From the NCBI RefSeq assembly GCF_001434665.1, contig NZ_AZDG01000020.1:1-46585 (forward strand): DNA of 46,585 bases, written 5' to 3'. The DNA is from Companilactobacillus tucceti DSM 20183 (GTDB taxonomy: Bacteria > Bacillota > Bacilli > Lactobacillales > Lactobacillaceae). Numbering within the stretch: the stretch's first letter is position 1; each line of letters begins with the position of its first letter. Positions 1 to 46,585 of the stretch are shown here, piece after piece. The notes below the pieces were generated by a model. That model did no database searches, was not told the origin of the DNA, and was given only the letters and a program-made list of their open reading frames with translations. The position numbers were made by a program, and so were the translations under genes.

Positions 1-103
1 TATTTTCCCAGAAGTGCTCTTATTTATCTGTATCAAATTATATACTCAGTACCGATTGTCTACTTTTTTTATGATTTAAAGCTAAACCTGCTTTGTTGCA
101 GTT

Positions 104-1009
104 TTAGTCATTAAAATTATTTGATTCAACATCTTTGATAAATTGTTCCAAATGATCGAAGTAAACTGGAGCATTATCGATCATATGGTGATGTCCACCA
201 TTTGGAGTTGTTACAAGTCTTGCATGTGGAATTTCCTTTTGCATGATTTTAGCAGTTTCAATAGGCATTGTTTCGTGTTCACCAAAAGTCAAAAGTGTTG
301 GTACAGTAATTTCCTTAAGATGTTCTCTAAAATGCCAATCCTTTAATTTACCAGTAATAACAAATTCATTGTCACCTTGGAATACATTATATACACCAGT
401 AGACATAGTACTAATTAAGTGAGAAATAGCTACAGGTTGTTTGCGGTCAACATATTCAGCGTTTAGAATATCGACATAACTTTGATAAGTGGCATCACCA
501 AGGTCGTTTTCAGCCTCTTTTTTCTCCATATACTTAACCTTTTCAGGACCTAATGCATCCATACGGCATTGATTGATATGTTTAACGTAGTCGCCAATTT
601 CATCAACCATACTTGAAATGATAGCTCCTTTCAAATGTTGACCGTATTTAGCAGCGTACATTTGAACTAAAGCTCCACCCCATGATTGTCCAATAAGATA
701 GAAGTTGTCTAAACCAAGTTTTTGTCTAACTTCTTCAACTTCTTCTAAGAAATAATCATAAGTTAAGTATTTTTTAGCAATTTCGGGGTCACTATAATCG
801 GGTTGGTCTGAGTACCATGAACCTAATTGGTCATACATAGTAACTTGGACACCAAGATCAGCTAGTTTTTCACCAAAGTTTTCCCAATATTCGTGAGTAC
901 CACCAGGTCCACCGTGTAAGCAGAGTAATTTAATATCCCCGTGGCCTTGGGTATTTGTCCATAAGTGGTAGCCATTATCTAAAGTGATAATAGTAGTTCC
1001 TTGTTTCAT
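104..1009 (-). CDS. pip: Prolyl aminopeptidase (proline iminopeptidase), alpha/beta hydrolase
   Basis: Cytosolic serine peptidase of the S33 family that removes N-terminal proline from peptides. The 301-residue length is normal. Oxyanion-hole motif HGGPG is at residues 32-36, the nucleophile elbow GQSWGG at 107-112 (Ser109), and the C-terminal GGHHH stretch near 271-275 supplies the catalytic His. At the usual acid position (GEHE, 243-246) there is Glu246 where related enzymes usually have Asp; Glu can substitute. The start is supported by the Shine-Dalgarno GGAAGGTGA on the minus strand about 10 bases upstream. It is monocistronic and diverges from mazEF. Lactobacilli use this enzyme in casein-peptide breakdown; the exact substrate range is inference. 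Confidence 0.9.
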   Translation of the reverse strand: MKQGTTIITLDNGYHLWTNTQGHGDIKLLCLHGGPGGTHEYWENFGEKLADLGVQVTMYDQLGSWYSDQPDYSDPEIAKKYLTYDYFLEEVEEVRQKLGLDNFYLIGQSWGGALVQMYAAKYGQHLKGAIISSMVDEIGDYVKHINQCRMDALGPEKVKYMEKKEAENDLGDATYQSYVDILNAEYVDRKQPVAISHLISTMSTGVYNVFQGDNEFVITGKLKDWHFREHLKEITVPTLLTFGEHETMPIETAKIMQKEIPHARLVTTPNGGHHHMIDNAPVYFDHLEQFIKDVESNNFND

Positions 1010-1394
1010 ATAAGTTCACCTTCCTGCAAGTATATGAATAACAGTATATCGCTAGTCCAGTTTTCATATCAAATTTTTTATAATATATTTTTAATGTCTT
1101 TAATCAATAATTCATTTAGGATAATACTTTGTTAAAACAAGAATTACCAATATGTTGCTTGTTCCTTGGTAATAAAGAAAAATAGTCTAATTGCAAAATT
1201 ACAATTAAATATAAAAATTTGAAAACATTTAAATTTTATGATTAAAAGTCATAATTAGTATTTTGATGTTATCTGAAAAGGTCTCGTTTTTAATGAAAGA
1301 GCGTAATTTAATATGTAAATCAATTAATTGTATTGATTATGGTTTTGAGTATATACTTGTATATACATAAAATTGATAGCTTAGGAGCTAAATC
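1010..1394. other. AT-rich intergenic region between divergent pip and mazE
   Basis: About 385 bases with no coding potential. The left edge holds the pip ribosome binding site (minus strand) and the right edge holds the mazEF promoter/operator, annotated separately. The middle is very AT-rich with several short inverted A/T tracts. I see no RNA gene or repeat that I can support. Confidence 0.6.
1328..1367 (+). promoter_or_regulatory. mazEF promoter with paired GTATATAC operator
   Basis: A TTGTAT (1328-1333), 18-base spacer, TATACT (1352-1357) promoter is overlapped by two copies of the self-palindrome GTATATAC (1349-1356 and 1359-1366), ten bases apart, so on one face of the helix. It closely resembles the E. 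coli mazEF promoter, whose overlapping ATATAC boxes bind MazE (from memory). Autoregulation by the MazE-MazF complex is inference. Confidence 0.65.
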
Positions 1395-1664
1395 ATGGAA
1401 ATGAAAAAAATACCCATTAGCTATAGAACAAAAATTTCAAAATGGGGTAATTCTAATGGTGTCCGTATACCACAAGAAATTTTAGATAATATAAATATTA
1501 AGCAGAATGATGAGGTAGATTTAATCGTTGAAAAAGGGGAACTTATTATAAAAAAGCGTGATACTCCGTCAACTCTTAAAGAACTTTTTAAAGATTATAA
1601 TCAAGAACCATTCAATGAAGGTGAATTTAATTGGGGAGAAAATAAAGGTAATGAATACTGGTAG
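1395..1664 (+). CDS. mazE: MazE-type antitoxin (SpoVT/AbrB fold)
   Basis: 89-residue antitoxin. The N-terminal half is the swapped-hairpin AbrB-like DNA-binding domain with the family signature WGNSNGVRIPQEIL (residues 17-30). The C-terminal tail ends in a FNWGE...NEYW pattern, the part that in E. coli MazE wraps around MazF. The resemblance to E. coli MazE over the whole length is stronger than to the RHH-type antitoxins usually paired with MazF/PemK in Firmicutes. The ribosome binding site TTAGGAG lies 8 bases before the ATG. It overlaps mazF by 14 bases, so the two are translationally coupled. It probably represses its own promoter. Confidence 0.88.
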   Translation: MEMKKIPISYRTKISKWGNSNGVRIPQEILDNINIKQNDEVDLIVEKGELIIKKRDTPSTLKELFKDYNQEPFNEGEFNWGENKGNEYW

Positions 1665-1992
1665 TTTAAAACAAGGAGACATAATCAAAGTTAGTCTCGA
1701 TCCAACCCATGGTCATGAGCAAGCAGGATATCGTCCAGCAATAATAGTTAGTAACCATTTGGTTCAGGATAATTCACATATTTGGCTATGTTGTCCCATT
1801 AGTCATACAAATAGAAAATTCCCTCTATATATAGACCTTCCAAGATATCTATCAATAGATGGTAAAGTCCTAATCGATCAAGTTAGACCCTTAGACCTTT
1901 CTAAAAGAGAGTTCAAGTATGTGGAATCATTGAAAGAAAATGATTTAGATAGGGTATTAACTTATTTAAAATTAATGTTTGATACTGATTAA
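1651..1992 (+). CDS. mazF: MazF-type endoribonuclease toxin
   Basis: 113-residue sequence-specific mRNA interferase. The start chosen is the ATG at 1651: it overlaps the end of mazE, has GGGGAG about 11 bases upstream, and begins the protein where the MazF fold begins. An upstream start at 1558 would add 31 residues that only shadow mazE. Conserved features are GDIIKVSLDPTHGHEQAGYRPA (residues 9-30, shown here in two parts: GDIIKVSLDP and EQAGYRPA), with Arg28 at the position of catalytic Arg29 of E. coli MazF and Ser51/Thr53 near the catalytic Thr. The toxin appears intact. Its RNA target cannot be predicted from sequence. Confidence 0.88.
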   Translation: MNTGSLKQGDIIKVSLDPTHGHEQAGYRPAIIVSNHLVQDNSHIWLCCPISHTNRKFPLYIDLPRYLSIDGKVLIDQVRPLDLSKREFKYVESLKENDLDRVLTYLKLMFDTD

Positions 1993-1996
1993 CTAG

Positions 1997-2034
1997 AAGA
2001 GTGCAACTTGTTATTAGCAAGCCGCACTTTTTTT
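1997..2034 (+). terminator. Rho-independent terminator after mazF
   Basis: AGTGC-aa-CTTG pairs with CAAG-cc-GCACT around a TTATTAG loop and is followed by seven T. It ends the mazEF transcript before the metal cluster. Its 5' edge (AGAGTGCAA) resembles the edge of the stop-codon palindromes described elsewhere. Confidence 0.8.
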
Positions 2035-2084
2035 CTACCTATATTAACTAACTAGTGAAATATAAATTTTCAACTTAATTCCAA

Positions 2085-2129
2085 AACTTGACCGTAATCA
2101 AGTTGAACCTTGTTAAAACCTAATACAAT
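2085..2129 (+). promoter_or_regulatory. FNR/FLP box and promoter of the P-type ATPase
   Basis: Perfect 7+7 dyad AACTTGA-N6-TCAAGTT at 2085-2104 contains TTGAC-N4-ATCAA, nine of ten positions of the FNR consensus. The dyad centre (2094.5) is 29.5 bases before a TACAAT -10 box (2124-2129). The box would therefore sit near -41, the class II activator position. The Crp/Fnr gene at 5048 is the obvious regulator. Confidence 0.75.
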
Positions 2130-2156
2130 GTATTTGTGCTTAGGAGGAAAGAAAAT

Positions 2157-4055
2157 ATGAAATTCAATATATGGGTTCAGAAACATCAAAATCAAATGAC
2201 TGCGGCAATCGCAATCTTAATTGTAATCAGTTTAATCTCAGATTACTTGTTAAAATTACCGATGGTCGCAACACCGGCCATGATCATAGCAAGTATTATT
2301 GGTGCCATTCCAGTATTCTTGCATGCATGGACAGCCTTAATGAATAAAGTAATTAGTATTGAACTACTTGTAACTATCGCCGTTGTAGGAGCTTTTGTTA
2401 TCGGTGAATATGAAGAATCAGCTGTTGTTACATTCTTATTCTTATTCGGAAGTTATTTGGAACAAAGAACTTTACAAAAGACCCGTTCCTCAGTTAAGAA
2501 TTTAACAAAAATGGCTCCAACAACTGCAGAAGTTGTTGATGAAGATGGAAATATAGAAACTGTTGACGTTGATGACGTTGACGAAGGTGATCACGTTATT
2601 GTTAAACCAGGTGGTCAAATTCCAGTTGATGGAAAAATTATTGAAGGTAAAGGATATATGAATGAGGCTTCCATTACTGGTGAATCAACACCAGTCGAGA
2701 AGACTATCGGTGATAAAGTATTTGCCGGTTCACTAACAGATAACGGTACTATAACGATAGAAACAACTTCAGTTGGTGAAGATACTACCTTTGGTAAAAT
2801 CATTGAACTTGTTGAAGAAGCACAAGATAGTGCATCTCCAGCAGCTAGATTTATTGATAAATTTGCTACATACTACACACCCGCAGTTTTAATAATTGGT
2901 ATCTTAGTTTGGATCTTTACAAGAGATTTCCCATTAGCTATCACTGTTTTAGTTCTAGGATGCCCAGGTGCATTAGTAATTGGTGCCCCAGTTTCAAACG
3001 TTGCCGGAATTGGTAACGGTGCTAAAAATGGTATTTTGATGAAAGGTGGAAACGCCGTAAATACCTTCTCAAAAGTTGATACATTAGTACTTGATAAGAC
3101 TGGTACTTTAACAACTGGTCAAATGAGCGTTACAAAGTTATCTCATTTTGGAAATGATAAAGAATCTGACATGGCATTACTTTCAGCCGTTGAAGGAACA
3201 TCAGATCACCCATTGGGTCGTGCCATCGTTAAATATATCGAATCAGAAAATGTTTCAGCAACAAAAGATCTCCCAGAACTTGATACTGTTAAAGGTCAAG
3301 GATTACAAAGTAATGACGGCGACATTTTAGTTGGTAATGAACGCTTGATGAAAGCTAATAATGTCAAAATCTCTGATGATGCTAAACAAGCCATGAATGA
3401 TCGTGTTAACCAAGGTGACTCAATTGTTCTTATGGCTATAAATAAAGAATTGAAATTAGTTGTTGGTGTTAATGATCAATTAAGACCAGATGCTTTTGAA
3501 GGATTAACAGCTTTAAAGAAAGCCGGTATCAAACGTGTCGTTATGCTAACTGGTGATAATAAAGTCGCCGCTCAACACGTTGCCGACAGATTACCTGTTG
3601 ACGAAGTTCACGCTGAATTACTACCAGAACAAAAAGTTGATTTTGTTAAGAAATTTACAGAACAAGGACATCACGTAGCCTTTGTTGGTGATGGTATCAA
3701 TGATTCACCATCGCTTGCTACAGCCGATATCGGAATTGGTATGGGTACAGGAACAGATGTAGCTATTGAAACAGCTGATGTTGTTTTAGTTAAATCAAGC
3801 TTTGATGCGTTAGCACATGCTTATGTCTTGGCTAAAAAGACAGTTGCTAATACACAAGAAAATATCATTATCGCTGTAGGTACTGTTGCACTCTTACTTT
3901 TAGGCTTATTAGTTGGAGTTATCCATATGGCAAGTGGGATGTTTGTTCATGAATTCAGTATTTTGATTGTTATCTTTAATGCCATGAGATTACTAAGAAT
4001 CAAAACTTTAAATAAATCTCCAAAACTTGATGTAAATCAAGTCGAGACTGCATAA
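2157..4055 (+). CDS. P1B-type heavy-metal transporting ATPase with CPG motif
   Basis: 632-residue membrane ATPase. The ATG at 2157 is chosen because AGGAGG lies 9 bases upstream; a GTG at 2136 would put that SD inside the gene. Domains: TM helices from residue 12; actuator TGES at 174-177; TM6 metal motif GCPGAL at 268-273; phosphorylation motif DKTGTLT at 313-319 (Asp313); His-Pro pair 351-352; GDGIND at 511-516; final TM segment with HEFS...NAMRLL (599-613), like P1B-4 cobalt/iron/zinc exporters. There is no N-terminal HMA domain; a free HMA protein is encoded next. CPG replaces the usual CPC, CPH or SPC, so the metal cannot be read from the motif. Clustering with Dps and an FNR-like regulator suggests export of iron or another redox metal (inference). 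Confidence 0.9.
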   Translation: MKFNIWVQKHQNQMTAAIAILIVISLISDYLLKLPMVATPAMIIASIIGAIPVFLHAWTALMNKVISIELLVTIAVVGAFVIGEYEESAVVTFLFLFGSYLEQRTLQKTRSSVKNLTKMAPTTAEVVDEDGNIETVDVDDVDEGDHVIVKPGGQIPVDGKIIEGKGYMNEASITGESTPVEKTIGDKVFAGSLTDNGTITIETTSVGEDTTFGKIIELVEEAQDSASPAARFIDKFATYYTPAVLIIGILVWIFTRDFPLAITVLVLGCPGALVIGAPVSNVAGIGNGAKNGILMKGGNAVNTFSKVDTLVLDKTGTLTTGQMSVTKLSHFGNDKESDMALLSAVEGTSDHPLGRAIVKYIESENVSATKDLPELDTVKGQGLQSNDGDILVGNERLMKANNVKISDDAKQAMNDRVNQGDSIVLMAINKELKLVVGVNDQLRPDAFEGLTALKKAGIKRVVMLTGDNKVAAQHVADRLPVDEVHAELLPEQKVDFVKKFTEQGHHVAFVGDGINDSPSLATADIGIGMGTGTDVAIETADVVLVKSSFDALAHAYVLAKKTVANTQENIIIAVGTVALLLLGLLVGVIHMASGMFVHEFSILIVIFNAMRLLRIKTLNKSPKLDVNQVETA

Positions 4056-4069
4056 AACAGACTAATATA
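4024..4069 (+). promoter_or_regulatory. Second FNR/FLP box and promoter, for HMA-dps
   Basis: ACTTGA-N6-TCAAGT at 4026-4043 lies inside the 3' end of the ATPase gene and contains a perfect FNR consensus, TTGAT-GTAA-ATCAA. The TAATAT -10 box at 4064-4069 begins 29.5 bases from the dyad centre, exactly as in the first site. Flanks are also shared (CCAAAACTTGA on the left). It gives the HMA-dps pair its own co-regulated promoter. Confidence 0.72.
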
Positions 4070-4111
4070 GAATTTGTAAGATAGATAAAGATATTTAGGA
4101 GGAACTTGAAT

Positions 4112-4342
4112 ATGGCAAAAGTAGTATTACAATTAGGCGAATTAACATGCCCATCATGTATGACAAAAATTCAAAAAGCAGTTCAAAATCAAGACGGAGT
4201 TTCAGATGTAAAAGTTATGTTCAATGCAGGTAAAGTAAAGGCCAACATTGATGAAGCAAAAGTAACTGGTGAAGATCTAGGTAAAGTTATTACTGAATTA
4301 GGTTACGAAGTTAAGAAAATCAAGACAAAGGAAGTTGCATAA
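4112..4342 (+). CDS. Free-standing heavy-metal-associated (HMA) domain protein
   Basis: 76-residue ferredoxin-like metal-binding protein with the CxxC site Cys13-Pro-Ser-Cys16 near the N terminus. The ATG at 4112 follows AGGAGGA by 8 bases; the TTG six bases earlier is too close to the SD. Such proteins act as cytosolic chaperones for P1B ATPases, and here the neighbouring ATPase lacks its own HMA domain, so this is its likely partner (inference). The stop overlaps the next start (TAATG), coupling translation to dps. Confidence 0.88.
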   Translation: MAKVVLQLGELTCPSCMTKIQKAVQNQDGVSDVKVMFNAGKVKANIDEAKVTGEDLGKVITELGYEVKKIKTKEVA

Positions 4343-4890
4343 TGACAGAGCTAACAATTTACGAAAAATTTGCAGCAGAACAAAAACAAGCTGATGCAGA
4401 TCACCACAAACCAACAGCCGGTGCTATGACAGGACATATCGTTTCAAATCACGAATATATCAATATCAAGTTGCATCAACTAAAATGGTTTATTAAGGGA
4501 CCAAATGCTGAAAATTATAAGTCAGTATTAAACGACACCATCGACGAAAATAATGCTTGGTTTGACAAAGTAGCCGATCAATTATTAGATGAGAGTGAAT
4601 TACCACCATCAACAATGAAAGAATATTCAGATTACACAATGATCGAAGAAAATGGTGCAAATAAATACTTGGATGCAGAAGCAATGATCCAAACAGTTGT
4701 AAATGACTTCGCAACTGATAATATGTTTGTAACACGTGCCATCAAACTAGCAGAAAAAGAAGATCGTCCATACATGGCCCAAGTTCTAGTAGAACTACTA
4801 GGCTGGAATAACCACCAAATCCGCATCTATCAAGCCTTACTTGGTAATAGTGCTAAAGAAGGATTTGAAGATGAGGATGACGACGATTAG
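4342..4890 (+). CDS. dps: Dps-family ferritin-like protein
   Basis: 182-residue four-helix ferritin-like protein that stores iron and protects DNA from peroxide. LHQLKWFIKGPN (44-55) matches the Dps ferroxidase region, with His45 equivalent to Dps His31. FDKVADQ (74-80) supplies Asp75 and Asp79 at the Asp58/Glu62 positions. The second ferroxidase His appears replaced (Tyr59 by my alignment), so ferroxidase activity may be weakened. The C-terminal tail is strongly acidic (EDEDDDD). The gene starts inside the HMA stop codon and ends in TAG, which is also the edge of a long palindromic element. Regulation is probably from the FNR box at 4026. Confidence 0.85.
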   Translation: MTELTIYEKFAAEQKQADADHHKPTAGAMTGHIVSNHEYINIKLHQLKWFIKGPNAENYKSVLNDTIDENNAWFDKVADQLLDESELPPSTMKEYSDYTMIEENGANKYLDAEAMIQTVVNDFATDNMFVTRAIKLAEKEDRPYMAQVLVELLGWNNHQIRIYQALLGNSAKEGFEDEDDDD

Positions 4891-5013
4891 AGAGCGTAAC
4901 GAGACGTTCAGCTTCTGAGCATTACCTAGAATAACGAGTATGGCGTCTTATGCCATACTCGTTATTCGTAGTAAGCGCAGGAAGTTGTCTCGTGTAGCTC
5001 GTTTAAGAAGCAC
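4888..5013 (+). repeat. Stop-codon palindromic element, copy 1
   Basis: First of six related long hairpins. It begins at the dps stop (TAGAGAGCGTAAC). Nested stems: outer GAGC...ACGAGAC (4892-4905) with GTCTCGT...GCTC (4987-5000); middle AGCTTC...ATTAC with GTAAG...GGAAGTT; a perfect 16-bp central stem (4929-4944 with 4952-4967) and a 7-base loop. No T-run follows, so it is not a classic terminator. Variable outer arm: GAGAC/GTCTC. Confidence 0.75.
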
Positions 5014-5047
5014 TAAATAAAAAACCAACAGAAAGTAGGAGAGACAA

Positions 5048-5743
5048 ATGACAGAAGTTCACGGACATCACGAGCATGAAGAAACAGATGACTGTTTGGA
5101 TCTAGTAACGATTTTTCAATCACTACCAGAAGATGATTTGGCAAAAATTTCTACATTAGTATCAGATCGCCACTTTAAAGCTGGAGAGTATATCTTTTCA
5201 GCCGGTGACCCAGCAGATACTTTAACTATTGTCGCTCACGGTCAGGCAAAAGTATTTCAAATTGCCGCTAATGGACGTGAACAGATGTTAAGAGTCCTGC
5301 AAACTGGTGATTTTGATGGAGAAGCAGCCTTGTTTACTTCTAAAGATAGAACAAGCTTTGCTCAAGCTCTAATGGATACTAATGTTTGCCAGATACATCG
5401 TTCTGATTTCCAGAATATGATGAAATCCTCACCAGATTTAGCACTGAATATGATGAATGCTTTTGGTAAACGTTTAGTAAAAATGGAACAGCAAACAACC
5501 GAGTCAGCCGTTTCAAGCGTTGAAGGCAGACTCGCTAACTATCTTCTTGAAACAGGAGCTGGTTTGAAACAAGATCAATTCGAGTTACCTTTGAAGAAAA
5601 AAGATATCGCGACATATCTTGGAACTACTCCAGAGACCATCAGTCGTAAGTTAAAATCGTTAGATAACCAAGGCCTGATCGAGAAAAAATCCAATACTGA
5701 AATTAAGATATTGGACGCTGATGGATTGGCAATGGTTGAGTAA
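5048..5743 (+). CDS. Crp/Fnr-family regulator (FLP-like)
   Basis: 231-residue regulator: cyclic-nucleotide-binding-type beta-roll (about 20-140), dimer helix, C-terminal winged HTH. The recognition helix TPETISRKL carries the Glu, Ser and Arg that in E. coli FNR read TTGAT, agreeing with the two TTGA...ATCAA boxes upstream of the ATPase and HMA-dps. There is no Fe-S cysteine cluster. The two cysteines Cys16 and Cys114 have nearly the spacing of Cys5/Cys102, which form the redox disulfide in L. casei FLP (from memory), so thiol-based sensing is likely. The N terminus is His-rich (HGHHEHE), hinting at metal binding. SD TAGGAGAG precedes the ATG. It lies downstream of the genes it probably controls. 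Confidence 0.85.
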   Translation: MTEVHGHHEHEETDDCLDLVTIFQSLPEDDLAKISTLVSDRHFKAGEYIFSAGDPADTLTIVAHGQAKVFQIAANGREQMLRVLQTGDFDGEAALFTSKDRTSFAQALMDTNVCQIHRSDFQNMMKSSPDLALNMMNAFGKRLVKMEQQTTESAVSSVEGRLANYLLETGAGLKQDQFELPLKKKDIATYLGTTPETISRKLKSLDNQGLIEKKSNTEIKILDADGLAMVE

Positions 5744-5745
5744 TA

Positions 5746-5786
5746 AGGCATTATTCGTAAATATGCGAATAATGCTTTATTTTTTT
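5746..5786 (+). terminator. Rho-independent terminator after the Crp/Fnr gene
   Basis: GCATTATTCG (5748-5757) pairs perfectly with CGAATAATGC (5766-5775) and is followed by a T-rich tract including seven T. It separates the metal cluster from the transporter gene. Confidence 0.85.
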
Positions 5787-5914
5787 ATAAACTTAAAATT
5801 CTCCTAAGTTAAGTGATGAAGAGATCCGTGGTTAATATAATTAATTAAATATAAATCCGCTTTCATTTTATGTATAACAAAGTATCTTTTTGTGTTAATC
5901 TATATCTAATCGCT

Positions 5915-5943
5915 TGTCATAAAAAATAATCATATGATTATAA
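5915..5943 (+). promoter_or_regulatory. Transporter promoter with TAATC-N4-GATTA operator
   Basis: A 16-bp perfect palindrome (5927-5942) contains TAATC-ATAT-GATTA. It overlaps the spacer and -10 region (ATTATA, 5938-5943) of a promoter with -35 TTGTCA (5915-5920, spacing 17). A further half-site TAATCGCTTG is at 5908-5917. The same dyad occurs twice in front of the enzyme/TetR pair near 8.7 kb, so the TetR protein is the likely binder. Confidence 0.65.
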
Positions 5944-5987
5944 AGTAACTTTGCAGAGTTTGCTTAATATGATTAAGGAGAATATTT

Positions 5988-7487
5988 ATGTCAAAGATGT
6001 CTAAACAGAGTGATGTATACCATATTTCCGACGAAAAATATAAAGAATATGCGAATGCACAATCTAATGAAGAAATGCTCCCTCTACGTGAAGATAAAAG
6101 AACTATGGGATTTGGAAACTATTTTACTTTATGGATGGGTGGAATTCATAATATAGCAACGTATGCCACGGTTGCTGGATTCTTGCTTTTGGGAGCCCCT
6201 ATGAAGCATATAATTTTAGCCATTTTTTTGAGCTTCATTTTTTCTGCTTTTATGAATACCTTAAATGGACGAGCTGGATCAAAATATGGTATCCCGGGAT
6301 CCATGCATTTAAAATCCGTTTATGGTGATCGAGGTGCTAAATTACCAGGAATATTACGTGGTATTTTTTCTGGTTTAGCTTGGTTTAGTTTACAAATATA
6401 TACTGGGTCTCGAGCATTATATATATTAATTGCCGTTATTTGGCCTTCATTTGAAACATTAGGAGGCAATTTTAGTTTTATTGGTATTGATTTACCTAAT
6501 CTAATAAGTTTTATATTGTATTGGCTGTTTACCTTATTGATTGGATTAGGTGGTAGTAAATTAATAAATAAGTTTAATGTCATTTTGAACCCTTTAATTT
6601 ATATCTTCTTTATTGGTGCAGCAATTTGGGCCTTAAATGCAGCTGGAGGATTTAGTAATATTTTGGCTTTCACGCCTCCAAAGAGTTTGTCATACAATTA
6701 CCCTACGATTTTGGTATACTTTATGATTTTTAACTCTCTATTAGGATTTTGGTCATCACCAGCTGTGAATGTCGCCGATTATACGAAAAATGCAAAATCT
6801 AACAAGGATCAATCTGCAGGAATGACTCTTGGATTTGGAGTGGGTTATCTCATTTTTGCATTCTCCAGTGTTATTATTTTAGCTGGTGGCGCTTTACGAT
6901 ATGGTGTTACAGATTGGGCTGATTTTCAACAGTTTGGTATTTTATCTATTATGAGACATTGGAACCAACCGTTCGCTATTATTGGTGGAATTATTGTTTT
7001 GCTAATGGCAACGGTATCTGCCAACGTTTTGAGTAATGGATTGTCAGCTACCTATCAGCTAATAGCGTTGTTCCCTAAACGTTTCTCTTATAAAACGGGT
7101 ATGATAACTTCTGCAGTTGTTGCATTTATACTGATTCCGTGGAAAACAATGACTGGTAATGGTGGCGTTATGGCATTCATGAACATGATAGGTGTAATGT
7201 TAGGACCAGTTGTCGGGGTTATGTTAGCTTATTATTTTGTAATAGATAAAAGAAAGTTAGATTTAGACAGTTTATATCTAGATAAAGTAAATCCTAAGAA
7301 ATATAATCGTTACGGTGGAATTAATAAGAGCGCCTATATAGCCACAATAGTAGCTATCATTATTACGATGTTGGGTTATATCCACGGTTTTGAAATTATT
7401 AATCAATTGAGTGTTTTCGTTGGTGCAGGATTAGGATTTATTATTTCAATTATTTTGCCAAGATCAAAGAATAGAAATATTCAATGA
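5988..7487 (+). CDS. NCS1-family nucleobase/cation symporter-like permease
   Basis: 499-residue integral membrane protein with about 12 hydrophobic helices from residue 47 onward. The hydrophilic N terminus leads into LREDKRTMGFGNYFTLWMGG, the entry typical of the cytosine/purine/allantoin/thiamine (NCS1) family, and GIPGSMHLKSVYG matches the helix 2-3 region. Typical substrates are nucleobases, hydantoins or related cyclic compounds; the exact one cannot be read here. SD AAGGAG is 8 bases before ATG. It shares an operator with the ornithine-cyclodeaminase-like gene and the TetR gene, which suggests one catabolic unit, perhaps uptake and reduction or deamination of a cyclic amino or imino acid (inference). 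Confidence 0.85.
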   Translation: MSKMSKQSDVYHISDEKYKEYANAQSNEEMLPLREDKRTMGFGNYFTLWMGGIHNIATYATVAGFLLLGAPMKHIILAIFLSFIFSAFMNTLNGRAGSKYGIPGSMHLKSVYGDRGAKLPGILRGIFSGLAWFSLQIYTGSRALYILIAVIWPSFETLGGNFSFIGIDLPNLISFILYWLFTLLIGLGGSKLINKFNVILNPLIYIFFIGAAIWALNAAGGFSNILAFTPPKSLSYNYPTILVYFMIFNSLLGFWSSPAVNVADYTKNAKSNKDQSAGMTLGFGVGYLIFAFSSVIILAGGALRYGVTDWADFQQFGILSIMRHWNQPFAIIGGIIVLLMATVSANVLSNGLSATYQLIALFPKRFSYKTGMITSAVVAFILIPWKTMTGNGGVMAFMNMIGVMLGPVVGVMLAYYFVIDKRKLDLDSLYLDKVNPKKYNRYGGINKSAYIATIVAIIITMLGYIHGFEIINQLSVFVGAGLGFIISIILPRSKNRNIQ

Positions 7488-7540
7488 TAAATTGGTAGTG
7501 TTATAAAATATGGTCAGCTTTTAGTTATTAAGATAAATAA

Positions 7541-7580
7541 GGCGAGCACTCTAGTCGAGAGTGTTCGCTATATTTTTTTT
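7541..7580 (+). terminator. Rho-independent terminator after the NCS1 gene
   Basis: GCGAGCACTCT (7542-7552) pairs with AGAGTGTTCGC (7558-7568) with one G-U, loop AGTCG, followed by a run of eight T. Confidence 0.85.
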
Positions 7581-7610
7581 AGAGTGTAGAAATCTATATT
7601 TGGGCATAAT

Positions 7611-7650
7611 AAAGGCCCCATGTGTTGGTCTATTAACACATGGGGTCTTT
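7611..7650 (-). terminator. Terminator hairpin for the minus-strand enzyme gene
   Basis: A 16-bp stem (7611-7626 with 7635-7650, one G-U) with core CCCCATGTGTT lies eight bases beyond the stop of the ornithine-cyclodeaminase-like gene. On the minus strand it ends in CCTTTATTATG, a weak T tract. Confidence 0.7.
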
Positions 7651-7657
7651 AAGTATT

Positions 7658-8617
7658 TTATTGTTTTTCCTTTTCATAAATCATAATTGCTAAAGCAATA
7701 TCTAGGACTCCTGAACCTACACTTTCATTTAAAGTGATTTCATCGTTACTTTCTCGTTTCTTAATATTTCCAACTAAAGCTTCTCCGATAGTACCCGTTA
7801 CGTCGCTTTTAGATATTTCGCCATTTTTAAGTGGAATTAGTATATCACCTGCGGCATCCCATAGGCCTGACATATGTTCGGTTACAATTTTACTTGCTCT
7901 TTTTACAGTCGTAGAATCTATTTCTTGCATAAATGATGTAAATGAACCAATTGCGTTTATATGTGTTCCTGGTTTTAATTTTTTTCCGTCAAATACTGGT
8001 TTATGGGATGTTGTACAAGTACAAATTATGTCTGAATTTTGAACTAGTTCGTCATTGGATTCAGCTGCAACTATTTCGTAGTCACTATTTTTTACCTTTT
8101 CTATCATACTAATGAATTCTTTAACGCGTTTTTTATCAATATCACTTACGATAAGTTTTTTAATCTTGCGAACCTCTTGAATAGCCAGAACTTGTGAGTA
8201 AGCTTGAAGTCCAGTTCCAATTATTCCCAATGTATGTGCATCTTCTCTTGCATATAGTTTTGTTGCCACACCAGCGTTAGCACCAGTTTTAATGGCAGTT
8301 AAATAATTGGCATCGATTAGGGCTTCCAGAACCCCGGTTTCACGAGAGTATAAACTAATTGTGGAAATTACACTTGGTAATCCTTTAGAACGATTACCTG
8401 GAAAAACGGCTGAAAATTTAGAACCAAAGTGTGGTTGAGTTTCTGTATTTGCTACCAACCACTGACCTACATTCTCTTTACCATTTATAGGCATAAAAAT
8501 ACGATCACCCGAATAAAATGTACCTGCTATATTGTCTCGATAGGCATCTTCGATTGTTGAAATAGCCTTTTTCATTGATAGTGTTTCTTTTACTTGATCT
8601 TCTGAAATACGTAACAT
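7658..8617 (-). CDS. Ornithine cyclodeaminase / mu-crystallin family protein
   Basis: 319-residue NAD(P)-dependent enzyme. Motifs: KFSAVFPGN near 67-75 (conserved active-site Lys), DANYLTAIKTGA (102-113), Rossmann GTGLQA (134-139), later NAIGSF and DAAGDI segments. Family members are ornithine cyclodeaminases, alanine dehydrogenases, delta1-pyrroline-2-carboxylate or ketimine reductases; sequence alone does not choose between them. It is divergent from the TetR gene and shares its operator with the NCS1 gene. The SD AAGGAG on the minus strand supports the start. The neighbouring transporter argues for an imported substrate rather than housekeeping proline synthesis (inference). Confidence 0.85.
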   Translation of the reverse strand: MLRISEDQVKETLSMKKAISTIEDAYRDNIAGTFYSGDRIFMPINGKENVGQWLVANTETQPHFGSKFSAVFPGNRSKGLPSVISTISLYSRETGVLEALIDANYLTAIKTGANAGVATKLYAREDAHTLGIIGTGLQAYSQVLAIQEVRKIKKLIVSDIDKKRVKEFISMIEKVKNSDYEIVAAESNDELVQNSDIICTCTTSHKPVFDGKKLKPGTHINAIGSFTSFMQEIDSTTVKRASKIVTEHMSGLWDAAGDILIPLKNGEISKSDVTGTIGEALVGNIKKRESNDEITLNESVGSGVLDIALAIMIYEKEKQ

Positions 8618-8671
8618 ATTTATTCTCCTTAGAAATATTAATTTGCAGAGTTTACTTTAATTAGTGAATAA

Positions 8672-8717
8672 AATATAATCGCTTGATTAGATTATATCAA
8701 CGTGATTAAATATAATC
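8672..8717. promoter_or_regulatory. Divergent promoter region with two TetR-type operators
   Basis: On the minus strand, TTGATA (8700-8695), 17 bases, TATATT (8677-8672) forms the enzyme promoter. TAATC-GCTT-GATTA (8676-8689) fills its spacer and touches the -10. An inverted version, GATTA-AATA-TAATC, lies at 8704-8717 toward the TetR gene. The same TAATC-N4-GATTA dyad occurs at 5928-5941. Repression by the TetR protein at 8790 is inference. Confidence 0.68.
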
Positions 8718-8789
8718 AATAGGATGTGTGGAAACGATTTCAATTCATTGAGATATGGTAGTATATTCTAAATAGAAAGGTATTTAACT

Positions 8790-9500
8790 ATGAATAATAA
8801 AGAAATTCAGCGTCAGAGAATGTACGGTTATTTTATTACCGCATGTCAGGATTTAATTAAAGAAGAGGGAATCGATCAATTAACGATTCGCAAAATTTCT
8901 GATAAGGCCGGTTATAATAGTGCTACATTGTACAACTACTTTGAAAATTTAGATCAGTTAAAGGCATTGTCTCTACTGGATAATGTAAAACCTTACTTTT
9001 ATGCTATAAGATCTTTGTACGGTATGGATTTAGATTTGGTAGACAGGTTTCTTCTAATCTGGAGGGAGTATGCTAAATATTCTTTTGGTAATCCTCAAGT
9101 TTATATAGAAGTTTTTGAATCCAGTAATTCTGATGATATTTTGAGTTATATTGATAAATATTTCGACTATTTTCCTAGTGAAGAGTTTTCCAAAGATCAT
9201 GATGTATATGATCTTGTATACAATAGGGATATGAAAAGAAGAGACAGAGTTTTGCTAGAGCCTGAAATTGATGCGGGCTATCTTAGTGAGGAACAAGCCA
9301 GATATTTTATTGATGGTATTTATGCTCTTCATATAGGGATGTGCAATCAAGTATTGAATGATTATTATAGCAATTCAGAAGAAGCCTTAAAGTTATTTAT
9401 GAGTTACTTGATAGATTTTCTTTTGTTGAATTCCAGTATTAAAAAAAATAAGACAGAATTGTTGAATAGAATTTTGTCTATGAAAACAGTAAAGATATAA
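8790..9500 (+). CDS. TetR/AcrR-family transcriptional regulator
   Basis: 236-residue regulator. The N-terminal TetR HTH spans about residues 13-60: GIDQLTIRKISDKAGYNSATLYNYF, shown here as the motifs LTIRKISDKAG and SATLYNYF. The helical ligand domain follows and is not assignable to a known ligand. The SD AGAAAGG precedes ATG. Divergent from the enzyme gene; three TAATC-N4-GATTA dyads in the two neighbouring promoters are its likely targets, making it a local repressor of transporter and enzyme, probably induced by the substrate. Confidence 0.85.
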   Translation: MNNKEIQRQRMYGYFITACQDLIKEEGIDQLTIRKISDKAGYNSATLYNYFENLDQLKALSLLDNVKPYFYAIRSLYGMDLDLVDRFLLIWREYAKYSFGNPQVYIEVFESSNSDDILSYIDKYFDYFPSEEFSKDHDVYDLVYNRDMKRRDRVLLEPEIDAGYLSEEQARYFIDGIYALHIGMCNQVLNDYYSNSEEALKLFMSYLIDFLLLNSSIKKNKTELLNRILSMKTVKI

Positions 9501-9501
9501 A

Positions 9502-9537
9502 AATAAGACAATCCTCTAAGGATTGCCTTATTTTTTA
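9502..9537. terminator. Bidirectional terminator between TetR and GNAT genes
   Basis: AATAAGaCAATCCT (9502-9515) pairs with AGGATTGcCTTATT (9519-9532) around a 3-base loop; T6 follows on the plus strand. It serves the TetR gene and lies across the 3' end of the convergent acetyltransferase gene. Confidence 0.85.
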
Positions 9538-9966
9538 CATCTGTAAAACCATCTTTACATGAGGCGTAGTGTTAAACAAAAATTCCTCACCAATACGTTC
9601 AAATTTAAATTTTTCGTAGAATTTTTGTACATAAGTTTGAGCTTCGATTTCAATTCTGGAACCAGGGAAGTTACGCTTGATAAAACCAAGTACTTCATGC
9701 ATCAGAGACTTTCCTAAACCAGTTCCTCGTTGTGAGTGTTCAGTAACCACACGACCAAAACTAATGTGGTCACCTTCTTTGAAGACTCTAGCATAAGCTA
9801 CTAATTCATCATCTATATATTTGAAAATGTGAAATGCCTCAAGGTCAATGTCATCGACTTCTTTATATAGTCTAGTTTGTTCAAGGACAAAAACTTTTTG
9901 GCGTAATTTATAAATATCAAATAATTCTTTAGTTGATAATTCTTTAAATTCTTTAATTTCCCACAT
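9535..9966 (-). CDS. GNAT-family N-acetyltransferase, ElaA type
   Basis: 143 residues, the length of ElaA-like acetyltransferases. The acetyl-CoA loop QRGTGLG follows RVVTEHS, and the N terminus LYKLRQKVFVLEQ (seen here as IYKLRQKVFVLEQ) is the ElaA hallmark. The substrate is unknown. It is the second gene of an operon with the MarR regulator, two bases after its stop, so it is probably derepressed with it. No strong SD of its own; translational coupling is likely. Confidence 0.85.
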   Translation of the reverse strand: MWEIKEFKELSTKELFDIYKLRQKVFVLEQTRLYKEVDDIDLEAFHIFKYIDDELVAYARVFKEGDHISFGRVVTEHSQRGTGLGKSLMHEVLGFIKRNFPGSRIEIEAQTYVQKFYEKFKFERIGEEFLFNTTPHVKMVLQM

Positions 9967-9968
9967 GA

Positions 9969-10412
9969 TTAGTTCTCACTTTCATTATTAAATAAAATAT
10001 CGTAGGCAGTGGTGAGCGATTTGTATAATTCCTCTTGTTTTTGGGGGGATATGTTGGTTACAAGTTGTTTTATCTGTTTGTTAGAGTCATCATCGATTTT
10101 GTTGAATAGTTCTTGCCCAGATTTTGTAAGTATTAAAATCTTAGATCTAGCGTCTTTCTTTGATTCATGTTTGGTAACCAATTTTAATTTCACTAGTTTT
10201 TTGATGATTCGACTAGTATAACTGGCATCCATATCTAAATTTTTAGCGACTTCCATAGGGGAGAGCTCTGTATGACTACCAATTTCTAATAAAACTCTGG
10301 ATTCTTGAAAACTAAAGCCGGTATTAAAAACTTGTTTATTCAATAAACCTAGTTGATCAGTGTACTTTCGGTTGAAAGCACGTATTTCGTTAATTTCTTT
10401 TTGGGAAAGCAT
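9969..10412 (-). CDS. MarR-family transcriptional regulator
   Basis: 147-residue winged-helix regulator. The HTH region LSPMEVAKNLDMDASYTSRI lies around residues 50-69, followed by the wing KDARSKILILT. It is first in a two-gene operon with a GNAT acetyltransferase. Two TGGACA-N-TGTCCA-type palindromes just upstream (10429-10441 and 10456-10468) are its likely autoregulatory operators. The ligand is unknown. SD GGAGATT on the minus strand fits the start. Confidence 0.85.
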   Translation of the reverse strand: MLSQKEINEIRAFNRKYTDQLGLLNKQVFNTGFSFQESRVLLEIGSHTELSPMEVAKNLDMDASYTSRIIKKLVKLKLVTKHESKKDARSKILILTKSGQELFNKIDDDSNKQIKQLVTNISPQKQEELYKSLTTAYDILFNNESEN

Positions 10413-10426
10413 TGTTAATCTCCTTT

Positions 10427-10470
10427 ACTGGACAATGTCCATTATAATCATTTATTGGACTTTGTCCAGT
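10427..10470 (-). promoter_or_regulatory. Double palindromic MarR operator
   Basis: TGGACAATGTCCA (10429-10441) and TGGACTTTGTCCA (10456-10468) are near-identical 13-bp palindromes 27 bases apart, with ACTGGAC and GTCCAGT at the outer ends. They sit immediately upstream of the marR start. Two dimer sites for autorepression are the simplest reading. Confidence 0.75.
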
Positions 10471-10482
10471 AAAATTTTAAAA

Positions 10483-10524
10483 AATAGGAATTGTGGCTTA
10501 TGTCACAGCTCCTATTCTTTATAG
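10483..10524 (-). terminator. Rho-independent terminator, minus strand
   Basis: Reading the minus strand, ATAGGA..TGTG pairs with CACA..TCCTAT and is followed by six T. It lies 120 bases beyond the VOC-gene stop, after the palindromic element, and would stop transcription before the marR promoter. Confidence 0.65.
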
Positions 10525-10532
10525 ACTAAACA

Positions 10533-10647
10533 TGCAAAAAAAAGGCTGCAACCTCCGCATAGCTACGAACCACGAATGATTGATGGTGCCAATCATTCGT
10601 GGTCCTAGGCTATGTTCCGGTGGCAAACCGCTTTTTTGCACTCTCTA
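10533..10647 (-). repeat. Stop-codon palindromic element, copy 2 (variant subtype)
   Basis: Read on the minus strand, it starts at the VOC-gene TAG: TAGAGAGTGCAAAAAAGC. The opposite end TGCAAAAAAAAGGC-type arm, an internal GCTATG/CATAGC stem and a perfect 14-bp central stem (10569-10582 with 10590-10603, loop ATGGTGC) complete a nested hairpin. The edge is identical to copy 6 but the inner conserved box differs, so it is a second subtype. Confidence 0.65.
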
Positions 10648-11115
10648 ATTGTGATCTACACTTTTTGACCAAGGGGATGTATGTAGCATCCAGTTAATGC
10701 CATATTTATCAGTAAAACTACCCATTTTTCCGCCCCAAAATTGTTCTTCAAAAGGCATAGTGATTTTTACTTCACCAGAATTCTTTAATTTCTCATAGAA
10801 ATCATCGGCAGCTTTTGCACTTTCAGCATCTTCACTATTAATATCAAGTAAAAGAGAAATCTGACCAGAAGGTTCAGAATCTCCAGTAAATGCATCGGCG
10901 CATTCAACTTTCATTCCTAGGATAGTAAATCCAGCGTGCATAGTCATACTATCTAAATCAGCGTTTTCAGGAAGACCGAATTGTTTTGCCTGTTCAGCCT
11001 TAGGGCTTAGACGATATACATCGGTCGCTCCGAAGACTTCTTGGTAATATTCAATAGCTTCTTTAGCATTTTTAAAAGAAAAATATGGATAGATTTGTGA
11101 TTGCATACGACTCAT
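10645..11115 (-). CDS. VOC-superfamily (PhnB/glyoxalase-like) protein
   Basis: 156 residues with the repeated beta-alpha-beta-beta-beta fold of PhnB-type proteins: YPYFSFKNAKEAIEYYQEVFG at the N terminus (given in two parts: YPYFSFKN and AIEYYQEVFG) and MPFEEQFWGGKMGSFTDKYG near the C terminus (MPFEEQFWGG, FTDKYGINW). These resemble the 3-demethylubiquinone methyltransferase-like/PhnB group of uncharacterised small-molecule binding proteins. Monocistronic. The stop codon TAG is shared with the palindromic element copy 2. Confidence 0.82.
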   Translation of the reverse strand: MSRMQSQIYPYFSFKNAKEAIEYYQEVFGATDVYRLSPKAEQAKQFGLPENADLDSMTMHAGFTILGMKVECADAFTGDSEPSGQISLLLDINSEDAESAKAADDFYEKLKNSGEVKITMPFEEQFWGGKMGSFTDKYGINWMLHTSPWSKSVDHN

Positions 11116-11300
11116 CTCCGTATTAATTTGATGGCTAAATTGTAACAGATTTTTAGTGAAAAATTACCAAAAAAGTTAATAAAATCTGAAGTGGATTTTT
11201 AGGCTAAATTATTGTTATATCAACGGATTAGCAAGTCTCTATTTTTGAATTCTCTTTATAAAAATGGTAATATTATATAACTAAAAATTTCGAGGTTAAT

Positions 11301-13607
11301 ATGACAGAAAAATCTGAAATTAAGCAATTAGATGAAAAACAAATAGAACAAGCACATTTAGACGATGTGGTTGAAAAAATAAAAACTTCTGAAAAGAAGT
11401 TAGAAGAACATATTAACGTGGCTGAAGAAGATCTAAAAGTTATTAATAATGCTTTTGATGACATTCACGTTGGTATGGATGGTGACGCAATTTCAATGGA
11501 TGCGGCTTTGTCCATTCATGCACAACAGCAGATGCTGGATGAACGTAATAATAGTTGGCATCAATCTCAACAACGTTTAGGCGTTTTAAAGCGACTTGAA
11601 AAGACACCTTTCTTTGCTAGATTAGATTTTCAAGAAAAAGGTGAACCTAAGAAAGAAAAAATCTATATTGGTTTGACTTCATTTACTGATAAAGATGATC
11701 ACTTCTTGGTTTATGACTGGCGTGCACCGATTTCTTCTATTTACTATGATGGAAAACTTGGTGATGTTGAATATCAAACACCAGATGGTCTTCAACATGT
11801 TGAGCTATTTTTGAAACGTCAATTCTTAGTTGAAAATGGTAAGATCCAAGCTTATTTTGATACTCAAGAAACAATTGGCGATCAGATGCTTTTGGAAGTT
11901 TTGGACGGTAAATCTTCAACTCATATGAAGGGGATCGTTAAGACCATTCAATCTGAACAAAATAAAATCATTCGTGATACTAAGTCACGTCTCTTATTTG
12001 TTCAAGGGGCTGCAGGCTCTGGTAAAACTTCAGCTATTTTACAAAGAATCGCCTTCTTGTTGTACAGATATCGTGGAACTTTAACTTCCAGCCAAGTAGT
12101 TATGTTCTCACCAAATATGTTATTTAATGACTATATCCAAAACGTTTTGCCTGAAATGGGTGAGCAAAATATGGTTCAAATGACATATGGACAATATTTA
12201 TCACGTCGTTTGCCTAATATTTCTATGGAGAGTCTCTCACAGAGATTTGAAAAACAAGATAATCCGGTCAACAAGAACATTTCTAAATTTGTATCTGATA
12301 TTGAGTTTTTCAAGATTTTAACTAATTATAGTAAATTACTGAATGAAAGTGGTGTTAGTTTTAAGAACATCAACTTTAAAGGTAATGTCTTTATTCCAAA
12401 AGAAAAAATTGCCGAAATTTATTATAGTTTTGGTCCACAATACAATTTAGGTAATCGACTAGATGCGACTGTAGAGCGTCTGCAAAAGATGTTGCGCCGT
12501 AAAGTCGGAGCTGAAATGCGTTCTAAATGGGTCGAAGAACAAATTGAAGACTTGAGTCAAGAACAATTGAAAATGCTTTATAACACGGCTGATCAAGAGT
12601 TTAAAAATGGTGACGAAGAACATAGATTCTTAGCTCGTAAGATCGTTATGGCGGCTATGCAAAAGGTCTATAGTCAAATTGCTCACTTGAGATTCTTAAG
12701 TGTTTCAACGAACTATTTGAACTTTTTAAGAGCTGTTCCTAAGATCACTGACTTATCGAAATATGATATTACTAATGAGCAATGGGAAACTTATATAAAT
12801 GACTTTATTGTGATGTTTAATAGTAAACAAATTTCAATGGATAATCTAAGTCCATATTTATATTTATATGATCTAGTTACAGGTAAACATGGCGAACTTG
12901 ATATGAAATTTGTCTTTATTGATGAAATTCAAGATTACACACCATTCCAACTATCTTATCTAAAATATAAATTCCCTAGAGCGCGTTACACTATGTTGGG
13001 AGATTTGAATCAGTCTATTTTCACCAAGAAGAATAGTCAGACTTTATTGTCAGAAGTTCAAGGTCTGTTTAATCCTGAAGATACTAGAGTAGTCCAATTG
13101 ACACATTCATATCGTTCTACTAAACAAATTACGGATTATACAAAAGCTATTTTGACTAATGGACAAAAAATCGAGCCATTTAATCGTGATGGTGATCTTC
13201 CTAATGTGATGATTTCATCAAACGAAAAAGAAGCTTTAGAAAATGTTGTCGAACAACTTCAAGAAAATGATCAACGTAAGTTTACAACGGCTATAATCAC
13301 TAAGAGTTTGGAAGAATCAGAGCATGTTCAGAAGATGTTACAAGAAAAAGGAATAGAAGCTACTTGGATCCGTTCTGAGAATCAGCGCCTAGCTACAGGA
13401 ACAATTGTCTTGCCATCTTATTTAGCCAAAGGATTGGAATTTGATGCTGTTATTATGTGGGATGCTTCTGAAAAGAAATTTGATGAAGATGAACAACAAT
13501 TAGTTTATACAATTGCTTCACGTGCTATGCATAAGTTGACGATCACTGCTATTGGTAACTTGTCAGAGTTATTACAACGAGTTCCAGAAGAATACTATAC
13601 GAAATAA
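11301..13607 (+). CDS. helD: UvrD/PcrA-like helicase HelD (RNA polymerase recycling factor)
   Basis: 768-residue SF1 ATPase. The N-terminal coiled coil (about 1-100) is the arm that in B. subtilis HelD enters the RNA polymerase secondary channel. DWRAPISS (139-146) is a HelD signature; Walker A GAAGSGKTS is at 236-244; Walker B IDEIQD lies near 540; LTHSYRST and the C-terminal LAKGLEFDAV helicase motifs follow. Length and order match HelD rather than UvrD/PcrA. HelD releases stalled RNA polymerase from DNA. Monocistronic with a strong terminator. SD is weak (TCGAGG). Confidence 0.9.
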   Translation: MTEKSEIKQLDEKQIEQAHLDDVVEKIKTSEKKLEEHINVAEEDLKVINNAFDDIHVGMDGDAISMDAALSIHAQQQMLDERNNSWHQSQQRLGVLKRLEKTPFFARLDFQEKGEPKKEKIYIGLTSFTDKDDHFLVYDWRAPISSIYYDGKLGDVEYQTPDGLQHVELFLKRQFLVENGKIQAYFDTQETIGDQMLLEVLDGKSSTHMKGIVKTIQSEQNKIIRDTKSRLLFVQGAAGSGKTSAILQRIAFLLYRYRGTLTSSQVVMFSPNMLFNDYIQNVLPEMGEQNMVQMTYGQYLSRRLPNISMESLSQRFEKQDNPVNKNISKFVSDIEFFKILTNYSKLLNESGVSFKNINFKGNVFIPKEKIAEIYYSFGPQYNLGNRLDATVERLQKMLRRKVGAEMRSKWVEEQIEDLSQEQLKMLYNTADQEFKNGDEEHRFLARKIVMAAMQKVYSQIAHLRFLSVSTNYLNFLRAVPKITDLSKYDITNEQWETYINDFIVMFNSKQISMDNLSPYLYLYDLVTGKHGELDMKFVFIDEIQDYTPFQLSYLKYKFPRARYTMLGDLNQSIFTKKNSQTLLSEVQGLFNPEDTRVVQLTHSYRSTKQITDYTKAILTNGQKIEPFNRDGDLPNVMISSNEKEALENVVEQLQENDQRKFTTAIITKSLEESEHVQKMLQEKGIEATWIRSENQRLATGTIVLPSYLAKGLEFDAVIMWDASEKKFDEDEQQLVYTIASRAMHKLTITAIGNLSELLQRVPEEYYTK

Positions 13608-13608
13608 A

Positions 13609-13640
13609 AAAACGCATCTGTCAGACGACAGATGCGTTTT
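13609..13640. terminator. Bidirectional terminator after helD
   Basis: AAAACGCATCTGTC (13609-13622) pairs perfectly with GACAGATGCGTTTT (13627-13640), loop AGAC. It overlaps the last codons of the convergent small gene, whose stop is at 13621. Confidence 0.85.
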
Positions 13641-14007
13641 GTATTACTTTGATCTTGTTTATTCTCAATACGGGATTGTAATCGTCCATACGATTATTTG
13701 GCGAGGTGAATTTAATATAGATTCTTATCAGTTTATTGTCTTTAGTTTGACCAATGAAATACTCTCCTTGATCATCAACACCTTGATCATAAGTGATTCT
13801 CTTTAATGACAAATAAGGGTGTGATTTCAAAAACTGTTTGCTTTTATTATCATAGCCATACTTTTCAGAATTGGTTTGTTTCAAAACAGAAGATGTTTCA
13901 TTTAGGACCCGATTCCTAATAGCGAAGTCTGAGGATAGTAATGATGCCATAGGGATAAAAGCAATTAAAAAAACTGTGGCAATTGTTGATAGAATTATTT
14001 TGTTCAA
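13621..14007 (-). CDS. Hypothetical small membrane-anchored or secreted protein
   Basis: 128 residues beginning with a hydrophobic segment (residues 4-25) after a short positive start, so exported with an N-terminal anchor or signal peptide. There is no lipobox. The rest is hydrophilic with YLSLKRITYDQG and YFIGQTKDNKLIRIYIKF, resembling the DUF3139-like class of small Gram-positive exported proteins, though I cannot confirm a family. The start is TTG at 14007 with GGAGGA five bases upstream. The 3' end runs through the helD terminator hairpin. Confidence 0.65.
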   Translation of the reverse strand: MNKIILSTIATVFLIAFIPMASLLSSDFAIRNRVLNETSSVLKQTNSEKYGYDNKSKQFLKSHPYLSLKRITYDQGVDDQGEYFIGQTKDNKLIRIYIKFTSPNNRMDDYNPVLRINKIKVIQNASVV

Positions 14008-14094
14008 TTCAATCCTCCATAGTTAGTGCTTCCAGCTAGATAATACCACCAAAAGAGGATTGAAAATTATTTAAGTTTTTCTGAAAAATATAGA

Positions 14095-14730
14095 TTAACT
14101 CAATAAAGTCAAAATAACTCTACTTAATCTTTTTGATAATTCTAATAATTTTTCATAAGTTGGATCGTCTTTAGATTTTTCAAGTTTAGTCTTGATTTGT
14201 TTTTGTTCAAAGGCTGAGAAATAAGTCTTTAGGTCATGATTCCCATAAAGCACGACTAACAAGGCAAAAGTTTCCGGAGAAATTTTGTCAGCTGTCAGGA
14301 TCTCTTTTCTAACTTCAGAAACGAGTTCTTGTTTAACACGAATATCAGGAATATAGTTGTTAGTTTTGAAAACTAGACCAGTTGTAGCCTTTGTTACATC
14401 AACTTTAGTAACTAGTGAGTCACCGATTTCGTTGTAAATTTGTTTAGTGATTTTTTCTTTAGTAGCCATAGCTCTAAGTACATGAGTCACACTTTTACCT
14501 TGGTTACGATTGATTATTTGGAAAAATTCATTCAAATATGCTTTATCATCAGGCAGAACTTTATTGATTATGACACTGTTATCAGTTAGATCGATTATGT
14601 CATTTAAAGCCAAGTCAAAAAAGGAACTCGCAGCCAAATAAGCACGTCTTCTAGTGTTTTTAAAAATACGGATGCTGCCTTTTTCATTGCACGATAAAAT
14701 AAAATATTTTTGAGGAATATTTAAATTCAT
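14095..14730 (-). CDS. GPP34-like (Golgi phosphoprotein 3 fold) protein
   Basis: 211 residues, mostly alpha-helical. QKYFILSCNEKGSIRI followed by a YLAASSFFDLALNDIIDL helix and a hairpin-like VIINKVLPDD resembles the GOLPH3/GPP34 opening, in which a LALD-E-G strand leads to a helix and a beta hairpin. GPP34 proteins bind phosphoinositides in eukaryotes; bacterial members are mostly uncharacterised and best known in actinobacteria. Family assignment is by pattern only. It lies ten bases after the SGNH hydrolase gene with its own SD AAGGAG, so it is probably co-transcribed. No signal peptide. Confidence 0.5.
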   Translation of the reverse strand: MNLNIPQKYFILSCNEKGSIRIFKNTRRRAYLAASSFFDLALNDIIDLTDNSVIINKVLPDDKAYLNEFFQIINRNQGKSVTHVLRAMATKEKITKQIYNEIGDSLVTKVDVTKATTGLVFKTNNYIPDIRVKQELVSEVRKEILTADKISPETFALLVVLYGNHDLKTYFSAFEQKQIKTKLEKSKDDPTYEKLLELSKRLSRVILTLLS

Positions 14731-14740
14731 ACAGTGCTCC

Positions 14741-15325
14741 TTAATTTGATACTAGCTCAGACTGTTTAGCTAGTGTCAGTTTGATTTTTGGTACTAATAA
14801 TTCTTCTAAGAGATTGTAACCTTTGCTGGTGAAGTGCAAACCATCAGTCTGTAAAAGTTTCTGAACGGAGTTAGAATTAGACATTTCATGTAGTAGATCA
14901 ATATATGATAAGTCAAATTCTTTACCAAGATGTTCAGTAACAAGGTCAAATTGTAATTGTCTTGTCCAAGGACGACTAGGTACTTTATGCCAATCCGTAT
15001 AGGGTGGTGAAAGTAAAACGATTTTATCTTTTCCGACAGCATCAATGATCATTGATAGATTTGAAGCAAACTTACCAGGTTTGATCTCATCGATCGTTGA
15101 AATGTCATTGGCGCCAAATCCGAGTATCAATAAATCCGGTTGCAAATTCAAAATATTTTGTTCGATATTTGAAACAGCATTACTAGTCTTATAACCTGGA
15201 ATCGATAAATTAATTACTTTGTCATCGGGAAAGTGTCTACTAATGCGGTCGGTAAGAGCATCAGTGATTTTTCCGTCTGAGTAACCAGCAAAAATCGAAT
15301 CTCCAAATAATACTATTTTTTTCAT
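14741..15325 (-). CDS. SGNH/GDSL-type esterase or lipase
   Basis: 194-residue hydrolase. Block I GDS (Ser10 nucleophile), block II Gly near 44, block III GAND (71-74), block V DGLH (Asp161, His164). No signal peptide, so cytoplasmic. Members hydrolyse acyl esters or remove acetyl groups from carbohydrates; the substrate is unknown. First gene of a two-gene operon with the GPP34-like protein. SD AGAAGGAA precedes the ATG. Divergent from coaA. Confidence 0.87.
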   Translation of the reverse strand: MKKIVLFGDSIFAGYSDGKITDALTDRISRHFPDDKVINLSIPGYKTSNAVSNIEQNILNLQPDLLILGFGANDISTIDEIKPGKFASNLSMIIDAVGKDKIVLLSPPYTDWHKVPSRPWTRQLQFDLVTEHLGKEFDLSYIDLLHEMSNSNSVQKLLQTDGLHFTSKGYNLLEELLVPKIKLTLAKQSELVSN

Positions 15326-15419
15326 ATGTGTTCCTTCTAAAAAATGTTCTATACTATACTAGAATACCAGAAAAATGGTAAAAGTTAATTAACTATTAGG
15401 ATAAGTAGGTTCATAAATT

Positions 15420-16346
15420 ATGAAAGAGTTATCGAACTATAACGAATTCTCCCGTGAAGAATGGAAGCACTTCCATGGTGAATATAATAAACAGGCTATC
15501 ACTAACAGTGAATTACGCAAGATCAAGTCTTTAGATGATGAGATCTCAATTGAAGACGTTAGGTCAGTTTATGCTCCAGTTCGCCACTTGCTTCATATAT
15601 ATTTGAAGAATTATCGTAAATTAACTAAGCTAAAGAATGACTTTTTGGATCATCCAAATAAAAAAGTTCCCTTCATTATAGGTGTATCTGGTTCTGTTGC
15701 GGTCGGTAAGAGTACCACAGCAAGATTATTGAAGATCATGCTTGAAAGAGCCTATCCTCAATACACCGTTGCTCAGATGACGACTGACGGCTTTTTATAT
15801 CCAAGTAAAGTGTTGAAAGAAAAAGGTTTAATGGATAAAAAGGGATTTCCACAAACATATGACATGCCTAAGCTCTTAAAATTCTTGAGTGATGTCAAAA
15901 CACAAACCGGTCCCATTCGTTATCCACTTTATTCTCACAACATTTATGATATTATCCCTAACAAATTTGAAGAGATAAATAATCCAGATATTTTGATCGT
16001 TGAAGGTATTAATGCCTTACAATTGACAGAGAATACTAGAATTTTCATGAGTGACTTTTTTGACTTCTCTATTTATATAGATGCTGATGTTAAAAATATT
16101 GAGAAGTGGTTCTTGGATCGTTTTGAAACTTTGCTCAGTTTAGCCAGAAATGATCCTAATAGTTACTATTATCAATTTACACAACTTCCTGAAAAAGAGT
16201 CGTTACAAATGGCAAAAGATGTTTGGCAAAATATTAATTATCCAAACCTTTTAAACTATATTCGACCCACTAAAACGCGTGCTGACTTGATATTGCATAA
16301 ATCAGATGATCACCAGATCGATAAAATTTATTTACGTAAATATTAG
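15420..16346 (+). CDS. coaA: Pantothenate kinase, type I
   Basis: 308 residues, the usual CoaA length. It phosphorylates pantothenate in the first step of coenzyme A synthesis. Walker A GSVAVGKST is at 91-99; MTTDGFLYP, GFPQTYD and RYPLYSHNIYDI are the conserved CoaA substrate and nucleotide segments; IVEGINALQ follows. A TAAGTAGG-like SD is about 11 bases before the ATG. A TATACT box near 15352 could be its -10. Followed closely by guaA but separated by 65 bases. Confidence 0.95.
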   Translation: MKELSNYNEFSREEWKHFHGEYNKQAITNSELRKIKSLDDEISIEDVRSVYAPVRHLLHIYLKNYRKLTKLKNDFLDHPNKKVPFIIGVSGSVAVGKSTTARLLKIMLERAYPQYTVAQMTTDGFLYPSKVLKEKGLMDKKGFPQTYDMPKLLKFLSDVKTQTGPIRYPLYSHNIYDIIPNKFEEINNPDILIVEGINALQLTENTRIFMSDFFDFSIYIDADVKNIEKWFLDRFETLLSLARNDPNSYYYQFTQLPEKESLQMAKDVWQNINYPNLLNYIRPTKTRADLILHKSDDHQIDKIYLRKY

Positions 16347-16411
16347 GAAAAAGTGACATGGTGTAGTATTTTAGTTACAATAATATAAATCAAACTAGGG
16401 GGAAATTGGAT

Positions 16412-17962
16412 TTGAACAAACAATGGCCAGATGCAGATAGCATCATTGTTTTGGATTACGGTAGTCAATACAACCAATTGATTACTCGTCGAATCAGAGA
16501 TATTGGCATATATTCTGAATTGCTTCCAAACACAATTACTGCTGCTGAAATTAAAGAAATTAATCCAAAAGGTATTATTTTATCAGGTGGACCAAACTCC
16601 GTTTATGATAAAGAAGCCTTTTCTATTGACCAAGATATCTACAAACTAGGCATTCCTATGCTTGGTATTTGTTATGGTATGCAATTAATGGCTTACAACT
16701 TAGGTGGTAAGGTAGAATCTGCTGACAACCGTGAATACGGAAAAGCTGATATTGAAGTAACTGAAAAGGATGCAGCTCTTTTCAAAGATTTACCAAGCAA
16801 ACAATCTGTTTGGATGAGTCATGGTGACTTAGTTCGTGAAGCACCAACAGGCTTCAAAGTTACTGCTACAAGTAAAAATGCACCTATTTCATCAATTGCT
16901 GATGACGAACGTAAAATGTACGGTGTGCAATTCCATACAGAAGTTAGAAATACTGAATACGGTATGGATATCTTAAAGCACTTTGCTTTTGATATTTGTG
17001 GCGCCGAAGCTAACTGGACAATGGATGACTTCATTAACCAACAAATCGAAAAGATTCGTGCTGAAGTTGGTGACAAGAAGGTTCTTTTAGGACTTTCTGG
17101 TGGTGTTGATTCATCTGTTGTTGGTGTTTTGTTGCATAAAGCAATCGGTACACAACTAACAAGTATCTTCGTTGACCACGGTCTATTGCGTAAAGGCGAA
17201 GCTGACCAAGTTATGGAAAGTCTAGAAGGTAAGTTTGGATTGAACATCATTAAAGTTGATGCTCAAAAACGCTTCTTGGACAAATTGGCCGGAGTATCTG
17301 ACCCTGAAAAGAAACGCAAGATCATTGGTAACGAATTTATCCAAGTGTTTGATGAAGAAGCTACCAAGTTGCACGGCATTGACTTCCTAGCTCAAGGTAC
17401 ATTGTATACTGACGTTATCGAAAGTGGTACAGGTACTGCTCAAACAATCAAGTCTCATCATAATGTTGGTGGACTTCCAGAAGACATGCAATTTAAGTTG
17501 ATCGAGCCATTAAGAACATTGTTCAAAGATGAAACTCGTGAATTAGGCGAAAAACTAGGTATGCCTCATGATCTAGTTTGGCGCCAACCATTCCCAGGCC
17601 CAGGTCTTGGAATTCGTGTTATCGGTGAAGTTACCGAAGAAAAACTTAAAATTGTTCGTGACTCAGATTATATCTTGCGTGACGAAATCAAAAAAGCCGG
17701 CCTAGATAAAGAAATCTGGCAATACTTTACAGTATTACCAGGCTTTAGAAGTGTTGGTGTTATGGGTGACGGTAGAACATACGATTATACGATCGGAATT
17801 CGTGCCGTTACATCAATTGATGGTATGACAGCTGACTTCGCTAAGATCGATTGGGATGTACTTCAAAAGATCTCAGTAAGAATCGTAAACGAAGTAGATC
17901 ATGTCAATCGTGTAGTGTATGACACTACTTCTAAGCCACCAGCAACTATTGAGTGGGAATAA
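16412..17962 (+). CDS. guaA: GMP synthase (glutamine-hydrolysing)
   Basis: 516 residues from a TTG start at 16412. This start is preferred because AGGGGGA (16397-16403) is 9 bases upstream; a TTG at 16406 is too close to the SD. The N-terminal class I glutamine amidotransferase has the nucleophile in GICYGMQ and the triad His in GVQFHTE. The PP-loop LSGGVDSS of the ATP pyrophosphatase domain follows near residue 228. The C-terminal dimer domain ends in the conserved KPPATIEWE. It converts XMP to GMP. No purine riboswitch is visible in the 65-base leader. The 3' end of guaA is a known integration site for mobile elements in lactic acid bacteria. Confidence 0.97.
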
Positions 17963-18104
17963 GTATCAAAAAATTTAAAATGGGAATGCCGATTTAACGG
18001 TGTTTTAGGGCACCTAAACTAGTCTAAAGTGATATGTTTGTCTACTTTTAGTCTACTTAATTGGAATAGTTCCCAGCCAAAACCCAGCCAAATTTGACTA
18101 AAAA
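17963..18104. other. Possible integration-element remnant downstream of guaA
   Basis: Noncoding stretch with direct repeats: GTCTACTT at 18040-18047 and 18051-18058, and CCCAGCCAAA at 18072-18081 and 18083-18092, each pair 11 bases apart, close to one helical turn. One reading frame ends ...VPSQNPAKFD-stop just before the terminator, and another ends WNSSQPKPSQI-stop; both look like the tail of a tyrosine integrase, but I cannot prove it. Position at the guaA 3' end is suggestive of an old attachment site. Confidence 0.35.
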
Positions 18105-18139
18105 AATAAAGCTCTGACAGTTGATGTCAGAGCTTTATT
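18105..18139 (+). terminator. Rho-independent terminator hairpin
   Basis: AATAAAGCTCTGACA (18105-18119) and TGTCAGAGCTTTATT (18125-18139) form a perfect 15-bp stem with a 5-base loop. It is the first good terminator after guaA. Confidence 0.82.
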
Positions 18140-18247
18140 AATCTAATCAAATATTTTAACAACTTATAGGTATTAACAAACATAAAAAACAATTTTGAAT
18201 TACTACCTTGCGATATACTTTACTATCCAAATAAAGGAGTGAGAGAA

Positions 18248-18769
18248 ATGCAACACATTAAGGTAGTCCCTTATGATTCCACTTGGCCTAAAAAATTCCA
18301 ACAAGAGGCTCAAAAAGTTTCCGATATTGTTCAAACTAATCAAATAGCAATCATCCATATTGGTAGCACTTCTGTGCCCAATTTGTCGGCTAAACCAATT
18401 ATTGATATTTTGTTAATTGTTAATGATATTGCTTTACTAGATCAACAACAAACGCAATTTGAACAACTAGGGTATGAATATTTAGGCGAATTTGGATTAC
18501 CCGGTAGACGTTATTTGCGCAAGGGTGGGGATAATCGGACTCATCAAATACATGCCTATCAATACGACAATATTAGTGAAATCCAAAGACATATTTGTTT
18601 TCGAAACTATTTGAGAAAACATAGAGATGTCGCATTGCAATATGGCGAATTGAAAACTAAGTTAGCTTCTAAATATCCAGAAAGTATTGATGATTACGGT
18701 GATGGCAAAGAATCATTTGTAAAAAAATATGAGGCGTTAGCTCTTAAAGAACATTGGCAAAACCAGTAA
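18248..18769 (+). CDS. GrpB/UPF0157-family nucleotidyltransferase-like protein
   Basis: 173 residues from the ATG at 18248, which follows AAAGGAG by about 9 bases; the GTG at 18239 is next to the SD and unlikely. VPYDSTWPKKF near the start and IGSTSVPNLSAKPIIDI (about residues 39-55) are the GrpB family signature and match a minimal nucleotidyltransferase fold (G-S...D-I). LRKGGDNRTHQIHAY follows. Function in vivo is not established; some members are fused to dephospho-CoA kinase. Alone in its transcript. Confidence 0.87.
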   Translation: MQHIKVVPYDSTWPKKFQQEAQKVSDIVQTNQIAIIHIGSTSVPNLSAKPIIDILLIVNDIALLDQQQTQFEQLGYEYLGEFGLPGRRYLRKGGDNRTHQIHAYQYDNISEIQRHICFRNYLRKHRDVALQYGELKTKLASKYPESIDDYGDGKESFVKKYEALALKEHWQNQ

Positions 18770-18845
18770 CTCTTGCTCTTTATTGTAATTAAAATATACT
18801 GGTATTAGCTGCAATATTAATTAGACTTGGAGGGGGACAAAAAAT

Positions 18846-19739
18846 ATGAATCTAAAATGGTGGACCAAATCAAACACAGTAGAACTACTAATGATCACCA
18901 TAGGCTGTGCTATCTACGCCTTTAGTTTGGACATGATTTCTGTCCCTAACGGTCTAGCTGATGGTGGTCTAAGTGGGGTCACTTTGATTATCCGTTACTT
19001 CTTTAATATCAATCTTGGTGTGAGTACTCTAGTACTGAATATTCCTCTGATATTGATTGGTTTTCGTTATTTAGGCAAACGCATTATGCTCTACACGCTT
19101 TATGGGGCTGTTTGCTTGTCATTATTCTTAATGTTTTGGTCTCATCAAAACATCATTGGTCCGTTGCCATTCAAGCATGACTTATTATTATCCTCACTTG
19201 CTGCTGGTGTATTGTCTGGGTTTGGTATTGGACTTGTCTTCCGTTATAACGGTACGACTGGTGGTAGTGATATTATCGCACGTGTTGGTCAAATGAAATT
19301 TGGTATGTCCTCTGGTAAGGGAATCTTGATAATAGATTATTTAGTATTGTTCTTATCACTTTCATATTTGGACTTTTACCACATAATGTATTCGTTGATT
19401 GTAAGCTATGTTCTGGCAAAGATGATCGACTTAGTTCAAGAGGGTCCTAACCGCGCCAAAGCTTTGTTTATCATCTCTGATAAACATCAAGAAATTGCTA
19501 AATTAATTGATGTGAAACTCGAACGTGGGCTGACTTTTCTAAATGCTGAAGGTGGATATAAAAATGATGAGAAGAAAATCATTTATCTTATGATTCAGCC
19601 TCGTGAAGTTCCTCAAGTAAAGAAATTGATAAAATCTGTTGATTCCAAGGCTTTTGTTACGGTACTTGATGCTCATGAAGTATTTGGCGAAGGTTTTAGC
19701 TATCAACGAAAGAGATATCATGTCGGCTCCAATAAATAA
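18846..19739 (+). CDS. YitT-family membrane protein
   Basis: 297 residues: five to six hydrophobic helices in the first 200 residues, including SVPNGLADGGLSGVTLI and NGTTGGSDIIARV, both YitT/DUF161 hallmarks. A C-terminal DUF2179 soluble domain (about 205-290) has RGLTFLNAEGGY. Related proteins in Firmicutes are of unknown function. Start is supported by GGAGGGGGA upstream. Monocistronic. Confidence 0.88.
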   Translation: MNLKWWTKSNTVELLMITIGCAIYAFSLDMISVPNGLADGGLSGVTLIIRYFFNINLGVSTLVLNIPLILIGFRYLGKRIMLYTLYGAVCLSLFLMFWSHQNIIGPLPFKHDLLLSSLAAGVLSGFGIGLVFRYNGTTGGSDIIARVGQMKFGMSSGKGILIIDYLVLFLSLSYLDFYHIMYSLIVSYVLAKMIDLVQEGPNRAKALFIISDKHQEIAKLIDVKLERGLTFLNAEGGYKNDEKKIIYLMIQPREVPQVKKLIKSVDSKAFVTVLDAHEVFGEGFSYQRKRYHVGSNK

Positions 19740-19740
19740 T

Positions 19741-19780
19741 AAAGATCACCTAGTCCAATTTTGGATTAGGTGATTTTTTG
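19741..19780 (+). terminator. Rho-independent terminator after the YitT-family gene
   Basis: ATCACCTAgTCCAA (19745-19758) pairs with TTGGATTAGGTGAT (19761-19774), followed by six T. Confidence 0.87.
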
Positions 19781-19870
19781 TAATACGGATACAAAGAGTT
19801 TACATAAAATTTACTGTAAATATATATAAAATCGTTACCCTAAAGTTATTCAGTATAAAGGGGTACAGAT

Positions 19871-21067
19871 ATGAAAAGGAGCTTTAGTGTTGTAACGGTT
19901 ATTTTAACTTTTATTATTTTGTTATCTGGTTGTAAGTCACAATCTCAATCAAAAACAAATCCTTATGATTCCAAAGTAACGTCAGTAAATAAAACCGCAG
20001 AAAAAATCAAATCTGAACATGACATATCAAAAAAGGTATCATCTTTGAAAGATTTTGAGGATGATTATCAAAAATATCAACATACTAAAAAGCCTTATAA
20101 ACAAGTAAATTCAGCATATCATCACCAAATAAAGACTATTAAAAGTTCCATTCAAGATAGTAATAAATCAACTATAAAGTCAGCCTCTGTTTCCAAGTCA
20201 AAAGAAGAAACTCAAGCCTCTTTGGAAAAGAAAATCTCAAATTTAAATGATCTTAAAAAAGAAGTGGAAGCTGAAAAAGAGATAGTTTATACATCCCCAG
20301 ATTTTGAAAATTTAAATAAAGATATCGATAAGCAGATAGAAAAAAATAAGGCAGGAATAACATCTGCCATCTTATCAACCACTTCTTCTAAAAAATACAT
20401 CGATGCATACAATCAGTTCTCCATGCAAAATAATCCTAAAGGAGAATCGAGAGGTAGCACACCTCGAGCCAAAGGATTCTATGAAACAGTTGGTTTGAGT
20501 GAGAAAGATTACTTCGCAATCTATACAGGTATATTTGATTATTATGGAAATGCAGTTGAACAAGGATTGATCACTAAAGTACAGTCTGACGATGCATTCC
20601 AAGAAGCACAAAGTAAACTTTTAGCAGGGAAATACGCTACTAAATCAACCGTTATTCATAATATGAATTTTTATCAAATTGAGAACGGCGATTATTCTGG
20701 TCTTATAGGATCTTGGAAAGAAGTTTCTGAAGGTGGAAGTATGCATGATGGTCAAGGTGTTCGCGAGTTGCCATTGACTGGTCAAAAGTTAAATATTACC
20801 AAATATAAAATCAATGATAGTCAAGTTTCAATGACTCAAAAAGATGGTGGAATAACATACTTTACTGACCAAAATGGATCAGAACCAGCTACCTTTGATG
20901 AGTCAGATTCTTTGAGTGTAGAGGCAACAATTGGGTCACAAATTTATATGATCGAATTTTATCCTAAGGGAGTACCAATGGCTGAAGAGAAGGATAATTC
21001 TAATAAAGAGCGTATTATGATTCATTCTAGTAATGATAGTTATTATGAAATATTTGAGAGAGCGTAA
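19871..21067 (+). CDS. Lipoprotein with coiled coil and DUF6287-like C terminus
   Basis: 398 residues. Signal peptide with lipobox LLSGC (Cys21). Residues about 30-170 are charged, Lys/Ser-rich and helical, likely coiled coil in the wall. The C-terminal third starts at MNFYQIENGDYSGLIGSW, the DUF6287 pattern seen in lactobacillar lipoproteins, followed by a beta-rich domain. Function unknown; surface role inferred. SD AAAGGGG. The stop codon lies within the edge of palindromic element copy 3, so the last residues (ERA) are encoded by the repeat. Confidence 0.8.
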   Translation: MKRSFSVVTVILTFIILLSGCKSQSQSKTNPYDSKVTSVNKTAEKIKSEHDISKKVSSLKDFEDDYQKYQHTKKPYKQVNSAYHHQIKTIKSSIQDSNKSTIKSASVSKSKEETQASLEKKISNLNDLKKEVEAEKEIVYTSPDFENLNKDIDKQIEKNKAGITSAILSTTSSKKYIDAYNQFSMQNNPKGESRGSTPRAKGFYETVGLSEKDYFAIYTGIFDYYGNAVEQGLITKVQSDDAFQEAQSKLLAGKYATKSTVIHNMNFYQIENGDYSGLIGSWKEVSEGGSMHDGQGVRELPLTGQKLNITKYKINDSQVSMTQKDGGITYFTDQNGSEPATFDESDSLSVEATIGSQIYMIEFYPKGVPMAEEKDNSNKERIMIHSSNDSYYEIFERA

Positions 21068-21186
21068 CAAAGCACGTTCAGCTTTCGAGCATTAAGGCAA
21101 ACGACTCCACCAATCCGATTTTGGATTGATGGAGTCGTTTGTTTTAAGTGGAAAAAGCTGTGGGTTGTTTCGCGTTTAAGCTGCAA
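21056..21186 (+). repeat. Stop-codon palindromic element, copy 3
   Basis: Begins GAGAGAGCGTAAC, its TAA being the lipoprotein stop. It has the shared box GTTCAGCTTTCGAGCATTAA, a central stem CAAACGACTCCA-c-CAATCC (21098-21116) with its complement (21123-21141), then TTTTAAGTGGAAAAAGCT and the distal end GCGTTTAAGCTGC. Outer arms GCG.AACAA/TTGTTTCGC pair. Orientation plus. Confidence 0.75.
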
Positions 21187-21210
21187 GTTTGAGGGATAAT
21201 AATAGGCTCC

Positions 21211-21513
21211 CTACATCTCACTCAAATCCAACAAATTATTCTTAGGATCATGATACATAATAGCAGCTGAACCCATATCCCTTAATTCACGCCAAGATTT
21301 CTCTTGTTGTGGTGTAAAAGTAAGTTTATAGGTAATACGAAGGTAGTTCATCGCACTAGCAGCACGTGCTGTTAAATCACTAACATCAGCACCTTCTTCA
21401 AGACGTTTATAGGCTTTCAACAAAGGCTTTTTCAAACGATTATCATTAGCAGAATTATATAAGTCTTTGATCAAAGATTTTGCTTTTTCTAGTTGGTCCA
21501 TTGTGTCAGTCAT
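21211..21513 (-). CDS. Small helical protein resembling enterocin A-type immunity protein
   Basis: 100 residues, predicted all-helical, no signal peptide. LIKDLYNSANDNRLKKPLLKAYKRLEEGADV is shaped like the enterocin A immunity family (PF08951) four-helix bundle: a leading helix LIKDLYN, then LLKAYKRLEEG, an Ala-rich helix and a C-terminal LTFTPQQEKSWREL. Such proteins protect the producer or a recipient from class IIa bacteriocins at the membrane. No bacteriocin precursor with a double-glycine leader is visible nearby. An orphan immunity gene is plausible. A similar protein is encoded at 40185. Confidence 0.5.
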   Translation of the reverse strand: MTDTMDQLEKAKSLIKDLYNSANDNRLKKPLLKAYKRLEEGADVSDLTARAASAMNYLRITYKLTFTPQQEKSWRELRDMGSAAIMYHDPKNNLLDLSEM

Positions 21514-21620
21514 TTCATTACACCCTTCTAAAATTTATTCATTAATAAAATCCCTTACAAATATATTATAACCCTCGATATTTTTGCCAACTTGGCGAAA
21601 CGACAAGTTTAAAACCACAA

Positions 21621-21658
21621 AAAAAGACCATTTGAGTAAAATCTCAAATGATCTTTTT
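21621..21658 (-). terminator. Rho-independent terminator after the FemABX gene
   Basis: AAAAAGAcCATTTGAG (21621-21636) pairs with CTCAAATGATCTTTTT (21643-21658). On the minus strand the stem ends in a T run six bases beyond the stop of the FemABX gene. Confidence 0.85.
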
Positions 21659-21663
21659 AAATA

Positions 21664-22662
21664 CTATTTGTTAAGGAATTTATCGTAGCCTGCCTTATCT
21701 AAAACATAGTCGATTTCACCGATATATTCTAGATATTTACTATCTTTGAAGAATCCATGCTTGAACTTGTATAGTCCATCGCTGACATCGAATCCAAAGA
21801 TTCCACCAAAGTCATAACGCTTCTTACCATCAGCAATAGCATGTTCGATCATAGCCCATTGTAGAAGATGAGGTGCCATGTAGTTACGATGAGTATTTAA
21901 ACTACCACCGTACATATACCAAGCTTTGTCACCATATTCAAAACAAATTGATCCGGCAATTACTTCACCATCAACATAGGCAAGGTAGATACGCATCATA
22001 TTTTTACCAGTGAATGCTTCAACCATACGATCAAAATATGCTTTAGGACGATATGTAATGTCATGACGGTCACTCATTACTTTATAAGTTTCATAGAACT
22101 TGTCCATAAAGTCTTGTGTGTCACCACTTTCGATAGTAACACCCTTACGTTTAGCCAAACGAATGTTATAACGTGTCTTTGAATGGAATGTCATGATGAC
22201 ATCTTCAGGTTTGGCATTTTCAATGTTCAAGACAAAGTTAAAACGAGGTTGAATAGTACTATGTGCTTCACTTAATGGAAGATTTCTATTTCTCATAGTA
22301 TATCCATGTTCGATCAACTTCTTGTTTAGTTCTTCGTTGAATGGAACTTCAGGGTCAACTCGTAATAAGAAGCAGTTTCTTTCTTCTAAAGCGGGGATTG
22401 CTTCTTTAACTAATGCATCTAAAGTGTCAACGTCAAAGTCATCGCCAACATATCCTTTAGAACAATATGCTAATCCGTTGATAGTTAAAACTGACATAGC
22501 AGCTGTAGGGTTGTCGATATCGCCTAGATAAACGTAAAATCCGTCCCAGTTATTTTTAACATGTCCCCATTCAAGAGTTTGAGTAACTGAAGTAAAATCA
22601 GCATTTTTGATGTAATCTTGGTATTTCGTTATTTCTGGATCATTCTTTGTAAGTACAGGCAT
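21664..22662 (-). CDS. FemABX-family peptidoglycan bridge aminoacyltransferase
   Basis: 332 residues with two GNAT-like halves. TQTLEWGHVKNNW near the N terminus, FHSKTRYNIRLAKRKGV around 161-177, and YGGSLNTHRNYMAPHLLQWAMI with DFGGIFG in the C-terminal half are typical of FemA/FemB/FemX, which transfer amino acids from aminoacyl-tRNA to the lipid II peptide. The start overlaps the stop of the upstream D-Asp ligase gene (TAATG), so the two are translated together. A D-Asp bridge does not need a FemABX enzyme, so this pairing is notable. The amino acid is unknown. Confidence 0.87.
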   Translation of the reverse strand: MPVLTKNDPEITKYQDYIKNADFTSVTQTLEWGHVKNNWDGFYVYLGDIDNPTAAMSVLTINGLAYCSKGYVGDDFDVDTLDALVKEAIPALEERNCFLLRVDPEVPFNEELNKKLIEHGYTMRNRNLPLSEAHSTIQPRFNFVLNIENAKPEDVIMTFHSKTRYNIRLAKRKGVTIESGDTQDFMDKFYETYKVMSDRHDITYRPKAYFDRMVEAFTGKNMMRIYLAYVDGEVIAGSICFEYGDKAWYMYGGSLNTHRNYMAPHLLQWAMIEHAIADGKKRYDFGGIFGFDVSDGLYKFKHGFFKDSKYLEYIGEIDYVLDKAGYDKFLNK

Positions 22663-23891
22663 TATAGGTTCTCCTTATTTGTAAAATATGTTTGATATCT
22701 TTGCCAATATTGGTGGTAATACTTGTATAGTCGCCAATTACGTTTGATCGATTTATCTTGAGAATTGTAGAGAGTATAAGAATATTTCTTTTCTTTGATC
22801 AGCTTTTGAACTTTAGCTTTGATCTTCTCATCTTCGATATATTTCACAGCCAATTTCTTAGGAACACCCAGCCATAAGTGATCAGCTTTAGCATCGACTG
22901 TCTTTGTAAATGGTTCTTTCAAAGCTAAGTCTTTAACGACTTCGGCAAAAATATTGTAACCACTAGCAGTTGTGAAGTAACTGGAACGTCCTGGACGAAC
23001 GTTAACGTCAAAAGCTTTAAATTCTTCGTCTCTAGCGTCATATTTCAAATCAAAATTAACAAAACCATGGAATTTGATAGTTTCTAGGAAATTCTTTATT
23101 TGCTTGTAAAGTTTTTCGTTGTAATCATTTATGATAGCAACATAGTTTCCTATTAAATTAGGAGTAACATCTTCCAAAACGGGGTGGCCTAAAACCATCA
23201 TACGCACTTGTCCATTGTGGTCAACGTAGGCGTTAACTGTACGCATATGACTGTCATCACCAGGAATAAATTCTTGTAAGATCATTGTGTCCGAATATCC
23301 GGATTGATAAATCTTATCGATCGTTGAGGCAAGTTCTTCGGCATCATCAATAATAAAGGCCTTTTTCTTACCATCGAAATGTATTCCTAAATATTCAGTT
23401 GTATTAGCTGGTTTCAAAGCAACTGGGAAATCGAATTTAGAAATGAAGTCCTTGTGATTTTCAACAGTAATACGTTGTGTTCCTGGAATAGGAAGGCCAG
23501 TATCTTCAGCTAATTTATAGAACTTATCTTTATGAGTTAGTGAAGTTAGTAGTTCTTGGTCAATGAAAGGAACGTCAAAAAGACCCTCAAGTTTAGACTT
23601 GTTACGAATAACTTGTTCAGCGTATTGATCGCTGGCAGCAATTATAATCAAGTGTTGATAGGCTTTCTTTAGTTCTTGACCAATTTTAGTAATTTCTTTA
23701 ACGAATTCTTCATCGTCTGAAAAATCCCTAACAATTACGTTTACGATTTTTGAGTCGCGAGTCATGATTAAATTTCCACGGCCAAAACAAGTTGGTTTAA
23801 TGTGAAAAGCTTCATGCAACGAACGTGCAATACCGTATGCGTTGTTGTCGGTCCCCAAAATTATCGGCATAAAAGTTTCCGTTTTTACCAT
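22662..23891 (-). CDS. ATP-grasp D-aspartate ligase (Asl type) for peptidoglycan cross-bridge
   Basis: 409 residues. The N terminus FMPIILGTDNNAYGIARS and blocks PVALKPANTTEYL, ILQEFIPGDDSHMRTVNAYV, RMMVLGHPVLED, and FDVNVRPGRSSYF follow E. faecium Asl almost block for block, as I recall that sequence. Asl attaches D-aspartate to the Lys side chain of UDP-MurNAc-pentapeptide. An L-Lys-D-Asp wall type is common in lactobacilli, consistent with this. It is followed without gap by a FemABX gene. I do not see an amidating AsnB/AsnH gene in the window. Confidence 0.85.
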   Translation of the reverse strand: MVKTETFMPIILGTDNNAYGIARSLHEAFHIKPTCFGRGNLIMTRDSKIVNVIVRDFSDDEEFVKEITKIGQELKKAYQHLIIIAASDQYAEQVIRNKSKLEGLFDVPFIDQELLTSLTHKDKFYKLAEDTGLPIPGTQRITVENHKDFISKFDFPVALKPANTTEYLGIHFDGKKKAFIIDDAEELASTIDKIYQSGYSDTMILQEFIPGDDSHMRTVNAYVDHNGQVRMMVLGHPVLEDVTPNLIGNYVAIINDYNEKLYKQIKNFLETIKFHGFVNFDLKYDARDEEFKAFDVNVRPGRSSYFTTASGYNIFAEVVKDLALKEPFTKTVDAKADHLWLGVPKKLAVKYIEDEKIKAKVQKLIKEKKYSYTLYNSQDKSIKRNWRLYKYYHQYWQRYQTYFTNKENL

Positions 23892-24181
23892 CGTGCATCC
23901 CCTAATTATTATTTCATCAATTTGTAGTTTGAATAAATGAACTCAAATGAATCCTCATTTTTAAATGGTATCACAGAAACCATTAATGGAGGTAATAAAA
24001 TTCCGACTTTCCGAATCATGTCCTTTTAAAATCATAGAAAAGATGTTGACTACTAAATATTAAATAAAATCTTAGATTAAATAAACTAATTGTAATTCAA
24101 AAAATGATGTTTAACCGGTTTATTAAAAGATGTATACTTGACTCGTTATTTAATGTAGGAAAAAATAGGGAGATTAGTATA

Positions 24182-24787
24182 ATGAAATTTAGATCAAAAT
24201 CAGTAGTATTTTTAGCTGCTTTATCTATGGCCACAACCGGGGTATTGGCAACTAATCAAACAAAGGCAAGTGCTGCAAGTGTTGCAACAGTTAACTCTGG
24301 AGTAATTGCTAGACTATATAATTCAGATGGTGCATTGATAACTAATCGTGCATTGTCAGCAAACACACCTTGGATCGTTGGTTCAATAGTTACTATTAAT
24401 GGAGAAACAATGTATCAAGTTTCAACAGACGAATATCTTCGCTCCGCAGATTCATCATTGTCAGGTCAAGATACTTCAAATCAAACAACTCCAACTCAAA
24501 CAACAGATAGTAACAGAGTAGCTACAGCTAACTTTCCAATAAGACTTTATCGTGATGATACAAATAGCTTGTCAGATCGTTCACTAGCTAAAGGTTCATC
24601 ATGGCAAATTGGCAAGTTTATCAGAAATAAGAATAATCAAGAATTCATTCAAGTTTCAACTCATGAATACGCTGATGCATCAAAGTTTTCATATAAAGAA
24701 GTTATTAGAAACCCAACGTATATTCCAGACTTTGGTACAAACTCAAACTTTATGATTATTAAAAAAGGTAACGGGGATATTGGATAA
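24182..24787 (+). CDS. Short SLAP-domain surface protein
   Basis: 201 residues from the ATG at 24182, preceded by AGGGAGA; an upstream in-frame start at 24104 would add 26 residues before the signal peptide and is rejected. The signal peptide ends near ASAAS (residue 32). Two SLAP-type repeats follow: VARLYNSDG-like IARLYNSDGALITNRAL...MYQVSTDEYL (about 40-83) and a second ending FIQVSTHEYA (about 109-160), separated by a Thr/Gln linker. SLAP domains anchor proteins non-covalently to the cell wall. There is no other domain. Promoter candidate TTTAAC-N17-TATACT at 24110-24138. A lipoprotein gene follows after 23 bases. Confidence 0.82.
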   Translation: MKFRSKSVVFLAALSMATTGVLATNQTKASAASVATVNSGVIARLYNSDGALITNRALSANTPWIVGSIVTINGETMYQVSTDEYLRSADSSLSGQDTSNQTTPTQTTDSNRVATANFPIRLYRDDTNSLSDRSLAKGSSWQIGKFIRNKNNQEFIQVSTHEYADASKFSYKEVIRNPTYIPDFGTNSNFMIIKKGNGDIG

Positions 24788-24810
24788 AAGACTATTTTAA
24801 GGGGAAAATC

Positions 24811-25800
24811 ATGCAAAATAGGAAATTAAAATTAACGACTGTGCTATTGATGGGTACGCTTATTTTGGCGGGATGTACTAGTGAAACGCCTAATATAAGT
24901 AAAAGTAATGGTCATAAAACAACTACTTCAAAGGTAAGTAATAATCATCATAAATCGACTACAAATGATAATAAGTCGGATTCTCTTTGGAACAATGACA
25001 AGGATAATAAATTGGAGTCCTTCATTAACCAATGGGCACCAACAATGAAGCAGTCATATAAAAAATACGACGGCCATCATTCATTAAAAACTTCAGTAGG
25101 AACGATTTATCCTGATGATTTATCAAAAGTAACAGTCGCTGATTCTAATGCTTCAATTGGTTGGAGTAAAGATGGTGAAGGTAGTGACTCATATAATGTT
25201 GTCGCTATTTACAACTACGACGGCACGGAGCCCCCATTGCCAAACCACATCACATACTTCTTTGCCTTTCATGATGGACAACCAATTGTCCTAGTTGATC
25301 AAAGTCGTGATGGAACACCTAATTTATCTGAAACGCAAAATAATGATGTAAGATCTGCCTTTTCTAATATTGTTGCCGGTAAGAGTGCTGGTACTACAAA
25401 TAATAGTAGTAATCAGGCAACGACAAGTAAAAAAGCTAGTTCAAGTCAAATGACTACTGATCCTAATATGATTGGACTCATGCTTCGTGAGATGCGTGGA
25501 TCCTATGATGGCAATGGTGGACAGGCTAAAATGGAAGAATATCTAAGTGTATCCTTAGAGGACGGAATGTATCGAATTGGTACAGGAACTTTAGCATCTG
25601 AAACTCCATACAAGATTAATGGAAATACAGTTACTTACTATACTAAAGACTTCAGTCATGGTGATACGGATGCTGATGCGCCATTAGTCCCACATGATAT
25701 AAGTTTGAAAGATTTGGAAAGTAAGTATTATTCTACTGATGCTCAAAGACAAAATATTCAAGATGTAGCAAGTCAAATGCCAGCTGTTTCAGGAGAATAA
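24811..25800 (+). CDS. DUF4767-containing lipoprotein
   Basis: 329 residues. Lipobox LILAGC with Cys22. A Thr/Ser/Asn/His-rich linker (25-57) precedes the DUF4767 domain, SLWNNDKDNKLESFINQWAP to SAFSNIV (about 58-187), the usual DUF4767 start. A second linker leads to a beta-rich C-terminal domain (about 215-300) with GLMLREMRGSYD and MYRIGTGTL. Found in lactobacillar lipoproteins of unknown function. Possibly co-transcribed with the short SLAP gene. SD AAGGGGAAAA matches the C-rich loop of the small-RNA candidate at 27.3 kb. Confidence 0.82.
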   Translation: MQNRKLKLTTVLLMGTLILAGCTSETPNISKSNGHKTTTSKVSNNHHKSTTNDNKSDSLWNNDKDNKLESFINQWAPTMKQSYKKYDGHHSLKTSVGTIYPDDLSKVTVADSNASIGWSKDGEGSDSYNVVAIYNYDGTEPPLPNHITYFFAFHDGQPIVLVDQSRDGTPNLSETQNNDVRSAFSNIVAGKSAGTTNNSSNQATTSKKASSSQMTTDPNMIGLMLREMRGSYDGNGGQAKMEEYLSVSLEDGMYRIGTGTLASETPYKINGNTVTYYTKDFSHGDTDADAPLVPHDISLKDLESKYYSTDAQRQNIQDVASQMPAVSGE

Positions 25801-25873
25801 AAAAGCTTATAAGTTTTTGTTTTGATTTTAAATTAAATAATAATCAAAGTGGTATTAAAGAGATCTTAAATAT

Positions 25874-26002
25874 GCAGCGTAAACATGCGACAAAGCATAA
25901 CTTTTTCCGCTTAAAATAGAATACCCCAACAATCCTTTCAGATTGCTGGGGTATTCTACTTTAATGCTCGAAAGTTGACCATGCTTTGTTGCACTCTCTT
26001 TA
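25874..26002 (-). repeat. Stop-codon palindromic element, copy 4
   Basis: Minus orientation, starting at the CAP/SLAP gene stop (TAAAGAGAGTGCAA). Outer arms GCGACAAAGCAT (25887-25898) and ATGCTTTGTTGC (25981-25992) pair with one G-U. Next to them on one side only is the conserved GACC bulge; the box TTTTAATGC-TCGAAAGTT follows; the central stem is AGAATACCCCAACAATC (25918-25934) with its complement (25941-25957). Confidence 0.78.
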
Positions 26003-27082
26003 AATTGAATCTTTAGAAACAAACTTAGTATTAGGATTTGAGCCTGTGTAATTATACAAAGCGTCAAATTGACTATATGAATCGTAATCCCAATCAGCAT
26101 CAAAAGCCGCAGCGTTACCACTGATACCTAAACCAACACTAGGACCGGAGTAAATTAAAGCAGCACGGTGGCCGTAATGTCCGGCTTGTCCGCTACCAGT
26201 TAGGTTGTTGCCTTCATCATACCATTGTGATAGTAGGTAATAGGCAGCGTCTTTATCGGATTTAACGTCAGCCCACTTTAGCATGAAGTCAAATCCAGCA
26301 GTAGATAGGTTTTCAGAAGTCGATCTGGAAGCAGATGAATGGTCAAGTGTGCTACCAACTTGTTGTTCAGCACGTTGTTGAGCATAGTTCATCATATCTG
26401 ATGTTACGTGAACAGGTGCTGTGCCATTTGCTTTATGTAATGCATTTAGATATTTTTCAAAGTAATTATTGATATTGGCGAGATTTGGTTTGTATGTATT
26501 AACTTCTTCACCAGTATCAGGATCAATATTTTTATTAACATCAGTAAGGTGGCGTACTTCTACTCTAGGAAGAAGTCCCGCATCACCATGAGTTTGGTAA
26601 TTGTACAAAGTCATGAATTGGTGGGGTGAGATTTGATAGTATGTTCTACCGGTACTGAATTCAAAAACTACCCTTGAAACTAACCAGTCAGAATATTGTT
26701 CAAGATGTCCGTTAACGGATCCATCACGATCGTCAATTGTCTCTGCATCAGGTTGCTCAACTAAGATGTCAACTTTTCCTCGATCGTTATTGTTACCAGT
26801 TAAGCTAGCCACATCAGTTGATAGTAAAAATTCATTTGTTGAGACTTGATAGTATGTACGCCCATCTACTTGATTGGTTCTACCAACGCGCCAAGGTGTA
26901 TTAGCAGCAAGTCCTCTATTTTTTACCAAAATACCCTCTTTTGTGTATAGACGTGTAGTGGGTACGTCCTTTGTTGTAGCGACCATTGCCGCTTCAGCAT
27001 CCTTACTTAAAACGGAACTAGTAGCAAAAGCTGCTAGAGCAAGTCCTGAGACAGTTAGTGACTTCAGAAATAATGATTTCAT
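26000..27082 (-). CDS. SLAP-domain surface protein with CAP (SCP-like) domain
   Basis: 360 residues. Signal peptide to about residue 31 (AEAAM). Two SLAP-type repeats (about 35-92 and 105-163) with YYQVSTNEFL and YYQISPHQFM, then a CAP/SCP-PR1-like domain (about 200-345): LNALHKANGTAPVHV, ENLSTAGFDF, and QWYDEGNN...GHYGHRAALIY, with CAP His/Glu signature residues. In lactobacilli such proteins are wall-associated and of unclear enzymatic activity. SD GAGGAG on the minus strand. Stop lies at the edge of palindromic element copy 4. Confidence 0.87.
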   Translation of the reverse strand: MKSLFLKSLTVSGLALAAFATSSVLSKDAEAAMVATTKDVPTTRLYTKEGILVKNRGLAANTPWRVGRTNQVDGRTYYQVSTNEFLLSTDVASLTGNNNDRGKVDILVEQPDAETIDDRDGSVNGHLEQYSDWLVSRVVFEFSTGRTYYQISPHQFMTLYNYQTHGDAGLLPRVEVRHLTDVNKNIDPDTGEEVNTYKPNLANINNYFEKYLNALHKANGTAPVHVTSDMMNYAQQRAEQQVGSTLDHSSASRSTSENLSTAGFDFMLKWADVKSDKDAAYYLLSQWYDEGNNLTGSGQAGHYGHRAALIYSGPSVGLGISGNAAAFDADWDYDSYSQFDALYNYTGSNPNTKFVSKDSI

Positions 27083-27240
27083 AAAATAATCTCCTCAAAA
27101 TCTTTCTAAGTTTTTATAAAATAACATATACGATTAATATGATATTACATTAATGCCTTTAATCAACACTTTTTATTGTGTAATTATATTTATCCTAAAT
27201 AGATGAATTGTTTTTATAAAAACTTCGATGGAGCTATTTC
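27083..27240. other. AT-rich region upstream of the CAP/SLAP gene
   Basis: Contains the SD and presumably the promoter of the minus-strand CAP/SLAP gene, in very AT-rich sequence. No ORF or repeat is supported here. The rest of the 500-base gap up to 27612 is taken by two small-RNA candidates. Confidence 0.5.
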
Positions 27241-27372
27241 TTGTCACTATTTTAACCTGATAATATACTGACAGTTGAGAGAAGAATTCTCTTGCGATTA
27301 CTTAGAAACTTGATTTCAGAACGTCAACTCACCTTTCCCTTACCATGAGTTGGCGTTTTAATTTATATTTTT
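27241..27372 (+). ncRNA. Candidate small RNA 1 with its own promoter and terminator
   Basis: Promoter TTGTCA (27241-27246), exactly 17 bases, TATACT (27264-27269) predicts a start near 27276. The transcript would carry a 5' hairpin AGAGAA-gaa-TTCTCT, an unstructured linker, then a terminator AACGTCAACTCA (27320-27331) with TGAGTTGGCGTT (27346-27357) and a T-rich tail. The terminator loop CCTTTCCCTTACCA is C/U-rich, the kind used by Gram-positive small RNAs to pair with ribosome binding sites. No ORF. About 90 nt. Confidence 0.6.
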
Positions 27373-27398
27373 TATAATAAATTCAATATATATATTCT

Positions 27399-27526
27399 TT
27401 GTACAATATTGAGCAAGAACATATACTCATGGTGAGAGAGGTGTGTACTCTCTCACAGATATACATACGTTTCTTTGATGTTTCCCTGATTGCCGACCCC
27501 AACTTCCCGAGGGTCGGTATTTTTTC
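27399..27526 (+). ncRNA. Candidate small RNA 2, tandem to the first
   Basis: Promoter TTGTAC (27399-27404), exactly 17 bases, TATACT (27422-27427). A 5' hairpin GTGAGAGAG (27432-27440) with CTCTCTCAC (27448-27456) is perfect. The linker holds GTTTCCCTG, and a terminator GCCGACCC (27492-27499) with GGGTCGGT (27511-27518) is followed by ATTTTTT. Its loop CAACTTCCCGA is again C/U-rich. Same layout as small RNA 1 but little sequence identity. About 90 nt. Confidence 0.62.
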
Positions 27527-27611
27527 ATCAAAAACTGATACGACATATTATGTCTCTCATTTATGCTAAAGTATCTCCGTAAATAATGCTGTGTATGAGG
27601 GAGGATACTTA

Positions 27612-27836
27612 ATGGGAGTAACGGATGATTTTCCTGATAATTTAAAAAAATTACAGGATCTTAAATTTTTAATTTATGAATCAAGTAAAAATAGAATTGA
27701 TTTTCATGATTTTGGGATTTTGACTATGGAGCTTCAAGATCAATCAATTAAATTGGATGAAGAATTTAAGAAATTAAAAAACGACCATACAATTGAGGAA
27801 ATTGCACAGTCGATCGTTCAAAAATATAATCTATAA
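27612..27836 (+). CDS. Small hypothetical acidic protein
   Basis: 74 residues from the ATG at 27612, which follows GAGGGAGGA by 8 bases; a GTG at 27591 lies before the SD and is rejected. Predicted helical and charged, with VTDDFPDNLKKLQDLKFLI at the start and TIEEIAQSIVQKYNL at the end. No signal peptide or known motif that I can name. Its 3' end overlaps the convergent XRE regulator gene by six bases. It could be a phage- or regulator-associated accessory protein, but nothing shows it. Confidence 0.6.
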   Translation: MGVTDDFPDNLKKLQDLKFLIYESSKNRIDFHDFGILTMELQDQSIKLDEEFKKLKNDHTIEEIAQSIVQKYNL

Positions 27837-28142
27837 ATCTTTGATTCTCATAATTAGTTTTGACAGTTCGCGACGTTTATCTTCAGAAATGGAAGATAGG
27901 TAATTGATTAATTCTAAAGTGTCTGGATCTTGTAAATTTTTGTTTAGGAAGAAATCTCCTAGTTGTAAACCGAGAGCTTGAGCAATGTCATTTAGCTTTT
28001 GCATCTTGATGTTGTCCAGCTTTCCGCGTTCAATTATGGAAATCAAACTAGGGGATGATCCAGATTTTTCGGCTAACTGTTCGATAGTCAAATTTAGAGC
28101 TTTTCTTCGTTTTCGAATGGTTTTGCCGATTTCTTCAAGCAT
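27831..28142 (-). CDS. XRE-family HTH regulator
   Basis: 103 residues. N-terminal Cro/C1-type HTH: IRKRRKALNLTIEQLAEKSG, then SPSLISIIERGK, about residues 8-62. The C-terminal part (70-103) is helical and may mediate dimerisation. Upstream, on the other strand, is the promoter of the SLAP gene at 28424, which carries a dyad between -35 and -10; this regulator is the nearest candidate to bind it (inference). Convergent with a small acidic protein gene. Confidence 0.85.
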   Translation of the reverse strand: MLEEIGKTIRKRRKALNLTIEQLAEKSGSSPSLISIIERGKLDNIKMQKLNDIAQALGLQLGDFFLNKNLQDPDTLELINYLSSISEDKRRELSKLIMRIKDL

Positions 28143-28350
28143 GAATTTTCTCCGATCTTGTAATATTTGAGGTACTAATATATATCTACTATTTTGACTA
28201 TTTTTTTATTCTAAGCAAGTGATTTACTGATAAAATGTCAAAAAAACTTTAAAAAGAATAATTTCCAAATATCTTAATAATAAAGTAAAAACGGAGCCAA
28301 TTAACGGTTTATTAGATTCGAGTATTTTTATTGAAATAAGAAAATTGCAG

Positions 28351-28379
28351 TTGATAATATGCTATTGCATATATATAAT
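28351..28379 (+). promoter_or_regulatory. Strong promoter with dyad in the spacer
   Basis: TTGATA (28351-28356), exactly 17 bases, TATAAT (28374-28379). The spacer contains ATATGC-TATT-GCATAT (28357-28372), a dyad fitting exactly between the two hexamers. It drives the SLAP gene at 28424 with a short leader of about 38 bases. Binding there would block or distort the promoter. Confidence 0.7.
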
Positions 28380-28423
28380 TAAAATGATTTATACATATAA
28401 TTACACTATAAGGGGATATAGTA

Positions 28424-28975
28424 ATGAATAAGAAAACATTGGGAAGTTTGTTTGTAGCTGGGATGGCAGCTATTACGGTAGGGATTTTTAGTAATTCAAC
28501 AGACGTATCAGCATCAGGTGTGGCAACAACATTTGATCACATTACACGTATGTATAACAGAGATGGTGATTTGATCACTAACCGTGCTTTAGGTGCTAAC
28601 ACTCCATGGCAAGTAGGAATTTTCGCTACTATTAACGGAGAAAAGATGTATCAAGTTTCAACTAATGAATTTGTTAAGGCTTCAGAAACAACTTATGAGG
28701 GTCCAGTTGTTAAGAGTGTTACAGAAGATGATATACGAAACACTAATTGGATAAATGCTGATACTAAGTATCATTTCTATAGTGATTATATGAGTATTTC
28801 CGGTAAAAATATTAGTCAAGTTGGGCTTTACAGTATTTCATCCATAAAGGGAAATCAAATTACAATTGTATTTAATAGTAGTGATTCAAATGGATGGATT
28901 CAAACATTTACTTATGACGGTAATTCATTAACATCCAATTCTACAAACATGGTTCTATATAAAGCTGATTATTAA
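28424..28975 (+). CDS. Short SLAP-domain surface protein
   Basis: 183 residues. Signal peptide ending near VSASG (residue 31). One SLAP-type repeat, ITRMYNRDGDLITNRALGANTPW...MYQVSTNEFV (about 39-85), close to the repeats in the proteins at 24182 and 26000. The C-terminal part (about 95-183) is beta-rich, WINADTKYHFYSDYMSISG and so on, of no family I recognise. SD AAGGGGA. The RBS contains TAAGGG, complementary to CCCTTA in the loop of small RNA 1. Confidence 0.82.
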   Translation: MNKKTLGSLFVAGMAAITVGIFSNSTDVSASGVATTFDHITRMYNRDGDLITNRALGANTPWQVGIFATINGEKMYQVSTNEFVKASETTYEGPVVKSVTEDDIRNTNWINADTKYHFYSDYMSISGKNISQVGLYSISSIKGNQITIVFNSSDSNGWIQTFTYDGNSLTSNSTNMVLYKADY

Positions 28976-29090
28976 AAATAAATAATATCTTCCAATTGTT
29001 ATTATTAAGAACAAATACAACCAACAATAGAACTGTTTTGTAAGTTTTGGATGCGGTTTAGTTTGATTGTTTTTTCAAACTTTATCAAAA

Positions 29091-29120
29091 GTCGTACTGT
29101 GTTAAACAGTGCGATTTTTT
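29091..29120 (+). terminator. Rho-independent terminator after the SLAP gene
   Basis: TCGTACTGT (29092-29100) pairs with ACAGTGCGA (29106-29114, one G-U), loop GTTAA, followed by six T. Confidence 0.82.
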
Positions 29121-29144
29121 AGTTAAAAAATAGAGGGGATTTTT

Positions 29145-30038
29145 ATGAAGAAAAAAGGGATATTTCTAGTTGCCATTATGGCATTTTTATTAGTAGTTAC
29201 GGGGTGCGCCAATCAAAGTAAGCAAAGTTCTCCAACAAATAAAGTGGAAACAGAGTTGTATAACAAGCTTTCAAAAAGTAGTCGTGATGATGTTCAATTT
29301 ACTTTTAAACGTCAAGAAGGAACTATCAAGGGACAAGGTAGTATTGATCTAACTATTAACAATCAATCAAACAAAAATGTGAAATTTGATTTAGGAGATT
29401 TTGTATATCTCGGTGCAGATAGCTTGGAATCGAGTAAATCAGGTATAAAAACTGTCAAAGCAGATAAGGAAATTACAATTAAAAGTATTTTCAAAAATAT
29501 AGATGAGACAATTTTTAGTGATCCGGGATTATTCTGTTATAAAAATGATTCATTTAAGTTGGCTTACTTAGACAGAAAAACTTCCAAATCAAATAATTTA
29601 AGTGATTCAGAATTTAAGAAAAAATACCGTCATTTCATGGCTCATAAAGATGACGTGACAACTAATTCTGACAGTTCTAGTGTCGATGATAATTCTGATA
29701 ATGCGTCAAATGATAATGATAATTCAACTACGACAAATGACGATGATAAAGCAGATGCTTCAGTAGATTCTAGTAATGATGATAAATCTAATAGTGGAAA
29801 TGCTATTAATAGTGGAGAAGAGGCTAAGGCTCTCGTTGAATCTCAACAAGGTCCGGCTGATGAAAGTCAGTATTATACATATATGGAAGGAATGTGGGAT
29901 ACAAGTAATGGAAAGGCTTATTGGGTAGTCTTATTCCAACATAATCCTGATTCTGAACTACCAATGCGTATGGGAGCTTGGACAGTATATCCAGATGGAA
30001 CTGTATTGTCAGGACAACCTACAGATATAGATAAGTAG
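29145..30038 (+). CDS. Lipoprotein with Asp/Ser/Asn-rich linker
   Basis: 297 residues. Lipobox VVTGC, Cys21. Residues about 40-150 form a beta-rich domain (VQFTFKRQEGTIKGQG...LDLTINNQS-like). A low-complexity Asp/Ser/Asn linker (about 170-225) leads to a C-terminal segment with NSGEEAKALVESQQGPADES and YWVVLFQHNPDSELP, a pattern common in lactobacillar surface proteins. Function unknown. SD GAGGGGA precedes ATG. Followed by a convergent WYL regulator. Confidence 0.8.
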   Translation: MKKKGIFLVAIMAFLLVVTGCANQSKQSSPTNKVETELYNKLSKSSRDDVQFTFKRQEGTIKGQGSIDLTINNQSNKNVKFDLGDFVYLGADSLESSKSGIKTVKADKEITIKSIFKNIDETIFSDPGLFCYKNDSFKLAYLDRKTSKSNNLSDSEFKKKYRHFMAHKDDVTTNSDSSSVDDNSDNASNDNDNSTTTNDDDKADASVDSSNDDKSNSGNAINSGEEAKALVESQQGPADESQYYTYMEGMWDTSNGKAYWVVLFQHNPDSELPMRMGAWTVYPDGTVLSGQPTDIDK

Positions 30039-30049
30039 GTTTAATACAA

Positions 30050-30988
30050 TTAATAATATTCCAGAGTTTTTCGTAACTCACTTTTAACTGCTTCAATCAA
30101 AGAAACAGGAGATTTAACTCTAACCCTAGTTCCTTGTCCCATGATCCACATAATCAATCCTTGAGTATAGGCGGTCCCTTCGATAAGGACCTCGTTGTCA
30201 AATTCCTTTATGACTTTAGAATTGGGGAAATGGTCAAGAGCAGTTTGAGGGAATCCAGAATAATAGATTTGGAAATTATCTTGTTTACCATCACTGATTA
30301 AGTAAGTATTATTTATTTCATTACCATCGTCTTTTTTCACGTTCCATGGTAAAGGAATCTTCTTATTATGCAGCGGGACAATCGACTGAAACCTATCCAT
30401 TCGGTGAATCTGGATTTGATTTAATTGTTCATTATAAGTGGTGACGTAAAAATAAAAATTGTCGAAATAAATACTTAATGGTAACTCAATACCAGTTTTG
30501 ATTTTTTGAGAACTGTTAAGATAAGTAAATTCGATTGCAGTATGAGTATCAATATATTCAGAAAATTTTTTGATCCTTGGTAAGAGATCATAATTTGATT
30601 TAACTGGTACATATTTAGATGCAGTACTGTTAATAAGTCTTTTTGCTAGATGAGAATCTTCTTTAGACAGTTTGCCAAGTAATTGTTTGGTCAGTTGATT
30701 CAATTCAGTTTTGCCAAAAGCACGAATACCGATAATAACTTTGAGAAGTGCTAAAACTTCTTCAAGGGGAATATCGGTTTCTTTTTTTATATAGTAAGTT
30801 TTAGTTTTAAGGTCGTGAATATATGTCAGTTTGAGATCAATTTCAGCGATGGATTCTCTGATATCTCGTAAATATCGTTGAATAGTCTTGGCAGAACAAT
30901 TATATCGTTGCATTTCATCATCCATAGACAATTTATCGCCGTTCAGCATACGGGTAAACATTTCAACTACATTTTTACTTGCGTTCAT
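30050..30988 (-). CDS. WYL-domain transcriptional regulator
   Basis: 312 residues. N-terminal HTH (about 5-60) with SAKTIQRYLRDIRESI, the HTH_11/DeoR-like type. The middle WYL domain shows IEFTYLNSSQKIKTGIELPLSIYFDNFYFYVTTYNEQ (as motifs IEFTYLNSS and PLSIYFDNFYFYVTTY) and IQIHRMDRFQS, followed by a C-terminal extension WMIMGQGTRVRV-like WIMGQGTRVRVKSP. WYL regulators bind nucleic-acid or nucleotide ligands. It diverges from the LytTR-LiaF operon. Confidence 0.87.
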   Translation of the reverse strand: MNASKNVVEMFTRMLNGDKLSMDDEMQRYNCSAKTIQRYLRDIRESIAEIDLKLTYIHDLKTKTYYIKKETDIPLEEVLALLKVIIGIRAFGKTELNQLTKQLLGKLSKEDSHLAKRLINSTASKYVPVKSNYDLLPRIKKFSEYIDTHTAIEFTYLNSSQKIKTGIELPLSIYFDNFYFYVTTYNEQLNQIQIHRMDRFQSIVPLHNKKIPLPWNVKKDDGNEINNTYLISDGKQDNFQIYYSGFPQTALDHFPNSKVIKEFDNEVLIEGTAYTQGLIMWIMGQGTRVRVKSPVSLIEAVKSELRKTLEYY

Positions 30989-31046
30989 ACGATCTTCCTT
31001 AATTTAAGTTCTATTATGATATTAGTATAGGATATATTATATTTTT

Positions 31047-31077
31047 TGACCGCTTATTCTTCAAAAATGACCACTTA
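31047..31077 (+). promoter_or_regulatory. LytTR-type direct repeats
   Basis: TGACCGCTTA (31047-31056) and TGACCACTTA (31068-31077) are direct repeats 21 bases apart, two helical turns, the geometry LytTR proteins bind. They lie about 66-96 bases upstream of the LytTR start, so autoregulation is likely. Confidence 0.6.
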
Positions 31078-31142
31078 GACAAATAGTCTATGCAGAAAAA
31101 TTTTTATGTGGTGTAATACTTTTAGCGAAAGGGTTGTTGGAT

Positions 31143-31595
31143 GTGAAAATAAGGGTAGATGTTTCGTCTGATTATACGGATAAAGAAATTATCATAAAAG
31201 CTCCAAAAGAAGACGAAGAATTAGAGGAGTTAGTTAAAGAGATTGAAAAAATTAAAAATGAATTCAGTCAAATCAACGGTTATATTGATGAGACCGTTTA
31301 TTCATTGAACCTGAAAGAAATTTTATTCTTTGAAACTAATGATCGTAACGTCTATGCCCACACAGTTAAACAATCTTTTTTGATCCATTATCGATTATAT
31401 GAACTTGAAGATAAATTACCGGATAATTTTTTGAGGGTATCTAAGTCATCTATCTTAAATTTAGATGAAATATTATCTTTATCAAGATCGGTAACGGGAA
31501 ATTTAGTTCAATTCAAAGATACCTATAAGACGATTTATGTATCGAGAAGATTTTTGAAGGAATTAAAAAATAGATTAAATCAAAGGAAGTTTTAA
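31143..31595 (+). CDS. LytTR-domain transcriptional regulator
   Basis: 150 residues from a GTG at 31143, chosen because AAAGGG (31128-31133) lies 9 bases upstream; the TTG at 31134 abuts the SD. The N-terminal part is acidic and helical (EDEELEELVKEIEKI), the C-terminal half is the LytTR domain: LNLKEILFFETNDRNVYAH, FLRVSKSSILNLDEI. No receiver domain. Such stand-alone LytTR proteins are often paired with a membrane partner; here the LiaF-like gene follows after two bases. Confidence 0.88.
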   Translation: MKIRVDVSSDYTDKEIIIKAPKEDEELEELVKEIEKIKNEFSQINGYIDETVYSLNLKEILFFETNDRNVYAHTVKQSFLIHYRLYELEDKLPDNFLRVSKSSILNLDEILSLSRSVTGNLVQFKDTYKTIYVSRRFLKELKNRLNQRKF

Positions 31596-31597
31596 AG

Positions 31598-32350
31598 ATG
31601 AGAAATAGAAATGGAATATTTTGGGGCATATTTATGCTTTTGAGTGCAGGTATTTTAATTGCTAGTCAGATGCACTTAATAACTTATGCTTTTAGCTTTT
31701 GGACAGTAGTAATGACGATTTTCTTAGTTGCTATTTTGATCAAGAGTTTGGTCAATTATGTAATTCCCGGGACAGTTTTTTCTTTAGCATTTTTGGCAAT
31801 TTTATACGCTAAACCTTTAGGAATAATGGCAATTGTTCCTTGGACTGTACTTGGTGCAGCATTATTGATCTCAATCGGCTTGTCGTTTATATTTCATCCA
31901 TTCATAGCTAAGCATCGTTTTCGTAGTATGAGATATTATCATCACGGTAATAATTGGCATAATCCTAGAATGCACGCACGTTTTGACCATAATATCGATG
32001 TGGAAACAGTAGATCAACCAGATGTAAATGTCAGTGTTCGTATGGGTAGTAGCGTTAGATATGTAACTTCAGATGATTTTAAAGAAGCTAATATTGATGT
32101 TTCCATGGGTAATGCTAAAGTTTATTTTGAAAATGTCACGGTTCAAGATACCGCAACGATCAATGTCAACATTTCACTTGGTGGAGTAGATTTATATGTA
32201 CCTAAGAATTGGAATATCGTCAAGGCAATCGACGACAATAGTATGAGTGGTTGGTCAGAAGAGGGTAATCCTGAAATTACCGAAGACAGTCCGACCGTTA
32301 CGATCCATGGATATACTTCACTATCGGGATTGAAGATAGCATACATTTAA
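31598..32350 (+). CDS. LiaF-like membrane protein
   Basis: 250 residues: four hydrophobic segments in the first 100 residues, then a soluble beta-rich C-terminal domain (about 125-250) with VNVSVRMGSSVRYV, ANIDVSMGNAKVYF, TINVNISLGGVDLYVP, the DUF2154/LiaF C-terminal repeat pattern. LiaF controls envelope-stress signalling in other Firmicutes. In an operon with a LytTR regulator it is probably its membrane partner or inhibitor. SD AAAGGAAG. Confidence 0.87.
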   Translation: MRNRNGIFWGIFMLLSAGILIASQMHLITYAFSFWTVVMTIFLVAILIKSLVNYVIPGTVFSLAFLAILYAKPLGIMAIVPWTVLGAALLISIGLSFIFHPFIAKHRFRSMRYYHHGNNWHNPRMHARFDHNIDVETVDQPDVNVSVRMGSSVRYVTSDDFKEANIDVSMGNAKVYFENVTVQDTATINVNISLGGVDLYVPKNWNIVKAIDDNSMSGWSEEGNPEITEDSPTVTIHGYTSLSGLKIAYI

Positions 32351-32369
32351 TATTAATTAGGGATGCAAA

Positions 32370-32900
32370 ATGGAAATTAGACAAGCTACAATTAAAGACA
32401 CTAAAGCAATTTTAAAAATTTATACTCCGTATGTTTTGAATACAGCTATAACTTTTGATGATAAAGTTCCTTCTGAAAAGGATTTTCAAAATCAAATAGT
32501 GGATATTTTGAAAGACTATCCGTATTTAGTTGCTGAAAAAGATGGAAAGATAATTGGATATACCTACGCTCATTATTATTCACAACGAGCAGCATATAAA
32601 TGGACGGCAGAGGTCAGTATTTATGTAGATGAAAATGCTAGAGGACTTGGTGTCGGTCATAAATTATATTCAGCTTTAGAGAAAATCTTGATTCAACAAA
32701 ATGTAGTCAACTTAGGTGCCTGTGTTACGGCTGATAATAGTGGCAGTGTGTCTTTTCATGAGAAACTAGGTTATAAAACAAGTGGAATTCTAAAGCATTT
32801 TGGTTACAAATTAGGAAAGTGGCATGACATTATCTGGATGCAAAAGAAGATCGGCGATACTTTTGAACCAGGTGAATTTATTCCATATGAAAAACTGTAG
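32370..32900 (+). CDS. GNAT acetyltransferase, phosphinothricin/methionine-sulfoximine type
   Basis: 176 residues. IRQATIKDTKAILKIYTPYV, AHYYSQRAAYKWTAEVSIYV, ENARGLGVGHKL (acetyl-CoA loop) and KHFGYKLGKWHDIIWMQ follow Pat/YwnH-like N-acetyltransferases that detoxify phosphinothricin or methionine sulfone. The actual substrate is unknown. Ends 34 bases or less before the promoter of the next unit. Distance from LiaF (20 bases) allows read-through from the LytTR operon. Confidence 0.87.
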   Translation: MEIRQATIKDTKAILKIYTPYVLNTAITFDDKVPSEKDFQNQIVDILKDYPYLVAEKDGKIIGYTYAHYYSQRAAYKWTAEVSIYVDENARGLGVGHKLYSALEKILIQQNVVNLGACVTADNSGSVSFHEKLGYKTSGILKHFGYKLGKWHDIIWMQKKIGDTFEPGEFIPYEKL

Positions 32901-33101
32901 TTGACGATAAATATTTAGCATGATAAATTTAAAGTAACGAAAGAAGGAATGACTTGATGACAGTATCTATGTAAGGACAAAGTTTAGAGCGTAAGCAGGA
33001 TCACCTGCTTATTTAACTAGCTCAAACTGCCTTGCAGAAGATATTGGCGGAATAGTTCCTTCGATATACTCCTTGGTGCAGTTTGATACTGCACTTTTTT
33101 T
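32901..33101 (+). promoter_or_regulatory. Attenuator-like leader RNA with a five-codon ORF
   Basis: Promoter TTGACG (32901-32906), 17 bases, extended -10 TGa-TAAATT (32921-32929). The leader holds SD AGAAGGA and a tiny ORF ATG ACA GTA TCT ATG TAA (32957-32974, MTVSM), a hairpin TAAGCAGG-atca-CCTGCTTA, then CAAACTGC (33023-33030) that can pair with GCAGTTTG (33078-33085). The latter overlaps the 5' arm of a terminator GTGCAGT-ttgat-ACTGCAC (33076-33094) with seven T. The two pairings exclude each other. Downstream is a GNAT gene. Not a T-box: the GGUGGNACCGCG element is missing. Confidence 0.55.
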
Positions 33102-33144
33102 GTATTCTAAAAGGCGTTTGGCAAAAATATAGGAGAATACAACA

Positions 33145-33801
33145 TTGAAAAAAATTAATTTAAAAAATATTGAATTTAGACAAGAACAACCTAAAGATTA
33201 TCGTGAAACTGAGACATTGGTACGAGATGCATTTTGGAATCAATTTCAGCCAGGTTGCGTTGAACATTATTTAATGCATATCATGCGTGATGCGGACGTA
33301 TTTATACCAGAATTAGATATCGTCGCAGTTTATGAAGGTAAAATTATCGGACAGATAGCATATTTGGAAAATAATATCGTAGATGATAATGATGTTAAGC
33401 ATCCAGTAGTTGGGATCGGACCAATTTGTGTGGCAACAGAATATGAAGGTAACGGTATTGGTGGCGCATTGATCAACTACACTAAAAAAATCGCCACAAA
33501 AATGGGATATCCTGCCGTATTGCTACAAGGAGATCCTGATTATTACTCATTAAAGGGATTTGAACCTTCAAAGAAATACGGAATTCGTACTTTTGATAAT
33601 AAGTTCGCCGCAGCACAACAGATTTCCGTACTTTCAGAATTCGACTTTACAGGAAGATATGTTGAATCAGAAGTTTATCAAGTGGATATGAATGCAGTAG
33701 AAGAGTTTGATAAAACTTTCCCAACAAAAGAAAAAATGACTGGTATTAGATCTCAAAATAAAATATTAAAGATAATAAAAATGGTGGAAGATTATAAATA
33801 A
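33145..33801 (+). CDS. GNAT acetyltransferase (YhbS-like)
   Basis: 218 residues from a TTG at 33145 with AGGAGA 8 bases upstream. IEFRQEQPKDYRETETLVRDAFW, and VGIGPICVATEYEGNGIGGALI (as VGIGPICV and EGNGIGGALI) place it in the YhbS-type GNAT group. YYSLKGFEPS is also typical. Substrate unknown. Preceded by the attenuator-like leader, which is probably its control region. Confidence 0.85.
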   Translation: MKKINLKNIEFRQEQPKDYRETETLVRDAFWNQFQPGCVEHYLMHIMRDADVFIPELDIVAVYEGKIIGQIAYLENNIVDDNDVKHPVVGIGPICVATEYEGNGIGGALINYTKKIATKMGYPAVLLQGDPDYYSLKGFEPSKKYGIRTFDNKFAAAQQISVLSEFDFTGRYVESEVYQVDMNAVEEFDKTFPTKEKMTGIRSQNKILKIIKMVEDYK

Positions 33802-33806
33802 GTAGA

Positions 33807-33845
33807 AAAGTCGTTACGAGAGAAATTCTCGTAACGGCTTTTTTG
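33807..33845 (+). terminator. Rho-independent terminator after the YhbS-like gene
   Basis: AAGTCGTTACGAGA pairs with TCTCGTAACGGCTT around a five-base loop; six T follow. Convergent with the nitroreductase gene. Confidence 0.87.
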
Positions 33846-33854
33846 GTCTTTAGA

Positions 33855-34313
33855 CTATTTAACTATATTAGTTTTAATGCGGTCATCTGAAATATTTTTA
33901 GGGGTAAACTCTTCACTAGTTTGACCAACTGTTAATGCAAATATTGCACTAAATCCATCCGGTAAGACGCTGGCTGGAATCAAGTTGATGCTACCCATAT
34001 TGTAATTAGCACCAAGTCCTTGATCTTCAGCTGCTAATTCCATATTGTGCACAATGGCGCCAGCTGAAACATATTCAGATTTAGTTGGATTTTGAGTTGA
34101 GACAACGATTAATGTTGGTGCATTATAAATACCATTTATTTGTGAGAGTATTTGTTGATCCTGAATAACGGTTAACCGATAATCGTCGTAACTTCCTAAT
34201 GAAACAGGTGCAGCATTTGCGGCTAATAAAATTTGATGCAATTGCTTGTCCGTCAATTGACCAGAATATTTACGAATCGCTTTACGTGAATGAATCATCT
34301 TTAAAGTTTCCAT
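33855..34313 (-). CDS. Nitroreductase-family protein (short)
   Basis: 152 residues, shorter than classical nitroreductases (about 200). SRKAIRKYSGQLT near the N terminus is the FMN-phosphate-binding start, and the C-terminal half includes HNMELAAEDQGLGANYNMG and the closing ALTVGQ-like GQTSEEF. An FMN-dependent oxidoreductase reducing nitro compounds or quinones. The C-terminal dimer arm is reduced. SD AAGGAGTG on the minus strand. Divergent from the alcohol dehydrogenase gene. Confidence 0.85.
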   Translation of the reverse strand: METLKMIHSRKAIRKYSGQLTDKQLHQILLAANAAPVSLGSYDDYRLTVIQDQQILSQINGIYNAPTLIVVSTQNPTKSEYVSAGAIVHNMELAAEDQGLGANYNMGSINLIPASVLPDGFSAIFALTVGQTSEEFTPKNISDDRIKTNIVK

Positions 34314-34446
34314 ACTTAAACACTCCTTTTTGGTACACCTCTATTTTAGACTAATTTATAATAAAATAAATCATAAGACCAATACATGAATATTTTTGTG
34401 ATTTATTGGTATTATTAATACGTTTACAAAGAGGGAGTTAGTTTAT

Positions 34447-35487
34447 ATGAAAGCAACAGTATTTATTGAACCTGGAAAAGTTGAAGTTCAAAATGTAGAA
34501 AAACCTAAAATTGAGAAACCAACTGATGCAATAATTCACGTTTTGCGTGCTTGTGTTTGTGGTTCAGATTTATGGTGGTTTAGAGGGATTTCAGATCGTG
34601 CTAAAAACTCTTTAGTTGGTCATGAGGCCATTGGTATAGTTGATGAAGTTGGTTCAGAAGTTACTGATGTTAAAAAAGGTGATTTTGTAATTGCACCATT
34701 TACACATGGTTGTGGTCATTGTGCTGCTTGTTTAGCAGGTTTTGATGGTGATTGTATGAATAAAGAAGAGGGCGGAAACATCGGTTATCAAGGTGAATAC
34801 CTAAGATTCACTAATGCTAACTGGGCTTTGGTAAAAATACCTGGTTCGCCTAAAGATTATTCCGATGAAACAATCAATTCACTTTTAACGTTATCTGATG
34901 TTATGGCAACTGGCTATCACGCCGCAGCAACCGCTGAAGTAAAAGATGGTGATACAGTTGTTGTCATGGGGGATGGTGCAGTTGGATTATGCGGTGTTAT
35001 TGCTGCAAAACTTCGTGGTGCTAAACGTATCATTGCTATGAGTCGTCATGAAGATAGACAAAAATTAGCGTTGGAATTTGGTGCTACTGATATCATTGCT
35101 GAACGTGGTGATGAAGCCGTTGAAAAAGTTATGAGTTTAACAAATGGTAATGGAGCTGATGCTGTTCTTGAATGTGTCGGAACTGAACAATCAGTTGATA
35201 CAGCTGTTAAAGTTGGTCGCCCCGGTGCGGTAGTTGGCCGTGTGGGAATTCCTCAAAAGCCAGAAATGAACACTAATAATTTGTTCTTTAAGAATATTGG
35301 ATTACGTGGTGGTATTGCTTCTGTAACTACATATGATAGAGAAGTTTTATTAGATGCTGTTTTAAAAGGTAAAATAAATCCTGGAAAAGTATTTACTAAA
35401 CGTTTTGATTTAGATGATATTCAAAAAGGCTATGAAGCAATGGATAAACGTGAAGCTATTAAGTCACTGATTATTGTTAGTGAGTAG
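34447..35487 (+). CDS. Zinc-dependent alcohol dehydrogenase family protein
   Basis: 346 residues. Catalytic zinc ligands in CVCGSD and GHEAIG, structural-zinc cysteines in CGHCAACLAGFDGDC, Rossmann motif GDGAVGL. MDR-family medium-chain dehydrogenase; the usual substrates are alcohols, aldehydes or quinone-like compounds, not defined here. SD GAGGGAG. Terminator at 35509. Divergent from the nitroreductase gene, a common redox-stress pairing. Confidence 0.9.
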   Translation: MKATVFIEPGKVEVQNVEKPKIEKPTDAIIHVLRACVCGSDLWWFRGISDRAKNSLVGHEAIGIVDEVGSEVTDVKKGDFVIAPFTHGCGHCAACLAGFDGDCMNKEEGGNIGYQGEYLRFTNANWALVKIPGSPKDYSDETINSLLTLSDVMATGYHAAATAEVKDGDTVVVMGDGAVGLCGVIAAKLRGAKRIIAMSRHEDRQKLALEFGATDIIAERGDEAVEKVMSLTNGNGADAVLECVGTEQSVDTAVKVGRPGAVVGRVGIPQKPEMNTNNLFFKNIGLRGGIASVTTYDREVLLDAVLKGKINPGKVFTKRFDLDDIQKGYEAMDKREAIKSLIIVSE

Positions 35488-35508
35488 AGTTTAATGACAT
35501 ATTGCTAG

Positions 35509-35549
35509 AGATTGTTACTTGAAGTTATTTCTTGTAACAATCTTTTTTT
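35509..35549 (+). terminator. Rho-independent terminator after the alcohol dehydrogenase
   Basis: AGATTGTTAC (35509-35518) pairs with GTAACAATCT (35534-35543), a long loop between, followed by seven T. Confidence 0.8.
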
Positions 35550-35572
35550 GTTTAAACCGCTAAAATGCTTTT

Positions 35573-35601
35573 TTGAAGGATATGTTATTATTGAATATAA
35601 T
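35573..35601 (+). promoter_or_regulatory. Promoter of the pseudo-ABC/LytTR regulator
   Basis: TTGAAG (35573-35578), exactly 17 bases, TATAAT (35596-35601), about 67 bases before the start codon. No obvious LytTR direct repeat here. Confidence 0.6.
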
Positions 35602-35667
35602 TTTTAATTAAAAATATAAGTTAGTCCAAGGAAGAATCTCATACTTCAGAAAGTGAGTAACTATATA

Positions 35668-36663
35668 ATGTCAATAATTTCATTGGATAAAGTAACAAAA
35701 AAGAATAACGGTGATTACGACTTAAAAAATATCACTCTGAATATTGATACTGGATCAAAGATTGGAATTAAAATGCCTCCTACTATTACAAAAACGCTTT
35801 TTGGCATAATAAAGGGAACGCTTCCCATCTCGAGTGGAATCATAAATAGAGAAGTCAATTCTATAGTGTATGAACTTAATGACGATGGACTATATGGTTC
35901 GTATTCCGTTAAAAAATATCTAAAACTATTTCAAAAAATTTTTAACTCTAGTGTAAATATTCCTGATAATCTTCAAGAATTTTCACTAGAAGATGTTGAA
36001 AATACAAAAATAAAAGAATTATCCAATGACCAGAAAAAACGGGTAAGCTTGTTTCGTATGTTTATTTCGTCTTCAGATTTAATACTTATCGAAAGTCCCT
36101 TAACTAATTTAACAGATGAAGGAATTGAGCTATATTTAAAAGCTGTTGATTTTGTTAGAAAATCGGGTACAACTATTCTGTTCACTTCATATTACATGGA
36201 AGAATTATTATTATTAAGCGATGAAGTTTATCGTTATAATGATCATACTGGACTTGAGAAAACCGACATTATTAATGAACCTAGTACAGTTTCTAATGAT
36301 AATAAAATGGATAAATTTCAACCACAAAAAAATCTTAAAATTGCCTGTAAACTGGCAGATAAAACAATTTTTTTCAATCCAGATGAAATTGACTTCATAG
36401 AAAGTATAAATTCTGTAAGTAATATACGTATCGGTGATGAATATTATCCCTCATTGTTAACTATGAATGAATTGGAACAAAAGTTAGAAAATTTTGGTTT
36501 CTATCGCTGTCATCGTTCTTATTTGGTAAATTTACAGCGTATTTCTGAACTTATAAGCTATTCGAGAAATAGCTATACTCTAATTCTAAAAGGACCTACA
36601 AAGGAAAAATTACCGTTATCCAGAGCAAAAATGGAAACTTTACGAAAATTAATTGGAGCATAA
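35668..36663 (+). CDS. LytTR regulator fused to a degenerate ABC-ATPase domain
   Basis: 331 residues from the ATG at 35668 (SD-like AAAGTGAG); an upstream GTG at 35653 has no SD. Residues 1-205 follow the ABC ATPase fold, opening as IISLDKVTKKNNGDYDLKNI, but every catalytic motif is broken: at Walker A (33-44) GIKMPPTITKTL has no GxGKS/T; signature LSNDQ (118-122) for LSGGQ; Walker B LILIES for LLLLDE (138-143); H-loop TSYYMEE, Tyr for His. Residues 222-331 are LytTR, with FYRCHRSYLVNLQRI. It precedes a normal ABC exporter. It is likely to sense the exporter or its substrate by mimicry, then bind DNA (inference). Similar architectures exist in Firmicutes. Confidence 0.87.
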   Translation: MSIISLDKVTKKNNGDYDLKNITLNIDTGSKIGIKMPPTITKTLFGIIKGTLPISSGIINREVNSIVYELNDDGLYGSYSVKKYLKLFQKIFNSSVNIPDNLQEFSLEDVENTKIKELSNDQKKRVSLFRMFISSSDLILIESPLTNLTDEGIELYLKAVDFVRKSGTTILFTSYYMEELLLLSDEVYRYNDHTGLEKTDIINEPSTVSNDNKMDKFQPQKNLKIACKLADKTIFFNPDEIDFIESINSVSNIRIGDEYYPSLLTMNELEQKLENFGFYRCHRSYLVNLQRISELISYSRNSYTLILKGPTKEKLPLSRAKMETLRKLIGA

Positions 36664-36671
36664 CGATTGAA

Positions 36672-36717
36672 TAACGCACAACTCAGACATTGTCTGATAC
36701 AGTTGGGCGTTTTTTTA
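36672..36717 (+). terminator. Terminator between the regulator and the ABC operon
   Basis: ACGCaCAACT (36674-36683) pairs with AGTTGgGCGT (36701-36710), with an inner CAGACA-ttg-TCTG helix, followed by seven T. It separates the regulator from the ABC genes, which must therefore have their own promoter or be reached by read-through. Confidence 0.8.
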
Positions 36718-36775
36718 ATACATTTATTTAATTATCTTATAACATAAATCTCGCAACAACGAAAAGGAGAAAATG

Positions 36776-37630
36776 ATGACTCAATTGGATACGATCAGCG
36801 TTAAGCATCTATCGAAGCAATTTAAAAATCAAACTGCTTTAAAAGATATAAGTTTTAATATTCAGCCTGGAGAGATTTTTGGCTTTTTAGGACCATCTGG
36901 TGCAGGAAAAACTACCACTATAAAAATTCTCACGGGGCAAATGCATCCTAGTGATGGAGTTGCCTCTGTACTGGGGGTTCCTACTGAAAAAATAAATGAG
37001 CATATTTATGAACAAGTGGGTATTGTTACTCATAACAGTGGGCTGTACGACAAATTATCCGTATATAAAAACTTGGAAATATTTACTAAAATATTAAACG
37101 TTAAAAAATCTAAGATCGAAGAAATACTTAAACGAGTCGGATTATTTAAGGATAGAAAAAAGATTGCCGGAAAATTATCACAAGGTATGCGCCAAAGATT
37201 GATTTTGGCACGAGCTGTAATACATAATCCAAAAGTACTTTTTTTGGACGAACCAACAAGTGGCCTAGATCCAAGTACTCAAGTAGAAATTCACAGACTA
37301 ATTAAGTCTTTAAGGGATAACGGTACTGCAGTGTTTTTAACAACCCATAACATGGAAGAAGCGGAAAAATTGTGCGACCATTTAGCTTTATTAAACAATG
37401 GAAAGATTGTTGAGGCTGGTACTCCTAGAGAAATACGATTAAATCACAATAAGAAAAAACGTTACAAAATTCTACTTAAAGACGGCAAAGAATTTATCTT
37501 GTCACAATCTGAAGAAACAACTCAAAAAATAAATTGGTGGATGACTGATAATGAGCTAGTAACCATTCATTCATGTGAACCGACACTAGAAACAGTATTC
37601 TTAGAAGTTACTGGGAGGAAATTAATTTGA
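36776..37630 (+). CDS. ABC transporter ATP-binding protein
   Basis: 284 residues from the second of two adjacent ATGs (36773 and 36776); AAGGAG is nearer ideal for the second. Walker A GPSGAGKTT (39-47), Q-loop, signature LSQGM, Walker B FLDEP and H-loop TTHNMEE are all intact. The C-terminal extension is typical of multidrug/bacteriocin exporters of the DrrA/CcmA type. It pairs with the permease gene that overlaps its stop. The contrast with the dead ABC fold in the upstream regulator is striking. Confidence 0.93.
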   Translation: MTQLDTISVKHLSKQFKNQTALKDISFNIQPGEIFGFLGPSGAGKTTTIKILTGQMHPSDGVASVLGVPTEKINEHIYEQVGIVTHNSGLYDKLSVYKNLEIFTKILNVKKSKIEEILKRVGLFKDRKKIAGKLSQGMRQRLILARAVIHNPKVLFLDEPTSGLDPSTQVEIHRLIKSLRDNGTAVFLTTHNMEEAEKLCDHLALLNNGKIVEAGTPREIRLNHNKKKRYKILLKDGKEFILSQSEETTQKINWWMTDNELVTIHSCEPTLETVFLEVTGRKLI

Positions 37631-38349
37631 ACTTGTCAATAAGAAAAATAAATGCTATTTTACAACTAAAACTACAATCAATTATCACAAACCTATCAAT
37701 TATGGTTGCTCCACTACTTGCTATCGGTTTTGTGCTAATAATGAAAATGTCCATGCCTAAAGCCGTTATGACGGGGGCATTTTTACTAAGTTTTGGGGCT
37801 TTGTTTAATTCAATCATGGGCGGTATCATGATGGGAAGTTATCCTCTTGCTGAAGAGAAGGAAAAGAATACGTTAAGAGTACTAATGACATCATCTGTTA
37901 ATGGTGCTGAATTCATAATTGGTAGTATTATTCCGTCAATATTAATGATAATTTTAGTTAATATTATTTTAGTTCCTATAGCTGGAATAGCTATGAATAA
38001 GGTTAATTGGCCTATTTATATTATTTATACTACTTTAAGTGGGTTTATTAGTATAATGATCGGATATATTGTTGGTATATATTCGAAAAATCAGATGCAA
38101 GCTGGAAATATTAGTATGCCCATACTTCTAATATTCACTATGACTCCTATGTTCCAAATGATTAATAAAACCATAGCCAACATTGCATCGTTTACATATT
38201 CTGGAACAATTATAAACTTTATAAATGATATGATTACAAAAAAATATTCGCCTAGTTTTAAAGATATAACAGTACTTACAATATGGACTGTTTTAAGCGT
38301 CTTAATATTTATTTACGCCTATACTAAACACGGCCTAGACTCTGAATAA
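37627..38349 (+). CDS. ABC-2 type permease
   Basis: 240 residues with six hydrophobic helices; SYPLAEEKEKNTLRVLMTS is the ABC-2 coupling element. Starts at a TTG that overlaps the ATPase stop by four bases (TTGA) with GGGAGGA nine bases upstream. Membrane half of the exporter; drug, peptide or lipid substrates are possible. Confidence 0.9.
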   Translation: MNLSIRKINAILQLKLQSIITNLSIMVAPLLAIGFVLIMKMSMPKAVMTGAFLLSFGALFNSIMGGIMMGSYPLAEEKEKNTLRVLMTSSVNGAEFIIGSIIPSILMIILVNIILVPIAGIAMNKVNWPIYIIYTTLSGFISIMIGYIVGIYSKNQMQAGNISMPILLIFTMTPMFQMINKTIANIASFTYSGTIINFINDMITKKYSPSFKDITVLTIWTVLSVLIFIYAYTKHGLDSE

Positions 38350-38442
38350 GTATTATTAGAGAACGTTTATAAAATGTTTTTCATCAATTGAAGAATATAC
38401 TAATTAGTGACAATACATTCAATCAAATTGCTAATACATATT

Positions 38443-38488
38443 AAAAAAGAAGACGAGTTCAGTTTTTTTACTGAATTTGTCTTCTTTT
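38443..38488. terminator. Bidirectional terminator between permease and Ric-like gene
   Basis: AAAAGAAGACgAGTTCAGT (38445-38463) pairs with ACTGAATTtGTCTTCTTTT (38470-38488), loop of six T. It ends both converging units. Confidence 0.82.
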
Positions 38489-38490
38489 AT

Positions 38491-38775
38491 TTATGATTTC
38501 ATATTAATTGAATCGGCGCTTTCTAACATTTGATAAGTTGCTTCAAATGTCGGACAAACGTCACCTGGGATTGCGTAATTTTGTGTGGTTTCACGAAGTT
38601 GATCAAAATCATCGTCTAAGTTTTGACCATTTTTAGCTGCTTCTTTGATGTTAAGATATTCTTCTCTAACAGCGAATACTTCAGGATGATTTTTACCATG
38701 CGCAATTGTAATTGCTTTAGTAAATAAATCTAATTTCTCTTCGTGTTCATTTAAATAATCTTTAACTGCAGTCAT
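38491..38775 (-). CDS. Small hemerythrin/Ric-like protein (partial resemblance)
   Basis: 94 residues. HGKNHPEVFAVREEYLNI and IPGDVCPTFEATYQML resemble the second half of the YtfE/ScdA iron-sulfur-cluster repair proteins, where a His motif is followed by P...C.t...ay. Too short to hold the full four-helix di-iron site, so it may be a short Ric homolog, as found in lactobacilli, or another helical protein. SD AAAGAGG on the minus strand. Function uncertain. Confidence 0.5.
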   Translation of the reverse strand: MTAVKDYLNEHEEKLDLFTKAITIAHGKNHPEVFAVREEYLNIKEAAKNGQNLDDDFDQLRETTQNYAIPGDVCPTFEATYQMLESADSINMKS

Positions 38776-38851
38776 CTATAAAACCTCTTTTCATTTGATA
38801 ACTTCAGTTTAAAGTAAGCGCTTATTTTTTAACTTGATCTGAATCAATTTT

Positions 38852-39199
38852 TTAATTTAAATCTCTGTAATGTTTGAAAAGTAAATATATCCCTCCAACT
38901 AGAAATACTAACGAGTACTTTAATAATAAGAAAATTTGCCACATAAAGTCATGTGGTAAAACTATATCTAAAATTACGAATGCAATGAACATGTAAGCAG
39001 TCGCATACATAGTAATTTTTGAAGTGCGTTCATCACCGGTGCTAAAAAGATTCCAACCGTTAAAAAGGTAGTATCCTCTGAAAATAACTATGCAACTGAT
39101 AACGAATAATACAAAGCTTCCTCCAACTAACTGGTTCCAATTTCCAGTAGATTCACCAGCCCAAAGATGTAGTCCTGTGAATAGATTATTACTGATCAT
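38852..39199 (-). CDS. Small membrane protein paired with an HTH regulator
   Basis: 115 residues, three to four hydrophobic helices (about 27-47, 66-86, 88-107). DERTSKITMYATAYMFI resembles the DUF2178-type membrane proteins that follow small HTH regulators in Firmicutes. The start overlaps the 3' end of the upstream HTH gene by 11 bases. Function unknown. Confidence 0.75.
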   Translation of the reverse strand: MISNNLFTGLHLWAGESTGNWNQLVGGSFVLFVISCIVIFRGYYLFNGWNLFSTGDERTSKITMYATAYMFIAFVILDIVLPHDFMWQIFLLLKYSLVFLVGGIYLLFKHYRDLN

Positions 39200-39425
39200 T
39201 ATTTTTTCCTTCCTCGTATTGAAAAATTTCGGTCAGTGGAACTTTAAAAAAATCTGAAATTCTAAATGCTAATAAAAGAGTAGGGACATAATTTCCTTTT
39301 TCCATAACAAATATTGTTTGTTTTGAGACACCAACTTTGTCTGCCAATTCTTGTTGTGACATTCTAGCCAGCACACGATGCTCGTAAACAGTATTTGAGA
39401 TGTTATCACCAAAGTCTTTTTTCAT
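39189..39425 (-). CDS. Small HTH regulator (Cro/C1 type)
   Basis: 78 residues from the ATG with GAGGTGAG seven to eight bases upstream; a longer reading from 39491 adds 22 hydrophobic residues before the SD and is rejected. The whole protein is an HTH domain with MSQQELADKVGVSKQTIFVM, of the YgzD/YozG type. It overlaps the small membrane protein gene, so the pair forms an operon. Such pairs act as stand-alone HTH with membrane partner. Confidence 0.85.
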   Translation of the reverse strand: MKKDFGDNISNTVYEHRVLARMSQQELADKVGVSKQTIFVMEKGNYVPTLLLAFRISDFFKVPLTEIFQYEEGKNNDQ

Positions 39426-39562
39426 ATATCTCACCTCGAAAATATAGTAACGTATGATTTTAAAAAAGTAAAGTAAACTTATACACAGCAAATAACTGTT
39501 TATAGACTGATAAATATGTAATAATGAAATTAAGAAAGACTATTGTATGGGAGGAAAGCATT

Positions 39563-39799
39563 ATGGCAGATAAAGAATTTACATTGGAAGAGTTGAAAAA
39601 GTATGATGGACAAAATGGCAATAAAGCATATGTTGCAATTGATGGTGTTGTTTACGACATGACGGATGTAAAACCTTGGGCAGGTGGTAAACATCATGGA
39701 AATACTGCAGGTAATGATTTATCTGACATTATCATTCATGCTCCACATAAAAAATCAGTGTTACCTAAATTGCCAGTTGTTGGGAAGTTAGTTAAATAA
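39563..39799 (+). CDS. Cytochrome b5-like heme/steroid-binding domain protein
   Basis: 78 residues from the ATG at 39563 with GGGAGGAAA upstream; an ORF start 13 codons earlier has no SD. FTLEELKKYDGQNGNKAYVAIDG followed by VYDMTDVKPWAGGKHHGNTAGNDL are the cytochrome b5-like fold's opening, as short bacterial members have it; the His pair in HH..H replaces the classical HPGG axial ligand. Heme binding is uncertain. Probably cytosolic. Confidence 0.82.
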   Translation: MADKEFTLEELKKYDGQNGNKAYVAIDGVVYDMTDVKPWAGGKHHGNTAGNDLSDIIIHAPHKKSVLPKLPVVGKLVK

Positions 39800-40184
39800 T
39801 CTAAAGATATGCTTTGAAAGTTGTAATATAGATGCCTCTAGGATCAAGAAAATTAGACCGCTATGGGACCGACCCGAGCCTTGGTCTCGGGGTCTCGATT
39901 TTGAACTTCGCAAAGTACGCGAATTTCAAAAGTCGCCCTGTGCTGTAAGGCCGTAAGTTCACGACCTAACATCACTCTTATTTGTTATTTCATGAAAAAG
40001 TAACCAGACTTGAGGAAGAACTTCAGAAGATTGCTACGGTTTTCTTTATTTATCTTTAAATTTGCAGCATAAACGTGCAACCAATCATAGCTTTTTCCGC
40101 TTAAAATAAACAAGACCAGCAATCCTTTGGATTACTGGCCTTGTTTATTTTAATGCTCGAAAGCTGACCATGATTGGCTGCACT
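39800..40184. other. Noncoding gap with two structured repeats
   Basis: No gene. It holds a GC-richer multibranched element (39856-39966) and palindromic element copy 5 (40064-40187); between them is about 95 bases of AT-rich sequence with no feature that I can support. Confidence 0.6.
39856..39966. repeat. Multi-hairpin structured intergenic element
   Basis: Three hairpins in a row: GACCCGAG-ccttggt-CTCGGGGTC (39871-39894), TTTTGAACTTCGC-aaagtac-GCGAATTTCAAAA (39899-39931, one mismatch) and GGCCGT-aagttc-ACGACC (39949-39966). Flanking GC..A.GGG/CCCTGTGC segments can close the first two in a multibranch. GC content is well above surroundings. It resembles, from memory, intergenic elements repeated in other lactobacilli; only one copy is in this window. 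Confidence 0.5.
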
Positions 40185-40187
40185 CTA
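40064..40187 (-). repeat. Stop-codon palindromic element, copy 5
   Basis: Minus orientation from the TAG of the immunity-like gene (TTAGAGTGCAG). Outer arms GTGCAACCAATCAT (40075-40088) and ATGATTGGCTGCAC (40170-40183) pair at 13 of 14 positions and have a different sequence from copies 4 and 6. GACC bulge and TTTTAATGCTCGAAAGCT box are present. Central stem 40104-40125 with 40129-40150. Confidence 0.78.
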
Positions 40188-40529
40188 AGGATGGAAAAAG
40201 GCCATGGCATTGAACACGGCTCCAAGGGAATCGGCATACGATTCTGAATAAGCGTTGCCATATTCGTGTATGATCTTATCCTGTTCAGGGCTAAAATGAT
40301 ATTTTTTACTTACTGCGATTTTCATTAAGAAGTTATTTAAAGTACTTAACGCTTCAGGTATTTCTTTGTATTGATCTTTAACGTTTTCTGGGTCGTTGAT
40401 TGAAATATATGCTTTGATTATTTCTTTTTTGATATCAATCTCAATATCTGAGTGGCCTAAAGTCCTGTTAAAATCTTTTAGTAATGAATTTATATTACTA
40501 ATTATCTCTTCTTTTTTTGATTGGTTCAT
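40185..40529 (-). CDS. Small helical protein resembling bacteriocin immunity protein
   Basis: 114 residues, all-helical, no signal peptide: INSLLKDFNRTL, then IIKAYISINDPENVKDQ, ALSTLNNFLMKIAVSKKYHFSPEQDKIIHEYG. The layout, including the FSPEQDKI end helix, matches the protein at 21211 (FTPQQEKSW) and enterocin A-type immunity proteins. No bacteriocin structural gene is visible around it. The stop codon TAG is shared with palindromic element copy 5. Assignment by pattern only. Confidence 0.5.
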   Translation of the reverse strand: MNQSKKEEIISNINSLLKDFNRTLGHSDIEIDIKKEIIKAYISINDPENVKDQYKEIPEALSTLNNFLMKIAVSKKYHFSPEQDKIIHEYGNAYSESYADSLGAVFNAMAFFHP

Positions 40530-40710
40530 TTAAACACTCCATTTTTCGTGTTGTTTTCATAACAATTATGAAAGTATGTTCTTAAAAATTCAAACAAGAG
40601 TCATGATTATAACAAATAAAATAAGTAATAAACAGCTATATGATATTGTGAGTGAATTGATAATGAAAGTCGTATAATAGAAGTATTCTAGATGATTTAG
40701 GGAGGAACTT

Positions 40711-43248
40711 ATGACTGAACTAACGCATTTTTATCAAAAATTCCAGCCAACACACTATGATCTTTATATAGATATTGATCGAGGTACAAAGGTTATCACT
40801 GGTAAAACTACAATTACTGGTGACGCCAAGGTTAAAGATATTTCGATCCATCAAAAGGATTTAACTATTAAATCAGTCCAAGCTGATGGAAAAGATGTTT
40901 CATTTACAACTGAAAATCAAAATGATGCTCTTAATGTTGCTTTAACAAAAACTGGTGAAGTAACTTTAACAATTGAATATTCCGCACCACTTACAGATTC
41001 TATGATGGGAATTTATCCTTCATATTACGAAGTAGACGGTGTTAAGAAACAAATCATTGGTACACAATTTGAAACTAACTTCGCTCGTCAAGCATTTCCA
41101 TGTGTTGATGAACCAGAAGCTAAAGCTAAATTTGATATTGCCCTTAAATTCGATGAACAAGACGGCGAAACAGTATTAAGTAACATGCCTGAAGTAAAGA
41201 CTGAAAATGGTGTTCATTACTTTGATACTACCGTTCGTATGTCTACTTACTTGATTGCCTTTGCTTTTGGTGACCTTCAAAGTAAAATAACGACTACAAA
41301 GAGTGGTGTAAAAGTTGGTGTCTTCGCTACTAAAGCACATAAAGCTAACGAATTGGATTTTGCTTTAGACATTGCCAAACGTGCAATTGAGTTCTATGAA
41401 GATTTCTACCAAACACCATATCCACTTCCACATTCATGGCAATTGGCTTTACCAGACTTTTCAGCCGGAGCTATGGAAAATTGGGGACTTGTAACATATC
41501 GTGAGGCTTATTTAACACTAGATCCAGATAATACTTCACTTGATACTAAACAATTAGTTGCCACAGTTATTACTCATGAACTTGCTCACCAATGGTTCGG
41601 TGATCTTGTAACTATGAAGTGGTGGGATGACCTATGGTTAAACGAAAGTTTTGCTAATATGATGGAATATGTTTCAGTTGATGCAATTGAACCTGACTGG
41701 CATATTTGGGAAATGTTCCAAACATCAGACGTTCCAGCCGCTTTACAACGTGATGCTACTGATGGAGTTCAATCTGTTCACGTTGATGTTGAAGATCCAG
41801 CCGAAATCGATGCATTGTTTGACAGTGCTATCGTTTATGCTAAAGGTGCCAGAATGCTTGTTATGATGCGTGCTTTAGTGGGTGACGATGCATTACGCAA
41901 AGGTTTGAAGAACTATTTTGCTGCACATCAATATAACAATGCCAAAGGTGCTGATCTTTGGAATGCTATTGGTGAAGCTGCCGGTATGGATGTTGCTAAA
42001 ATTATGAATACTTGGTTGGAACAACCTGGTTATCCTGTTGTTAAAGCCTCAATCATTGATGGTGAATTAACGTTGTCACAAGAACAATTCTTCATTGGGG
42101 ATGGTGTTGGTAAAGAACGTCAATGGCAGATTCCTTTGAACAGTAATTATGACGCTGCACCTAAAATTATGGCTGATAAAACTATAGTTATTGGGACATA
42201 TGACAAATTACGTAAAGAAAATGACAAACCTTTCCGTGTTAACGTCGGTAATAATTCACACTTTATTGTTAAATATGATGATGAATTATTGAAAGATATT
42301 TTAGATAATATTGATTCATTAGATTCGATTTCTCAATTGCAAATTTTGCAAGACTTAAGACTATTGGCAGAAGGTAATCAAATTTCTTACTCTGAAATTG
42401 TTCCATTATTGCCAAAATTTGCTGGAAGTCATTCAAATGTTGTTATTGCCACATTATATCGTGTCGCAAATGATTTGAAGAAATTCGTCACACCAAATTC
42501 AAATGAAGCTAAGTCTTTAGAAAAATTATTTGATAAATTGAGTTCTGACCAAGTTAAAAGACTAGGTTGGCAACCAAAATCTGGCGAATCAAATGATGAC
42601 CAATTGACTCGTCCATATGTTTTGAATGCATCGTTGTATGCTAAGAATCCTATTTCAATTGAATCAGCACATGCAATTTATGTAGATAATGAACAACAAG
42701 ATCTATCTGCTATTTCGGCTGATATTAGATTATTTATTCTTCGTAACGAAGTTAAAAATTATGGTACAGAAGAAGTCTTTGACAACTTATTAGATGAATA
42801 TCGTAAATCATCAGATGCTAGTTATAAAGAAGATATCTGTGCAGCATTGACTGCTACACCAGATCCTAAGTTGATTAAGAAATTAGTTGGATTCTTTGAA
42901 GACGCTGATACGATCAAACCTCAAGATCTACGTGCTTGGTATCGTGGATTGTTAGCTAATGACGCTGGACAAGAAGCTGCTTGGGATTGGATCAGAAATG
43001 ACTGGCAATGGTTGGATGACACTGTTGGTGGAGATATGGAATTTACAACATATATCACCGTTACAGCAATGATTTTCCATACACCAGAACGTTTGGCTGA
43101 ATTTAAGGCCTTCTTTGAGCCTAAATTGAATACACCAGGTATGACACGTGAAATAAGCATGGATATTAAAATCGTTGAAACACGTGTGAAGTTGATTGAA
43201 GCCGAAAAAGATGCTGTTAATGAGGCTGTTTCTGGTCTTGTTGATTAG
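40711..43248 (+). CDS. pepN: Aminopeptidase N, M1 family
   Basis: 845-residue zinc metallopeptidase, the usual length of lactobacillar PepN. GAMENWG (about 252-258) is the exopeptidase motif; zinc ligands HELAH (289-293) and Glu312 in NESFAN are present. Cytosolic enzyme that removes N-terminal residues of casein-derived peptides. SD GGAGGA precedes ATG by 8 bases. Downstream is convergent, with palindromic element copy 6 between the genes. Confidence 0.96.
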   Translation: MTELTHFYQKFQPTHYDLYIDIDRGTKVITGKTTITGDAKVKDISIHQKDLTIKSVQADGKDVSFTTENQNDALNVALTKTGEVTLTIEYSAPLTDSMMGIYPSYYEVDGVKKQIIGTQFETNFARQAFPCVDEPEAKAKFDIALKFDEQDGETVLSNMPEVKTENGVHYFDTTVRMSTYLIAFAFGDLQSKITTTKSGVKVGVFATKAHKANELDFALDIAKRAIEFYEDFYQTPYPLPHSWQLALPDFSAGAMENWGLVTYREAYLTLDPDNTSLDTKQLVATVITHELAHQWFGDLVTMKWWDDLWLNESFANMMEYVSVDAIEPDWHIWEMFQTSDVPAALQRDATDGVQSVHVDVEDPAEIDALFDSAIVYAKGARMLVMMRALVGDDALRKGLKNYFAAHQYNNAKGADLWNAIGEAAGMDVAKIMNTWLEQPGYPVVKASIIDGELTLSQEQFFIGDGVGKERQWQIPLNSNYDAAPKIMADKTIVIGTYDKLRKENDKPFRVNVGNNSHFIVKYDDELLKDILDNIDSLDSISQLQILQDLRLLAEGNQISYSEIVPLLPKFAGSHSNVVIATLYRVANDLKKFVTPNSNEAKSLEKLFDKLSSDQVKRLGWQPKSGESNDDQLTRPYVLNASLYAKNPISIESAHAIYVDNEQQDLSAISADIRLFILRNEVKNYGTEEVFDNLLDEYRKSSDASYKEDICAALTATPDPKLIKKLVGFFEDADTIKPQDLRAWYRGLLANDAGQEAAWDWIRNDWQWLDDTVGGDMEFTTYITVTAMIFHTPERLAEFKAFFEPKLNTPGMTREISMDIKIVETRVKLIEAEKDAVNEAVSGLVD

Positions 43249-43261
43249 ATAGATATACGAA

Positions 43262-43384
43262 TATTGAAACGTGCCAAAAAGCATAACTTTCGAGCATTAA
43301 AGTAAAATACCCCGGCAATCTTCCGATTGCTGGGGTATTTTATTTTAATGCTCGAAAGTTGACCATGCTTTTTTGCACTCTCTA
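43262..43384 (-). repeat. Stop-codon palindromic element, copy 6 (nearly perfect)
   Basis: Minus orientation from the Bax-inhibitor-like gene stop (TAGAGAGTGCAAAAAAGC). The inner stem is 36 bp (43285-43320 with 43325-43360) with only two G-U pairs and a 4-base loop; outer arms GTGCCAAAAAGCAT (43271-43284) and ATGCTTTTTTGCAC (43365-43378) pair at 13 of 14 positions. The only interruption is a one-sided GACC bulge (43361-43364). Confidence 0.82.
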
Positions 43385-44080
43385 ATTACTATCACCAAAG
43401 ATAGAAAGAATGCTCAAGAAAATGTTAATGAAATCTAGTACTAAACTGATTGATGCTACTAAAGCAATGGCGCCGAGTGTTTCTGAGTTTTGAGCGCTGT
43501 TATAAATGCGTTTGATATTTTGTGAATCAAAGGCAATGTAGAATAAGAAAACTACGATAACGGCAATGTTGATTAACAATGCGGCTACAGAACTATGGAA
43601 AATCAAGATATTGATAACTGAAACTATGATGATTGAAATCAAACCGATTAATAAAGTTCTGCTCCAAGTTGTTAAATCTTTCTTAGTGAAAAATCCAAAG
43701 GCTGCTGAAACGATAAATATTACTGAAGTTACAGCTAACGATTGAATAATACTTTGAGCTGAATATAAGTAGAATACTGGAACACCAAAAACTGATAGTG
43801 CTATTAGAAATGCTACGTAACTGACGAACGTCATTAAGTACGAAGTAGTTGCGAATCGGTTAGCCATACTAATAAATCCAAAGGCAACCGCAATTACTAC
43901 TAATGAGAAAATCAAACTATGTGATCCCATCATGTTCATAATTGAATATGAAAGTGAAGTGTTTCTAGCTATAGCATTAGCTGCGATTGTCCAAAAGGCA
44001 ACACCTAATCCAGTATATAAATATACTAGTGAAGTGAATCGAGCTAAACCAGCTGATTTTGCTTTATCTATTGATTGCAT
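43382..44080 (-). CDS. Bax inhibitor-1/YccA-family membrane protein
   Basis: 232 residues with seven hydrophobic helices. YSIMNMMGSHSLIFSLV, FASAAFGFFTKKDLTTW-like VSAAFGFFTKKDL, and FYIAFDSQNIKRIYN near the C terminus, with the conserved Asp-containing helix end, place it in the BI-1/TMBIM family (YetJ-like), pH-dependent calcium leak channels in known members. SD GGAGG on the minus strand. Stop TAG lies at the edge of copy 6. Confidence 0.88.
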   Translation of the reverse strand: MQSIDKAKSAGLARFTSLVYLYTGLGVAFWTIAANAIARNTSLSYSIMNMMGSHSLIFSLVVIAVAFGFISMANRFATTSYLMTFVSYVAFLIALSVFGVPVFYLYSAQSIIQSLAVTSVIFIVSAAFGFFTKKDLTTWSRTLLIGLISIIIVSVINILIFHSSVAALLINIAVIVVFLFYIAFDSQNIKRIYNSAQNSETLGAIALVASISLVLDFINIFLSILSIFGDSN

Positions 44081-44181
44081 TTATTGTCCTCCCTCTTGTG
44101 TAAATCATTATAACAATTTCTTAATATAATGATAGCATAATTGGCATTTTTGGACTTGATATGGGTCATGTGACGACATAA

Positions 44182-44586
44182 TTATTGTTCTAATAACTTC
44201 AAAGTAGGATTTTCTTCAGGAATAATTTCAGAACTGTCATGCGTTATATGAATGTGATCACCGTTATCATTCAAATGAGAAGCTTTTTTCTCACCCCAAA
44301 TAGATAGATCAACTAGCATTTGACGTAATTCCATACCGTCATCAGTTAATGAATAAACAACTTTAGGTGGCACAGTGCCATAACTGGTTCTTTGAATGAT
44401 GCCATCACTTTCAAGTTCACGTAATTGTTGTGTTAAAACTTTTTGAGAAACGCCTGGCATGAGATTTAATAATTCACCGTTGCGGCGATCTTTTTGACCA
44501 ATCCAGCAAATAAGTGAAGTCTTCCATTTACCTTCGATGATATCTAGTGTTAAATCGATGCCTAAATTATAAATAATATTTTTCAT
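44182..44586 (-). CDS. HxlR-family transcriptional regulator
   Basis: 134 residues. DIIEGKWKTSLICWIG at 15-30, then VSQKVLTQQLRELESDGII is the winged HTH, and RTSYGTVPPKVVYSLTDDG the wing. Cys27 lies at the N-terminal position where YodB/HypR-type members sense thiol stress with a cysteine. Divergent from the old yellow enzyme gene, which it very likely controls, through the dyad at 44632. Confidence 0.87.
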   Translation of the reverse strand: MKNIIYNLGIDLTLDIIEGKWKTSLICWIGQKDRRNGELLNLMPGVSQKVLTQQLRELESDGIIQRTSYGTVPPKVVYSLTDDGMELRQMLVDLSIWGEKKASHLNDNGDHIHITHDSSEIIPEENPTLKLLEQ

Positions 44587-44631
44587 AAAGCCTGATCCCT
44601 CACATTTCTTACCACGTGGTTACTACCTAAC

Positions 44632-44651
44632 TTGTAAGTGCGTACTTACAA
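44632..44651. promoter_or_regulatory. HxlR operator dyad
   Basis: TTGTAAGT-GCGT-ACTTACAA, a perfect 8+8 dyad, between the divergent HxlR and old yellow enzyme genes. A degenerate repeat with ACTTGTAAAC occurs near 44677. Confidence 0.72.
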
Positions 44652-44721
44652 ATAATTTACTCCCAAATTATACTGTACTTGTAAACAAAATCACAATATA
44701 AGGTATAAGGAGATTTATGAA

Positions 44722-45891
44722 ATGGGAAAATATAAATTTTTGGAACCATATACTTTTAAGAATGGTGTAACTGTAAAAAATAGAATCGTTATTCCTCCAA
44801 TGACTGAACAATCAAGTTTGGAAGATGGATCGGTTTCACGCGATGAAACATATTATGCTAGTTTAAGATCTGGCGGAGTAGGGATGTTCATTAGTCCAGT
44901 TGCTTATGTAATTCGTAATGGTAAAGGATTTGAGGGCCAATTATCAGCTAGTGATGACAAATTTATTCCTAGTTTAGCCAAGATGGCTACGGCAATGAAA
45001 GGTAATGGCGGTGGTACAAAAGCCATTTTGCAAATATTCCATGCTGGAAGAATGTCAAACAGTGCAATTCTTCGTGGTAACCAAACTGAAAGTGCTAGTG
45101 CGATTGCGGCACCTCGTGAGGGTATGGAAACACCAAGAGAATTAACCAATGATGAGATTGAAGAAATCATTAAGGCTTTTGGTGATGCTACAAGACGTGC
45201 AATTTTAGCTGGATTTGATGGAGTTGAAATTCATGGTGCTAATACATATTTGATTCAACAATTCTTCTCACCAAACTCAAATCGTCGTACTGACAAGTGG
45301 GGCGGTTCAGTTGAAAAGAGAATGAGATTCGGTTTAGAAATAATCAATATTGTTAAAAAGACAATTGATGAATATGCTAAGAAGCCGTTTATCTTGGGAT
45401 ACCGTATTTCACCAGAGGAAATTGAAGAACCAGGTATTCGTATGGAAGATACACTTCAATTTATTGATAAATTAGCTGATCAACCATTAGATTATCTACA
45501 TATTTCAATGGGTAACGCATGGCGTAAATCATTGAATGACAAGAGTGAGGATAGACCAACTATTCTACGTATTAAAGATCAAGTAAAAGGCAGATTACCA
45601 CTCATCTCTGTTGGTTCGATTCAAACACCAGCAGACGCTGAAAAGATTATGGATGCCGGTATTGATTTCGCTGCCTTAGGACGTGAATACTTGCGTGAGC
45701 CACGTTGGATCGAAAAGGTAGAAAATGGTTTGGAAGATACCATCAGATATAGTGTTAACCGTACCGAACTAGATAATTTGGGATTGAATCCTGCTTTGAT
45801 GGATTTCTTGGGCATCTTAGGATTAGATCTTGGATTTGAAGGTGAGAATAAGAAGACAGAAAATGGCGTTGATGCCGTGTTTAAGGATTAG
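44722..45891 (+). CDS. NADH:flavin oxidoreductase, old yellow enzyme family
   Basis: 389 residues, FMN TIM barrel. NRIVIPPMTEQSS is the OYE start, IFHAGRMSN the FMN-binding loop, VEIHGANTYLIQQFFSPNSN the active-site segment (HGAN with the substrate His/Asn), and LISVGSIQTPADAEKIMDAG the phosphate-binding end. Reduces enals, enones or nitro compounds. SD AAGGAG precedes the ATG. Divergent from HxlR, consistent with electrophile/thiol-stress control. Confidence 0.9.
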   Translation: MGKYKFLEPYTFKNGVTVKNRIVIPPMTEQSSLEDGSVSRDETYYASLRSGGVGMFISPVAYVIRNGKGFEGQLSASDDKFIPSLAKMATAMKGNGGGTKAILQIFHAGRMSNSAILRGNQTESASAIAAPREGMETPRELTNDEIEEIIKAFGDATRRAILAGFDGVEIHGANTYLIQQFFSPNSNRRTDKWGGSVEKRMRFGLEIINIVKKTIDEYAKKPFILGYRISPEEIEEPGIRMEDTLQFIDKLADQPLDYLHISMGNAWRKSLNDKSEDRPTILRIKDQVKGRLPLISVGSIQTPADAEKIMDAGIDFAALGREYLREPRWIEKVENGLEDTIRYSVNRTELDNLGLNPALMDFLGILGLDLGFEGENKKTENGVDAVFKD

Positions 45892-45937
45892 AAAAGTTCC
45901 AGACAATCTACAAAGTAGATTTGTCTGGAACTTTTCT
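45892..45937 (+). terminator. Rho-independent terminator after the old yellow enzyme gene
   Basis: AAAAGTTCCAGACAA-t-CTAC pairs with GTAG-at-TTGTCTGGAACTTTT (45915-45935). A long, stable stem that also faces the convergent gene. Confidence 0.85.
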
Positions 45938-45988
45938 ATCTGACTTTATAATTAAAAAAATAATTAGTTGTCATCTATAGCTATGATG

Positions 45989-46546
45989 TTAAATGTTATT
46001 TATCCAAAAGTTTTTTATATATTGCACTAAAAATTTTAAATTAGAATAGTTATATGTCTTATCAAAATTTTTCGGAAAACTCTTTTTTAGAGAAGATTTG
46101 GAATTGATTTTTCCATTGCCAGATGAATTGATTCTAATGTAATTTTTTGATTCATCTAGATCTAGAAAGCATTCAATAGTTAGTGCAAATCCATTTATAT
46201 TTCTTGTACTAAGTTTATTCCTATATACCACAGGAAAATTTTCTGCAAATTTCAGATTAGGAAGGAGCATTAGTTTTATATTAGGCAGTTTATCTATTTT
46301 GTTTAAACTTTCTAAGGCATTAGTTCCAGCTGTATCGTTATCAAAGATAAAGAGAATATTTTGTGTTACTTCTAATTTCACAATTCCCTTGTAGAAGTTG
46401 CTCATATTAGGTACTCCCGTGAACGGATAGTCATTTTGCATATCTAGTGGCTCAAAAAAATCTGATATGTTAGGCATAAACATATTTATTGATTTTGATA
46501 TTATTTTAGTATCTGATAATCCTTCTGTTGCACTAGTCCCTGTCAA
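45989..46546 (-). pseudogene. C-terminal fragment of a TOPRIM/HEPN-associated defence-type protein
   Basis: Open frame of 185 codons beginning with TTG at 46546 and with no SD; the frame is open upstream to a TAG at 46583-46585. ILFIFDNDTAGTNALESL carries the DxD-type TOPRIM motif, and LLPNL...FPVVYRNK with INGFALTIECFLDL matches the C-terminal half of HEPN/TOPRIM-associated proteins seen in phage-defence loci. The protein should be several hundred residues longer, so it is likely a frameshifted or truncated gene whose front part lies outside the window. The family call is by pattern. Confidence 0.45.
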
Positions 46547-46585
46547 GTTGACAGATGAAATATTATAAAGTTGAATCTGTCTCTA

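Follow-up and report, generated by a model that had tools for sequence, protein, structure and literature searches.

EFAR reportedly integrates into stem-loops, most of the target being deleted, and the attC sites of integrons have the core GTTRRRY. Efa-1 has been described as an intergenic pair of adjacent stem-loops with a size of 163 (PMC2267715), and EFAR appears in the literature as an enterococcal MITE (PMC3733652). The REP/GTAG repeats are palindromic, intergenic sequences of 20-40 bp that can supply a TAG stop codon (PMC3733652). Intrinsic (Rho-independent) terminators of low-GC Firmicutes are often near stop codons (PMC1590033).

The window analysed here is a stretch of 46,585 nucleotides from Companilactobacillus tucceti DSM 20183 (contig NZ_AZDG01000020.1), for which six long palindromic elements had been predicted. 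All six were found at the predicted coordinates, in the sense of their genes and with a layout common to all (Table 1). From the comparisons below, they probably represent a non-autonomous, EFAR-like miniature element, which would replace terminators and come with one of its own.

Table 1. Elements and associated terminator in the window.
Feature	Class	Position	Strand	Remarks
Element 1	C	4888..5013	+	TAG 4888-4890 is the stop of the Dps/ferritin-like gene 4342-4890 (PF00210)
Element 7, degraded partial copy		7506..7601	+	38.1 bits, E 8e-9, model positions 15-109; inverted repeat I7
Classical terminator hairpin and T run, immediately behind element 2		10479..10516	-	Coordinates counted by hand
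Element 2	B	10533..10647	-	TAG is the stop of the glyoxalase/VOC gene 10645-11115 (PF00903)
Element 3	A	21056..21186	+	TAA stop (21065-21067) of gene 19871-21067 lies inside the element
Element 4	A	25874..26002	-	Begins at the TAA stop of the CAP/SlpA-domain gene 26000-27082
Element 5	A	40064..40187	-	TAG is the stop of ORF 40185-40529
Element 6	A	43262..43384	-	TAG is the stop of the BI-1 (Bax1-I) gene 43382-44080

The six elements measure 115-131 bp, and their RNA folds clearly exceed those of 200 dinucleotide shuffles each (z of -8.8, -7.9, -7.0, -10.0, -11.5 and -13.5; no shuffle was as good). As predicted, the TAG is the stop codon of the gene in the four copies at 4888, 10533, 40064 and 43262. 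The stop of the copy at 25874 is a TAA immediately followed by AGAGAG, and at 21056 the gene runs into the element and ends at the internal TAA. The proposal of a single sequence layout holds for the edges, AGAG(T/C)G at the left and CGTTT within the right one, and for a bulge of four bases confined to the 5' side, but the six fall into three sequence classes: A (21056, 25874, 40064 and 43262; box CTTTCGAGCATTAA), B (10533; box GCCACCGGAACATAG) and C (4888). All have in addition a lower stem that varies between copies, a short helix, an internal loop and a long upper hairpin. Element 1 lies between the Dps/ferritin-like gene and the next ORF (5048-5743). The covariance-model match of element 2 extends to 10521, and element 6, in which each arm contains the box, is palindromic almost throughout. 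The partial copy, element 7, starts 18 nt behind the stop of a permease gene (ORF 5988-7487, PF02133). Among the genes in front of the elements, 19871-21067 matches DUF6287 slightly under its Pfam cut-off, and the Pfam search of ORF 40185-40529 gave no match.

A covariance model built from the six elements was run on the 2.17 Mb genome, with 150 of 770 candidates scored. At least 144 matches were obtained, some of them being the antisense strand of another match. The six elements are not a product of chance, since with this model other copies in the genome score as high as 134 bits. The best 111 of the 144 matches were examined and assigned by a rough motif rule to classes A (78), B (28) and C (5); one class A copy, the antisense of another, was left out where 77 copies are given. 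The predicted enrichment at stop codons in gene sense extends to the whole genome: in 88 of the 111 copies a same-strand stop is found at -10 to +25 nt, compared with 132 of 4000 random points, and the edge falls 0 to 12 nt from such a stop in 69 of 111, against 52 of 4000 random points in the same loci. Stops on the opposite strand, measured from the right edge, are scattered from -17 to 145 nt. In some genome copies the gene enters the element and uses an internal TAA as its stop. Exceptions to this anchoring speak against a takeover of terminators: for 16 of the 111 no ORF stop of the same strand lies in range, and a further 7 are outside -10 to 25.

In 760 kb of the sister genome G018, a classical terminator was found within 100 nt of the stop for 182 of 625 ORFs. 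The stem of these terminators starts at a median of 9 nt behind the stop, and 138 of the 182 start at -10 to 25, the distance being taken to the stem for terminators and to the base behind AGAG for elements. The stop anchoring of the elements is thus explained, because ordinary terminators start at the same distance and the elements occupy terminator positions. The idea that the elements insert at stop codons is therefore better reworded: they would replace an intrinsic terminator, whose own start is 0-25 nt behind the stop, as the G018 terminators and the orthologous sites suggest.

For 92 elements of this genome the upstream ORF was usable, and 27 of these ORFs had a G018 ortholog aligned to the C-terminal end. 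At these 27 comparable stops, G018 has an ordinary terminator in 18 cases when read by eye (14 by a script that misses C16_34797, C1_223057, C5_26525 and C13_43260), an element in 6 and neither in 3. At C13_43260 the G018 stretch ends after 37 nt, the full site having been seen in a separate locus comparison. The element in G018 is of the same class at C13_4888, C1_161589 and C49_36975, and of another class at the same stop at C3_22856 and C51_54074; at C13_10521 G018 has a hairpin of the arms only. The three sites with neither terminator nor element (C1_212621, C24_8169 and C24_8353) argue against a takeover of terminators. Nineteen pairs were aligned, C16_34797, C18_18310, C1_170289 and C5_26525 being without a usable right alignment, which is a further point against takeover. 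In the clearest pairs only the stem-loop differs: at C24_4636 the flanks common to both genomes are ACTTATC with an A tract (left) and CTTTTGTAC (right), and at C1_9272 they are AAAG and CTTTTTTT. This comparison is unrooted, and a loss in G018 would look identical at single loci, which also weakens the case for takeover.

Other relatives agree with such turnover between species, in line with the mobile elements hypothesised in the original prediction. Plain terminators stand behind the gene of element 3 in G036, that of element 4 in G036 and G018, and that of element 6 in G036, G018 and G005. Behind the BI-1 gene, present in 34 genomes, a full gene-sense element was found in this genome only among the 30 loci read; locus L192 has an antisense copy there and L195 a short remnant.

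The elements had been said usually to lack a T tract and hence not to be simple terminators. The first statement is right for the outer end, but not for the inside of class A or the sequence behind class B; the second is right as regards form, although a terminator seems to come with both classes A and B. With a detector of hairpins followed by a T-rich tail, a terminator-like hairpin in sense was found inside 66 of the 77 class A copies at a threshold of at least 7 T, and inside 74 of 77 at a threshold of at least 6 T in 10. Inside class B and class C the counts are 2 of 28 and 0 of 5. A predicted terminator starts within 70 nt behind the element in 3 of the 77 copies of class A; in class B the count is 21 of 28 and in class C 3 of 5. 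The elements thus seem to bring their own predicted terminator, in the centre of class A and immediately behind class B.

On the antisense strand of class A, terminator-like hairpins occur in 24 of 77 copies at the threshold of 7 T and in 59 of 77 at that of 6 T, counts that speak against terminator takeover.

A 3'-UTR structure had also been hypothesised, and the copies are indeed strand-biased and covarying. Across 77 class A copies, 24 pairs show at least two Watson-Crick types, with 1681 Watson-Crick, 77 GU, 40 AC and 40 other cells. These variable pairs are paired in 1758 of 1838 cells (95.6%), whereas 200 shuffles gave 68-71% and slid partners 36-42%. The pairs of the lower arms alone are paired in 653 of 688 cells, with 56 distinct left arms among the 77 copies. 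The sense strand is the more stable one in 66 of 77 class A, 27 of 28 class B and 4 of 5 class C copies. Covariation and strand bias support an RNA role without proving it, since related copies are not independent and the U-rich tail of class A itself contributes GU pairs; any role as RNA is thus a putative one.

Beyond this genome, matches were found in all 19 genomes of the same genus that a first comparison covered (1 to 111 each); one genome of the genus, G039, gave no match in the order-sample search. Outside the genus, the first comparison detected matches in 1 of 12 genomes. In the sample of the order Lactobacillales, where filtering was strict and 17 candidates of each genome were scored, at least 23 of 198 genomes from five families were positive, including this genome and G007, and in the class sample 2 of 200, namely this genome and G305 with a candidate match (47 bits). 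The 69 outside loci gave 93 matches, of which 83 were used after the removal of 8 that were weak or antisense and 2 that were short. The anchoring is weaker there, an ORF stop lying at -12 to +20 in only 30 of the 83 (by family 13/40, 5/8, 5/21, 5/11 and 1/2, and 1/1 in E. faecalis). The sense strand folds better in 64 of the 83. Several outside copies form tandem arrays, of which only the first unit is able to touch the stop.

The same architecture is present in the five Lactobacillales families and in E. faecalis. An E. faecalis record holds 8 long copies, 72-100% identical to the query, in which a long hairpin is followed by a second one. These copies are intergenic, measure 166-191 bp and consist of a 128-nt hairpin and a terminator hairpin, with an ORF stop at -2 to 12 in 5 of 8; the covariance model R1 scored an E. 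faecalis copy at 46.7 bits. The view that no described element has this layout is therefore not supported, the E. faecalis architecture fitting Efa-1 (PMC2267715) and EFAR.

Under the preferred reading, a palindromic element of about 125-190 bp would replace the intrinsic terminator behind a gene, in gene orientation. Its own terminator would be the central hairpin with the U-rich tail in class A, and the second hairpin behind the long one in class B and the E. faecalis relatives. In the clearest cases, the old terminator would leave behind its A tract and its T tract as flanks. The RNA copy would be a very long 3'-UTR hairpin beginning at the stop codon. The elements would then terminate transcription, as their hairpins and T-rich tails predict, and the lower stem would protect or otherwise mark the 3' end. 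Class C at dps, placed between two genes, may serve mRNA processing instead. The movement itself would proceed by transposition or recombination, with a putative enzyme. No Y1 transposase (PF01797) was found in the genome (0 matches; the control was positive in 5 of 14 genomes), no reverse transcriptase (RVT_1) over the cut-off, and no Rho over the cut-off (two matches of 36.8 and 19.5 bits against 509), so the REP/RAYT, reverse-transcription and Rho-site ideas were dropped. An autonomous parent was sought behind the right end of class A, and none was seen in the three of 13 loci read; these negative results for an enzyme and a parent count against the preferred reading. Element 3 as query retrieved 8 plasmid records with the left half behind scrK, and in 2 of the 3 records inspected an annotated IS3 transposase gene stands immediately behind the copy. 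A phage origin was rejected, element 3 having no match in the phage collection.

Many copies of the GAGCG type are followed by one or two more right halves. In nine of them the repeated 12-base arm is exactly the first arm and the centres have decayed; some GAGTG-type copies have a second right arm with a T-rich end. We take these extra halves and second arms to be remnants or full right ends of the unit. They could instead belong to an attenuator-like switch with two alternative partners for the left arm: its own right arm, or a second right arm that precedes a T tract and makes a terminator. In 19 of 78 class A matches the left arm does have a further complement (2 mismatches or fewer in 12) within 120 nt downstream, about 5 of these being followed by a T-rich end and the rest being extra right halves, and the pattern ATAGTTTTGTCCCAAACTC occurs at 13 places (at most 3 mismatches; 0 for the reversed control), 10 of them just behind listed copies. 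However, most copies lack the second arm, which may simply be the full right end of a mobile unit, and when 8 copies were folded with their downstream sequence, 7 paired the left arm with the first arm and 1 with the second. We regard such a switch as highly improbable.

A regulatory family of 3'-UTR RNAs, bound by a protein or RNase or acting in mRNA stability or processing, would be kept by selection at certain genes, its spread being secondary. The edges, the bulge of the 5' side and the internal loop are conserved between classes as well as between families, while the stems vary with compensation, which fits this idea, as does the favoured sense strand. So does class C behind dps, found in 8 of the 30 loci read, own included (35 genomes have the gene), with wholly different arms that nevertheless pair, and preceding the next gene here; G011, among the nine closest dps genes, is without it. 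Against selection at certain genes stand the sites that mostly differ from G018 (a terminator instead in 18 of 27), the unrelated genes that carry the window elements and the tandem arrays, and we judge this explanation unlikely. The one-sided bulge, conserved edges, variable paired arms and position on the stop-codon side in fixed orientation, together with the arrays of other genera, also recall a DNA recombination hairpin of the attC kind, folded as a single strand and acted on by a putative recombinase. The copies are dispersed, however, and are not gene cassettes, and the right edge CGTTTA departs from the core at its fourth base. GU cells outnumber AC cells (77 vs. 40) and the sense strand is the more stable, which suggests RNA; an attC-like hairpin is thus very doubtful.

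More tentatively, the terminator takeover may be one case of an order-wide set of structured mobile elements of Lactobacillales that target the intrinsic terminator, its stem-loop being swapped, between the A tract and the T tract, for a giant terminator-bearing hairpin always in gene sense, with arms rewritten between loci yet still complementary, in some cases three-way. We hold this broader reading possible rather than probable. If true, this would imply that hairpins are recognised by a recombination mechanism not yet described, and that a large class of 3'-UTR RNAs has gone unnoticed. The data suggest a possible wholesale exchange of terminators between closely related species, in a genome without detected Rho, and link a little-noticed E. 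faecalis repeat to a family spanning at least five Lactobacillales families. With about 100 copies, element-free sister sites and natural arm variants, the genome also offers a system for testing the effect of a giant stop-codon hairpin on mRNA ends.

The elements represent a gap in Rfam and in genome annotation. Rfam gave no match in the window at the gathering threshold, and with relaxed thresholds, applied to 7 own and 9 distant loci, every match stayed under the gathering score. Among these, FuFi-1 RNA (RF02986) aligned weakly over its full length to one class B locus including the terminator (20.9 bits against a gathering score of 59.6). A search of open-licence PMC papers gave no description of these elements in Companilactobacillus. 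Membership in REP/RAYT was rejected, the genome having no Y1 (IS200/IS605-like) transposase and the elements being too long for 20-40 bp. The likeness to the REP/GTAG repeats lies in the palindrome, the intergenic position and the TAG stop, and the difference in the length of the window elements. Integron attC sites are not matched, the right-edge consensus having T at the fourth position of the core. The likeness to intrinsic terminators includes the position behind the stop, the sense orientation and the flanking 5' A tract and 3' T tract; the elements are nevertheless far longer, repeated and nested, with conserved edges and a covarying lower stem.

EFAR/Efa-1 and the E. faecalis relatives are alike in their two adjacent stem-loops, their size (about 163-170 bp for EFAR/Efa-1, 166-191 bp for the relatives) and their intergenic position. 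Class B follows the same two-hairpin plan as Efa-1, with its predicted terminator behind the element. Class A differs from EFAR/Efa-1 by its central predicted terminator, rarely found behind the element, and by its extra right half-units. The elements of this genome also form other sequence classes, with more than 100 copies, and are likened to EFAR/Efa-1 by their architecture. The integration into stem-loops reported for EFAR has its counterpart here in the G018 orthologs that carry a terminator instead (18 of 27 by eye, 14 by script, in an unrooted comparison).

The class A upper hairpin, a terminator-like structure with a T-rich tail, looks like a separate, dispersed terminator family. In the sister genome G018, the orthologs of the window ORFs 8790 (+), 11301 (+) and 13621 (-), at locus L212, are followed by plain terminators whose core closely resembles the class A centre (AATCCGATTTTGGATT). 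Arms-only hairpins, in which the edges of the element are present and its centre is absent, were found behind the G018 orthologs of two other window ORFs, the glyoxalase/VOC gene 10645 (-) at L212 and 39524 (+) at L215.

Four loci of the C. tucceti genome carry a single left half followed by two or three tandem right halves (Table). The arms of these extra right halves are identical or near-identical to the first right arm, and their centres are degenerate. The left, first right and second right arms therefore match three ways. At L045, the AGAGAG edge is found on both ends of the element, each close to the gene stop on its own side.

Table. Loci with extra right halves and the two-edged element in the C. 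tucceti genome
Locus	Position (contig:nt)	Feature
L006	C23:29434	Extra right halves
L034	C48:83427	Extra right halves
L039	C45:114062	Extra right halves
L053	C15:33642	Extra right halves
L045	C48:68913-69044	Element between convergent genes

Tandem elements with a period of ~120-128 bp were observed in genomes of other genera (L299, L302 and L304 in G170; L317 in G139; L296 and L297 in G198). On plasmids of Lactiplantibacillus and Pediococcus (L143-L145), the left half of the element lies behind the scrK stop codon, directly followed by an IS3 transposase gene in two of the three plasmid records examined.
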